The notes beneath the pieces are model-generated. The model saw nothing but the letters and a program-made list of their open reading frames with translations. It ran no database searches and was not told where the DNA came from. Position numbers and translations under genes: made by a program. DNA of 48,999 nucleotides from a virus: positions 1-48,999 of IMG/VR virus record IMGVR_UViG_3300020420_000022; one strand, 5' to 3'. This document shows positions 1-48,999 of the stretch, in pieces. Every line of letters begins with the position of its first letter. Position 1 is the first letter of the stretch.

Positions 1-1900
1 ATCTCCTGATGCGTTACCGATAGTAGTATTACCATCGACAGTAAGAGTGCCATCAACCTTAGTATTACCGTCAACATTTAAGTCTCCATCCACGTCAGCG
101 TGGTCTGTTATGTTTACTGTACCACCAGCAGAATCTAATATTAGATTACCAGAAGATGTGGATATTTCATTAGCAGCATCAGTACCAACTTTAAGGTTTC
201 TGATGTTGAATCTTGCACTACCAGTTACTGCCTGATTGAATTGTACAGTACCAGTGACAGCATGTGAGTCACCCGCCTGATTACCAATCGTAGCGTCACC
301 GTTGACAGTGAATGTACCATTAGCAAATGTGTTACCTGTTTGGGCATCAACTGTAAATGTAGAAGCAACAGCGAAGTCATCTGTTACATCAAGTGTTCCA
401 GTGATGTCAACGTTGCCACCAAATGATCCATTGTCACCGACTGTAAGATCATCCCCAACATAAAGATCAAGACCGATACCAGCCCCACCGCCAACAATGA
501 GAGTACCAGTTGCAGAGTTAGTTGCATTTGTTGTATTGAATAATTTTATGGACCCTGCGTCAATTCCTGACTTGGTACCACCGAACACTTCTGAGTTGTT
601 TGTTGCGTCATGTAAGAATACATATCTTAATGCAGAATCATCCCACCCGAAGAATCCTAGTTTAGCAGATGAATTGAAATAACGGAACTCTACACCACGA
701 TCTTTTGCGTCGTCAGATGCAGGAGCAGTATCTCCACCCAATGTAATGATAGGGTCATCTAATGTAACCGTAGTGCTGTTAACGGTTGTGGTGACTCCAT
801 TAACTGTTAGGTTACCTTCTATTAATGCGTTTGTATTTACAGTTAGACTTCCATCAACTGTGACATCATCTGTAAATTGTGAAACAGAATTTACTGTAAG
901 AGTATCGGTGTTTGCATTTCCGATAATTACGTTGTCAGTAAATGTTGCTAGATCATTGATTGTGGTATTACCATGAACAGTTAATGTACCTGTACCTTGT
1001 CCACTTCTACCAATGACTGTATTACCATTATCAAAGTCAATAGAGAACTGTGTCTGTGCAGCATCATTATTAATGTTTAATACTTCGTTGTCAGACTGTA
1101 AGATTAAAGAATCATAGATTGTTGTTTGACCATCAACTACAAGAGTTGAATTGAAATCTACTGCTTGATCTACATTAAGAGTAGAATCAAAATCTACTGC
1201 CTGATTAACTGTAAGGTTATCAGTAAATACAGCGTCAGCATTTACTGTAAGATTATCAGATGCTTGGTTACCTAATGTAGTATTACCATTTACAGATAGG
1301 TTTGTCTCGAAGATAGCATTAGATCCTACATCTAATGTACCTCTGATATCTGTATTACCATTTGTAGATAGAACAGAGAACTTATCTTGTGATCCATTTG
1401 TGATCTTAAAGTTCTTACCAGTTGTATCAAGAGTGATGTTGTTATGGAATAATGAGTTGCCATCAACATCTAATTCTGCATTTAATGTAACGTTGTTATC
1501 AACATCGAGAGTACTGTTGAGTGTAACACCACTGTCTACATCAAGAGTACCATCTGTGTGTATATTACCATTGTCAGTATCTACCTCAAACTTACTGACA
1601 CCAGCAGCAGTTTGGATATCAAACTTTTTATTGTCTGCTTTTATTATTAAGTTATCTGTTATCTCAGTTTCTAACTGTACATCTAATGTACCTTCAATTA
1701 CTGTATTACCTGTGCTTGATGCGACTGTAAATTTATCAGTCGTGCCAGATCTTACTGCAAAGTTTGCATCAATATCAACTGTGCCATCTATCTCAACGTT
1801 ACCATTCAAGTGGGTTGTGCCACCTACGTTAAGATTTTCAGAAATTCCTGCACCACCAGTTACAACTAATGTACCTGTTGTAGGTGTCTTCCAAGTAGAT
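1..1900 (-). repeat. Degenerate short beta-strand repeats of the fibre shaft
   Basis: On the coding strand, units encoding variants of LTVNGNTTIGN, FTDNLTVN and LDVDNNVTLN recur many times, with imperfect spacing and many synonymous differences. They are protein-level repeats inside the fibre gene, not a DNA-level tandem array. Confidence 0.7.
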
Positions 1901-3900
1901 CCTGTGTTTGTTGTTAGTCTGAGGTTACCAGCGATGATAGGAGCATCAGTACCAGTAAAAACTTCACTTGTGTTAGTCGCGTTGTAGAGGAAGCGATACC
2001 CACCAGTGCCAGACCACATGTTAGCGTTCGCGTAATCTTCGTCCCATCCATAGAATCCTTTTCGTGCCTGACTATCGTAATAAGAAAACTCGACACCACG
2101 ATCCTTATTGTCATCTGATACAGGTGTAGTATCTCCACCTAATACAATGATAGGATCATCAATAGTTACAACAGTTGAGTTAACAGTTGTTGTAGTACCA
2201 TCTACTTGTAGGTCACCACGAATCTGAACTTTACCAGTTGCAGCATCGTCATCACCTGGGTCCAAGATCATAGTAGCAGCAGTGCTACTTAGAGTATCAT
2301 CTTGGAACTGGAAACCTTCTACGTTTACTCTATTAGAAACGTTAGTTGCATTGATTGTAATATCATTTTCTGATGTGATATCAATCTTTGCATCACCAGC
2401 ACCAGAGTTTGTAGCGTTGATTAAGACTGTTCTAGCACTAGAACTGTTTTGAGTTAACTGGAATGTTAAATTACCATCACCAGTCTTATCAAGTTTCTGA
2501 TCAACAGAACCATCAAGTGTAATGTCAGGATCACTATAATATGATCTGACGTTTATGTCAATCTCTCCTGATCCACTATCACCAGTGTTATTAGCACCAA
2601 TTAATAGGTTACCACTGGTATCATTAATTTTAATATAGTTTAAGTAATTGAATCCTCTGTAACCTGTGGTTGCAGTTAATTCTTGATCTAGTTCAAAGTC
2701 TTCTTTTGTATTACCGTCTGCAAATGAAACTCTGTTATTTTGTAGTTGTGTATTATCTACCCCTGCCTGTGCAATAGTAACGAAACCACCTTCGTAGTTA
2801 CCCGCACTATTCCATGCTGTTACGTCAAAGTCTTCTTGGTTGAATGATGCTAAACCTTTTTGTGGACTTAGAGCAGATCCGAGATATCTCCAAGATCCTG
2901 TATCACTGGTGTCGGTGTGTGTAGGTTCGCTGCCACCACTGTTAACAGCAAGGATAGCCTCATAGAGGCGATCATTTGAATTTTTAACCTTTGCATATCG
3001 TGCATATGTTGTTCCTGAGTCCCATAGTGCTGATTCTGTACCCTGTGTCGCAGTAGCGATAGGTGCTGTTGCTGCATATGTTAATCTACCATATCTGTCT
3101 ACTGTAAAGTCAGGTGTATTAACTGTTTGGTGAATACTTGCTGTCTCTGATACAGATAACTGAGGTTGATCTAGTGATATAGATCCTGTTGGGTTGTATG
3201 ATCCAACAACAACTGGTGTATCAGCAAGTCCTACCTGTGGGTCACCTGTTGCACCAGAACCATTGGTCATAACAATCTGACCAGATGCACCTGTGATCTG
3301 TCTGGTTACAGCAGTTCCATTTCCAGTTCTTGATAGTAAACCAAGAGATGTTATAGCAGCAAGTGCAATTAGATCTGGGTCACTTGGTGTCGCGTCAGTG
3401 ATACCATATCCTGCTAGTGTTGTAGGGTTATTAGCAGTAGTAACACGACCACGAGAGTCAAGTGTAATTTGAGTATAAGTTCCAGTCGCGCTAAGATTGT
3501 TTGCGTCATAGTGAGGTAGACCTGGTTGGTAGTTTAGTTCAGCAGTAATGTTAATGTTTGCAGAACCATCAAAACTAGCAGAACCAGTCATGTCACCTGT
3601 TAGGGTGAATGATCTAGCGTTAGCAAGTCTAGTCGCAGTAGCAGCGTTACCAACGATTGAAGCAGTAATGGCACCCGCTTCAAAGTTACCGTCAGCGTCA
3701 CGCTTAACAAGTGTATTTGCAGTATTACTTTCAGTTTCTAGTGGACGTTCATATTTCAGTGAGTTCCATGGTGTAACACCATCACCGATTTTTAGACGAG
3801 AGGTATCGAGTTCAATACCAAGTTCGCCTTGTGCAAGAATTGGGTTAACGTTTGCCCATTGCTGTGCACCGTCACGTCGTAGTTGTAGTCTATTTGCCAT
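1..3900 (-). CDS. Long tail-fibre protein, C-terminus beyond the left edge
   Basis: The frame opens at ATG 3900 and stays open to base 1, giving 1300 residues with no stop. Residues about 4-50 (motifs RRDGAQQW, ILAQGELGIELD, KIGDGVTPW) match the Mtd-type N-terminal domain with which phage fibres attach to the virion. Residues about 280-305 (LWDSGTTYARYAKVK, then SGGSEPTHT) look like the small carbohydrate-binding-like module also seen in the giant protein. Residues about 565-650 and 1031-1110 are two copies of one domain (VNSTVVTIDDPI against VNSTTVTLDDPI). From about residue 650 the chain is short Asn/Thr/Asp/Gly-rich strands such as LTVNGNTTIGN, as expected of a beta-helical or trimeric beta fibre shaft. 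A late promoter lies 35 bases upstream. The receptor-binding end is not in the window, so host specificity cannot be read. Confidence 0.9.
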   Translation of the reverse strand, partial: MANRLQLRRDGAQQWANVNPILAQGELGIELDTSRLKIGDGVTPWNSLKYERPLETESNTANTLVKRDADGNFEAGAITASIVGNAATATRLANARSFTLTGDMTGSASFDGSANINITAELNYQPGLPHYDANNLSATGTYTQITLDSRGRVTTANNPTTLAGYGITDATPSDPDLIALAAITSLGLLSRTGNGTAVTRQITGASGQIVMTNGSGATGDPQVGLADTPVVVGSYNPTGSISLDQPQLSVSETASIHQTVNTPDFTVDRYGRLTYAATAPIATATQGTESALWDSGTTYARYAKVKNSNDRLYEAILAVNSGGSEPTHTDTSDTGSWRYLGSALSPQKGLASFNQEDFDVTAWNSAGNYEGGFVTIAQAGVDNTQLQNNRVSFADGNTKEDFELDQELTATTGYRGFNYLNYIKINDTSGNLLIGANNTGDSGSGEIDINVRSYYSDPDITLDGSVDQKLDKTGDGNLTFQLTQNSSSARTVLINATNSGAGDAKIDITSENDITINATNVSNRVNVEGFQFQDDTLSSTAATMILDPGDDDAATGKVQIRGDLQVDGTTTTVNSTVVTIDDPIIVLGGDTTPVSDDNKDRGVEFSYYDSQARKGFYGWDEDYANANMWSGTGGYRFLYNATNTSEVFTGTDAPIIAGNLRLTTNTGSTWKTPTTGTLVVTGGAGISENLNVGGTTHLNGNVEIDGTVDIDANFAVRSGTTDKFTVASSTGNTVIEGTLDVQLETEITDNLIIKADNKKFDIQTAAGVSKFEVDTDNGNIHTDGTLDVDSGVTLNSTLDVDNNVTLNAELDVDGNSLFHNNITLDTTGKNFKITNGSQDKFSVLSTNGNTDIRGTLDVGSNAIFETNLSVNGNTTLGNQASDNLTVNADAVFTDNLTVNQAVDFDSTLNVDQAVDFNSTLVVDGQTTIYDSLILQSDNEVLNINNDAAQTQFSIDFDNGNTVIGRSGQGTGTLTVHGNTTINDLATFTDNVIIGNANTDTLTVNSVSQFTDDVTVDGSLTVNTNALIEGNLTVNGVTTTVNSTTVTLDDPIITLGGDTAPASDDAKDRGVEFRYFNSSAKLGFFGWDDSALRYVFLHDATNNSEVFGGTKSGIDAGSIKLFNTTNATNSATGTLIVGGGAGIGLDLYVGDDLTVGDNGSFGGNVDITGTLDVTDDFAVASTFTVDAQTGNTFANGTFTVNGDATIGNQAGDSHAVTGTVQFNQAVTGSARFNIRNLKVGTDAANEISTSSGNLILDSAGGTVNITDHADVDGDLNVDGNTKVDGTLTVDGNTTIGNASGD

Positions 3901-3934
3901 TGTTTATATTGAATGACACAAGGAGGTCTCCTGT

Positions 3935-3942
3935 TATTTATA
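3935..3942 (-). promoter_or_regulatory. T4-type late promoter for the tail-fibre gene
   Basis: The minus strand reads TATAAATA, an exact match to the T4 late-promoter -10 box recognised by the phage gp55-type sigma factor. It lies in the 56-base gap between the 76-aa gene and the fibre ATG at 3900. The predicted start of transcription falls immediately ahead of the short inverted repeat at about 3920-3931. Confidence 0.75.
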
Positions 3943-3956
3943 CCGCAAATACGATG

Positions 3957-4187
3957 CTACTCGACTGATGCTGGTGTTCCTGGTGCTTCCTCTGTCTTTG
4001 CTTCTGGTGTATGTGGATAAAGATATTCCAAAGTTTCTATTGCACCTAACAGTTTTAGTGCAGTAGTTTCATTGTCTCTAATCTTATTACTTAATGATTT
4101 GTTCTCATCAAGTATCTTTTGATAGCGGGTTTTGAACCCTTCAAGTAGTTCATCAGGTGAACTATTTTCTTTCACATCAACTGTCAT
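3957..4187 (-). CDS. Small charged coiled-coil protein, function unknown
   Basis: This 76-aa product is not recognised as a family. Residues about 10-55 are strongly helical with heptad-like spacing (for example KILDENKSLSNKIRDNETT), suggesting a coiled coil; the tail is Pro/Glu/Ala-rich and probably disordered. Its ATG lies inside the end of the preceding gene (11-base overlap, different frame), so it is probably translated by coupling with that gene. No Shine-Dalgarno sequence is evident. Its place between the DUF4815 structural gene and the tail fibre suggests a minor virion or fibre-assembly protein, but that is inference from position only. Confidence 0.65.
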   Translation of the reverse strand: MTVDVKENSSPDELLEGFKTRYQKILDENKSLSNKIRDNETTALKLLGAIETLEYLYPHTPEAKTEEAPGTPASVE

Positions 4188-4425
4188 TTTCTTTGTTAAT
4201 AAGTTTCAGTAGTAAATTTTTGATGTCAGAAACATCAGATTTGAGATCCTTTACTTCTCCTTGCAGATTAGTAAACTCCTCCTTTTTCCTTTGCCTTTGA
4301 TTATACGACTGCATATATTTATCGTACTCATCAGAGTCCCGATATACAATCGCGTTACTTTCGGTATCACGAAACAAACCTTTGTTTTCTTCTCCTTCAA
4401 CAGGGAGGAATCTAGGTTTATCCAT
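4177..4425 (-). CDS. Small coiled-coil protein, function unknown
   Basis: This 82-aa product is not recognised. The N-terminal half is charged (KPRFLPVEGEENKGLF, then a Tyr/Gln-rich stretch) and residues about 48-80 form a clear heptad pattern (LQGEVKDLKSDVSDIKNLL), a predicted coiled coil. The ATG overlaps the stop of the DUF4815 gene as TAATG, indicating translational coupling. It overlaps the next small gene by 11 bases; the two look like a co-translated pair and may interact through their coiled coils. Confidence 0.7.
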   Translation of the reverse strand: MDKPRFLPVEGEENKGLFRDTESNAIVYRDSDEYDKYMQSYNQRQRKKEEFTNLQGEVKDLKSDVSDIKNLLLKLINKENDS

Positions 4426-7400
4426 TATGATGCGAAGGCAATAGCACGAAGATCTTTGATGAGAGGAACCTTTGCTTGGTTCATCGCTTTCATAACAATC
4501 TTGATCTGGAATGCTTGGAACTCCTGACCTTCAACTGTGTATTCAAAGTCTTCCCATTCTTCCTCACCGACATTAGTTGAACCGACATCTGGTACAGGTA
4601 TCTTAACAAATCCAACTTCATTCATTGGTTTGTCAGAACCTGCTTTCTGAGTTCGGTAATATATGTCGATAGTAGAATCTCCATAACGTTGCATGGAAAT
4701 CATAAGGCGAATACTTCTTGATATGTTAGCAAGTTTTGCTATCTTAGTCAAGTAAATTGCTTCGTTTTGATCACCACCAGAGAGTAATGAAACATCCCCT
4801 GTGGTATCTATCTCACTCTGTATTCCCAAGACTTGTGGACCACCTGGCCACTTGTTGATTCTATTTGATGTAGTGATTACAGACACACGATCAAGGTCAA
4901 CAACAGGAGTTAAGTTGTCCTTCTCAGTTGTCATGTTAATTCTCATGGTTAGAGACTTAGCACCTTCTAGTTTATTTGCTTCATTAATATTGGAGCATAT
5001 AATTCTAGGATTATCATAATAGTTTGCTTCGTTCAACTGAATCTGATCATACTGACCATTGTTAACGAATGATGCTTGGTCAACAACTTGTCCACCAGTA
5101 CCGATAGATGTACCAGATGTGGTATTCAAGGTAGGTGCTATATCAGTTTCTTTGAAATTTAGAACCTGTATAGTAGGTGTGATAAGTTCAAATGGTATGT
5201 TCTGTGATGAACTAACATTAGATCCACCAGTTGCTATACCAACAGTAGCAACAGATTCTGTTGTTAGTGAGTAAGTATCAAGGGTAGGATCTCCAATAGC
5301 AGTGTGAATCTTATTGATTTCTGTTAATGGTATACCATCAAGGTTGTAACATCTTACAGTTGTTTCTGATGGCCATGTGAGGGCAGCACCTGTGTTCATA
5401 ACAGCAGATGTAATACCTCTACCAGATGGTGCAACAGTAATCTCTTTACCATTATCTGATATTGCTGAGTAAGATATAATCTCTTTTGCAGCAACAACAT
5501 GCATGATACTTCTCCATGCTTCGGTTGCATCATCTTCACCACCAGGAGGTGATGGAGGATCAAGAGCAAGGTTATCTGCACTCTCACCAACTAACATTAC
5601 ATATCCTGGGTTAGTTGTACTGATAGGTCTACCGTTAACTACCTTATGGAAACTTCCTGCATCATTTACTGACAATGTAGTAGCAGTAGATGATAAGTTA
5701 GATGTCAATGTAGTTGATGGTATTTCTGAAACAACGTTCTTTAACTCAACGTTATTTGCTCTATTATGCATACCATGATTAGGTTGGTATATAATAATTT
5801 TCTTGTCTCCTGCTCTTACAGTAGGTTGTGTCACAGGGTATCCTGTGTATGAGTCACCACTATATGACGCAGATGAAATAGTACCACTTACACCACCAGG
5901 TTCTGACAGTGTATCGTTACCAACGTCAAATGCTTTGGAAACGTAGTTAGCAGTTATAGTAGATGTACCAGTATTGTATGCAGTAACAGTTGCAGTAGCA
6001 CCCGAAGATGATCCAGTGATTACATCACCAACTTCAAACACACCGTTAGATATTGCTGATAAAACAATAGTAGCGGATGACTGTGATGACTTCATTGCGT
6101 TGGTAATATTACCAGAGTTATCTACAATACCTTGTACGAATGTACCACTGATATCTGTAACAGTTAGGACTTGTGGATCTGATGTAGAATCAAATTCTTT
6201 AACTGTACCCTGTGCATTAGATGGTGACTGTATAACTCTTGCACCCACAGTGAATGCATAAGTTACACCAGTTGCTAATGTAATGTTTTGTTGTGGTTGT
6301 ATCGTTGTAATAGGATTGTTTACAAGCGATGCAAGACCATCATTACCAGCACCAAGTGATGCGTTATTGAATACAGCACTACCAGTTACACTTGTATTGA
6401 ACTTCGCTCTATAAAGATTGAATTTTAAATCTTCATATTGGTCAGCAGTCCATGTAGATGCGTTCTGTGATTTGAATAGAACACCAGCATAAGGTTGTTC
6501 AGATATAGTTCTTGTACCTGTGATATCAATATCACCCATACGAGATATCCATACCTTGTATTCATTAGAGTCAGAGAATAGAACAAAGCAATGTTCTTCT
6601 GATTCTGGAATATACACAGGTGCAGGGAACTCAAACTTAGTTGCAATAGATGCGTTCTCTGATATCTCAACCTGTGATGGAATCAATGTACAGTCAGAGA
6701 AAGGTAGAATGTCCTTAGTAGGATAACCATTCTCCATAGGTCTGATCTGCATAGAGATAGGGATCTTCTGATCCTTAGTTGCAAAGTAGATATCAACACC
6801 AGTTACAAACATACCACCTTGTGCTTCAAGTAGGAATGATTGTGCTAGTGGATCCCACCAACCAACTTGTCTTGTGTTTGTTCTCACCGACCTTACTGTC
6901 CTTGTATCGTTGACAGTATCACGAACGATGGATGCGTTTCTAACTGCAAGTACGTTTTCTTGTAAAGTATTCAATGTACCTCTTGCAGTATATTCTGCCT
7001 CAGCAGCAGAATCAACAGCACCTGGCAACCTACTATCTTCCTCAGAAGATGTTAGACGCATAGTTCTGGCACCAGTTGCCCATCTTGGGTTCGCGTCTCT
7101 TCTTGGGTTAGGTATAAAGAATGTTCCTTTTACAATACCCAAGAGATCGGAGATGAGACGTCGATCTTTGACAACAGCACGAGCACCAGATGTTTGACCT
7201 AGTAATACTTCTCCCACTGCTATATTTCCGTAAGAGTCTCCTCTTGTTTGTCTTGCAATCTCAGTTGTATCAATATTTAAGACTGCTGTTTGTGATGCAT
7301 AAGAGTCTGGTAATGAATCATTAGTTGATGTATATGGGTTAGTTGTTAGACCATTATTAGGTGCTACAACTTTTAAACGACAACCTGAGTTCAATCCAAT

Positions 7401-10400
7401 AACAGTTTCGCCAATAACAAATGGTGTCTCATTTGTCTTAGGATCTTCTGATGAGTTCTTAACTAATTCAATTAGTTTTGGAGTAATGTAATTCATTACA
7501 TTATCACCATCAAAGAATCCATACATTCTTGTTTTTGGTTTTATACGTTCCACATCAAATGCAACGTTCCTAGATCTGATCCATGGTATAAATGTGCTAT
7601 CAATAATACTATCACCAAGTGAACGTCTGTCAATTCTAGGCACAACTCTGATACGAGTACCAGATCTTACCTGACGACGAGTTGTAGTAATAGTCTCACC
7701 TCGTAGGACTCTTCTAGGTGTACCCCTTGCAAATGTTGTTTCCCTCCATGTTCTTGTCTCTGATGTTCTAGTACCTGTCCAGTTAGTTCTCCATGCATTC
7801 CATTGTACAGGAGCAAATCCAGCATTGTTAGTTCTGAATCTACGTCTTGTTGCACTGAAATTACCTTCGATAGATGTAACTCTTGTTGGAGCACGTCTTG
7901 TATCTGTCCAGTCATCAGATGCTGGAAGTAAGTCAATACGTCCTATGAATGTGAATACGTTAAATGGGTTAACGTTCTCCATTCTAGAAGCATAAGGTTG
8001 GATAATGATTGCTTCTTCTGTATATGGAAGAGTCAATACGTTAGCACCTGTCTTACCAGAACGAAGTGATCTAGTATTATGGTCTGTTATATTACTTGAT
8101 GCACTACCGCTAAATTCAAGAGATATATTAGAGGTGAAGTGTGAAGGACGTAGTATACCATTATTAAAGTCCATAGAACACTTGAAGTCTATATTCTCAA
8201 CAGCAGAAGTAGAATGATCTGTAAAGTCATCTACCATGAAACCGTTTTTCAATCTATCAAAACCATCAGAGTCATACGCTCTTGTATTTCTAGCGTCTGC
8301 TTCTAGTAATGATAATGATGTATAGTATTCAAGAGACTGTAAACGTCTGTCCATGTTACCTATGTCTTCCATAGTGTAACGACGTTGCTGGTTTATTATA
8401 ATTAAGATATCTTCTTCTACATCATACACATAAGGTTCATATGTAATTTTAGCAAGTAACATTGCTTTATCAATGTTATCTGCTTCTGGGGGATCTTCAT
8501 TTGGTACACCCATGGAGAGTTTTAGATCTCCATCATGTGTCATGAAGAGTTTATCCTGACGTGGTAGATAGTAGTCGTAGTCGGCACGGAAGAATTCTTC
8601 TACTTTGGGTATATTAAAAATAGTAGAACCACCAGCACCACCTGTGCTTGTAAAAATACGAGAGTCGAAGTCAAGAGACTTACAATTTGTGAAGTACGGT
8701 TGCTCCACAGTACCCGAGCCACTAGCAAGTTCACCAACACCAGGACGAAAATCGATTCCATCTGTTAAGTATTTTGAGTTGCGTTCGGATCTATACCTAG
8801 GTATCTCAGAAAATGTTATACCAGAGTAAGATTGGTTAGAGAAATAATCGCCAGATGGTTCGTGAATAAAGTAGTCAAATACAACAGCAAGTTTTCTCTT
8901 TGGTTCGCTGGTTCCTGCCTTCCTAACAATTTTTGATACACCATACATAAATGGTGTTTGGTTTGAATCTAGTTCATAGTTACCTGAGATGTCTCTGGAT
9001 CCTCTTTCGATTGCTCCATCACCATCCTCAGTAACACCGACAAGTGCATTCAAGTCAGCATCAAATCCATCAATAGTTTCACCAGTTCCGAAGTAATCAG
9101 AACTTAATGGAACTACATACAACCTATTGTTGTTGGAGTTGAATGATACTACCCTTGCCCTTGCACCAGATGTTCTTCCTACAACAACACTACCGTTCTC
9201 GAAGAATACGTTTTCTGTTAGTACAACGTAAGGGACTTGTGCATCATTGTCATCAGTAGATTCATATACAGCATGCACTTTATAAACATCATTCAATGCA
9301 AAAGATATTTCTTCATCTTCAATACGAGTACCATATAAGTTACCAAATGCTAGTCCGTATTTCATTACATCATTCTGCTCTCTGGTTCTGATAACCTTCA
9401 TGGTTCTCATCTTAGCAGCAGTTTTAATCTTCTTAGATACAGTGTTTACAGATACAGCAGCAGTCAATGTAACACGAGTAATGTTAGCACTACCACCAGA
9501 ACCATTGTTGATACCAGTAATTTGTAGTGACTGTCTGTTAGCACCAAATGTAACTGAGATAGTAGGAGAGTTCTTAGTCGACTCATTCTCTATATCAATA
9601 TTAGTTCCTGGGGTCCAACCATATCCTGTGTTAGAGTTAGATCCAGTAACGATAGTTAAGTTATAGTTCTCGTTATCTAATGTAGTAAACTGTTCGTTCT
9701 CTGGTAGTGTAAATGTAACGTCACCAGATGATAACTGTTTGTTATAGAAAGTCTTGATAGATGTAAATGATTCATCAGCAATAGACTTGATTGCCTTCTT
9801 AGGCATATCAATTACAAGTTCACCGTCTCTCACATTCTTCTGTGTGAAAATAGGACGTAAACGTGTAAACTGAATAGCAGGATATTCTGCATCAGTTATA
9901 CTACCTTTTGTTAAAGTAGAATCTAATACAGCAGTCTGTAATCCAAAATCAAATACAGGAGTTAGACCAGTGTTCTTTCTATTAGCAGAGGTAAATGCAA
10001 TGTTAGTAGAATCTATTCTCTTAACTCTAAGTGATGTCTGACCTTTGTTAGTAGTAGCAACAGGAGATATAACTTCACCAGGTCTGATATCAGCAGAGAA
10101 TGCAGTATCGAAACCAGTGATTGTCTTAGTAGAAGATGCTTGGTCAACTGTAACTGTCTTACCAATCAATGATATTGATTCATTTAATGCTAATGACGCA
10201 GTAAATGTCACAGTGGCAGAAGTTGATGGATCCTCATATCCAACTACCTGACGTACATCAGATTGTTCATAGTTGAATATAGCAGAACATGTATCTAATA
10301 CACGACCATCTCTTTCAAGAACTTCTCCTATTTGGAACTCACCAGATACCTGATGAACAACAGCAGAGTCACCAGATGCTTCATATACATATCCTCTTGC

Positions 10401-11870
10401 ACCAGATGAACGTCCTACGATTACCTCACCATCATTTATAGTCTGTGAACTTGCAAAGTTAATTGCAGTAAACATCTGTATATCAAATAAGAACAAGTTA
10501 TATTTTGATCCATCTGCTTCTAGTTGTAAGACTCTTGCCTTACCAATCTTATTTCCTTGTGCAGTATTAGAGGCACCAGTTCCTGTCCAGTTGTCTCTAA
10601 GATCAACAACCTGATAGCAGTTAGTAACACCTTCTCCTGCAATACTTGGCCATCCCCAAATGTCATATACTTCTACTGATTGTGATAAGTCAATAGGAAT
10701 AATTTGGTTTTGACGTCCTATAAATGTTCTTGGTTTAGGAGCATCAACATATGTAGATGCAAGTAATTGAGTTCTATAACCTTTTACATATGCTTTACCA
10801 GGTCCTACTTCAAGTGCAGCAAAGTTCTCACTAGCAACCTGTTCAGCAGGAGATGAAGTTCCTGGAAGATACACACCATTGTTAAACTGATCGTTTAAGT
10901 GTTCTCTTGCACGAACCTCGAATGAGTTAACAACATAGTCACCATGTGTTTCAAACGTACGACGAGCAATAGATTTCTCAATTTCGTTGTATGATGTTGT
11001 GTCAACAAAGTTTTCAACAGTAGAATTTCTGATACGAAGAAGTTCAATGAAGTTCTTATCTGTATCATCATTAATAGGTTTCTTAACTAACTGTGTTTTA
11101 ATTCTAAATCTATGTGCACCAGGGGCAGAATAGTTAGATGAACCAATAGCATTATCTGTTAGTGATGGGTCATCTTCTGGCGTGATGATAGATTCTGAGA
11201 TATCAAAACCAACTCTGTATGATGGGTTGTTATCATACTGTTCTAATATGATGTACTCAGTAGGAATATCTACAAAGTGTCCTCTTATGAAATATACGCC
11301 TTCACTTATATAAGCAGCAGATCCAATGTCAGTAGAATTTACTGGAAGTAACTGTGCGAATGGTGATCCAACTTCGATCAAACTATTACCGAAAGTTATC
11401 TCATTTTCACATATTAACTGTTCATTATCACCAAACTTCTTTGTAGTAGCAGATGATGTTGTGTCTCCTGACTCAACGTACTTAACATAGAATGTGATAT
11501 ATCCTCTTGTACTTGTTGTTGCTGGAATAGAGAAAAGAATCTTTGCCTTGATGCCAGTGGTAAGACCCTCTACAATTTTTCCATTTAACTGTGTACGATA
11601 TGTCTCTACGTCTACTCCTAAGAATGACTGCTGGATTATTAAACAATCTACATTAAGGTCATATCCAACTTGACCAGGGATAACCATTGCACCTTCTTTG
11701 AAGAGGTGTGATCCCATTGCTTCCACTTGGTTCTGCAAAATAGATTGCATAGTGGTAAGTTCTCTCGCTTGGATTGGGAATCCTGGTCGAAAGAGAACTC
11801 TATAAAAGTTTTTGTCCTTATCAAAGTCGTCAAAATAAGGAGCTATATTCAGATTGGTATTCTGTGGCAT
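4425..11870 (-). CDS. DUF4815-type large virion structural protein
   Basis: This 2481-aa protein opens with the DUF4815 signature (APYFDDFDKDKNFYRVLF, FPIQARELTTMQ, residues about 11-45), seen in large baseplate or fibre proteins of marine T4-like phages. Residues about 1094-1320 keep the family core (YYLPRQDKLFM, YTMEDIGNMDRRL, SLEYYTSLSLLEADA). A second conserved stretch runs from about 1667 to 1840 (WWDPLAQSFLLEAQGG). Five GE/D-x-V-x-G-x-x-SGA-like units lie near residues 479, 891, 1484, 1551 and 1946. Residues 1322-1420 are strikingly Arg-rich. The gene starts one base after the gp8 stop, so it is probably expressed from the gp8 late promoter. Its exact role is unknown; a peripheral baseplate or fibre-base component is the best inference, and it may take the place of T4 gp9-gp12, which are not found here. 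Confidence 0.9.
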   Translation of the reverse strand: MPQNTNLNIAPYFDDFDKDKNFYRVLFRPGFPIQARELTTMQSILQNQVEAMGSHLFKEGAMVIPGQVGYDLNVDCLIIQQSFLGVDVETYRTQLNGKIVEGLTTGIKAKILFSIPATTSTRGYITFYVKYVESGDTTSSATTKKFGDNEQLICENEITFGNSLIEVGSPFAQLLPVNSTDIGSAAYISEGVYFIRGHFVDIPTEYIILEQYDNNPSYRVGFDISESIITPEDDPSLTDNAIGSSNYSAPGAHRFRIKTQLVKKPINDDTDKNFIELLRIRNSTVENFVDTTSYNEIEKSIARRTFETHGDYVVNSFEVRAREHLNDQFNNGVYLPGTSSPAEQVASENFAALEVGPGKAYVKGYRTQLLASTYVDAPKPRTFIGRQNQIIPIDLSQSVEVYDIWGWPSIAGEGVTNCYQVVDLRDNWTGTGASNTAQGNKIGKARVLQLEADGSKYNLFLFDIQMFTAINFASSQTINDGEVIVGRSSGARGYVYEASGDSAVVHQVSGEFQIGEVLERDGRVLDTCSAIFNYEQSDVRQVVGYEDPSTSATVTFTASLALNESISLIGKTVTVDQASSTKTITGFDTAFSADIRPGEVISPVATTNKGQTSLRVKRIDSTNIAFTSANRKNTGLTPVFDFGLQTAVLDSTLTKGSITDAEYPAIQFTRLRPIFTQKNVRDGELVIDMPKKAIKSIADESFTSIKTFYNKQLSSGDVTFTLPENEQFTTLDNENYNLTIVTGSNSNTGYGWTPGTNIDIENESTKNSPTISVTFGANRQSLQITGINNGSGGSANITRVTLTAAVSVNTVSKKIKTAAKMRTMKVIRTREQNDVMKYGLAFGNLYGTRIEDEEISFALNDVYKVHAVYESTDDNDAQVPYVVLTENVFFENGSVVVGRTSGARARVVSFNSNNNRLYVVPLSSDYFGTGETIDGFDADLNALVGVTEDGDGAIERGSRDISGNYELDSNQTPFMYGVSKIVRKAGTSEPKRKLAVVFDYFIHEPSGDYFSNQSYSGITFSEIPRYRSERNSKYLTDGIDFRPGVGELASGSGTVEQPYFTNCKSLDFDSRIFTSTGGAGGSTIFNIPKVEEFFRADYDYYLPRQDKLFMTHDGDLKLSMGVPNEDPPEADNIDKAMLLAKITYEPYVYDVEEDILIIINQQRRYTMEDIGNMDRRLQSLEYYTSLSLLEADARNTRAYDSDGFDRLKNGFMVDDFTDHSTSAVENIDFKCSMDFNNGILRPSHFTSNISLEFSGSASSNITDHNTRSLRSGKTGANVLTLPYTEEAIIIQPYASRMENVNPFNVFTFIGRIDLLPASDDWTDTRRAPTRVTSIEGNFSATRRRFRTNNAGFAPVQWNAWRTNWTGTRTSETRTWRETTFARGTPRRVLRGETITTTRRQVRSGTRIRVVPRIDRRSLGDSIIDSTFIPWIRSRNVAFDVERIKPKTRMYGFFDGDNVMNYITPKLIELVKNSSEDPKTNETPFVIGETVIGLNSGCRLKVVAPNNGLTTNPYTSTNDSLPDSYASQTAVLNIDTTEIARQTRGDSYGNIAVGEVLLGQTSGARAVVKDRRLISDLLGIVKGTFFIPNPRRDANPRWATGARTMRLTSSEEDSRLPGAVDSAAEAEYTARGTLNTLQENVLAVRNASIVRDTVNDTRTVRSVRTNTRQVGWWDPLAQSFLLEAQGGMFVTGVDIYFATKDQKIPISMQIRPMENGYPTKDILPFSDCTLIPSQVEISENASIATKFEFPAPVYIPESEEHCFVLFSDSNEYKVWISRMGDIDITGTRTISEQPYAGVLFKSQNASTWTADQYEDLKFNLYRAKFNTSVTGSAVFNNASLGAGNDGLASLVNNPITTIQPQQNITLATGVTYAFTVGARVIQSPSNAQGTVKEFDSTSDPQVLTVTDISGTFVQGIVDNSGNITNAMKSSQSSATIVLSAISNGVFEVGDVITGSSSGATATVTAYNTGTSTITANYVSKAFDVGNDTLSEPGGVSGTISSASYSGDSYTGYPVTQPTVRAGDKKIIIYQPNHGMHNRANNVELKNVVSEIPSTTLTSNLSSTATTLSVNDAGSFHKVVNGRPISTTNPGYVMLVGESADNLALDPPSPPGGEDDATEAWRSIMHVVAAKEIISYSAISDNGKEITVAPSGRGITSAVMNTGAALTWPSETTVRCYNLDGIPLTEINKIHTAIGDPTLDTYSLTTESVATVGIATGGSNVSSSQNIPFELITPTIQVLNFKETDIAPTLNTTSGTSIGTGGQVVDQASFVNNGQYDQIQLNEANYYDNPRIICSNINEANKLEGAKSLTMRINMTTEKDNLTPVVDLDRVSVITTSNRINKWPGGPQVLGIQSEIDTTGDVSLLSGGDQNEAIYLTKIAKLANISRSIRLMISMQRYGDSTIDIYYRTQKAGSDKPMNEVGFVKIPVPDVGSTNVGEEEWEDFEYTVEGQEFQAFQIKIVMKAMNQAKVPLIKDLRAIAFAS
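7611..7907 (-). other. Arg-rich segment of the DUF4815 protein
   Basis: By direct count, residues 1322-1420 contain about 23 Arg and no Lys in 99 residues, interspersed with Thr, Ser and Trp (for example SATRRRFRT, RTNWTGTRTSETRTWRE). It sits between the DUF4815 core and the later conserved half. Confidence 0.7.
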
Positions 11871-11871
11871 C

Positions 11872-13407
11872 TTAGAACTCGATTACAATTTTAATATCTT
11901 CAATTTGGTCACCAGCACGAGAGATTGCTCCTCTGTTATCTATGTAGATAATCTCCCCTGAGTTAGGATCGATCTCTGGTTTCGCATAACCATTAGTAAA
12001 GGACATACCTAAGTCGTATTCAGTGTTGTTAATGACTCGGGTCGAGATACCAGATACAACTGGGAAGTTGATATCAGGATCAGCGGATGTACCAGAAGTA
12101 GCACCTGTTACAGGGTTACCTCCTTCAAATTCTGTTAGGTTACCAGTAATTTCTGGGAACACACCATCAATTCTGTTTTGATAATACTTCAAAACTTTTG
12201 TTGTAGTATTCCATGATATAACACGACCTCTTGCAGTTACCTGTTGTCCACCTACGGTTCTTGACTGTGTGATAATCTCATCAGTTGAGAACGTACCTGT
12301 AAAGGTAGGTGAGAAGATAACAGCACGAGTAGCAGACAACGTAATAGCAGATGTCAGTTCTGTCGTACCATACTGGTTTGGGTTTATAACAAGACCGATA
12401 CGACGATAATCGTTATCAGTTGGGAAGTCACCTGATCCTTCATCATAGGTGAACTTCGTATTGATCATAACTCTATATCCACCAAGTTCTTTGGTAGGAT
12501 CAGAACCATGACCTAATTCTGGGGGAATGATAACGTCAATAGCAGCACCAGTACCTGTACCAGCACCAATACCATTAACCTCATCAATGATAATCTTACC
12601 GAAGGTGTAACCAGAACCACCAGATGTCACAGTAGCGGATACAACCTTACCACCGTCAACAACAAGTGAAACTCTACCACCAACTCCGTCACCTTTGATC
12701 GGTACGTTTTCATATGTACCGTTGTTGTAACCTGTACCAGATGCTTGGATAACAACTGTGTCAATCTCTCCACCAACAGCGTCACCTGTAACAGCAACGT
12801 CGGAAAGCACAGGCATATAATCGTTCGAGAAGAACTTTAAAACCTGACCAACAGGAATAGTGTACAAATACTTCCAACGATAACCATCGGAGGTTGTAAT
12901 AATAGATGTAGATGTACCAGTAGGTTCAACAGTAGAAGGTTTACCGTTAGGGTCACTAGGTGATGTACCGTTATAGATGCACTTATATGTCTGATACTGT
13001 GAGTTTACAACGTAGAAATCTGCGTCATATAACTTAGTAGCACCAGAAGATGCAGTCTTAGTTGAACTGTAATCATGACGATACATGTCATAGACGTAAC
13101 CTAATCCACCAGTAGTCTGCTCTGGGGGAGTCCAGTCAATTCGTCTTACAACTTGAATTGTATCGTTTGCTAAGACACGTTTCAGTGAAATCATGTCGGA
13201 GAATGTATCACTGAACTCTTGGAAAGAATCAACGGGAGTCGGAGGTGCGTTTTCATTATCCCACTCTTGTGGACGTCCTATGAAAACATACAAACGATCT
13301 CTGTTAGATCCTGCTTGCAAGTCAGATTGAGTCGCATCAGCACCCTCCAAAGATTTTATGAATCTTTTAGCAGTGAAAATTCTAAATTGGTCGGTTAGGA
13401 GTGCCAT
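11872..13407 (-). CDS. 8: Baseplate wedge protein gp8, with a Gly-rich insertion
   Basis: This 511-aa protein aligns by eye with T4 gp8 at both ends. Near the N-terminus are YVFIGRPQEWDNE followed by a Pro-rich stretch and DSFQEF, then VVRRIDW at about 86-92. The middle has YDADFYVVNSQYQTYKC and SDGYRWKYLYTIP (about 173-185). Near the end come DYRRIGLVINPNQYG (about 333-347) and the GEIIYIDNR segment before the C-terminus, which ends in VIEF as T4 gp8 ends in a similar hydrophobic run. T4 gp8 is 334 residues; the surplus here includes residues about 210-295, which carry two GxGY Gly-rich units like those in neighbouring proteins. In T4, gp8 forms a wedge dimer with gp7, gp10, gp6 and gp53. 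A late promoter and a purine-rich AAGGAAGG site precede the ATG. Confidence 0.9.
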   Translation of the reverse strand: MALLTDQFRIFTAKRFIKSLEGADATQSDLQAGSNRDRLYVFIGRPQEWDNENAPPTPVDSFQEFSDTFSDMISLKRVLANDTIQVVRRIDWTPPEQTTGGLGYVYDMYRHDYSSTKTASSGATKLYDADFYVVNSQYQTYKCIYNGTSPSDPNGKPSTVEPTGTSTSIITTSDGYRWKYLYTIPVGQVLKFFSNDYMPVLSDVAVTGDAVGGEIDTVVIQASGTGYNNGTYENVPIKGDGVGGRVSLVVDGGKVVSATVTSGGSGYTFGKIIIDEVNGIGAGTGTGAAIDVIIPPELGHGSDPTKELGGYRVMINTKFTYDEGSGDFPTDNDYRRIGLVINPNQYGTTELTSAITLSATRAVIFSPTFTGTFSTDEIITQSRTVGGQQVTARGRVISWNTTTKVLKYYQNRIDGVFPEITGNLTEFEGGNPVTGATSGTSADPDINFPVVSGISTRVINNTEYDLGMSFTNGYAKPEIDPNSGEIIYIDNRGAISRAGDQIEDIKIVIEF

Positions 13408-13427
13408 TGTTTAGTTTACCTTCCTTT

Positions 13428-13435
13428 TATTTATA
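13428..13435 (-). promoter_or_regulatory. T4-type late promoter for gp8 and downstream genes
   Basis: The minus strand reads TATAAATA in the 32-base gap ahead of the gp8 ATG at 13407. It is followed by AAAAGGAAGG, which can act as the ribosome-binding site about 11 bases before the ATG. The DUF4815 gene and the two small genes downstream have no promoter box directly ahead of them and probably share this one. Confidence 0.75.
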
Positions 13436-13439
13436 GTGG

Positions 13440-15323
13440 TTACTCTTGCTCTTTTCTGACAAGGTTAGTATATTCTTGTGATACAAACACACCGTTGGCA
13501 CCCGAACTGCCTCCGTTTAGTGTATCAGAAGTTGTAAATTTGTAATTTGATCCGCTGTTAGTCATGGTTTGTACCTTTAAATATACATATCCAAAGTCAT
13601 CAGCAGCAGATTGTGTCTCTACCACAATCGCAGTAACACCAGTTGTTGAACCAGTTACTGTCTCACCAACTGTAAAGTTGTTCTGAGCATTTCTCAACTT
13701 AATAGTTGATAGAGATGTATGCTCAATACCATCATCTAATGCTCCTGCTTGCTGCACAGATGCAGTTAGTGGAACTAAACTTGAATCATATAATTGGTCT
13801 GCTTGCTGGAACAGTGTAGTATTCTGTCCACCAACAGTCTCCTCAATACCATATAGTGATGATGCTATACCACCATCAAGACTGATTTCATTCTCATAAT
13901 CTGTACCAGTATTTACTAGGTCAGGTATTCCATCACCAGCACCTTGTAATTCATCATCATCTTCAAATCTCTTTCCTTCTAATACACCAAGAGGACTCTC
14001 GAATGTAACAATAGAAGATGTCTCATCATCAATAAGAACGTGTGGTGCCTCTCCTGTCTCAGTAGATGATGCAGTACCACCAATAAATTGAATAACAGCA
14101 GTTCTTTCATTAGATCTACCACCATCAATAAATGCTAGTTCGTCAACTTGGAAGATTAAGAATAGTTCTCTTGTCTCTGGACGCCAGTCATATACGATAG
14201 CAACTTTGTTAGTTTTATCTTCCTGTACTCTTCTAACTCTATCAGATACAGTAAAGTTATAACCAGATATACCAGTTGCAGGATCATCAGCAAGACTATC
14301 CAGCAACACACGCTGGTCATATCGGAAGTTAATACCTCTATCACAACCAGTAAATGATATAGCAGTCTTACCTGTATATCTGACAATCTCTCTACCTATT
14401 TGGAACTTACCAGATCCAGGGAAAGCATCAGTTGTCTCAACATATATTGTGCTATCAGTCGCAGTTGCATTACGAATCAATGCAGTTATCTCAAAGAATG
14501 CAGATACTAATGATGTTCTATTTCTCTGAGTTCTTATTAAGTTTGTATCTCTTGTAAAGATTACACTAGGAGGAGAAGTATATCCACCACCAGGGTTCAA
14601 TATATTAATTGCAGTAATCTTACCAAGATTTATTTCTGCCTCTGCCTGAGCACCAGATCCACCACCACCAATAAGTTGAATAAGAGGAGGTGTCTCAAAG
14701 AACTCACCAGGGTTTGATATTGTTATGCCTTCAACTGTACCGAATTGATTTACCTCACAAACACCAGTAGCATTTTGTCCACCACCACCAGATATAACCA
14801 GAGTAATATCTTCTGCTGTATATGATCTACCATTGTTCTCAACAGATAAACCTGTTACCTGTCCAACAGTAGGTACAAGTTCAGCACCAGATCCACCACC
14901 ACCTTCTAGTCTTGCATTAGCACTGAAATAACCATCGCCAGGTCTAGTAACTTGGATATAGTTTATAGAACCAGCAGGAGCAATTATATTACCTTGTTGA
15001 TCTACAATATCACTTTCATTCAATATAATATTTGCATCTGCCTGTACGATATTACTTTCGTCAGAATCAATAATAAGACGTAATGGGTTATATCCCTCAC
15101 CAGGGTCTATAACATCTACTGATAATATTTCACCATTATCAGCAATATTCGCTGCTAGTACAGCATCACGAATAGGTGTACCACAATTACCAATAGTTAA
15201 TTTAGGAGGATCCGCAGCACTATAACCTGACCCAGAATTTGTCACGATAACATCCTTCACACCGTACACACTATTGAATACAGGTTGAATTGATGCTCCG
15301 CTTCCAGGTACAGTTCTTGTCAT
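13440..15323 (-). CDS. Gly-rich GxGY-repeat virion structural protein
   Basis: This 627-aa protein has an array of Gly-rich beta modules over residues about 25-255, alternating GxGY units (SGSGYSAADPPKL, GGGYTSPPSVIF) with GGGGSGA loops, a pattern common in cyanomyovirus structural proteins. Residues about 295-330 (FQIGREIVRYTGKTAISFTG, then CDRG) form another module shared with the giant protein. Near residue 550 is a GETVTGSTTGVTA unit like those in the DUF4815 protein. The ATG overlaps the preceding stop as TAATG, and no strong ribosome-binding site is at normal spacing, so coupling is likely. The position next to gp8 suggests a baseplate-periphery or fibre-network component. No enzymatic motif is visible. 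It has no T4 counterpart that I recognise. Confidence 0.85.
   Translation of the reverse strand: MTRTVPGSGASIQPVFNSVYGVKDVIVTNSGSGYSAADPPKLTIGNCGTPIRDAVLAANIADNGEILSVDVIDPGEGYNPLRLIIDSDESNIVQADANIILNESDIVDQQGNIIAPAGSINYIQVTRPGDGYFSANARLEGGGGSGAELVPTVGQVTGLSVENNGRSYTAEDITLVISGGGGQNATGVCEVNQFGTVEGITISNPGEFFETPPLIQLIGGGGSGAQAEAEINLGKITAINILNPGGGYTSPPSVIFTRDTNLIRTQRNRTSLVSAFFEITALIRNATATDSTIYVETTDAFPGSGKFQIGREIVRYTGKTAISFTGCDRGINFRYDQRVLLDSLADDPATGISGYNFTVSDRVRRVQEDKTNKVAIVYDWRPETRELFLIFQVDELAFIDGGRSNERTAVIQFIGGTASSTETGEAPHVLIDDETSSIVTFESPLGVLEGKRFEDDDELQGAGDGIPDLVNTGTDYENEISLDGGIASSLYGIEETVGGQNTTLFQQADQLYDSSLVPLTASVQQAGALDDGIEHTSLSTIKLRNAQNNFTVGETVTGSTTGVTAIVVETQSAADDFGYVYLKVQTMTNSGSNYKFTTSDTLNGGSSGANGVFVSQEYTNLVRKEQE
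14560..15250 (-). repeat. GxGY / GGGGSGA module array in the 627-aa protein
   Basis: About six related units occur: GSGYSAADPP, GEGYNPL, GDGYFSA, GRSYTAED, an NPGEFFETPPLIQL unit and GGGYTSPPSV. Most are separated by GGGGSGA-type turns and a strand of the form GxVTxIxVxNxG. This is a protein-level repeat. Confidence 0.75.
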
Positions 15324-16810
15324 TATACTACTACTATATCTCCTTTCATATTACCGTGTATAGTACACTGATAAACATAAGTTGTACCAGCAGCAAGTGT
15401 TTGTGGAACTGTCCATAACTGAACACCATTCACTGAACCACTGACATTAGAAACAGATGAACCACCATCAGATACCCTGATTGCTAGTGGGTGTCCACTT
15501 CCAGTTGTATTATCAAATCTGTATGTGAATCCTCTGTACACATAGATCGTTGAGTCACTACCACTAGACAGACCAGGACCTGTTACCAAATAATTCTGCG
15601 ATGTGCCATCTGATGTAAAGCTATATGACAATGTAGGTGATGCAACTGCTTCATATGAACTTGCACCATATAGAAGTGACTGTCCTGATGTTGCACTAGG
15701 GAGAGAAACTGTATTTGTAATTGTAAGAGTATTACTTGAAACCGCAGTTGAAATACCTGTTCCACCAACTATGTTCATAGTTGAGTCAGCAGCAACACCA
15801 GTGTAAGATCCAGTTGATCCAGCAATAGTCTTAATAACATTCTGCACCACGTTAGGTGAATCATTTGTTATTGTAATAGCACCAGCATTTGCATTTGTGG
15901 TGATTCCTGTTCCACCAGTAAATGTTAATGTATCAGTTGTAGTGTTTGCTGTGATAGTTGCGTTGTCAGCACCTAACGTTGCAAATATGTTTTGATCAGG
16001 TGCACCCAGTGAACCTGTCATGTTGATGGTTAATGTATCTCCTGTAAGTGAAGTTGCAATATTTGTACCACCAGCAATAATTAAAGTGTCGTTTGCAGCA
16101 GATGCAGTTGTTGTTCCTGTGTCTGCGTTAACAGTTTCAAATAAGTTTTGTGTGGTTCCACCACCTCCACCACCAGATTGCTGGTCGTTTGCTGGTTCCC
16201 ACTTACTATTAGAGTCGTTCCATTTTAGAACTTGTCCATCAGAAGGACCACCGTTGACAGTTGTATCTACATCAGTAAGTGCAGATATACCATCGTTATA
16301 GTCCATCAACTTGACCCATGCAGCAGCATGAGCGAAGTAACCTTTACCTGTGCCATGTACATGTGCAAACATACCATGCTGGTCTGTTGCACTAGGAAGA
16401 TCGCCTTCGGTTGCATATGGTGCGTACCACGTTAGATAACCTGTTGTGCCATCTATTCGTGTATAAGCTGACCCAGAACCGCCTGCTCTAAGATTAATAC
16501 TCCCAGTTCCTGTTTGATGTATTGTAATAGCATCAGTTCCGTCAGAAACAATATCATTACCATTAGTGTCTAAATTACTGCTTAGTAAATTATAATCTGA
16601 ACCACGGAATGCAGGGGTTGGAGATGAAGTCCATTTAAGAACTTGTCCCTCGGTTATTCCAGCACCGATGTCTATGAGAACATTTGTACTATCCCCTAGT
16701 TTATCGTAAATATCTGTGAAATTAGAATTTGCCTTGATAGCACCATCACGCAGGGTGTCACCTGTGCCATCATTTGCAGAAGATCCAATCCCAATCGTTT
16801 GTTTAGCCAT
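15323..16810 (-). CDS. Fibre-like structural protein with cupredoxin-like C-terminus
   Basis: The 495-aa protein begins with a conserved phage-fibre start (KQTIGIGSSANDGTGDTLRD, residues 3-22). Residues about 137-170 contain a His-rich conserved segment, DLPSATDQHGMFAHVHG, with His145, 150, 152 and 161. The middle is Thr/Gly/Asn beta repeats (GGTNIATSLTGDTLTI and relatives). The last about 95 residues read as a beta domain with His440 (GSGHPLAI) and a final CTIHGNMKG, giving Cys482, His485 and Met488. That order of ligands (His ... Cys-x2-His-x2-Met) recalls cupredoxin copper sites, although plastocyanin itself has Cys-x2-His-x4-Met. Copper binding is therefore a hypothesis. A late promoter lies 22 bases upstream; the next gene overlaps by one base. 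Confidence 0.88.
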   Translation of the reverse strand: MAKQTIGIGSSANDGTGDTLRDGAIKANSNFTDIYDKLGDSTNVLIDIGAGITEGQVLKWTSSPTPAFRGSDYNLLSSNLDTNGNDIVSDGTDAITIHQTGTGSINLRAGGSGSAYTRIDGTTGYLTWYAPYATEGDLPSATDQHGMFAHVHGTGKGYFAHAAAWVKLMDYNDGISALTDVDTTVNGGPSDGQVLKWNDSNSKWEPANDQQSGGGGGGTTQNLFETVNADTGTTTASAANDTLIIAGGTNIATSLTGDTLTINMTGSLGAPDQNIFATLGADNATITANTTTDTLTFTGGTGITTNANAGAITITNDSPNVVQNVIKTIAGSTGSYTGVAADSTMNIVGGTGISTAVSSNTLTITNTVSLPSATSGQSLLYGASSYEAVASPTLSYSFTSDGTSQNYLVTGPGLSSGSDSTIYVYRGFTYRFDNTTGSGHPLAIRVSDGGSSVSNVSGSVNGVQLWTVPQTLAAGTTYVYQCTIHGNMKGDIVVV

Positions 16811-16832
16811 CTTTTTACAGTTTGTACAGTTT

Positions 16833-16840
16833 TATTTATG
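16833..16840 (-). promoter_or_regulatory. T4-type late promoter variant (CATAAATA)
   Basis: The minus strand reads CATAAATA followed by AAACTGTA, ahead of the ATG at 16810. The 15-base string ATAAATAAAACTGTA is shared exactly with the promoter in front of gp25. The box itself overlaps the last codons of the YHYH gene, whose stop is at 16836-16838. Confidence 0.65.
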
Positions 16841-18437
16841 TGGCGTCGAAGGAAACTTGTGTGCTATCCAACTTCAAGTTAGTTGATGAGAAGTCCTCAG
16901 CAGTTCCACCGCCAACACCAGTAACAGTTAATGTAGCGATTTCAGTTGTTAATGGTGAGTTTGTTGCTGGTGTTTGTCCAATAGGTCCTGCAATTACACA
17001 ACGGAATTTGTATCCTGTCATGTATGATAATGCAGTGAATGCATATGAATTGCTTGTTGCACCAGTAACAACAGCAAAAGAGAATCCGCCATCTGTTGAT
17101 CTATACCACTGATAAGACTTGGGACCATCTTCGGGTGATATAGCAGCAGTAACAACGAATGTGACTGTATTGCCAGCAGCAGCAGTTGCGTTTGCTGGTT
17201 GTGCACCAATCTGAATAGTAGCAGGAGGTGCCTCTCCTCCTCCTGATGGAGGTGGTGGGGGTGCCTGTGCTCCGTTGTTTGGTGGTTGATCTATTGATTC
17301 TCTACATGTGAAACCCATCAAGTATGGGAATATTGCTTTCAAATTTGACTCACTATCTAACTCAGTAGATAAGAAATATGCATATGTTCCATTTGGATAT
17401 TCTGGTGTTACACAGAATCTACCATTATGATAATCTAATACACCAAGACCCTCTGCATACTCCCAGTCTTGCATCAGAGAACCAGCAGGAGGATTAAGTT
17501 GACTGGTACCATAGGTAGGTCTGCCTGCAACCTCTTCTGCTTTTATTCTATAAGAACTTGTTGCTAATGATATACCAGATCCATTGTTCCAAGGACTTGT
17601 GTAGAAATAAGGTCCATAGATAGGGAATCCATCAAATGCTATTCCAACCATCTTTGAGTGCCCATCTGGGTGCCTTAGATTGTCACCATTATACTGTGAT
17701 GAACCATAGTAATCATTGTATGTTGACATAACAGCATTTGCTTTCCAGCATGCTAAGAAGTCAGTGTCATGGTAATGATATTGTCCTGTCTGTTCTGGGT
17801 GTCCACCACAATTATCATCTCCAAAACTTACCACAGCATCTTCAAAGTGTGCATTCCAATTAAATCCTGCTGGGGGATTACCTCCATCACCAGCACTAGG
17901 ATTAAAGAATACTACACCATTAGATGCTACACCAATAGCACCAAGAGGTGTTGCAACACGAGCATTTCTTTGATCGTAATACTCTACTGTACCATTTTGA
18001 TCAGAAGCAAAGTCTACAATAAGTTGTAAATTATTACTTGTCTCTCTCCAAAACTCCCCAGCAATAGCAGTCTGAGTTGTCCCCCTGTATATGAATACTT
18101 GTTTACGTTCGTTAGCAGTGTCCTTATCGAATACAAATAGAATCCTATCACCAACTCTAATCTGTCCACTAGATTCTGTTCCGAGCAGCGTATTGTCGTT
18201 AGCCGAGAGTGGTAATGATACTAGGTATCCATTCTGTGTGTATGTTGCAGTATCAAACGTTCTTGTAACACCAAATGTACCACCTCTAAAATAAAAGTCA
18301 TGGTCAAAGTCTTGCTCAGTTACAGAACTAGGATTATTCGCATTAGGAAACGTACCATAGAGTACAGGGTTTGGTAAACCATCTGCTGATACATCTATGA
18401 TTCGTGTTGCTGGATTGTAGGTTGCGGTCCCTGCCAT
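16836..18437 (-). CDS. YHYH-domain virion protein with C-terminal Ig-like fold
   Basis: The 533-aa protein contains a complete YHYH domain over residues about 170-380: FNWNAHFED, Cys210, the diagnostic QYHYHD at 219-224, HPDGH at 256-260, DGFPIYGPY at 269-277 and NGRFCVTPEYPNGTYAYF at 338-355. A Pro/Gly linker follows (about 385-405). Residues about 408-507 look like an Ig-like domain (QPANATAAAGNTVTFVV, SYQWYRS, KFRCVIAG). The YHYH domain occurs in marine bacteria and phages; its biochemical role is not settled, and the clustered His/Cys suggest metal binding. The gene follows the giant gene with only a 7-base gap and shares its YHYH-like and Ig-like elements. A surface role on the tail is the likely interpretation. 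No Shine-Dalgarno is visible before the ATG. Confidence 0.88.
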   Translation of the reverse strand: MAGTATYNPATRIIDVSADGLPNPVLYGTFPNANNPSSVTEQDFDHDFYFRGGTFGVTRTFDTATYTQNGYLVSLPLSANDNTLLGTESSGQIRVGDRILFVFDKDTANERKQVFIYRGTTQTAIAGEFWRETSNNLQLIVDFASDQNGTVEYYDQRNARVATPLGAIGVASNGVVFFNPSAGDGGNPPAGFNWNAHFEDAVVSFGDDNCGGHPEQTGQYHYHDTDFLACWKANAVMSTYNDYYGSSQYNGDNLRHPDGHSKMVGIAFDGFPIYGPYFYTSPWNNGSGISLATSSYRIKAEEVAGRPTYGTSQLNPPAGSLMQDWEYAEGLGVLDYHNGRFCVTPEYPNGTYAYFLSTELDSESNLKAIFPYLMGFTCRESIDQPPNNGAQAPPPPPSGGGEAPPATIQIGAQPANATAAAGNTVTFVVTAAISPEDGPKSYQWYRSTDGGFSFAVVTGATSNSYAFTALSYMTGYKFRCVIAGPIGQTPATNSPLTTEIATLTVTGVGGGTAEDFSSTNLKLDSTQVSFDAT

Positions 18438-18444
18438 GATTTAT

Positions 18445-21400
18445 TTATTGGAAGAGTTGATTAGGTGTGAAGTTAGAAATTACAGTAGCACCAGTCTGTA
18501 CTGTTAGGATTACAGAGTTAGAGTAAACAGGTTGTGCACCAGCAGCGGTGATAGCAACTCTAAACTCATCACCATCATCTGCCTGTTCAGCAGCGTTAGA
18601 TGTGTAAACTGCTTGTGTAGAACCAGTGATGTTTGACCATGCAGTTTCACCGTATTGCTTACGCTGCCACTGATAGTTGAGAGGTGTAGTTCCTACACTG
18701 TTATCAGATTGTAGTCTGAATGATCCATCTACTGTGAATGATGCAGTCTGACCTTGGTTAACAGTTACGTTTGTTGGTTGAGCATTGATAACAATATAAC
18801 CAGCGACGATAACGATTGGATTACCATCTGCATCTGTACCTTGTCCAAGGTATGTGTCAAATCCACCGTTAACACCACCACCAGTAGGTGCAACGAAATC
18901 ATCTTCAACAGTTGTTTCTACAACAACATCAGGTAATGCATAACCAATACCAGCGTTCTTAACAACGATACTTGATATACCCATCAACGCACGAACACGA
19001 CCATCAAATCCAGTAGATGATATAACATCAACTTGTGGACGTGATGAATAACCATCACCAGGAGTTGTGATTATTGCTTTTGTTATTTCACCCGCTTTAA
19101 TAGTTGATAACGCAGAAGCGTCACGACCCTTAACAGTTCCTGTGTACTCGAAAGTAATTAAGGAGTTTGAAGATTCGATCAACGCAACTTCACGAGGAGA
19201 ACCTTCTCCTTCGATCTCTAATACGTCTCCTGCTTCGATAGGAGGTACAACAGTTGCAGCGATAACGTCAGCATCAGAACCAATGTATGAGAATGCTACG
19301 AATGTAGATCCTGCACGAGGAGTTTCAGCAAAGATTATTCTTGAACCAACAAGTTCGTAACCTATTCCAGGTTCCTGTATAACACCGTTCAATGAACAGA
19401 TGATATTGTTCTCTGGTAATATTGTTGCAGAATCAACACCCTCTGTTAATGTTAGTGAGTAGAATCCACCAAGGTATTTGAGGTTGAAGGACGAACGAAG
19501 TGAATCAAATTCAAAACTAATGTCGTCCAACTGGCGTAACTTACCGACATAGTATCCGATAAACTCAGATCCGATAGTTGGAGGTTCTGTAAATTGGATC
19601 TGGTCTGAGAAGGCAGTGTATGCAAAGTTTGCTCCTGGGGGTTGTAGTACACCATTGACAAATGTGAGGATGTGACCAGCAGGGTCGGGGAAGTATCTTT
19701 CGCCATTGTTGACGGTCAACTTGAATGTTGTTGCAACCCCATCAAATCCTCTGAAATATCTATCACAACGTCCGAGTAGTCCTTTACTCTGTGTAACACC
19801 AGCAGTCCAACCATAGTCAGATATGATGCTTAAATTACTTGGGAAGTCACCACTTACATTTTCTAACCATAATCTACCAGTTGTACCAGAGATTGCCTTA
19901 CCAGCAACACGTCCATAAGATGTGTAGTTAGTAATTGTTGCACTACTTAGGTTAGCAAATATAATTGGGAAGTTATTAAGGTTCTCAAATTTACCGATAG
20001 CACCATTGACTGCTAGATTTGGATCATCAACTGTTGTACCATCTGCTGCTGAACCATAAGGTGTAAAGTTAGCAAGATAGATGTTATGAATACTATTTTC
20101 CTGATCGTAGTTGTATTCAGTTACAACAGCAGTCCAACCTGGTTCTTTTGGAATAGTTCCTTGTAGGAGATATACTAAATCTCCTGCTGCAAAGTCACCT
20201 GTAAATCCTTGGTCTCTTGTGACACTAGCAACCTGATATTGAACAGTCTTAGTACCATGTACAAACTGATTAAGTTCAATCTGATCTAATCCTGATACTC
20301 TAATGTCTGCAATATCAAGAATCTTATCTGTTACAGAACCATAGATGATATCACCATCAACAAAGTCTTGATCTAGTGATTCAATATCAATACTAATTCT
20401 ACCACCTGTGTTACTTGTAAGAGCACCAGCAGAGTTTTCATAAAGAATGATATCTGCCTCAGCGGAGTTTGCTTTGTTGAATATCATTTCATTAACAGCA
20501 AATGCTCCTCTGTCTAGGTTGACCAACATACGAGTCTTACCTGTGCCATTTACACTAGCAGTAACACCACTATCAACACCTTCTAATACATCATCGTCAC
20601 TGAATGCACCAGTAATATTCTCAACGTAAATATAACCTTCGTTACTATTATCACCTGTCAGTACAGATGTCTGAACGATACTACCATTGTTAGATGCAGA
20701 ACCTTGAACCTGTATTGTCTCTCCATTTGTAAATCTACCAGATGCAGCGTCGATAAAGAACTTGCTATACAACTTAATAACTTTTGCTTCGTTATTTCTA
20801 GTGCTTATAACGTCAGCACGAGAATCAGATGTGATACCAGCAACAACATCAGCAATATTAAATCCACCACTTACAGGTGTATCAATATCTCTGACACCAA
20901 ATGTTGTAGTTGCTCTTTCGATACCAGATCTTACATCAACAGCAAACTGTTGTTGACCAGTTGTAAGAGTGTCTACACGGAAACGTGAGTATCTTGCATC
21001 GTGTCTAATCTCTCTTGAAATCTCAAAGTATGATGGAGTTGCATTAAGAACATAGAACCAATTCTGTCCTTGTAATCCTTGCTCAATATCTGCTGATGCA
21101 GGAATGTAAGTTAATACATCACCACGAGAATAGAAATTAGGACGAGTAATCTTAACTCTATGTTCTCTTCTCTCGAATCCAACCTCGACTGTTGGTGTAT
21201 TAAGAACAAGATCAGGGTCAGTGTTCCAGTCATTACCTTCATCGTATAAGTTGCGATCATTGGTTGCATGTGTATTATTGATCCATGTAATAGTATTATT
21301 TGTTGGAGGTGTACCTCTGGTTAATGCAAACTCAGCAACGTTAATTGATGCGTCCATGAAGAACTCAGTAGATTCCTTCTGATATTCAATACGATTGAGT

Positions 21401-24400
21401 ATAGCAGCAGAAAGAGTAGGATCAAAGTATGCATCATAAGTATTTTGTGCTCCCCATTCTGATGTATTATTGTTATCATATGATATACGTTTTGCTGCCT
21501 CTGCAATACGCAAGAGGTAGAATACTAAGTGTTGTCTAACAACCGTTGGGAATGCAATAAAGTTACCTTCACCATCAAACCATGTATTTACATACTTCAT
21601 CATTCCAGCATTACCACGAGTGTTCAAGTCGTAGATAACAGCATCCATTATAGTTTCTGCAAATCCTATTTCAGCGTTAGTTGTAGGATATTGTGATTGT
21701 ACCTCAGCAAATGCCTTACGAGAGATTGCTCCTTTGTTAAATGTTAGGTATCTTGCAATGAAACGTTCAGAATAGTTACCACCTGTATGTGGAGAATTAC
21801 CACCACCAAGTGTATCAATCATTAGATCAAATAATGTATCAGATGCAGATATAACGTTGTAACATGTATAGTATTGATATGCAGCATTACTATTGTATGG
21901 AGTTGTTCTAGTAACAGTTGTTAGATGACTAGGAGCAGGACTTGAAGATGCTGCCTTCTCTATTGTATCCATTACAAGATTGAATAATGTCTCAATACCA
22001 GATGCTGCCTGTGCACAAGTATTGTTCCAACCAGATGTACCACCATTTTCATCAAATGTGATTGATGTGTCACGATTTGCCATATCATTAGCATATTTGA
22101 TTGGCCAAATATTTGGTAGTGATTTCTGAATCGTACCATCAGTTATCTGTACAGGGTTAGCAAGTGTATCAGTAACGATAGATGTAAATGTTGTTAGGGC
22201 AGATGCTACATCAGCACAAAGAGGTGAACTACCATCAGCAGTAATTACATAGTTTGATTGATTGTATGGGAAGAAGTCTAAGTCAGTGAATAATTTCTGT
22301 GAGAATCCATGTGTAGAACCAGTAGTATTAACAGTCTCCTGTCTCATTACTTGTATAGCAAGATCTCTTGCTTTATTCATTACCCAAGTTACTTCTGTAA
22401 CGTAACCAGAAACGTGTGCAAGTGCAGTTCCATCTGTATACATTTCAGCAGCATGGAATACTTTATTGTTACCACCGTGGCGTAAGTTCCACTGCATTGC
22501 ATCAAGAACATCAGTAACGTCTTGTACACAGTCATGCTTACCAGCAACAGTGATTGCTTCATGCTCTGCTCTTACAAATGTATGTACATATTGATCGTTT
22601 GCACCAGCAGCACCAACATTAAATGTAAATGTATTTGTACCTGTTGATGTAATTGCAATACCTTTGTTATACCATGGATCGGTTGTTCTAGGATATGCAT
22701 GCTCAGAATTATTATTATCCTTAGTACATGTGAATACTAATGACTCTTGGCGTACATAGATCTTACGCCCTGTTGTTAGTCCATGAGCAGAACCATGGTC
22801 ATATGTTATGACACCAGTAGCAGCATCATATGTTATGCTTCCTGCTGCTGGGGTGAATGGACCCACGCCACTTACCCAATCAGTGTTGTGTAGTGATGGG
22901 AATTGTACAAGCATTTCATGTACTGCTTGCTCTGCGATGAATCTAATATTTCTTTCAACTATATTTGCAGCATCAATAAATCTATCAATAGCACCATTCT
23001 GTTCATATGTACTTGTCTCAACTTCATTAAATGATTCAGAAGCACCACCACCACCAGTTGCTTCTCCACCTTCTGCACCAGTATTATCTTCTGGATCGTA
23101 GATGTAAAGGTTCTCTCTACCAAATCCATTTCTCATGGTAAGGATTGCTATTTCCATTGCCCATGTCATTGCCCACTTAGATGCTTTATCCTCACCTTCT
23201 ACATGGATAAGACTGCTATCTTCTGGATCAAGATATAGTGCAGCAGCATCCCAAGTCTTAGAGTTACCACCTAGTCTAATATCATGAACCATTGCTTCTA
23301 TAACATCTACTAGGTCATCAGCACAATTTGTTCTACCACCTGGAACTTGGAAGTCTAGGAAGTAAGACATATCATTCATTGTGTGAACTGCTTCCCATGC
23401 AATAACATGTTTGTTTCTTTCTAACTGATCAGCAGTATCCATCCAAATATTATGACTTGGAGAAACTCTACTTTGATCAGGTGCTTGTGTGTCTATTGTG
23501 ACTGTTGTGTCTCTATATGCTTCTATCTGTGTGTACTCAGCAACATAGTAATCATCTGCATATTCAGCTGAGATTCCAATACTAGATGCAGTTGTACCAA
23601 ATGTTAATAATGTTTGGTTGATTGCATGATGTGCTAATTTCTTAGTATGTTCAAATGCATCTAACATAGCACTTAGTTGATCTTCTACATGAATGATCTG
23701 ACTAGAAGGATTGATATATTGATCAATAGCATATTGTGTAGCAGAGTTACCACCTGTTAGTAAATCAGTAACAACAGCAGGAAGAATGTAAACCTTAATA
23801 TCTCTTTCACAATATGGTTGACCATATCCAGGCATCACTAAGAAGTCATAATCTGTTCCATTGATATTTGCTTTATAGTCATTTTGTATTTTAAGAGCAA
23901 CTTCTTCTGCAATGTAATCTCTGTTCTTCCACAATGCATCACCAGCATCCCTAAATCTATCACCAGTAGGAGCAAGAATATTAATTATCTGATCTGATAG
24001 ACTTGTTATTTCATCTTGTATTGCCTGAGATGCAGGAGAAGAGAAGTTATTAGGAACTCTTAGAATTTCTGTATACTTAGTTCCACCAGCAGGATAATTT
24101 ACAAGATCACTACTTGTAGTTGTAATGATATAGTTCATTACATTAGCAAGTTCATTCCAAGCATATACAGATTGTAAAAGTTCATTACCAACGTAATCTA
24201 AACCACCCGCTTTGGTTAGATATCCTCTACCAGAGATTGTACTGTTATAATTACCACCATATCTGATATCAGCAATAATTGCTTTTGCAATATATTCCTT
24301 AGTATCACGAACACACTTAGCAGTACCAGTTGTGCTAGTATTACTGTCACCTGGAATTATGAAATCAGGATACTTCTCTGCCATTAGACCAACAGCAGTT

Positions 24401-27400
24401 TCTGCCATCCAGTCTAAGTTAAGTTCTAATATATCTGCTGCTTCTCTATATGAATCTCTACCTAAATCAATATCCTCAATAATAACTGTCTTATTATCGT
24501 AGTTAACTTTCTTACTTGTAGCAGTAGAGTTTGTCTGACCTGTATATGTACCAAAACAATCTTCTGTACTGATGATTATAGGTGACTCACAATCTAATCC
24601 AAATGTTACCTTAGCAGTATCTGTTGGGTATGTAAATCCTGGTGTGAATGTATTTGAGTACTTAGATTCTGTGTGGAGTATGAAGTTATCCATATGTCCA
24701 ACAAATCCATTAGAACCCTGCCAATCAGCAGCAATATTAAATGGTCTTTCTAGATAGTTGTTACTATCATTATAGTCACCACCAACTTGTGTACCGTTTA
24801 CAAACAACTTAGTAATACCTGTTGTTCTAGTAAGAGCAATATGACCCCAAACATTAGCAGTTAAGTTATGTGCACCTACGATATGATCTGTGCTATCATA
24901 CCAGTATTTGATTTGTGTTCCATCGAGATATAATACAGGAGATCCTACCAATGTTGCACTTGTAGTTCTTGTATCATATAAGAACTGTGTACCAGTTACT
25001 GCATTAGGACGTATCCACATCTCAATAGTAAAGTCAGCAGTACCAAACTTCTGACGATCAGATAATGTATGTGCTAAGTAAGAACCAGCGTCAAATCTTA
25101 TTGATTGTGTTCCTGCTTTCTTCTGTAATTTTGTTAGAACAGCAGAACCATTAACAGTTAATTTAGAGTTAGAGACGTACTCTCTATCTGTAAATGAACC
25201 AGTAACAGCGTTAGTAAATAACCACTTCAATCCAGCATTTGTTCCCTTACATATAAAGTTAGCATTGGAACTTGAACCTCTGATTGTTTCACCAGGAAGG
25301 AAGAATCCATTACCTTGTAAATCTTTATATGCAATCTTAAATACTCTAAGGTTTTCATTCTCTACATATCCACCATCATTTAGAGCAGCACCAGTAGGAA
25401 CAGCACTAAGTGATCCTGCACCTATTGCAGTAGTAACGTGTGATATTAATGTATGAATGCCTGCTTGAACGTCTGCACAATTACCAAGACCTTCGTTAAC
25501 TCCACTATAATAATTAGGATCATAATATGCTGCTTCGGTTCCGCCCCCATTGTATACAGCATTAGGTTCAGCAGAAACAAATGTATGAGTAAAACCACCA
25601 CCAGAACTAACAGCGTTAGCAGAGGCAGAAACAAATGTGTGAGCATATTGATCAGTCTGTGCAGAAGCACCGACGTTTATAGAAATAGTATTTGTATCCT
25701 TAGCAACAACTGGTAAAGATGCACCAGACGCAGGGTCAGTTGTTCTTGGATATTGTTTTGGTGTAGTGTTATCGTCTTGTGTACAAGTAAATGTAATTGA
25801 GAGGTCAGCAAGTGTTACTGGATCACCTATATCAAGTGAATGAGTTCCGATAGTAAGAACCATTACACCTGTTGCTGGATCGTAGGTTGCACCAGTAGGT
25901 GTATATTGTACAAGAGGAGATGCCCCAACGTCAACTGTAATAGAAGTTTGAGTTGTAGCAGATATATTTAGATCAGCGTTAAATGCTGGGTCACCTGTTC
26001 TAGGATATGGGTGGAATGAAGCACCACCGTCCATAGTACATGTGAAGTTCAAACTGTAAGGTCTGATCTTAACAGTATCTGATGTGGTCAAACTATGATT
26101 ACCAATAGTCATTACTAATTGACCATTAGCAGGAGTATATGTAACAGCAGTTGGTGTAAATTGTGTTAGTGTAGTTCCAGCAGCACCAAGATAAGGACCT
26201 TGATATGTTGTTGGATCTTTCAACATATAACCTGTCTCAGGTGTTCTAGTGTTAACCTGTACATATAATAAATTATTGATTGCTCTCTTACATAATTCTG
26301 CTACATGTTTAAATGCAGATAGATATTCTTTTACCTCTCCTACAAATCCATTAGAAATAGGAACACCAATATTATCAAAGTATGTTTTAATAAACTTGAC
26401 AGTTTGGAAGTTACCATCAGTTGTGATATCTGTTGATAATGCATCTACAAGATATCCTATGTCTCTTCTGCACTTAATTTCATGTGCAGTGTACTGTGTG
26501 ACAGTTACCTCGTCAAGTAAATCAGCGAGAGAACCAGCAGTAAGTACAACAGAAACGTTGTCATATAAAGTTTGTAAAGCTGACTGAACATCTGAACAAT
26601 TAGTAGCACCATAGTTTGTGGTATTGGTGCCAGCAGTTCCATAAGGATTACCTGGTGAAGGGTCAGCAGTAATCCCAGTTCCGCTGGAACCACCAGCAGT
26701 TCTTTCATTATACTTAACGTAGGTCACACCGTCAACAGTTTCAGAACCAGTGAGCATATTGCTCAATGCCTGTTTCATCAAACTAACTGCCTGACCAAAT
26801 GCATAGTTAGTTGCCTCTGCCTCATTATTTACATATAAGAAGGTCGTACCATCGGTTGAGAAATACTTTTGTAACAATTTGCGTGTGTATTTCGTACCAC
26901 CACTATAAACGTCGAATGCTAATGCCTCGATCATATACTTGGTATCTCTAACACACTTAGGTCCAGATGGAATTGTTAATGATGGATATTGTGCAACCAT
27001 CAATGCATATGCTTTGTTAGCAATGTAATCTATATTCTTGATGATTAGACGATAAGCATCAGCATATCTACTCCAAGCATCAGTCATGTTATCACCTGGG
27101 TAGTAGAATCCTGGGTGCTCAACTGCTATCTGTGCATTAGCAAAGTCAACGATCTCTTCTTTGTTTAGAGAGATCATACGACCACCATCTTGCCATCTAT
27201 TCTTAGCGTTAGTTACTTGGTTACCATACTCAAATGTAATAGAACGAAGCATATCGTTTGCTGCTATTACACCACCAGTTAAGTTCTCATATTCAATTTC
27301 AGTAGATCTTACTTCTTCAAAATCTAGGAAGTCAGCGTTGATACGATCACTTGCATCTGTTAATGTAGTAGGTGTAATCGTAGTCTCAGCAATATTGTCA

Positions 27401-30400
27401 AGAATTACGTTCTGGTTAGTTAGGGATATAAGTCTTTCAAATATAATACCGTTAAATGTAGATCCTTTGTTAATAATAAGAGTATCAACAATATCACCTA
27501 ATACATTAGAACCAGCAACTACCTCTGTGAGAGAATCTAGTAATCTATTTCCTTGTGCATCAGGGAAGTATCTTTGTATTGTTTCTCCATCTGAAATCTC
27601 TGCCTCACTGGACTTTAAGTAGTATAATATTACAGGGTTTGCTTCAAAGTCAATTCTTACAATTTCACCAGTAGCAATTCCGCCAGGTCCTTGGAATTTA
27701 TCACCTTCTTCAAAACTAGACCATGATCCAGTTGTGCTACCAACAGGACGTACCAAGTTGATAGAAACAATAGGATCTCTATATGGAGAAATACTTGTAA
27801 TCTTAGCAGCAATATTAGAACTTGCTGAATAGATTATATCGTTTAAGAATATACTGTATGTTCCTGTTTCATATTCAGATGTACCTGATGTTTTAGAAAG
27901 AACTAACTTATCATCAATAACACCATCAAGGTCAAGGTTGTTCTCTTCAATTACAGCAGTATTACCATCAAGACTCGTTACAGTTTCACCAAACTCAAAG
28001 ATAGTCTTATAGTTTACGCTATCTACGTTTAATACATTAGCACCATATCCAGCATTAAAGAATGATACATTCTCTCCTCTATCAAAGTAACCATTTGCCA
28101 TGTCAGTAACGTCAATAGTCTGGTTAACAGTATCAACAGTTTGTATAGTAGCGGTTGCTCCTGTTGTAGCACCAGTTACCCTATCACCAGCAAGTGCACT
28201 TTGTGTAAATGTTCCACCTATATTCTGTAAGAATATTTTAGTAATAGAGTCATCTATTGATCCAATAAGAGCACTGAATCCTGTTCTGCTAACATCAATT
28301 CTTTCATTAAGTACGAATGGACCATTTTGAATATCTACAACATCAATAGATGTAGCACCAGTTGCAACAACTCTTGCAGATGCATTAGAAACAAAACCAA
28401 ATACTGTATCACCTATTGATGGGAATATACCACCAATAGTATTCAAGTTAAATCTTGTAATTGGATATAGATCAACTTCTACATTTCTGTATACAACCTT
28501 AGAATCAGGTTTTGGAGGTTCAGCAAATACAAGGTTATTACCAACAACACTATATGAAGTTCCAGGTGCCTGTATAATACCATTAAGTGTAATTAGTAAC
28601 TGATTCTCATTTACAACTAAGTTCTCACCTTCAACAGCGATTGGGAATGATTTCCTAGATCCATCAAACTGTGATGCAATATTATCAATCTTTTTAACAA
28701 TAGAAGTTAGAATTTCCTCAGAGTTAGTTAATCTCTTCTTACGGAATAGAACCTCAGAGTTATTGAATGTAGAGTAGATAGGTTGTGCAGCACCAAAGGA
28801 TGTAATTTGGTTTACATTAGAATACTCATTGATGTTTACCTGTTTTGTAAATCCAGCAACAACTTTACGTCCAGATACGTCTTTACCACCAGTTAGTTCT
28901 AACTGACCAAACATGCTGAATCCAACAGGATGGTTGTTTTCTAATATCTGTTCTTTCCATCTATTGATAGGAATCTTAGACTTAATAACATAAGAGAAGT
29001 TCTGATAGAAGTAAGAGTCTTGAATCTTTTGTACAATCTCTGATGGTTTACCAACGTCATCAATAAATCTACCAGGAGTTCTAGTAAGAGCGTCAATATT
29101 AAGAACACCCTTAGCAATATTCAAGTTATCAATAATACCAGATGCACGAGATATCACACCTTGTACTTTACCACCAACAACAAAATCTCCTCGTGGGTTA
29201 GTAATCTTTAAAATCTTAGGTTGTATCTGCCAACCTTCATTTTCTGATACAATACCAAATGCACTTGCTAATTCATATGTCTCACCTTGGAATACTTCTT
29301 CACCTTCTAAGAAACGTGATGTTTCTACAACAGCATCTGCTTGACCACCAAATACCTCAGTAAGAAGAACCTGACGACCATCACCCTGTGTTAAGAATGT
29401 GATAAAGTTACCAGACTGTGCATCAACAGGTGTTAAAGCAAATCTTAACTGGTCAGATTCTAGTGAGTTAGCATCACCAGTGATAGCATAGTATGTTTGT
29501 GTTGATGATAATGATGTCAAACCAACTGAACTTGGTTTTGGTAGTACACCGACAGTAGAACCAATATCTTCTGCTCTAAACTGTACAGCAGCACCAGTTG
29601 TAATACCATGTGGGAAGTTGAACTGTAAGTAGTTCAAGTCAAGGTTTACAACGTATGTAAATTCTGATTTAAGTGTTACTGATGGTTGTGAACTATATCC
29701 AGCACCAGGATTTTTAATTAAAATCTCTGATAATCTATTGTTCTTAACGATTGCCTCTGCCTCAGCACCTGTTCCACCACCACCTGATATAATAACAGAA
29801 GGAGGAGATGTATAACCAGCACCAGGATTTGTAATCGTAATCTGTGAAAGAATAGATGTATTGAATAACTGTAAGTTGACTGGGAATGCAATCTCAGGAC
29901 GTAAGGTATAGTCATGTGAGTAACCATAACCAAATTCATTATTTTTAAGAGTTTTAATCTTACCAATCTGTCTACCAGTTAAGAATACAGCAGCACCAGT
30001 ACCCTCAGCAGGAATTACAACATTTAATTCAGCACCAGAACCTGACAATGTAGGTCCTAAAATACCTTCAATACCATCTACATCAATAGATGCCTCTGTA
30101 TATCCTTTTCCTGGATCTGTTAATGCAACAGCAGTAATAGTTCCTGATCCAATCTCTTCATCAACTTCAACAGTAAGTTGAACAAGACCACCTTCACCAT
30201 CACCTAAAATAGGAACCTGTGTATAAACACCAACTGCATATTCAGTACCACCATTAACAATTCTGACTTTCTCAATCTTACGATCTGATGCAATATCAGA
30301 TACAACAGGTAGTTTTTGATAGAATCCACCTGGGGATATCAGTTTAATATTATTAATAGGACCAATCGCTTTTACTGATGTAGTAGAGTATTTGGAATTA

Positions 30401-33400
30401 GGTTCATCTTGATCATCAAGTCCTATATTAGCATTTGTAAATTCTGGTTCATATAATAGTGGGAATCTAAACTCAGTATCACTTAGAATCTCAGAAATTC
30501 TAAATGTACCATCAAACGGTGTCTTAATAACATCAATAAATGAGTTTGTACCAACAGGAGAGTTAGCACCAAGTCTTGATGGGTCAAAGTAGTAAGTAAT
30601 ATTAGTAACTTCTCCACCGATTGTAAACTGAACAGTAGGTGTCTCAGTTGCAGATGCTACACCAGGAGTTCCTTCTCTTTCAATAACGTTGAATGAGTAT
30701 TCAAGTTTAAACTGGTTGTCTTGTGAGAATGATAAGAAATATCCGAAGTTAGATGCATCACTCATATCAAAGATATAAGAATGATTTCTAACCAACAATA
30801 ATGTTGGGTGCTTAGATGATATCTTGACATTCGCAATACCACTGTTTACAAATAATGGGTCAGCAGTTGCAGTTGAACGAAGTCTATATGTGTAATCTCT
30901 TGAAGAGAATAGTTCTTGTACAAAGAATGATCCATTAAATTCAGCAGTTGTGAATCCTTCAACATATAGAATGTCATTTGCGTTTAGATTATGCTTAGTA
31001 GTAGCAGTTGCATATATTAAGTCAGTTCTTGTATTAGCAGTTCTAATAATATCTTTATCAAGGTTTACAGTAAATCTAATCTTACTTACAGATCCAATTC
31101 CATCGATATCTGCTATCTTTGGATTATCTGCGTTTGGTATAGCCGTGATACTATTACCTAGCGAAATTACGTCACCAACTATGAAATCGGAATCTGTGTA
31201 GATTCCCATAATTTGTATTCGATAATCGTTCTCAGCATATGGTCTGAATCTAGCAAACGAATCTAATCCTGTATATGTTGAAACGTATGCCCAGTTGACA
31301 TTTCCATCACTAACAGTACCAGTTGTATGTACAGGAGCAGTTGGTCCAGCAATACCATCTGCTTGTGCCTGATACTTGTATCTACCATAGTAAACAAAAT
31401 CATTAGCAGAATAAGATCTATTTTCTTCCCATTCTGGTTCGGATGGTCTGGGCCAAGCATAGTCTGCAAGATTAACTTGTAATGTTCCAGATACACTAAT
31501 AAAGTTCCATGTGACAGCACCATCAGTAACTATACCAATAGAGTGTGTAGGAGCAGTTCCACCTGATGTAGCAGAGTTTGTAGCAGCATATATCTTACCA
31601 GAACTATAAACCTGATCTCCAACAACATATGCCTTACCAGTTACCCATTGTTCCTGTGGACGCTTAACATTGAACTCTATGTTGTCAATAGTGTTTTCTT
31701 CGTTAGTATCGTTTCTAAATCTGTCAGAATCGTTAAAGGTACCATATATCTTACCAATCTTGTATTTGGTGCCTAATCCAGGATTATTAAGTGTTCCTGT
31801 TGGAACTCCAACAATAGTACCAAATGCTTGTGTTACACCTTGGGAATTGAACTGTTGAATGATAGTTCCCTTAGAATACTTGATTGCTTGGTTAAATGTG
31901 AATTCTAGGACGTTATCAATCTTAGAATACCCAGCATCCCTAATATAGTATTTTGCAACAACATTAGGTGTAACAAGTAGTCTCTTACCTAATGGAGTTG
32001 GAATAGTCGAAGTTTTAGACGCAAATGATGTAATTGTCTCTGAGAACGTATAAGTTCCTGGACTTAGTTGAGAAGTCACGTCAGAGTAGTCTAATATCTG
32101 TAATCCACTTGCACCTTCGTTCCAAACGGTAATTACTGGATTATTAAGATTATTAATGTTGAGATTTGTATTTTCTGTAAATACGAGTCCATCTGTTGAT
32201 GTTTGGTAATCAGCACGCTTACTATGCTCTCTATCAAACTTAATGTAGTCAGTATTGCTATTAACTGTTGTAATACGATATCTTTCGGTAGGAACTTGTA
32301 AAGATGATCCAGTATAGACTGCTCTTGCTTCAATAGCGATATCATCAATATGTCCAAGGAATGAGTTGGTAATTGCTTGTCCTGATGTTGCACAACCGAT
32401 TGTAAGGTCATCCATTGCAATATCAGCAGTGCTAGTTGCAGTATTTGTTCTTACACCATCAAAATAGACAGAATAGTCATATGAACCCAAACTAGGTTCT
32501 TCTTTAACAAATGCAATGTGATGCCAGTTACCAGCGTCCATTGTAGTGAAATATGTTGATCCAACTGAATCAACAGTCACTGCACTTGCACCTTGGGGTG
32601 CAATCACCATTCTGATCTTACCAAAGTTGGCATCCGACGCTGCACCGATAATATTGAGTTTTACAGTCGAACCAGCGTCATCTATCGCTGTAATCATCTC
32701 CATTATTGGATTATTGGAGTCATGAGACGTATCCATCTTAACCCACATCGCAACAGTCCAATCATCATTGTTATCAAGGTTTGCCCATGATAAAGAACCG
32801 TATTGTTGGAATTTAAGTGATCCTGTACCAAATTTTTGAACTGTACTGTCATAAACAAGTTGTGCACTGTTTACAATCGTAGGAATTGCCTTTTTCTGTT
32901 TTGTAGAGTCAAAGTAAAGATCGTTAGTGTCATTAAAACGATATACAGCACTTTGGACTGATTTTTGAATATTTGCTGGAATTATGACATCACCAGAGTT
33001 ATCAACAGTATGATTATGTGCAGTAAACCCTAAACCGTAATCTGTTGTTGAAGTTCCACTATTCCAAGCACCAGAAATGACATTTGACTTTTTAAGAGTC
33101 GTTCCATCGTATTTGATGTAATTAATAATTGCTTGTTGGTTATTATCTTCATATAAGACATGTGTAACAAGATTAATGTTTCCAAACTCATCAAGAGAGA
33201 TACCAGCGTGTGTAATTGACTCAAAAGGAATACTAGGTGCAATAATCTTTGAGAATACCCATGTTGGGTTAGCAGCAGTGGTTTCAACCTGTGACATTGC
33301 AATTTTGAACAATGCAACACCATAATGCTTAGTTCCATTCCACATATCACATGTGAAGAACAAATCATTGTAAGAATCAATAACAAACTGTGGTCTTCTT

Positions 33401-36400
33401 ACCTGACCACCAGATACTGCTAATTTCTTAACATATCTCATTTCAATGTTAGATCCATCATAGATCATCTCACCAAACATGAGATCGTTGTTATCTAAGT
33501 CAATACCAGTGAATATAATCTTATTATTTCCAATATAATGAATCTGATGTAATTGTTCTCCTTTATTAGGTGAAGCAAACTTACGTTTCTCGATAACATC
33601 ACCTAAACTGTTAAGTTGCATGATCCAGATGTCATCTGGGTCAACTGAGTTAGTATCTGTCCAACCACAGATGTATAGACGTTGTTCATCGTCCATATAG
33701 AGGTCACCAGCATAGTCAGACCTTGTTGAACCTGATACACCAGCAATTTCCTTCTGCCACTCAACAATACCCTCTGGGTTGTTAGCATTATCAAGACCAG
33801 ATTGATATTTGACAACTAATATGTCAGGATTGTATGCAGCAGTTGATTGTGACTCTGTTTCACCAAGAACATAGATGATATGGTCATCAGCAGTTGTTTG
33901 ATCTAAGTATATACGTTTAAATCTTGCTTTCTTGATACTTGCACTTGGTAAAAGTGTTCTATCCCAAATTACACCACCAAGATCAGAGAATTTAGCTAAG
34001 AATGCAGAACTATTGCCATTTGTCTCTGTAAGTTCACCACACGCATACCATGTACGATCATCTGCTGGTTGAATGTCAAATATTTCAAATGATGCAGAAG
34101 ATTCAGCATACTGGTTTAACCAGTAGTAAGTTTTCTTGTATTGCTGTGGATGTGATACTCTAATTTGTGGTATAGCATCTACTGAGTATCCATAACCAGA
34201 ATTAATGATATTAACAGTATCAATCTTACCAGTAGTAGTATCAAGAACGACATCTAGTTCTACGTCTTGTCCTTGACTTGCAATAATCTCATAAGTTGCA
34301 GGAATCTGCTCATTATAACCAACACCTATCTGATCAACAGAGATTGTCTCAATACCAGTAACAACTGACATGTAGAATCTCTTATTTGTATTTTCTGTAA
34401 TAACTCGTGAACTTACGATAATTTCATCTTGTGCAATAAGTTCATGGTTAGCAGAAGTAATAATTTTACCGTATGGTATGTCATTTATAATTTGTTTCTG
34501 ATAAGCAGAAATACTTTGACCTACCACTGACTCAATTTGTGCAGATGCACCAAATCCACCTGTTCCTGTGTTATCAAAGAACAATGTATCATTAACCTGA
34601 TATGATACACCTGGGTTTTCAATAACAAACCCATCAATCTGTGCAGATTCAAATTTTGTAGTTGTTTCTACTTCAATATCAACTCTTGACTCAGCAGATA
34701 CTAATGGGAAGTAATCATATATCTGTAATGCTGCTTCTTCGGTAACTGCTTGCTGATTTGCAATCTCAACAGGAGTAATTAATCCATCACCGTCAATATC
34801 CTCTATTTCAAAGATAATTAAATCACCTTCTTTCTCAGTAACGAAAGAATCTGACTCTTGGTTAGGTTGGCGGTCAATATCAATATCAACATTAGCATAT
34901 GGATCTCTGAAACGAGAAACATCAAGAGGTATATTCTCTTGAACTGCATTTAATGATAAGTTCCATGTATCAACAACAGAGTTAAACTGTGGACCAATAA
35001 TATAAGGGAATACTGGTAAACCTGTATCTGATTCGTCAATAGTTATAAAGTATGCATAAGTTCCAGCAGGAAAATCAGGTGTCTTACAGAATCTACCGTT
35101 GTAAGGATCTAAGTCACCTCTTTGGAATGTGTATTCATAGTCATTAACAAATATACCAGCAGGATACTCTGATAATGCAGGACCGTCTGTTCTTGATGGT
35201 GTTGGGTTAGTATCTACATCATATACAACTTCATCTTTAAGTTTATAAGATGAACGCATTCTTCGTAATCCACTGTTCTGGTCAGTTGGGTCGATATATC
35301 CATATGGACCGTAGATTGGGTTACCATCAAATGCCCAACCAATAATAGGAGAGTGTGCTTCGTTAACACCTATCTCTCTGAATGATTGTGTGACTGGATC
35401 TAATACAACGTTATCACCAACAACATATCTTAGTTCTTTTGGATCTGATATATGTGCATACTCACCACCATACTGGTTATTGAATCCAGTAAATACATAT
35501 CCTCTCGCTACGTCATACTTTGATGCTAAATCGTATTCAAGGTTTTTATTCCACTGGAATACGTTTGCTTGGAATGTTGCTAGTTGACCAACCGCTTCTA
35601 AACGTACAGTTGTCATTCCTTGTGTATATCCAACACCTCTGTTTGTAATTGTTACAGATATAACTTTACCTTTATCTTCTCCTAATGTTCCAATAACAGC
35701 AACTGCCTGAGCACCAAATCCATCACCATTAATAAAGATAGTAGGTGCAGTTGTATATCCAGATCCAGAGTTAATAATAGCGATTGATACAATACGACCA
35801 TTAATAACAATAGGTTGTGCCAGAGCACCTTCACCAGAGTTTAGTCTGATTGAAGGAGTTGATGTATATCCAGCACCAGGGGATGTTAGAGTTACACCTG
35901 ATATAGGACCACGAACTTGTGCAGATGCAAGAGCACCTACTCCGCCACCACCAGTAATTGATATAGTAGGTTGAGATGTATATCCAGTTCCAGCGTTCTC
36001 TACAAGTACTCTTGTTACTCTACCATTAGTAACAACCGCTTGTGCAGTTGCACCAGATCCACCACCACCAACAATAGATATTAATGGTTGTGTTGTGTAA
36101 TTAGATCCTTCATTAGTTACAGCAATAGAGAATAAAGAACCATTAACAGTTACCGCAGCAGCAGCACCTGTACCTCCACCACCAGTTATTTCTAATGCTG
36201 GTTTTGATCCAGCGTCATAGTCCTCTCCATTTGTAAGAATACTAATACTGGTTAAAGGTCCAAATGTTACAACATCAGCAGACTTATAAGACCATGCAGC
36301 AACACCATTTACCCATGATCCGATAGGAGTATTGGGTGCAACTACTGTTCTTGTAGATACTGTCTCAACTGTTCTAGGGAATCTTAGTAACTTACGTTGG

Positions 36401-39400
36401 TTTCCTGGAATAAGTGCAGATCCTGTAAATGGTCCAACCTTGTAGTTGGGTAATCCAGATGCAGCAATGTAAACATAAGCACTATTGAAGAAGGAGTTCT
36501 GTATGTTAGATGTAAAGAGTGATATAACTTCATTAATAGAGTTTACAGTTGACTTACCTCTGTTGAGGTCAACTGATAATAGAATATTACCCTGTGGAAC
36601 AATATCAGTAGGAACAGGTAAGTTATATGTAAAGGTAAATTCATCAAGACGTGACGTTACTTCAAACGTGCCATTATATACAGCAGGGTTAGCACCATAG
36701 ATGGTAACCTTGTCTTCTACAAGTAAACCATGTGGGTTAGAACAAACAACGTTAGCAATTTGACTTATTGAATTGCTATTTTGTGTAGGATTAATCTCTG
36801 TTACCGAGATTAACTTCTTAACGTTGTATAACCATGAATTTAGACGCTTATCATTAGCAGTAGAACCTAACGCAGCAACGTTTAACTTGTCACCAGGTAG
36901 ATAATATGATCCACTGTCTTCTAAGACTGTTGTACCCGCTTCTGCAATACCTAGAACACGAAGTTTGACTTCTGTTGTTAAACCACGGTTGACATATACA
37001 AATATGTCAGAGAATATAGTAGTTCCTGGGTCCCAGTCTTCTACTACACCGTTTTTAGAACGTGTACACTCAATAAACTGGTTTAGTGATTTTTCTTTAT
37101 ACTGTACAATCTCAGAATCACCAATAATGATAGTTCCGTTCTTCTCGGGCCACCCAATAGTTGAGTCAACTGTTATTATGTTCTCTGTTGTTGTTAATGG
37201 TTCTGCAAGAACTGTTTTATAGGGAATCTTGAATACCCCTGATAATGTTTCTTCTGATATTGCTAATTCGTAAATTACATCAGTACCTTCTATGATTGAA
37301 ATGACGTTTTCAATCAATACATTAGCATCTCCTATGTTTGGATCAACAGCATCAGCAAATTGATTAAGTTGTGAGTTAGGTAAGTTAGCAGGATCACCAG
37401 ATATCAACTCTGCTCTTAAAATAGTGTCAACTATCCATGAAGCAGCAGATGGTGTAACTAATTCTTCTCTTGGGTAGTAAACATCAACCTGTTCACCAAA
37501 TAATATCTTGAATAGGTATTGTGCAGCAGTTTTTGTACCCTTAGAGATATAGAAGTCCTTAATAGTCTTAATAACCTGTATCGGATTGACCTGTGAGTAG
37601 TCAATGTTGATAGTAGGCATATATTGACGTCTAAACTTGTCAAATACCTGTCTAATGATCTGAGAGTCAAGGTTATGTACAACAGCACCACTTGAATGGT
37701 TAGTTTGTGCTAGTTGTGCTTCTTTTGCATATATCTGATTACCATAGTTGTCAAACTGTACTATATCAGATACACCACGAGCACAATTAAGGAATGCAGA
37801 GGGTTCGTAATAAGAACCAGCACTTAAAATCTTACAACCAGTGATTTCACCAAATCCAACGTCACAGGACGATGCAGCGGATAAAGGTTCGGCTATGTAC
37901 ACCTTTGGGGGCGTTTCTGTTGAGTATCCTGTACCAAAACTAATGATATTGATATCAGTAATTTCTCCGTTGAATATAGTCGCTGCTGCCAATGCTCCTG
38001 TACCACCGATTGCTTCTCCTAGTGGTCCTTTACGATCATCTACAATATAAACAGAAGGTGCGTCTGTATATCCAGCACCACCAGTTAATAGGTTAATATT
38101 AGTAACACTACCATTAGCAACAGTTACATCTAAAACCTGTGCACCAACTGGTTGTATAATTCTTGCTCTTGGTGCAGTTAAATATCCTCTACCTCTATTA
38201 TTAATAGTAACTTGAACAACCTGTCCATCAGGTGATACTGTACATGATGCTTCTGCATTAATACCATCAACAGGAGCAGGATCAATGTAAATTGTTGGAG
38301 GGTTGCTGTATCCTATACCTGTTGAAGTAACTGTGATAGAATCAACGTTTAATCTACCCTCACCATCAATAGTAGGATCACTAATTGATGCACCACCTGG
38401 GTTTTGGAAAGTAATTGCTGGAATAAAGTCATATCCAGAACCAGAGTCTGTGATAGTAACGCTATCTACCTGACCAGTAGTATCATCAACTGTAATAGCA
38501 GCAGTTGCCCTTGAACCGTTGATTAGATCACTAGGGGGTGTGATATTAATAAGTGGAGGGTTATATGATGTATATCCTTGTCCACCACTTATGAGTTGGA
38601 TGTTTTTGATTCCCGAGACAAGTGATCTTGCAGCTGAGTTGCCACCGACACCAGTCGAACTGTATATAGAAACTTTTGGAGCAAAGTTAAGTTCATATCC
38701 TGATCCTCCGTTTTTGATTATGATTGCTTCAATCTCACCATTGACTCCTATCCTTGTAACCGCCTCAGCACCCGATCCTACGGACGGAGAGACGTATTCG
38801 ATAGACCTTATATGGTAAACATCCTGTGAGGTGATATTTACAAAGAATTTGATTCTTGTATTGTTGTCAGTTAGTACATAATCGATATATGGTCTTTGTA
38901 GAGTACCATTACGATTAATAATTAGACCAATCTCTGAAATAGGTGAATATGGTTGACTATTGTAAGTAATAGGCATTGACTCGTCACCAGCAAGAGTCGC
39001 AACATCAGGATATTCTAATTTTTTGATTACTGAGTCAGCAAAACCAATATAATAAAGAATTTGTGTAAACTCTACTTGGTCAGTACCAGTTTTTGATCTT
39101 GGAGGTGTTGTAAAGACAATTTGAGAACCACTGATTGTATAATCAACAACTGGTTGCATCATTGTCCCATAAACAGTGACAACAAGGTGTTCTGCTGAGA
39201 CAGGTGAGACTGGGGTGCCTAAGAATTTAAGATCGAAGGTAGTTTTGACTCCATCGAACAAACTTATAGGACTTTCTAGGTTTTGACGCTTTTTATTAAA
39301 TTCTTCTAGTGAAATTCCTGGTGTTAAGATAGCATCAGGACCACGAACTGTTTCTTGGTAGTATATTACTTCATTGTCAATCATTACCGAACCATCTTTC

Positions 39401-39675
39401 GGTAAGAATCCATCTATTGCTTCTACTTCAATCTTTTCTACACTTGTATCAACATCTTTGATAAGAATTGTGTTAGATGTTAAGATCTTAGGATCATAAG
39501 CATCAATATCAAGATATTCAAGTAAATTGTTTAGTACATTATACGCACGACCAGTCTTCTCTTGTGACTTGTAGTATTCAAAGAGAAAGTTAACGAGTTG
39601 TTGATCTTCATCCCTTATAAACTCTGGGAGTTGATTACTAACTCTGTCCGAAATGTTTATTTTGTCAGCAAACAT
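18445..39675 (-). CDS. Giant 7076-aa modular baseplate/adhesion protein at the gene 7 locus
   Basis: A single uninterrupted frame of 7077 codons including the stop, estimated at about 0.78 MDa from 110 Da per residue. Residues about 16-40 (LPEFIRDEDQQLVNFLFEYY) and 680-760 (IKTIKDFYISKGTKTAAQYL, then LFGEQVDVYYPRE) match an N-terminal module common to large phage tail and baseplate proteins. In order there follow GxGY arrays (310-610, 1145-1366, 3136-3342), a YHYH-derived domain lacking the YHYH motif (1405-1590), a likely beta-propeller (1848-2215), LamG-like folds (2259-2465, 4829-5025), chitin-binding-like modules (2671-2803), seven helical repeats (4206-6067) and a C-terminal Ig-like domain (6963-7066). 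Its place between gp6 and gp8 is that of T4 gene 7 (1032 aa), so it may fuse a wedge-initiator role with host adhesion; homology to gp7 was not established. No peptidase or lyase motif is apparent. The gap after gp6 is five bases. Confidence 0.93.
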   Translation of the reverse strand: MFADKINISDRVSNQLPEFIRDEDQQLVNFLFEYYKSQEKTGRAYNVLNNLLEYLDIDAYDPKILTSNTILIKDVDTSVEKIEVEAIDGFLPKDGSVMIDNEVIYYQETVRGPDAILTPGISLEEFNKKRQNLESPISLFDGVKTTFDLKFLGTPVSPVSAEHLVVTVYGTMMQPVVDYTISGSQIVFTTPPRSKTGTDQVEFTQILYYIGFADSVIKKLEYPDVATLAGDESMPITYNSQPYSPISEIGLIINRNGTLQRPYIDYVLTDNNTRIKFFVNITSQDVYHIRSIEYVSPSVGSGAEAVTRIGVNGEIEAIIIKNGGSGYELNFAPKVSIYSSTGVGGNSAARSLVSGIKNIQLISGGQGYTSYNPPLINITPPSDLINGSRATAAITVDDTTGQVDSVTITDSGSGYDFIPAITFQNPGGASISDPTIDGEGRLNVDSITVTSTGIGYSNPPTIYIDPAPVDGINAEASCTVSPDGQVVQVTINNRGRGYLTAPRARIIQPVGAQVLDVTVANGSVTNINLLTGGAGYTDAPSVYIVDDRKGPLGEAIGGTGALAAATIFNGEITDINIISFGTGYSTETPPKVYIAEPLSAASSCDVGFGEITGCKILSAGSYYEPSAFLNCARGVSDIVQFDNYGNQIYAKEAQLAQTNHSSGAVVHNLDSQIIRQVFDKFRRQYMPTINIDYSQVNPIQVIKTIKDFYISKGTKTAAQYLFKILFGEQVDVYYPREELVTPSAASWIVDTILRAELISGDPANLPNSQLNQFADAVDPNIGDANVLIENVISIIEGTDVIYELAISEETLSGVFKIPYKTVLAEPLTTTENIITVDSTIGWPEKNGTIIIGDSEIVQYKEKSLNQFIECTRSKNGVVEDWDPGTTIFSDIFVYVNRGLTTEVKLRVLGIAEAGTTVLEDSGSYYLPGDKLNVAALGSTANDKRLNSWLYNVKKLISVTEINPTQNSNSISQIANVVCSNPHGLLVEDKVTIYGANPAVYNGTFEVTSRLDEFTFTYNLPVPTDIVPQGNILLSVDLNRGKSTVNSINEVISLFTSNIQNSFFNSAYVYIAASGLPNYKVGPFTGSALIPGNQRKLLRFPRTVETVSTRTVVAPNTPIGSWVNGVAAWSYKSADVVTFGPLTSISILTNGEDYDAGSKPALEITGGGGTGAAAAVTVNGSLFSIAVTNEGSNYTTQPLISIVGGGGSGATAQAVVTNGRVTRVLVENAGTGYTSQPTISITGGGGVGALASAQVRGPISGVTLTSPGAGYTSTPSIRLNSGEGALAQPIVINGRIVSIAIINSGSGYTTAPTIFINGDGFGAQAVAVIGTLGEDKGKVISVTITNRGVGYTQGMTTVRLEAVGQLATFQANVFQWNKNLEYDLASKYDVARGYVFTGFNNQYGGEYAHISDPKELRYVVGDNVVLDPVTQSFREIGVNEAHSPIIGWAFDGNPIYGPYGYIDPTDQNSGLRRMRSSYKLKDEVVYDVDTNPTPSRTDGPALSEYPAGIFVNDYEYTFQRGDLDPYNGRFCKTPDFPAGTYAYFITIDESDTGLPVFPYIIGPQFNSVVDTWNLSLNAVQENIPLDVSRFRDPYANVDIDIDRQPNQESDSFVTEKEGDLIIFEIEDIDGDGLITPVEIANQQAVTEEAALQIYDYFPLVSAESRVDIEVETTTKFESAQIDGFVIENPGVSYQVNDTLFFDNTGTGGFGASAQIESVVGQSISAYQKQIINDIPYGKIITSANHELIAQDEIIVSSRVITENTNKRFYMSVVTGIETISVDQIGVGYNEQIPATYEIIASQGQDVELDVVLDTTTGKIDTVNIINSGYGYSVDAIPQIRVSHPQQYKKTYYWLNQYAESSASFEIFDIQPADDRTWYACGELTETNGNSSAFLAKFSDLGGVIWDRTLLPSASIKKARFKRIYLDQTTADDHIIYVLGETESQSTAAYNPDILVVKYQSGLDNANNPEGIVEWQKEIAGVSGSTRSDYAGDLYMDDEQRLYICGWTDTNSVDPDDIWIMQLNSLGDVIEKRKFASPNKGEQLHQIHYIGNNKIIFTGIDLDNNDLMFGEMIYDGSNIEMRYVKKLAVSGGQVRRPQFVIDSYNDLFFTCDMWNGTKHYGVALFKIAMSQVETTAANPTWVFSKIIAPSIPFESITHAGISLDEFGNINLVTHVLYEDNNQQAIINYIKYDGTTLKKSNVISGAWNSGTSTTDYGLGFTAHNHTVDNSGDVIIPANIQKSVQSAVYRFNDTNDLYFDSTKQKKAIPTIVNSAQLVYDSTVQKFGTGSLKFQQYGSLSWANLDNNDDWTVAMWVKMDTSHDSNNPIMEMITAIDDAGSTVKLNIIGAASDANFGKIRMVIAPQGASAVTVDSVGSTYFTTMDAGNWHHIAFVKEEPSLGSYDYSVYFDGVRTNTATSTADIAMDDLTIGCATSGQAITNSFLGHIDDIAIEARAVYTGSSLQVPTERYRITTVNSNTDYIKFDREHSKRADYQTSTDGLVFTENTNLNINNLNNPVITVWNEGASGLQILDYSDVTSQLSPGTYTFSETITSFASKTSTIPTPLGKRLLVTPNVVAKYYIRDAGYSKIDNVLEFTFNQAIKYSKGTIIQQFNSQGVTQAFGTIVGVPTGTLNNPGLGTKYKIGKIYGTFNDSDRFRNDTNEENTIDNIEFNVKRPQEQWVTGKAYVVGDQVYSSGKIYAATNSATSGGTAPTHSIGIVTDGAVTWNFISVSGTLQVNLADYAWPRPSEPEWEENRSYSANDFVYYGRYKYQAQADGIAGPTAPVHTTGTVSDGNVNWAYVSTYTGLDSFARFRPYAENDYRIQIMGIYTDSDFIVGDVISLGNSITAIPNADNPKIADIDGIGSVSKIRFTVNLDKDIIRTANTRTDLIYATATTKHNLNANDILYVEGFTTAEFNGSFFVQELFSSRDYTYRLRSTATADPLFVNSGIANVKISSKHPTLLLVRNHSYIFDMSDASNFGYFLSFSQDNQFKLEYSFNVIEREGTPGVASATETPTVQFTIGGEVTNITYYFDPSRLGANSPVGTNSFIDVIKTPFDGTFRISEILSDTEFRFPLLYEPEFTNANIGLDDQDEPNSKYSTTSVKAIGPINNIKLISPGGFYQKLPVVSDIASDRKIEKVRIVNGGTEYAVGVYTQVPILGDGEGGLVQLTVEVDEEIGSGTITAVALTDPGKGYTEASIDVDGIEGILGPTLSGSGAELNVVIPAEGTGAAVFLTGRQIGKIKTLKNNEFGYGYSHDYTLRPEIAFPVNLQLFNTSILSQITITNPGAGYTSPPSVIISGGGGTGAEAEAIVKNNRLSEILIKNPGAGYSSQPSVTLKSEFTYVVNLDLNYLQFNFPHGITTGAAVQFRAEDIGSTVGVLPKPSSVGLTSLSSTQTYYAITGDANSLESDQLRFALTPVDAQSGNFITFLTQGDGRQVLLTEVFGGQADAVVETSRFLEGEEVFQGETYELASAFGIVSENEGWQIQPKILKITNPRGDFVVGGKVQGVISRASGIIDNLNIAKGVLNIDALTRTPGRFIDDVGKPSEIVQKIQDSYFYQNFSYVIKSKIPINRWKEQILENNHPVGFSMFGQLELTGGKDVSGRKVVAGFTKQVNINEYSNVNQITSFGAAQPIYSTFNNSEVLFRKKRLTNSEEILTSIVKKIDNIASQFDGSRKSFPIAVEGENLVVNENQLLITLNGIIQAPGTSYSVVGNNLVFAEPPKPDSKVVYRNVEVDLYPITRFNLNTIGGIFPSIGDTVFGFVSNASARVVATGATSIDVVDIQNGPFVLNERIDVSRTGFSALIGSIDDSITKIFLQNIGGTFTQSALAGDRVTGATTGATATIQTVDTVNQTIDVTDMANGYFDRGENVSFFNAGYGANVLNVDSVNYKTIFEFGETVTSLDGNTAVIEENNLDLDGVIDDKLVLSKTSGTSEYETGTYSIFLNDIIYSASSNIAAKITSISPYRDPIVSINLVRPVGSTTGSWSSFEEGDKFQGPGGIATGEIVRIDFEANPVILYYLKSSEAEISDGETIQRYFPDAQGNRLLDSLTEVVAGSNVLGDIVDTLIINKGSTFNGIIFERLISLTNQNVILDNIAETTITPTTLTDASDRINADFLDFEEVRSTEIEYENLTGGVIAANDMLRSITFEYGNQVTNAKNRWQDGGRMISLNKEEIVDFANAQIAVEHPGFYYPGDNMTDAWSRYADAYRLIIKNIDYIANKAYALMVAQYPSLTIPSGPKCVRDTKYMIEALAFDVYSGGTKYTRKLLQKYFSTDGTTFLYVNNEAEATNYAFGQAVSLMKQALSNMLTGSETVDGVTYVKYNERTAGGSSGTGITADPSPGNPYGTAGTNTTNYGATNCSDVQSALQTLYDNVSVVLTAGSLADLLDEVTVTQYTAHEIKCRRDIGYLVDALSTDITTDGNFQTVKFIKTYFDNIGVPISNGFVGEVKEYLSAFKHVAELCKRAINNLLYVQVNTRTPETGYMLKDPTTYQGPYLGAAGTTLTQFTPTAVTYTPANGQLVMTIGNHSLTTSDTVKIRPYSLNFTCTMDGGASFHPYPRTGDPAFNADLNISATTQTSITVDVGASPLVQYTPTGATYDPATGVMVLTIGTHSLDIGDPVTLADLSITFTCTQDDNTTPKQYPRTTDPASGASLPVVAKDTNTISINVGASAQTDQYAHTFVSASANAVSSGGGFTHTFVSAEPNAVYNGGGTEAAYYDPNYYSGVNEGLGNCADVQAGIHTLISHVTTAIGAGSLSAVPTGAALNDGGYVENENLRVFKIAYKDLQGNGFFLPGETIRGSSSNANFICKGTNAGLKWLFTNAVTGSFTDREYVSNSKLTVNGSAVLTKLQKKAGTQSIRFDAGSYLAHTLSDRQKFGTADFTIEMWIRPNAVTGTQFLYDTRTTSATLVGSPVLYLDGTQIKYWYDSTDHIVGAHNLTANVWGHIALTRTTGITKLFVNGTQVGGDYNDSNNYLERPFNIAADWQGSNGFVGHMDNFILHTESKYSNTFTPGFTYPTDTAKVTFGLDCESPIIISTEDCFGTYTGQTNSTATSKKVNYDNKTVIIEDIDLGRDSYREAADILELNLDWMAETAVGLMAEKYPDFIIPGDSNTSTTGTAKCVRDTKEYIAKAIIADIRYGGNYNSTISGRGYLTKAGGLDYVGNELLQSVYAWNELANVMNYIITTTSSDLVNYPAGGTKYTEILRVPNNFSSPASQAIQDEITSLSDQIINILAPTGDRFRDAGDALWKNRDYIAEEVALKIQNDYKANINGTDYDFLVMPGYGQPYCERDIKVYILPAVVTDLLTGGNSATQYAIDQYINPSSQIIHVEDQLSAMLDAFEHTKKLAHHAINQTLLTFGTTASSIGISAEYADDYYVAEYTQIEAYRDTTVTIDTQAPDQSRVSPSHNIWMDTADQLERNKHVIAWEAVHTMNDMSYFLDFQVPGGRTNCADDLVDVIEAMVHDIRLGGNSKTWDAAALYLDPEDSSLIHVEGEDKASKWAMTWAMEIAILTMRNGFGRENLYIYDPEDNTGAEGGEATGGGGASESFNEVETSTYEQNGAIDRFIDAANIVERNIRFIAEQAVHEMLVQFPSLHNTDWVSGVGPFTPAAGSITYDAATGVITYDHGSAHGLTTGRKIYVRQESLVFTCTKDNNNSEHAYPRTTDPWYNKGIAITSTGTNTFTFNVGAAGANDQYVHTFVRAEHEAITVAGKHDCVQDVTDVLDAMQWNLRHGGNNKVFHAAEMYTDGTALAHVSGYVTEVTWVMNKARDLAIQVMRQETVNTTGSTHGFSQKLFTDLDFFPYNQSNYVITADGSSPLCADVASALTTFTSIVTDTLANPVQITDGTIQKSLPNIWPIKYANDMANRDTSITFDENGGTSGWNNTCAQAASGIETLFNLVMDTIEKAASSSPAPSHLTTVTRTTPYNSNAAYQYYTCYNVISASDTLFDLMIDTLGGGNSPHTGGNYSERFIARYLTFNKGAISRKAFAEVQSQYPTTNAEIGFAETIMDAVIYDLNTRGNAGMMKYVNTWFDGEGNFIAFPTVVRQHLVFYLLRIAEAAKRISYDNNNTSEWGAQNTYDAYFDPTLSAAILNRIEYQKESTEFFMDASINVAEFALTRGTPPTNNTITWINNTHATNDRNLYDEGNDWNTDPDLVLNTPTVEVGFERREHRVKITRPNFYSRGDVLTYIPASADIEQGLQGQNWFYVLNATPSYFEISREIRHDARYSRFRVDTLTTGQQQFAVDVRSGIERATTTFGVRDIDTPVSGGFNIADVVAGITSDSRADVISTRNNEAKVIKLYSKFFIDAASGRFTNGETIQVQGSASNNGSIVQTSVLTGDNSNEGYIYVENITGAFSDDDVLEGVDSGVTASVNGTGKTRMLVNLDRGAFAVNEMIFNKANSAEADIILYENSAGALTSNTGGRISIDIESLDQDFVDGDIIYGSVTDKILDIADIRVSGLDQIELNQFVHGTKTVQYQVASVTRDQGFTGDFAAGDLVYLLQGTIPKEPGWTAVVTEYNYDQENSIHNIYLANFTPYGSAADGTTVDDPNLAVNGAIGKFENLNNFPIIFANLSSATITNYTSYGRVAGKAISGTTGRLWLENVSGDFPSNLSIISDYGWTAGVTQSKGLLGRCDRYFRGFDGVATTFKLTVNNGERYFPDPAGHILTFVNGVLQPPGANFAYTAFSDQIQFTEPPTIGSEFIGYYVGKLRQLDDISFEFDSLRSSFNLKYLGGFYSLTLTEGVDSATILPENNIICSLNGVIQEPGIGYELVGSRIIFAETPRAGSTFVAFSYIGSDADVIAATVVPPIEAGDVLEIEGEGSPREVALIESSNSLITFEYTGTVKGRDASALSTIKAGEITKAIITTPGDGYSSRPQVDVISSTGFDGRVRALMGISSIVVKNAGIGYALPDVVVETTVEDDFVAPTGGGVNGGFDTYLGQGTDADGNPIVIVAGYIVINAQPTNVTVNQGQTASFTVDGSFRLQSDNSVGTTPLNYQWQRKQYGETAWSNITGSTQAVYTSNAAEQADDGDEFRVAITAAGAQPVYSNSVILTVQTGATVISNFTPNQLFQ
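18478..18789 (-). other. C-terminal Ig-like domain of the giant protein
   Basis: Residues about 6963-7066 show the Ig/PKD-like pattern QPTNVTVNQGQTASFTV, then LNYQWQRKQYGE, then EFRVAITAAG and SNSVILTV. The neighbouring YHYH protein ends in a domain of the same design (QPANATAAAGNTVTFVV, SYQWYRS), so the two may share an origin. Ig-like domains on phage virions typically bind carbohydrates weakly. Confidence 0.7.
19270..19760 (-). repeat. FDG...NGV..PG beta-module pair near the giant C-terminus
   Basis: Residues about 6639-6716 (FDGVATTFKL, VNGVLQPPGANF, IQFTEPPTIGS) and 6722-6803 (FDSLRSSFNL, LNGVIQEPGIGY, IIFAETPRAGS) are tandem copies of a module. Further copies are near residues 3666-3733 (FDGSRKSFPI, LNGIIQAPGTSY) and 138-210 (FDGVKTTFDL), with a weaker one at 239-292. 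Confidence 0.7.
22558..22860 (-). repeat. YPRTTDP beta unit, third copy, inserted in a helical repeat
   Basis: Residues about 5606-5706 (YDAATGVITY, SLVFTCTKDNNNSEHAYPRT, NVGAAGANDQYVHTFV) sit between the YP and the C-x-Q-D parts of helical repeat F. Removing about 100 residues restores the normal repeat spacing, so this looks like a module inserted within a repeat. Confidence 0.7.
24601..25191 (-). other. LamG / concanavalin-like domain 2 of the giant protein
   Basis: Residues about 4829-5025 show the LamG pattern: GTQSIRFDAGSYLAHTL, FTIEMWIRPNAV, YWYDSTDHIVGAHNLTANVW, WGHIALTRTTGITKLFVNGT and GFVGHMDNFILHTESKY. Such folds usually bind glycans. Confidence 0.75.
25558..26160 (-). repeat. YPRT beta units, copies 1 and 2, of the giant protein
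   Basis: Residues about 4506-4590 and 4586-4706 are tandem copies: TPANGQLVMTIGNHSL with SLNFTCTMDGGASFHPYPRT, and DPATGVMVLTIGTHSL with SITFTCTQDDNTTPKQYPRT. Copy 2 is followed by two HTFVSA segments. They lie between helical repeats B and C. Confidence 0.75.
29650..30270 (-). repeat. GxGY module array 3 of the giant protein
   Basis: Residues about 3136-3342 contain GGTEYAVG, GKGYTEASID, PGAGYTSPPSVIISGGGGTG and PGAGYSSQPSVTL, the same Gly-rich beta modules as in the 627-aa protein and gp8. Confidence 0.7.
31267..31665 (-). repeat. Two chitin-binding-like modules of the giant protein
   Basis: Residues about 2671-2803 hold two tandem copies: QWVTGKAYVVGDQVYSSGKI with TAPTHSIGIVTDGAVTW, and EWEENRSYSANDFVYYGRYK with TAPVHTTGTVSDGNVNW. 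The W-x4-Y-x2-(G/N)D-x-V-x-Y spacing resembles type 5/12 carbohydrate-binding modules. A related copy is in the tail fibre near residue 280. Confidence 0.65.
32281..32901 (-). other. LamG / concanavalin-like domain 1 of the giant protein
   Basis: Residues about 2259-2465 follow the LamG pattern: GTGSLKFQQYGSLSW, WTVAMWVKMDTSHDS, NWHHIAFVKEEP, YSVYFDGVRTNTAT and FLGHIDDIAIEARAVY. It is only loosely similar to domain 2, so the two look like separate acquisitions or old duplicates. Confidence 0.75.
33031..34134 (-). other. Predicted beta-propeller-like region of the giant protein
   Basis: Residues about 1848-2215 contain repeated blocks of the type WYACGELTETNGNSSAFLAK, IYVLGETESQ, LYICGWTDTNSVDPDDIWIM and IIFTGIDLDNNDLMFGEM, in which a short strand with a Gly is followed by Asn/Asp-rich turns and an aromatic strand. 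This is how SBBP/PQQ-like propeller blades read. The blade count was not determined. Confidence 0.55.
34906..35463 (-). other. YHYH-derived domain lacking the YHYH motif
   Basis: Residues about 1405-1590 include DGNPIYGPYGY at 1450-1460 and NGRFCKTPDFPAGTYAYF from 1526, matching the second half of the YHYH domain in the neighbouring gene (DGFPIYGPY, NGRFCVTPEYPNGTYAYF). The first half, with the His-rich YHYH motif, is not recognisable here. Confidence 0.75.
35578..36243 (-). repeat. GxGY module array 2 of the giant protein
   Basis: Residues about 1145-1366 have at least six units in close tandem, for example AGTGYTSQPTISITGGGGVG, PGAGYTSTPSIRL, SGSGYTTAPTIFINGDGFG and RGVGYTQGMTTVRL, each with a following strand of the form GxVxxVxVxNxG. 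It is the most regular of the arrays in the window. Confidence 0.75.
37846..38748 (-). repeat. GxGY module array 1 of the giant protein
   Basis: Residues about 310-610 include GSGYELNFAPKVSIY, GQGYTSYNPPLINI, GSGYDFIPAITF, GIGYSNPPTIYI, GRGYLTAPRARII, GAGYTDAPSVYIV and GTGYSTETPPKVYI, seven units of about 35-45 residues. Confidence 0.75.
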
Positions 39676-39680
39676 CTAAT

Positions 39681-41780
39681 TTAGAAACAGGAGTCGATTT
39701 CTGGATAGGTAAACGCATCTATCGGGTAATTAATTGTATTTATGGTGCCTCCACCATAGTTCCAACCACCAAAGTTGTAAGGATCAAACCCACTTACGTT
39801 TGATGGGTTAGTAATATAATCAACAGGGAAAACTTTCGGATCAAATAACGTAGGATCGACACCTGGTGGGATTGTTAGTCCATCACCGTCAGGTAATACT
39901 ACAATAGGAACACGAGTTGTACTGTCAGGGGTATCTGCAATATTTAGCGGTCCAGCACAGACTTTTCCAGTTGAGTAATCTACTGTTCCAACTGATGAAG
40001 AAAGGATGACCTCTTTTTCATTTCTATTAGTAACCATCAATAAGTTACCTTTTCCATCATCACGAAGATTTACTGGTACTAATGTACTTGATTCTACTAG
40101 GGTGCCATTAAATACTGCTGCTTCAAGACCACTTGACTGTTGAGACGTAGTAAGGGATCCCGCTGCTTCACCAGCAGCAATTAAGTCTGCTACTTCCTCT
40201 GTATAACCAGTTGCATAGAATGAACCAGACTTAACAGATGAGAACTTAGGATCACAATCAGCACCATCACCACCACCTAATGAACTGGGGTCTGTTAGTA
40301 CATTACCAAAGTCAAGACACTGGGTAAATACGTTACCAAATGTAAACTGGTCTAAATTCTGACCAATAGACATCTGTGTCGTTGTACCAGCGATAGCATT
40401 ATCAGCAGAGTCAATCATACTATTAAATTTTGACATTTCAAGACGACCACTAAATCTGTCATCTCTATTCTGTGAGTTAAACTTATCAACTGACTTTAAA
40501 ATAGCAGATGCTAATTCGTTAGCAGACCTTGTTGTACTGTTACCATCAAATGATGGATAGATCTTAGGTGACAAGTAGAAAATGCGTGGATCAACAACTA
40601 CTGGTTGAATCGACGCCATGGAGTATGCAAGTAGTTGATTCTGAATACGTTTCTTTGTTGTAGTGTTTAAGTTCACACCAGACTTTGATCTGACTGCAAT
40701 AAACACTTTACCGTACTCAGGGGGTGAAAGTTTCTCACCACCATAGGCAGTTACTGCTGCTGCCTGGGGATAGATGTCTTGAACAATGTGAGCGTAGTCA
40801 TTCTCTGTAACTGCTCTGTTCTGCGTCGAGAATGCCCTAGGAGCGCGAAACTTAACTGACAGGGCAGATTCTCTCTCCTCGCCACTTTGACTGCTGTCAA
40901 TCGTTGCTAGGGACATCTGAGAAGGTAGTACAGCACGTCCTGTGACATCCACTGCTTGACCTATGAAACTAAACTTATTAGCACCGTTTGCTTTTGGTCC
41001 GTCAGTAGTAATGTACTCTAATACAATAAACTCATTATCAATTAACTTACGTCCTAGAACACCATCACCAAATATTACCTTGTATCTAAGATCTTCTGTC
41101 TCTTCTAAAAAGTAAACACGAGAAGTTGCAGTCAATGCTGTTACGTTTGATGATAGAGAGTATTCATCAATCTCAGCAGACTGTTCGTTTGGTTTTACAG
41201 ATACTGTAAGTAACTCAGTATCAACTCCCTCAGCAGGGATTACATAGTTTGCCTTAGCAGTATCATCAACCGTATAATTGAAACTAACAAAGTTGCCTTG
41301 ATAGATTATAAGTTGAGAGAATGTTGCTAATCCAGTAGTTTGGTCAACTGTTGCTTGTGTGTCTCTTGTAAGAGCATATGTAAATGTCTCACCATTGATC
41401 TCAGATATAAACACATCACCCTTCTTGATAGTAATACTATCAGGGTAACTCTGAGCACCAGGTAACACTGCTGCCTGTGCAGTAATACGAACACATGCTT
41501 TTGCTGCCTTTATTGATCTAGGTGTATAGTTTATCTGCTTTGCAATTCTTACAACATTATCTCTTACTGTCGCTGATTCTAGGAACGCTTCATTCATCGA
41601 CATGTTAGCGGTGAATGCGCTGTAATAAGTATTGTACGCTAATGTGTCTATTAGGTATGATGCACTAGATCCTTCAAAGTCATAATCACTAAACTCAGGT
41701 CTTGTTCTGAGATATGACTTAATGGACTCCTTAATCTCGAAGAAATCTAATGACGTTAGATTCGATGGGGTGGCAGGCAT
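39681..41780 (-). CDS. 6: Baseplate wedge protein gp6
   Basis: The 699-aa protein matches T4 gp6 (660 aa), the baseplate-J-like wedge protein whose dimers form the inner ring of the baseplate. The N-terminal region carries the family signature (EGSSASYLIDTLAYNTYYSA, then NMSMNEAFLESATVRDNV and QINYTPRS, residues about 36-88). Residues about 320-385 keep the J-like core (VTENDYAHIVQDIYPQA, EYGKVFIAVRSKSG). The C-terminus is Gly/Asn/Tyr-rich (YNFGGWNYGGGT), an extension I do not recognise from T4. The ATG follows the gp25 stop after one base, and the pair gp25-gp6 is in the same order as a conserved T4-like wedge block. An AGAGAG stretch about nine bases before the ATG is a possible weak ribosome-binding site. 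Confidence 0.93.
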   Translation of the reverse strand: MPATPSNLTSLDFFEIKESIKSYLRTRPEFSDYDFEGSSASYLIDTLAYNTYYSAFTANMSMNEAFLESATVRDNVVRIAKQINYTPRSIKAAKACVRITAQAAVLPGAQSYPDSITIKKGDVFISEINGETFTYALTRDTQATVDQTTGLATFSQLIIYQGNFVSFNYTVDDTAKANYVIPAEGVDTELLTVSVKPNEQSAEIDEYSLSSNVTALTATSRVYFLEETEDLRYKVIFGDGVLGRKLIDNEFIVLEYITTDGPKANGANKFSFIGQAVDVTGRAVLPSQMSLATIDSSQSGEERESALSVKFRAPRAFSTQNRAVTENDYAHIVQDIYPQAAAVTAYGGEKLSPPEYGKVFIAVRSKSGVNLNTTTKKRIQNQLLAYSMASIQPVVVDPRIFYLSPKIYPSFDGNSTTRSANELASAILKSVDKFNSQNRDDRFSGRLEMSKFNSMIDSADNAIAGTTTQMSIGQNLDQFTFGNVFTQCLDFGNVLTDPSSLGGGDGADCDPKFSSVKSGSFYATGYTEEVADLIAAGEAAGSLTTSQQSSGLEAAVFNGTLVESSTLVPVNLRDDGKGNLLMVTNRNEKEVILSSSVGTVDYSTGKVCAGPLNIADTPDSTTRVPIVVLPDGDGLTIPPGVDPTLFDPKVFPVDYITNPSNVSGFDPYNFGGWNYGGGTINTINYPIDAFTYPEIDSCF
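39737..39744 (-). promoter_or_regulatory. Possible late promoter for the giant gene, inside the end of gp6
   Basis: The minus strand reads CATAAATA 62 bases ahead of the giant-gene ATG, within gp6 codons for a Thr-Ile-Asn stretch. It could boost transcription of the 21-kb gene. Because it lies in coding sequence and is one base off the consensus, it may be chance. Confidence 0.35.
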
Positions 41781-41781
41781 G

Positions 41782-42195
41782 TTATGTTCTCTCTAAAAGG
41801 AATTCAACCACTTGTGTTTGTGGTTGTCCAACGATGGCATATTCAACACCAACGTCTATACTATGTTCATCCTCAGAAAGTCTCACATCAACGTCGATCA
41901 ACTCGACTCTTGGTTCTAATCGTTCTATTGTGTTTGATATTTCATCTTTTAAGTCTTCTGACATGAAAACATCAAACGGTTCAAATAATAGACCTCTCAC
42001 TCTTGACCCAATAGTCGGTTGGAAAGGTCTTTCACCAAAACTTGTCAATACAAGGTTCCGTATCGATTGCTTGATAGCATTTTCGTTTGTTACTGCTGAG
42101 AAATCATTAGTATTAGGATTTGCTTCAAAAGAAATCGCTAAATCTTTGAATCCACGAGATAAGAACTTTTCTGATCGGAATCTGTATGTCGACAT
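41782..42195 (-). CDS. 25: Baseplate wedge protein gp25
   Basis: The 137-aa protein belongs to the GPW/gp25 family (T4 gp25 is 132 aa), which nucleates the sheath on the baseplate wedge and is related to type VI secretion TssE. The family EPR motif is present at residues 94-96 (RLEPRVEL), preceded by NLVLTSFGERPFQP (about 47-60) and SRVRGLLFEPFD. Despite the old name, gp25 is not a proven lysozyme and no catalytic residues are expected. The gene is led by its own late promoter 26 bases upstream and is followed directly by gp6. No clear Shine-Dalgarno sequence lies before the ATG. Confidence 0.94.
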   Translation of the reverse strand: MSTYRFRSEKFLSRGFKDLAISFEANPNTNDFSAVTNENAIKQSIRNLVLTSFGERPFQPTIGSRVRGLLFEPFDVFMSEDLKDEISNTIERLEPRVELIDVDVRLSEDEHSIDVGVEYAIVGQPQTQVVEFLLERT

Positions 42196-42220
42196 TACGA
42201 TTATTTAGTCGTTACAGTTT

Positions 42221-42228
42221 TATTTATA
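42221..42228 (-). promoter_or_regulatory. T4-type late promoter for gp25-gp6
   Basis: The minus strand reads TATAAATA followed by AAACTGTAACGAC, between the 50-aa gene stop (42235) and the gp25 ATG (42195). The 15 bases ATAAATAAAACTGTA recur at the 16833-16840 promoter. Confidence 0.78.
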
Positions 42229-42234
42229 GCAGTT

Positions 42235-42387
42235 TTAGCGACCTTGCCCTCTATACTTCTTTTTCGCCTTATTTCTCGACGTAGCACTGACTTTTGTGTT
42301 CTGTGACGCTCCCTGTCTTGTCTTTTTTGGGATTGTGTCCGAAACTACCTGAGATCCGAAATTTCCTGTCTTTGTTCTAACTGGCAT
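42235..42387 (-). CDS. Very basic 50-aa protein, function unknown
   Basis: An ATG at 42387 opens a 50-codon frame ending in TAA at 42235, filling the space between the PAAR-like gene and the gp25 promoter. The product begins MPVRTKTGNFG and ends AKKKYRGQGR; I count eight Lys and five Arg against one Asp and no Glu. The tail is Lys/Arg/Gly-rich and probably disordered. It starts 19 bases after the PAAR-like stop without an obvious ribosome-binding site. The small size, charge and position among baseplate genes could suit a minor virion or assembly protein or a nucleic-acid-binding peptide, but nothing decides between these. Confidence 0.6.
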   Translation of the reverse strand: MPVRTKTGNFGSQVVSDTIPKKTRQGASQNTKVSATSRNKAKKKYRGQGR

Positions 42388-42406
42388 TTAGTAAAAAAGC
42401 AATATT

Positions 42407-42940
42407 CTATGATGATAGCACATTTGGTGACCCATATGCAACCACACTGTTACATGGATAACTATATGCCAACGTACCTACACCCAGAGGGTCTAGAACA
42501 CGTCCGATTGGTAACTTAGTAACATATACAGTCAAAGAGGTCGCAAATAAGATTCTCATATGACCTACACCACCCATATCTTCGGTTGTAAGTATGCTAC
42601 AAGGGATTGGAGTCGGAACTGGGCATAAAGATTTACCACATGGGCACATATAGATGATAATATTGGTACATGGTGAAATATGTGGTATGAATCTATCACC
42701 AAATGTCATTGTAGGCAACCCATTGGTCAATACCATCGCTTTCAATGGACTAAGTGGTCCAAAAGGAACTAATGGAGTGGGTGGCCACCAACATGTCCAC
42801 TCCTTTATCTTAATAGTGTAAGGAATAGGTGGTGAACCACAAGATTGCACAGAGTGAACCGTACTTGGGATACAAATACCATGTCCCGAGCAAGGTAAAC
42901 CTGTAATAGGTGCTACTGGTAGTAAAATTCCTGCTGCCAT
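42407..42940 (-). CDS. PAAR-like spike-tip protein (candidate)
   Basis: The 177-aa protein has the organisation of phage PAAR-like proteins. Near the N-terminus is CSGHGICIPS followed by SCGSPPIPY, in the middle VLTNGLPTMTFGDRFIPH, and at the extreme C-terminus VAYGSPNVLSS. PAAR proteins (T4 gp5.4) sharpen the central spike and usually hold a metal ion through His and Cys. Ten Cys and several His are present here, including CPCGKSLCPVPTPIPC in the middle. The sequence is longer than a minimal PAAR domain (about 95 aa), with hydrophobic insertions that include a Trp-Pro-rich loop. The ATG overlaps the preceding stop as TAATG. DUF4280-type proteins are an alternative within the same broad group. 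Confidence 0.65.
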   Translation of the reverse strand: MAAGILLPVAPITGLPCSGHGICIPSTVHSVQSCGSPPIPYTIKIKEWTCWWPPTPLVPFGPLSPLKAMVLTNGLPTMTFGDRFIPHISPCTNIIIYMCPCGKSLCPVPTPIPCSILTTEDMGGVGHMRILFATSLTVYVTKLPIGRVLDPLGVGTLAYSYPCNSVVAYGSPNVLSS

Positions 42941-45900
42941 TATTGTGTCATGTCCGTTGCGGGGTTAGTTGAGAAATCAGAAACTGGATTGTTTGCTATT
43001 TCTGCTTCATAGTCAAAATCAGGGTCATAATTTTCTCTCCATGAGTCATCGCTGAATTCTAGGTCGTTAATATCGCGTGCTTGTGATTTTAACAGTTCAG
43101 CATCACCTGGATCATGCGACGCTTTGTGAACTCGACGTCTTTTTAGTGGAGGTTGTGGATTTATCTGTGCAGGAGACTGACCAAATGCTTCTCCTTCACA
43201 TTCTGCGAAAAATGGGTTGCCCATATTCTGCACTGCTTGCCCAAATGCGATGTTAGAGCCCGTGTTCCAGTTTTTCACGTTCATGGTTCCTGTATATGGT
43301 CCCATACGCATACCAAGTTGCGTAAACATACGCGGATCAACAGCAACAGAGATGTCATTGACGTATTCAAGACCGCAAGCGTTGTTATTATTGAATCCAG
43401 AGGTTCCATAGGAGGCACTTAGTGTTCCTGAGCATGGACTAGACCCGCAAGTGTATCCATTGTATAGTCCACTGCTTGTCCAGTACCCTCCTCCTGCTGT
43501 TCTGCCTTGCGTATTGTTGTTATTGTAGTACGCAGAGTAAACATCTAACACTCCGTTAGCATTATTACCGTGTCTAAGGTATGTATCCCAACATTCATTA
43601 GGTGGAACTCCACCAGAAAGCGCAGAAACCGAAATTACATTGAATGTTTGAGAGAAAGGGTCTCCACTATTGCTCACACTCTTAGTAGAATGAGTGAAAT
43701 TGTTCCCTAACCAGAGTGCTAGTTGCTGTGTTTCGGAAAAACCAGCAGCATCCCAACTAAAAGTGTTCTCATCAAGTCCAACTGGCACGAAAACTACGTC
43801 ATCTGCTCCGCTAGGTGCCCAATAACACCTTCCTTCAATGTTCTGACGAGTACATCTCCACATTTTCTTCTTATTTCCACTATCAATCACAGGTCTAGTT
43901 GCTTGAACTTGGGGTCTTGCCAACTTTTGCATGAATTCCATGAATGCTTCACCCTGTGGACCTGTTGTTTTACCCTCAACAGACAAAGAAACCTTGAATG
44001 ATGCGTTGTCACCCTCTGCTGCACAGTATTTGTAGATCATCCACCCAAAGTTCTTACCAGTATCATCATCAACATAGGGACAAGGTAGGTCTTGGAGACG
44101 TGTAACGGTCTTAAACTTGGGTTGGGCTATGGAAATACACTCATCACCACTATTCCACCCGTACAAATCGCTTAGAGAGGACGTAGAATCGTCAGATGTG
44201 GTTGCACCACGTTTCATTTCTGGGTATTGATTCTCCATTACACTCTTAAAACTGCTATTGACCTCTATAATGCCCTGCACAGTCTCTACTGGGAACAATG
44301 CTTTACCTACAACTGATGGCATTTCGATGTTTACACACCCTGCTGGTAAGTTATTACAGAGTTTAGTCTTCTCAACGTCGTCAGGACTGGTCATCTTGAT
44401 GTATCCAGTAGGATATTCAGCAGTGAACCCTTCCATCATGCTTTCAAATGACCCCATGACACCATCATCCATGATAGAAAGTTGATTTTCTTTCGCTCCA
44501 CTCTTCGTACGCACCTCTCCTTTGATACCAGTGACCTCTTGTGACCCTTGTGAGGGTTCTACACCAGTTCCACGCATCCTTTCAGTAAGGTCTTCTGTCT
44601 TTTCATTAGCGTCTACGGTGTTCTTGTACTCCTTTTGCTGTGTTTTTGAATTAGGACCACGCATTTTATACTGCTCATCCTCTGTTTGGATGATCCAAAC
44701 CTTTGGTTTGCGGTTAGGATCGGTGTCATAACCAAATCCACGGTCTCTAATCACGATCTCATCTATCGCTCCGTCGTCAGTTAGGGATAAAACCTCCACT
44801 TTTGCCTGTCTGAACTTACCTCTTCTCCTATGTTCCGCACTAATTGTCCTTACTTTTGATCTATCGTTCATAGATACGGATACTTCATCCACATCTGGTT
44901 CTTCATCTGCACCAACAATCTGTGTATTTGAGTCTTTTCCATAAGGAACCTTCGCTTCACGCTCCGACATGTCGGATTCTATGCTCCTTTCCGAGTCTCT
45001 TTGGTTCTCTTTGATACTATTAAAGGTAAAATTGTGCTTAGTTCCGTCAGGATTGTCCAATGTAGAGGTAGGAGAACGCAAAGGTGCACCTTCCCAACCA
45101 TCTAATTGCCTCATATTCTCTTTTACATTGTCCATTGACCCACCTTCTGTGAGTTGTGCGGGTTCTTCTATGACAATTTTCGGATCTAGATACCCTCTTC
45201 CACCATTGATTATCTTAATTGACTGAATTTCTCCGTTCTTATTGACCTCACACTCCACATCTGCGATATCAATCGACTGTTTACTGACCAATGCGGTCTT
45301 ATCTATCTCAACTCGGTAGTAAGATACACGTTTAGGGAACTCATATACCCCAAAGAACCCTGCTTTGTCCTGTATTCCATAACCACATATCACATTTGCT
45401 GTCTTTCCGTTCTCTCCATTCGCAGTAATTGTCTGATTGTAAGTAAATATCTTGCCATCTCCCTTCAATTCCATGTATCCTGCTCTTAGTTTGTTACCAA
45501 AATATGCAACTTCACTAATTTCCCACCCATTTACGGTGTCACCTACGCTAAATGAGTCACCAAAGCGACTTGTGTAACGGAAAAGTATACGTTTTGTGTC
45601 TGTGTCAACAGTTTTGAACGACTCATTGACACCAGTTCCGCCAGGTGCACCAGTAATTGCCATCTTAGAACGTGTAGTCTTCCAAGAATCCTCTCTAATC
45701 TCATAAAAATGTGAGTAATAGTCGTAAGTAAGGAGTGATTCATTACATAAACAGTTACCACCTGACTTTTGGTTAGGGCAACAGTTACGATTTGACGTCG
45801 CATACTGGATTCCAAAGACAGGACCCTTCCATGGATAGGAAGTATCGTACACATAATAGGTAAATTGACTATCAAAGAGAGTATGAAACTCCAAATACCT

Positions 45901-47028
45901 CGGAACTGCTGCTTTGACTGCTCCACTTTTACCATAGACCCACTCAAATAATGCATCTGTGTTTAAATTTGGGCAGAGAGTTGGATCTCCCCAACCAAAA
46001 TTAGGAAATGCAGAGGTTGATGGAGTTCCTCTCCACCGATTATTACGTCTTTGAGTCGGAGTTGGGTTGAGTGGACCAGCATTTGCATCATATTGATACT
46101 CATAATTCTTCTGAGTATAGATTCCAGCACCAGTTGCGTCCCAATTATACCATCCTGCTCTCGTTCCATAGGTTACTGGACTACCATAACCAGTTGGTCC
46201 TATGATTCCTTGGTCTCTTAGTGTCTTTCTGTTACCTTGACCTAGGTCTTCTTGAAAGACATACCCTACAATACCCACATACTGATACTCTTGTTCACGA
46301 GGATCTCTTGGATTAGGTACTCCTGCAACGTTTGTCTGTAAATTTACTTCTACTGTTGGGTCTGCTGTGTAGAAGTGATCTCTCTTTCTGTTATTTGTGT
46401 TTCTATAATACTCATATAGTGGCACTGCTGTCTCACCAGTGTCAGCATAGGTCGATGCATTTGATGCAGATGTATAAATGTATCCAACTGTGCCTACATT
46501 GACATACCCACTTAGGTATGAAGTTGCTGTACTGAGTGCACTATCGTTAAGAGTTGCGTTATACCATTGGTATAGTTGAGTTGTGCCTGACACATTAGTG
46601 CCTGACATAAAGAATACTGCTTGACCGTTTCTTGGTTCTTTGTTATATGAGTGTGCTAAGTTCTTTCTACTTCCTCTTGTGTCACCAGGAAAGTCCTCTG
46701 GATATCTGAGTTCACTGTTAGGAGAATACTTATGATCTCTGTTACTACCATCAGCACGATAGAAGCGATGGAATCCTATTCTTTCATTATCACAGTTACC
46801 TACACATATCTCTTCCTGATTCCCAATATAATACACCTTGTCCTGACCGAAGATACTGGACCCAGGTCCGTCGTCATTAAAGGTTATGTTGTAGTTGGTG
46901 CCAGGTCCCGAATGAAACTTGTGTGATTTGTATCTACTAGACGATGGACGTTCCCATGTCTGTTGATATTCTCCCCCTGCATCTACATTTGGAAATCCTC
47001 TCCCAGTTTCGAGGATGTATATTGCCAC
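42940..47028 (-). CDS. Large Cys-containing virion protein with DUF5648-like N-terminus
   Basis: This 1362-aa protein starts at GTG within TAGTG, overlapping the preceding stop, which favours that start. Residues about 68-240 carry repeats of the DUF5648 type: FHRFYRADGSNRDHKYS, then VPLYEYYRNTNNRKRDHFYT, ending in YVGIVGYVF. These lectin-like repeats are found in extracellular proteins. A Cys cluster follows near 412-430 (CCPNQKSGGNCLCNE). Residues about 600-760 include two GxGY-like units (GGRGYLDPKIVIEE, DRGFGYDTDPN) and a long, highly charged linker. The C-terminal third is Asn/Gly/Cys-rich (NGYTCGSSPCSGTLSA). No lysozyme or peptidase motif was seen. Adjacent to the PAAR-like gene, it may belong to the central spike or hub region, but it is not recognisably T4 gp5 or gp27. 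Confidence 0.85.
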   Translation of the reverse strand: MAIYILETGRGFPNVDAGGEYQQTWERPSSSRYKSHKFHSGPGTNYNITFNDDGPGSSIFGQDKVYYIGNQEEICVGNCDNERIGFHRFYRADGSNRDHKYSPNSELRYPEDFPGDTRGSRKNLAHSYNKEPRNGQAVFFMSGTNVSGTTQLYQWYNATLNDSALSTATSYLSGYVNVGTVGYIYTSASNASTYADTGETAVPLYEYYRNTNNRKRDHFYTADPTVEVNLQTNVAGVPNPRDPREQEYQYVGIVGYVFQEDLGQGNRKTLRDQGIIGPTGYGSPVTYGTRAGWYNWDATGAGIYTQKNYEYQYDANAGPLNPTPTQRRNNRWRGTPSTSAFPNFGWGDPTLCPNLNTDALFEWVYGKSGAVKAAVPRYLEFHTLFDSQFTYYVYDTSYPWKGPVFGIQYATSNRNCCPNQKSGGNCLCNESLLTYDYYSHFYEIREDSWKTTRSKMAITGAPGGTGVNESFKTVDTDTKRILFRYTSRFGDSFSVGDTVNGWEISEVAYFGNKLRAGYMELKGDGKIFTYNQTITANGENGKTANVICGYGIQDKAGFFGVYEFPKRVSYYRVEIDKTALVSKQSIDIADVECEVNKNGEIQSIKIINGGRGYLDPKIVIEEPAQLTEGGSMDNVKENMRQLDGWEGAPLRSPTSTLDNPDGTKHNFTFNSIKENQRDSERSIESDMSEREAKVPYGKDSNTQIVGADEEPDVDEVSVSMNDRSKVRTISAEHRRRGKFRQAKVEVLSLTDDGAIDEIVIRDRGFGYDTDPNRKPKVWIIQTEDEQYKMRGPNSKTQQKEYKNTVDANEKTEDLTERMRGTGVEPSQGSQEVTGIKGEVRTKSGAKENQLSIMDDGVMGSFESMMEGFTAEYPTGYIKMTSPDDVEKTKLCNNLPAGCVNIEMPSVVGKALFPVETVQGIIEVNSSFKSVMENQYPEMKRGATTSDDSTSSLSDLYGWNSGDECISIAQPKFKTVTRLQDLPCPYVDDDTGKNFGWMIYKYCAAEGDNASFKVSLSVEGKTTGPQGEAFMEFMQKLARPQVQATRPVIDSGNKKKMWRCTRQNIEGRCYWAPSGADDVVFVPVGLDENTFSWDAAGFSETQQLALWLGNNFTHSTKSVSNSGDPFSQTFNVISVSALSGGVPPNECWDTYLRHGNNANGVLDVYSAYYNNNNTQGRTAGGGYWTSSGLYNGYTCGSSPCSGTLSASYGTSGFNNNNACGLEYVNDISVAVDPRMFTQLGMRMGPYTGTMNVKNWNTGSNIAFGQAVQNMGNPFFAECEGEAFGQSPAQINPQPPLKRRRVHKASHDPGDAELLKSQARDINDLEFSDDSWRENYDPDFDYEAEIANNPVSDFSTNPATDMTQ

Positions 47029-47276
47029 TAAGGTATGTTGTGTTGATTAACTCTGTCTTCTAACATATTTAGTCGCATATAGAGATCATCTAATACTTCC
47101 TTAATGTTTAGGTGATCTTGGTAACCATCTGGTTTATACTTTATCATGTTTGCCCCAGGTGCAGGCATCTTACCCATAGCACCTTCTAGTGTTTGCATAC
47201 GAGCAGCAAGGTTCTCCAATGCCTTGGAGATCATATCCATGTGTTCTTTATATGCGTCTAAGAATTCGTTATCCAT
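47028..47276 (-). CDS. Small helical/coiled-coil protein, function unknown
   Basis: The 82-aa product has two amphipathic helices (residues about 3-33, with MISKALENLAARMQTLEGAM, and about 56-78, with VLDDLYMRLNMLEDRVNQH) separated by a short Pro/Gly loop. This is a helical hairpin or oligomerising coiled coil. It begins at an ATG overlapping the preceding stop (TAATG) and ends in TAG overlapping the GTG of the 1362-aa gene, so it is locked into the operon by coupling on both sides. A chaperone or structural adaptor for the large downstream protein is possible but unproven. Confidence 0.72.
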   Translation of the reverse strand: MDNEFLDAYKEHMDMISKALENLAARMQTLEGAMGKMPAPGANMIKYKPDGYQDHLNIKEVLDDLYMRLNMLEDRVNQHNIP

Positions 47277-47944
47277 TAGTTAAAGGGTATAGACATCATC
47301 ATTTCATTAGAAGGTGAACTTCTCTTACAGTAGTCTATTGCTTCCTGAGTATATATGTCCCATGCAAGAGCAATCCTTGTTTCCTTGACTGTGCCTACTT
47401 TATGTTCTAACCAAGAAGGGAAGATCGTAGTCATACCAGGGATAGGGGCAGGAGTTAGGTTACCACCATATAGAGAGTACCCAGGAATGTAATACTCAGT
47501 AGGTGTCTTACTATGTGTAAGTAACATATTACCCGATAGGAAAGTATTCTCATGAATACTATGATGATGAGTTGGCAAGTGCTGCCCGACAGTTAGTTTA
47601 TGAATCCAACCACGAACCCATAAGTTCTCAGGCATCTCTACTTCAAGTATATCACAAAATGCCCCAGTCATCAAACTAATCTCAGGTAAGAGGTTATTTT
47701 CTGTTTGCTCGTCAAAGAAGTTATATGTTGCCCACGGACGTTTTTCTTCTTCCCATTGTTCTAGGATTTTTTTACATTTCTCTGGTTCTACCTGATCTAA
47801 CCACATCGGGCAATCAAACCTTGGAGCAAAAGGAGTCTTTGGTTCCCAACTCCTAAAATGATACATTCTTGGATCATCGTATTTTACTCTTCCTGCACAT
47901 GCTTCGACTCCGAACCATTGCATCTGTTGACTCACGCTCTTCAT
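47276..47944 (-). CDS. Putative 2OG-Fe(II) oxygenase
   Basis: The 222-aa protein has the core of the phage 2-oxoglutarate/Fe(II) oxygenase group. A His-rich segment LPTHHHSIHENTFLSGNMLL (His126-128, His131) is followed at normal distance by PGMTTIFPSWLEHKVGTV with His181, then RIALAW with Arg190, the usual 2OG-carboxylate anchor. Which His/acid residues form the iron triad cannot be fixed by eye. Such enzymes are frequent in marine cyanophages; the substrate is unknown, and roles in modifying virion proteins, nucleotides or host metabolites have all been suggested for the group. Its place inside a run of late structural genes makes modification of a virion component an attractive guess. It follows the AbrB-like gene after 12 bases. 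Confidence 0.75.
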   Translation of the reverse strand: MKSVSQQMQWFGVEACAGRVKYDDPRMYHFRSWEPKTPFAPRFDCPMWLDQVEPEKCKKILEQWEEEKRPWATYNFFDEQTENNLLPEISLMTGAFCDILEVEMPENLWVRGWIHKLTVGQHLPTHHHSIHENTFLSGNMLLTHSKTPTEYYIPGYSLYGGNLTPAPIPGMTTIFPSWLEHKVGTVKETRIALAWDIYTQEAIDYCKRSSPSNEMMMSIPFN

Positions 47945-47956
47945 AATGTTAAGGGG

Positions 47957-48148
47957 TTATTTTTCTGCTTTTCTTAATATAATACTTCCGTCGAGTTCCT
48001 CAGTATATTCTATCTCGGTTCCTTCGTACCATCCCAATTCAGTCATTAACTCTGCTGGGAATGTTATCGACATGTCACCGAAATCATCAACCTCAACAGG
48101 TAATGTGAATCGTCTACTCATACTCTTGTTACAAATGTGTGTCATCAT
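47957..48148 (-). CDS. AbrB/MazE-fold small DNA-binding-like protein
   Basis: The 63-aa protein reads as a single SpoVT/AbrB swapped-hairpin domain: VEVDDFGDMSITFPAELMTE, then LGWYEGTEIEYTEE and GSIILRK. This fold occurs in transition-state regulators and in antitoxins such as MazE, which bind DNA as dimers. No MazF-like toxin lies next to it. An ATG overlapping the preceding stop (TAATG) is taken as the start, although Met9 or Met10 (MSRRFTLP) would leave the domain intact. In this late operon it may regulate phage or host genes, or be a domain reused for another purpose. Confidence 0.7.
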   Translation of the reverse strand: MMTHICNKSMSRRFTLPVEVDDFGDMSITFPAELMTELGWYEGTEIEYTEELDGSIILRKAEK

Positions 48149-48696
48149 TATATAGGATTTGTATAGTTTGCAACATGTGGTGATCTAAGAACAAGTTCTA
48201 CCGCCCTCAGCAAATACCCATCAATCTTTAAGTCCACTATGTTACTTGGATCTAACCATGCATGATGGAGCATATAACCATGTCCTAGGTAAATGCCACT
48301 GTGGTTACACATTCGCCCATCCTTACTCGCATAACCGCCTTGTAGGGGATTTAAGTACAGTTTCATGACCATCATGTCACCAAACATAAGATCATCTAAA
48401 CTCGGTGGTGGTGTATCTCTATCTCCCTCATAAACATGTATTACACCATCCTCCCATCGGTCTGCCTGATCAGCGATAAACTCAGGCATAAACAATGCCT
48501 TCCTATTAATGTTTGGATAGTCTCTCAGGTTTAGATCAAAGAACTTATCATAGAACTCCATGCATATACCATAACAATCACCAACCTTCATCTTCTCCTT
48601 AATCCATGGTCTATCCACCCACTGAGAGTAAGTCTTCCTCATCATCTCCATTGACGGTCTCTGATAGTCCATAGTGGTAGTCATCTGTGTCTCCAT
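48148..48696 (-). CDS. NlpC/P60-like cell-wall peptidase
   Basis: The product (182 aa from the longest start) fits the NlpC/P60 papain-like fold. GDCYGIC carries the likely nucleophile Cys41, CNHSGIYLG carries His132, and HH at 144-145 may supply the third polar residue. The family motif RPWxxxKMKVGDCYG also matches small phage tail-tip peptidases that cut peptidoglycan peptide stems during entry. The longest start (48696) would overlap the upstream gene by 86 bases. Met16, Met18 or Met19 (48651, 48645, 48642), just before RKTYSQWVDRPW, are more likely starts. The stop overlaps the AbrB-like ATG. Lysis is an alternative role, but placement in the tail block favours entry. Confidence 0.72.
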   Translation of the reverse strand: METQMTTTMDYQRPSMEMMRKTYSQWVDRPWIKEKMKVGDCYGICMEFYDKFFDLNLRDYPNINRKALFMPEFIADQADRWEDGVIHVYEGDRDTPPPSLDDLMFGDMMVMKLYLNPLQGGYASKDGRMCNHSGIYLGHGYMLHHAWLDPSNIVDLKIDGYLLRAVELVLRSPHVANYTNPI

Positions 48697-48985
48697 AACG
48701 TTCCATGTGTCCTCTCTCTACACTATACACCTTAGTAGACACTTTGAAATCTGGCATCTTAGGTTGTTTAGGTGTAAGAGAGTTATCATATATCCTTATC
48801 CTGTTATTAGGATACAATGCAAACTGTCCATTGTCAAGTTCTATTAAGTTATGACTCTTGTGTTCAGCAGGAGTCTCAGCAGTACTGTAATCGACTCTAT
48901 CTATATCATCATGATAATTATCCAGTGTAACAACGTACTTACCACGAATATTCCCATAATCTCTACTGTATATTTCATAATCCAT
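48611..48985 (-). CDS. Uncharacterised phage protein, 124 aa
   Basis: The product starts at ATG 48985 behind a GGGAG purine stretch and ends at 48611. I recognise no named family. It has a compact Tyr/Asp-rich N-terminal part (IYSRDYGNIRGKYVVTLDN), a segment PAEHKSHNLIELDNGQFALY, then YPNNRIRIYDNSLTPK, and an acidic tail (NGDDEEDLLSVGG). The middle reads like a small beta-rich domain of the kind repeated in T4-like cyanophage conserved hypotheticals. Only 14 bases upstream are visible and they contain no in-frame stop, so a longer start outside the window is possible. It overlaps the NlpC/P60-like reading frame. Confidence 0.6.
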   Translation of the reverse strand: MDYEIYSRDYGNIRGKYVVTLDNYHDDIDRVDYSTAETPAEHKSHNLIELDNGQFALYPNNRIRIYDNSLTPKQPKMPDFKVSTKVYSVERGHMERYGDTDDYHYGLSETVNGDDEEDLLSVGG

Positions 48986-48999
48986 ACTCCCTATAAACT

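Follow-up and report, generated by a model that had tools for sequence, protein, structure and literature searches.

Seven domains related to phycobiliproteins by sequence profile and predicted fold in a probable gp7-slot baseplate giant of a T4-like cyanophage

The giant frame and its genomic context

The viral record analyzed here (48,999 bases, the whole of which is referred to as the window) contains an uninterrupted open frame on the minus strand, which runs from an ATG at 39675 to a TAA at 18445 and encodes a chain of 7076 aa with a predicted mass of 767,881 Da. The original prediction had described a single frame of this length, with these end points and filling 43% of the window, and is exact in these respects. 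All features described below are on the minus strand.

The frame lies within a cluster of baseplate genes. Directly upstream is a gp6-like baseplate wedge protein (39681..41780; PF21379, phrog_219), beyond which are located a gp25-like baseplate wedge protein (41782..42195; PF04965) and a PAAR-motif protein in the slot of T4 gp5.4 (42407..42940; phrog_281). Directly downstream is a 533-aa virion protein with a YHYH domain (16836..18437; PF14240, phrog_25852), followed in order by a gp9/gp10-like connector (15323..16810; PF07880, phrog_677), a 627-aa protein and a gp8-like baseplate wedge protein (11872..13407; PF09215). In T4, gp7 sits between gp6 and gp8, and the giant gene is positioned directly after gp6, as expected of a T4-like gp7. 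A portal-family search produced no match, in the controls either, and is uninformative.

The frame is a real gene that is translated and under selection, rather than a product of chance or misassembly. Tandem Repeats Finder identified no arrays in the window, i.e. none able to collapse during assembly, and two further viral records (G001 and G002) each contain a 7076-aa open frame. The frame aligns with contig L001 at 98.9% identity across 18,625 nt without gap openings, and with L004 at 96.2% identity over 18,632 columns with eight gap openings. Mismatches at codon positions 1, 2 and 3 number 40, 15 and 151 for L001, 167, 73 and 473 for L004, and 507, 320 and 1200 for L007. Such an excess at the third position indicates a translated frame under purifying selection. 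An assembly artifact is ruled out by the absence of repeat arrays, the recurrence of the frame on other contigs and the codon-position pattern.

Assignment to the gp7 slot

For profile searches, the protein was divided into ten tiles of 800 residues each (776 for the last). All ten match PHROG 701, a family of virion structural proteins with a profile of 6136 positions, and the match extends from profile position 2 in the first tile to position 6132 in the last. A putative gp7 core helical motif is located at residues ∼705–732 (37480..37563), where a profile of residues 656–800, built from seven sequences, aligns with residues 732–759 of T4 gp7 (28 residues, 18.4 bits; in this two-sequence comparison, E = 2.2e-7). 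The sequence link to T4 gp7 consists of this single motif. The Pfam Baseplate_wedge model (PF23786) gives a match just below its cut-off. Homology to gp7 at the N-terminus was also considered and was rejected, as residues 1–75 have no match in T4 gp7.

The giant resembles T4 gp7 in its place directly after gp6 and probably in the 28-residue motif. It differs from T4 gp7 in size (1032 aa in T4) and in its unmatched residues 1–75, and T4 lacks the phycobiliprotein-like domain described below, as judged by profile search. Taken together, the profile matches and the gene order indicate, with a probability of roughly 0.87, that the frame (18445..39675) encodes the giant gp7-slot baseplate wedge protein (PHROG 701) of a T4-like cyanophage, with the remainder of the chain forming a baseplate arm. 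The earlier proposal of a baseplate protein agrees with the adjoining gp6 gene, the clustering with gp25-, gp9/10- and gp8-like genes and the short gp7 motif. Relatives in S-WAM1, S-SZBM1 and P-HM2 were named "baseplate wedge initiator" by their depositors.

The size of the protein, which had been presented as the remarkable feature, is not exceptional. Deposited isolates carry versions of 6619 (S-SZBM1), 6737 (S-WAM1), 6817 (ACG-2014d), 7351 (P-TIM40) and 8573 aa (P-RSM6), and the last of these rules out a record in size; in P-HM2, gp7 is 4454 aa long. The giants of S-WAM1, S-SZBM1, P-TIM40 and P-RSM6 (PHROG 701) share the gene slot and, in four of four cases, homologous N-terminal 800 residues, and that of S-WAM1 can be aligned over its full length (6713 codons). 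Each of the four has seven or eight strong matches to the helical domain. They differ in length (6619–8573 aa), and their product names are silent on phycobiliprotein-like domains. Matches to the N-terminal 800 residues extend to phages of Sinorhizobium, Methylophilales, Agrobacterium and Ochrobactrum. The headline, a long and known cyanophage baseplate gene, is ordinary, while its content is unusual.

Domain organization

The giant is a mosaic. In addition to the short gp7 core motif, it contains 21 GxGY motifs in two main blocks, at residues ∼300–620 (37816..38778) and ∼1180–1370 (35566–36138), and a YHYH domain at residues 1404–1547 (35035..35466; PF14240, E = 2.1e-28, 100 bits). Two domains with a ConA-like lectin fold (Laminin_G_3, PF13385) exceed the Pfam cut-off, one at residues 2291–2452 (32320..32805; E = 2.8e-12) and the other at residues 4870–4998 (24682..25068; E = 1.6e-15). 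A possible CBM_5_12 domain at residues 2676–2705 (31561..31650; PF02839) scores 24.4 bits, just below the cut-off of 26.2. The second lectin domain is flanked by seven phycobiliprotein-like domains, and the chain ends with a Hoc-like stretch at residues 6945–7060 (18496..18843; phrog_613, E = 7.4e-12; phrog_4069, Hoc-like, E = 4.7e-4).

In such an arrangement, the gp7 motif would hold the chain within the wedge next to gp6, while the rest would form a baseplate arm that contacts the host. The lectin modules may bind surface sugars, and the giant could reach out as an adhesin. The original prediction had combined a baseplate protein, lectin-type domains and exceptional size. The first two of these hold, as lectin modules are indeed present; its emphasis on size does not, and its picture of lectin-type domains missed the most unusual part, the seven domains of phycobiliprotein fold.

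Phycobiliprotein-like domains

Between residues 4204 and 6065, a profile seeded with five copies from the window and iterated on fetched loci detected seven helical domains, D1 to D7, with a relationship to phycobiliproteins. D1 (residues 4204–4306; 26758..27066; K-C4241-V-R-D) is identified by profile, model and fold match, and is preceded by a half-copy of the domain (residues 4161–4196). D2 (residues 4383–4468; 26272..26529; K-C4402-R-R-D), in which the N-terminal part is absent, and D4 (residues 5241–5354; 23614..23955; Y-C5289-E-R-D) were found by profile. D3 (residues 5076–5185; 24121..24450; K-C5121-V-R-D) is matched both by the profile and by the Pfam Phycobilisome model (PF00502), with 29.5 bits against a cut-off of 22.2. 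The arginine is lost in D5 (residues 5411–5516; 23128..23445; N-C5451-A-D-D), which is again identified by profile, model and fold match. The remaining two copies were found by profile: D6 (residues 5566–5597 and 5701–5779; 22339..22980) is split by an insert of ∼100 residues located immediately before its motif, D-C5716-V-Q-D, and D7 (residues 5973–6065; 21481..21759) has lost the cysteine. The pattern conserved across the copies is N...I...A.......Y/F, followed by C-x-(R)-D......A...D...GGN.

Matches to PF00502 occur at residues ∼4205–4310 and 5078–5129, and are above the cut-off in two of the three tiles that list them. The model also exceeds its cut-off in nine of 13 phage records. Among 14 control genomes, four have matches at E-values up to 10, with only Synechococcus elongatus above the cut-off. 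PHROGs 4527, 5342 and 18802 match the same stretch as the phycobiliprotein-like domains.

Individual copies give weak signals. Only five of 15 single copies match PF00502 at an E-value of 1 or better, and a single-domain phmmer search of the whole PDB returned 13 weak matches (best E = 0.13), of which 11 are phycobiliproteins. The reversed-stretch control returned two PDB matches, neither of them a phycobiliprotein. Weak single-sequence E-values such as these would fit a helical repeat that resembles phycobiliproteins by chance. Against this, a phage profile of 15 rows matches the PDB with a best E-value of 2.7e-6, to phycocyanin alpha, and one of 64 rows reaches 4.6e-7. The best 60 of 114 matches for the former, and the best 60 of 160 for the latter, are all phycobiliproteins or bilin-binding fluorescent proteins by title. 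The alignments center on the middle of the domain and its motif, covering ∼60 of 130 profile positions, so that the functional motif is within the match. Together with the fold predictions described below, these results make chance resemblance highly improbable.

Predicted fold

The template-free AlphaFold2 model of D1 has a pLDDT of 81.9 and a pTM of 0.75. In a Foldseek search with this model, the best 50 of 302 PDB rows are phycobiliproteins or smURFP by title, at weak E-values (best 0.016, none ≤0.001). VIA-align places a bacterial fluorescent protein first (Z = 12.5); the other 49 among the rows listed are phycobiliproteins by title, the best of which has a Z of 12.4 (3.2 Å over 121 residues). 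Among viral models, S-PM2, S-WAM2, S-CAM1 and S-H9-1 contribute tail proteins to the close matches (E up to 0.001).

D5, which lacks the arginine, was modeled with middling confidence (template-free AlphaFold, pLDDT 70.8, pTM 0.60) and matches phycobiliproteins with a Z of 11.5 (2.8 Å over 125 residues). Of the 50 rows listed, 47 are phycobiliproteins by title; a photocobilin, a bacterial fluorescent protein and a designed near-infrared fluorescent protein make up the remainder. The phycobiliprotein globin fold is therefore found in the predicted models of two copies, whose alignments overlap, since that of D5 also contains other copies.

Helical folds readily give middling Z-scores, which would suit a chance resemblance, and with models of this type values below ∼13 can occur commonly. 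As the best Z is below 13, caution is needed, and it is the concurrence of sequence, fold and motif that carries the phycobiliprotein claim. The convergence of both models on the same family, even from overlapping alignments, speaks against chance. We consider a relationship between these helical domains and the antenna phycobiliproteins of cyanobacteria to be well supported by sequence profile and predicted fold. The likeness to phycobiliproteins (PF00502: phycocyanin, phycoerythrin, allophycocyanin) and to bilin-binding globins (BBAG, PMC10151467) comprises the sequence profile, the predicted fold and C-x-R-D. The phage domains differ from phycobiliproteins in being repeated modules inside one structural chain of 7076 aa, and they are candidate bilin acceptors only. 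The modules may derive from an antenna gene acquired from a host, with later amplification. Searches of the open-licence PMC literature turned up no description of phycobiliprotein-like domains in structural proteins of phages.

Putative bilin-attachment site

The C-x-R-D motif is described as the covalent cysteine and two residues that hydrogen bond to the bilin in phycobiliproteins and bilin-binding globins (PMC10151467). In the window, it is present in four of seven copies (D1–D4), whereas D5 has C-A-D-D, D6 has C-V-Q-D and D7 has no cysteine. It is invariant in eight of eight aligned relatives of D1. A broader sample of 366 distinct copies was obtained from 770 matches in 113 frames, after removal of identical sequences and of matches that do not span model positions 30–70; since most of the loci were fetched by a match to D1, this sample favors D1-bearing phages. 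The cysteine and the aspartate are each present in 326 of the 366. C-x-R-D is found in 206 (as K-C-x-R-D in 136), C-x-D-D in 54 and C-x-H-D in 47.

One reading of this motif is a pigmented baseplate, in which the C-x-R-D copies would bind bilin covalently, with the bilin derived from host or phage and loaded during infection by a phage CpeT-like lyase. C-x-R-D is kept in more than half of the copies (206/366) although the paralogs are only about 20–30% identical to D1. However, 160 of the 366 copies lack the motif and 40 lack the cysteine. In addition, where the phage consensus is aligned with its best-matching phycobiliproteins, the latter have ∼7 extra residues in the loop before the cysteine, and the bilin pocket of the phage domains may as a result be closed. 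That at least the C-x-R-D copies (D1–D4) carry bilin is thus a tentative suggestion from the motif, with chances somewhat below even.

The same departures from the motif would be natural if the fold had been exapted as a pigment-free helical module for spacing or oligomerization in the tail arm, where the cysteine and aspartate are kept for packing. Many copies have Asp, His or Gln in place of the arginine, and D7 lacks the cysteine; D5 retains the predicted fold without the arginine, and D6 tolerates an insert of 100 residues in the loop beside the cysteine. The shortened loop fits this reading too. What such an apo-domain leaves unexplained is the retention of the cysteine and of the aspartate, each in 326 copies, and the match with CpeT presence described below. 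We regard exaptation without pigment as having about an even chance, and the same holds for a pigment-free role more generally, whether as spacer, in oligomerization or in ligand contact.

Phylogenetic distribution and CpeT-like genes

A tblastn search with D1 (E = 1e-3) matched 335 of 50,697 phage records: 268 of Synechococcus, 56 named "Cyanophage", 10 of Prochlorococcus and one unassigned marine virus, so that 334 of the 335 are cyanophages by name. With the domain profile, 20 of 26 records are positive; the domain is absent from T4, HTVC008M (a SAR11 phage), phiM12, P-SSM2, S-SM2 and S-SSM7. P-SSM2, S-SM2, S-SSM7 and SynMITS9220M01 remain negative even at an E-value of 1.

This near restriction to cyanophages, together with the absence of the domain from the SAR11 phage HTVC008M, which is listed in the same virus family, might suggest an antenna mimic, i.e. 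domains that dock with phycobilisome or linker proteins of the host, or with a ligand on its surface, independently of pigment. A baseplate protein, however, normally stays outside the cell. The domain is also present in P-HM1, P-HM2 and MED4-213, which were isolated on Prochlorococcus, and this genus is described as lacking phycobilisomes in PMC2984593. Such mimicry is improbable, although less so than a chance resemblance.

The domain co-occurs with CpeT-like genes (bilin lyase-like). Among 30 records, the domain and a CpeT-like gene are found in an identical set of 23, while P-SSM2, S-SM2, S-SSM7, SynMITS9220M01, T4, HTVC008M and phiM12 have neither; these genomes are a chosen set (the 2010 comparative set, with matches and outgroups), not a random one. 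The Pfam CpeT model alone detects 17 of 26, and three genomes that it missed were recovered with a phage CpeT alignment, giving the 23 of 30. That alignment was built from eight of nine genes fetched from domain-positive genomes, which match by construction, as do genomes with domains resembling alignment A4. Fisher's test for the 27 cyanophages (23 with both, the others with neither) gives 1/17,550 by hand calculation, a value that is unusable as a probability because only about two independent events are found on the tree. On a gp23 tree, the domain/CpeT label requires two changes (two to three over bootstraps); the co-occurrence is therefore consistent with a link and is not strong proof of one.

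The genomic location of cpeT varies. In S-PM2, Syn1, S-RSM4 and S-CAM1, it lies 0.7–1.5 kb upstream, on the same strand, of a different domain-bearing giant tail protein, which favors a pigmented virion. On the gp23 tree, however, the four genomes with this adjacency form a single lineage, and in six genomes (S-WAM1, S-SZBM1, P-RSM6, P-TIM40, P-HM2 and ACG-2014d) cpeT is at least 26 kb from the gp7-slot gene. No CpeT gene was found in the 48,999 bases of the window, which is a genome fragment only. The proposed specificity is a further difficulty. According to PMC10452541, T-type lyases serve the Cys-153 site, as shown for CpcT and presumed for CpeT; this argues against a role for CpeT at a site like Cys-84. 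Bilin reductases were also considered as the partner gene. They are found in nine of 26 records, two of which, P-SSM2 and S-SSM7, are domain-negative; their presence does not follow that of the domain, and they were rejected in this role. A phage lyase study (J Biol Chem, 2017) reportedly did not settle which acceptor the phage lyase serves.

Functional implications

The purpose of the bilin genes of cyanophages is not agreed. PMC3037559 calls the function of pcyA and pebS in phages a mystery and gives that of cpeT as unresolved, and PebS is supported as phage-exclusive (PMC13198022). The lack of an agreed purpose for the reductases and CpeT is most evident for Prochlorococcus phages, whose hosts are without phycobilisomes (PMC3037559, PMC2984593). 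This gap favors the pigmented baseplate. If bilin were indeed attached, the phage bilin genes would gain a target inside the phage itself. The effect on the virion could be light-dependent adsorption, photoprotection or stability, a proposal that we consider slightly less likely to be right than wrong. Light-dependent adsorption is stated in PMC2984593, and a pigmented virion might be linked to it.

Extended to other phages, the pigmented reading would make some cyanophage virions biliproteins, in which domains captured from the host, in tail or baseplate giants, are loaded with bilin by a phage CpeT-like lyase. This is a possibility to which we give somewhat less credence than to a pigment-free module. 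With a candidate acceptor of phycobiliprotein type among the tail proteins of the phage itself, the question of bilin in the virion becomes testable. Even without pigment, an antenna fold would have been reused as a tail module across the 335 phage records matched by tblastn.

S-PM2p218 and similar cyanophage tail giants also carry copies of the phycobiliprotein-like domain. Those of S-PM2, Syn1, S-RSM4 and S-CAM1 differ from the giant described here in occupying another gene slot, by short tail fiber genes and with cpeT close. The genes S-PM2d219, 220 and 224 presumably lie just downstream of S-PM2p218, if their numbering follows that of S-PM2. Mutations in these three short-tail-fiber genes are reported from an evolution experiment with S-PM2d (PMC9910659).

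Distribution of the domain in other phages

S-CAM7 (KU686213) and ACG-2014f (KJ019100) each contain both the phycobiliprotein-like helical domain and the CpeT-like bilin lyase gene, CpeT. Because they form a sister pair on the gp23 tree, nested in a group otherwise lacking domain and CpeT, this distribution suggests that the two were gained or retained jointly. A single S-RSM4 tail protein (L113:17122-30570) contains six domain copies with the bilin-attachment motif C-x-R-D and one with C-x-D-D, as well as four half-domain repeats whose matches are confined to the initial third of the domain model.

In the deposited S-PM2 record (AJ630128.1), 16 tRNAs lie at L015:22057-26884, within the open frame of S-PM2p218, a tail giant with the same domain. 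ARAGORN, run on S-PM2 17000-31000, placed none within this frame and seven just upstream, at 17078-18803; thus, the deposited tRNA coordinates appear shifted.

Other modules and neighboring genes

A module bearing an FTCT.D motif occurs three times in the 7076-residue protein (Cys 4546, 4631 and 5650). The copies lie at residues ~4490-4690 and 5598-5700 (22576-22884, minus strand); one of them interrupts domain D6 directly ahead of its cysteine.

The 1362-residue protein directly upstream of the PAAR gene (42940-47028) belongs to phrog_22792 and had no match in a Pfam search. The 533-residue protein (16836-18437) and the giant protein upstream of it both contain a YHYH domain and a Hoc-like end; the neighboring genes therefore have modules in common.
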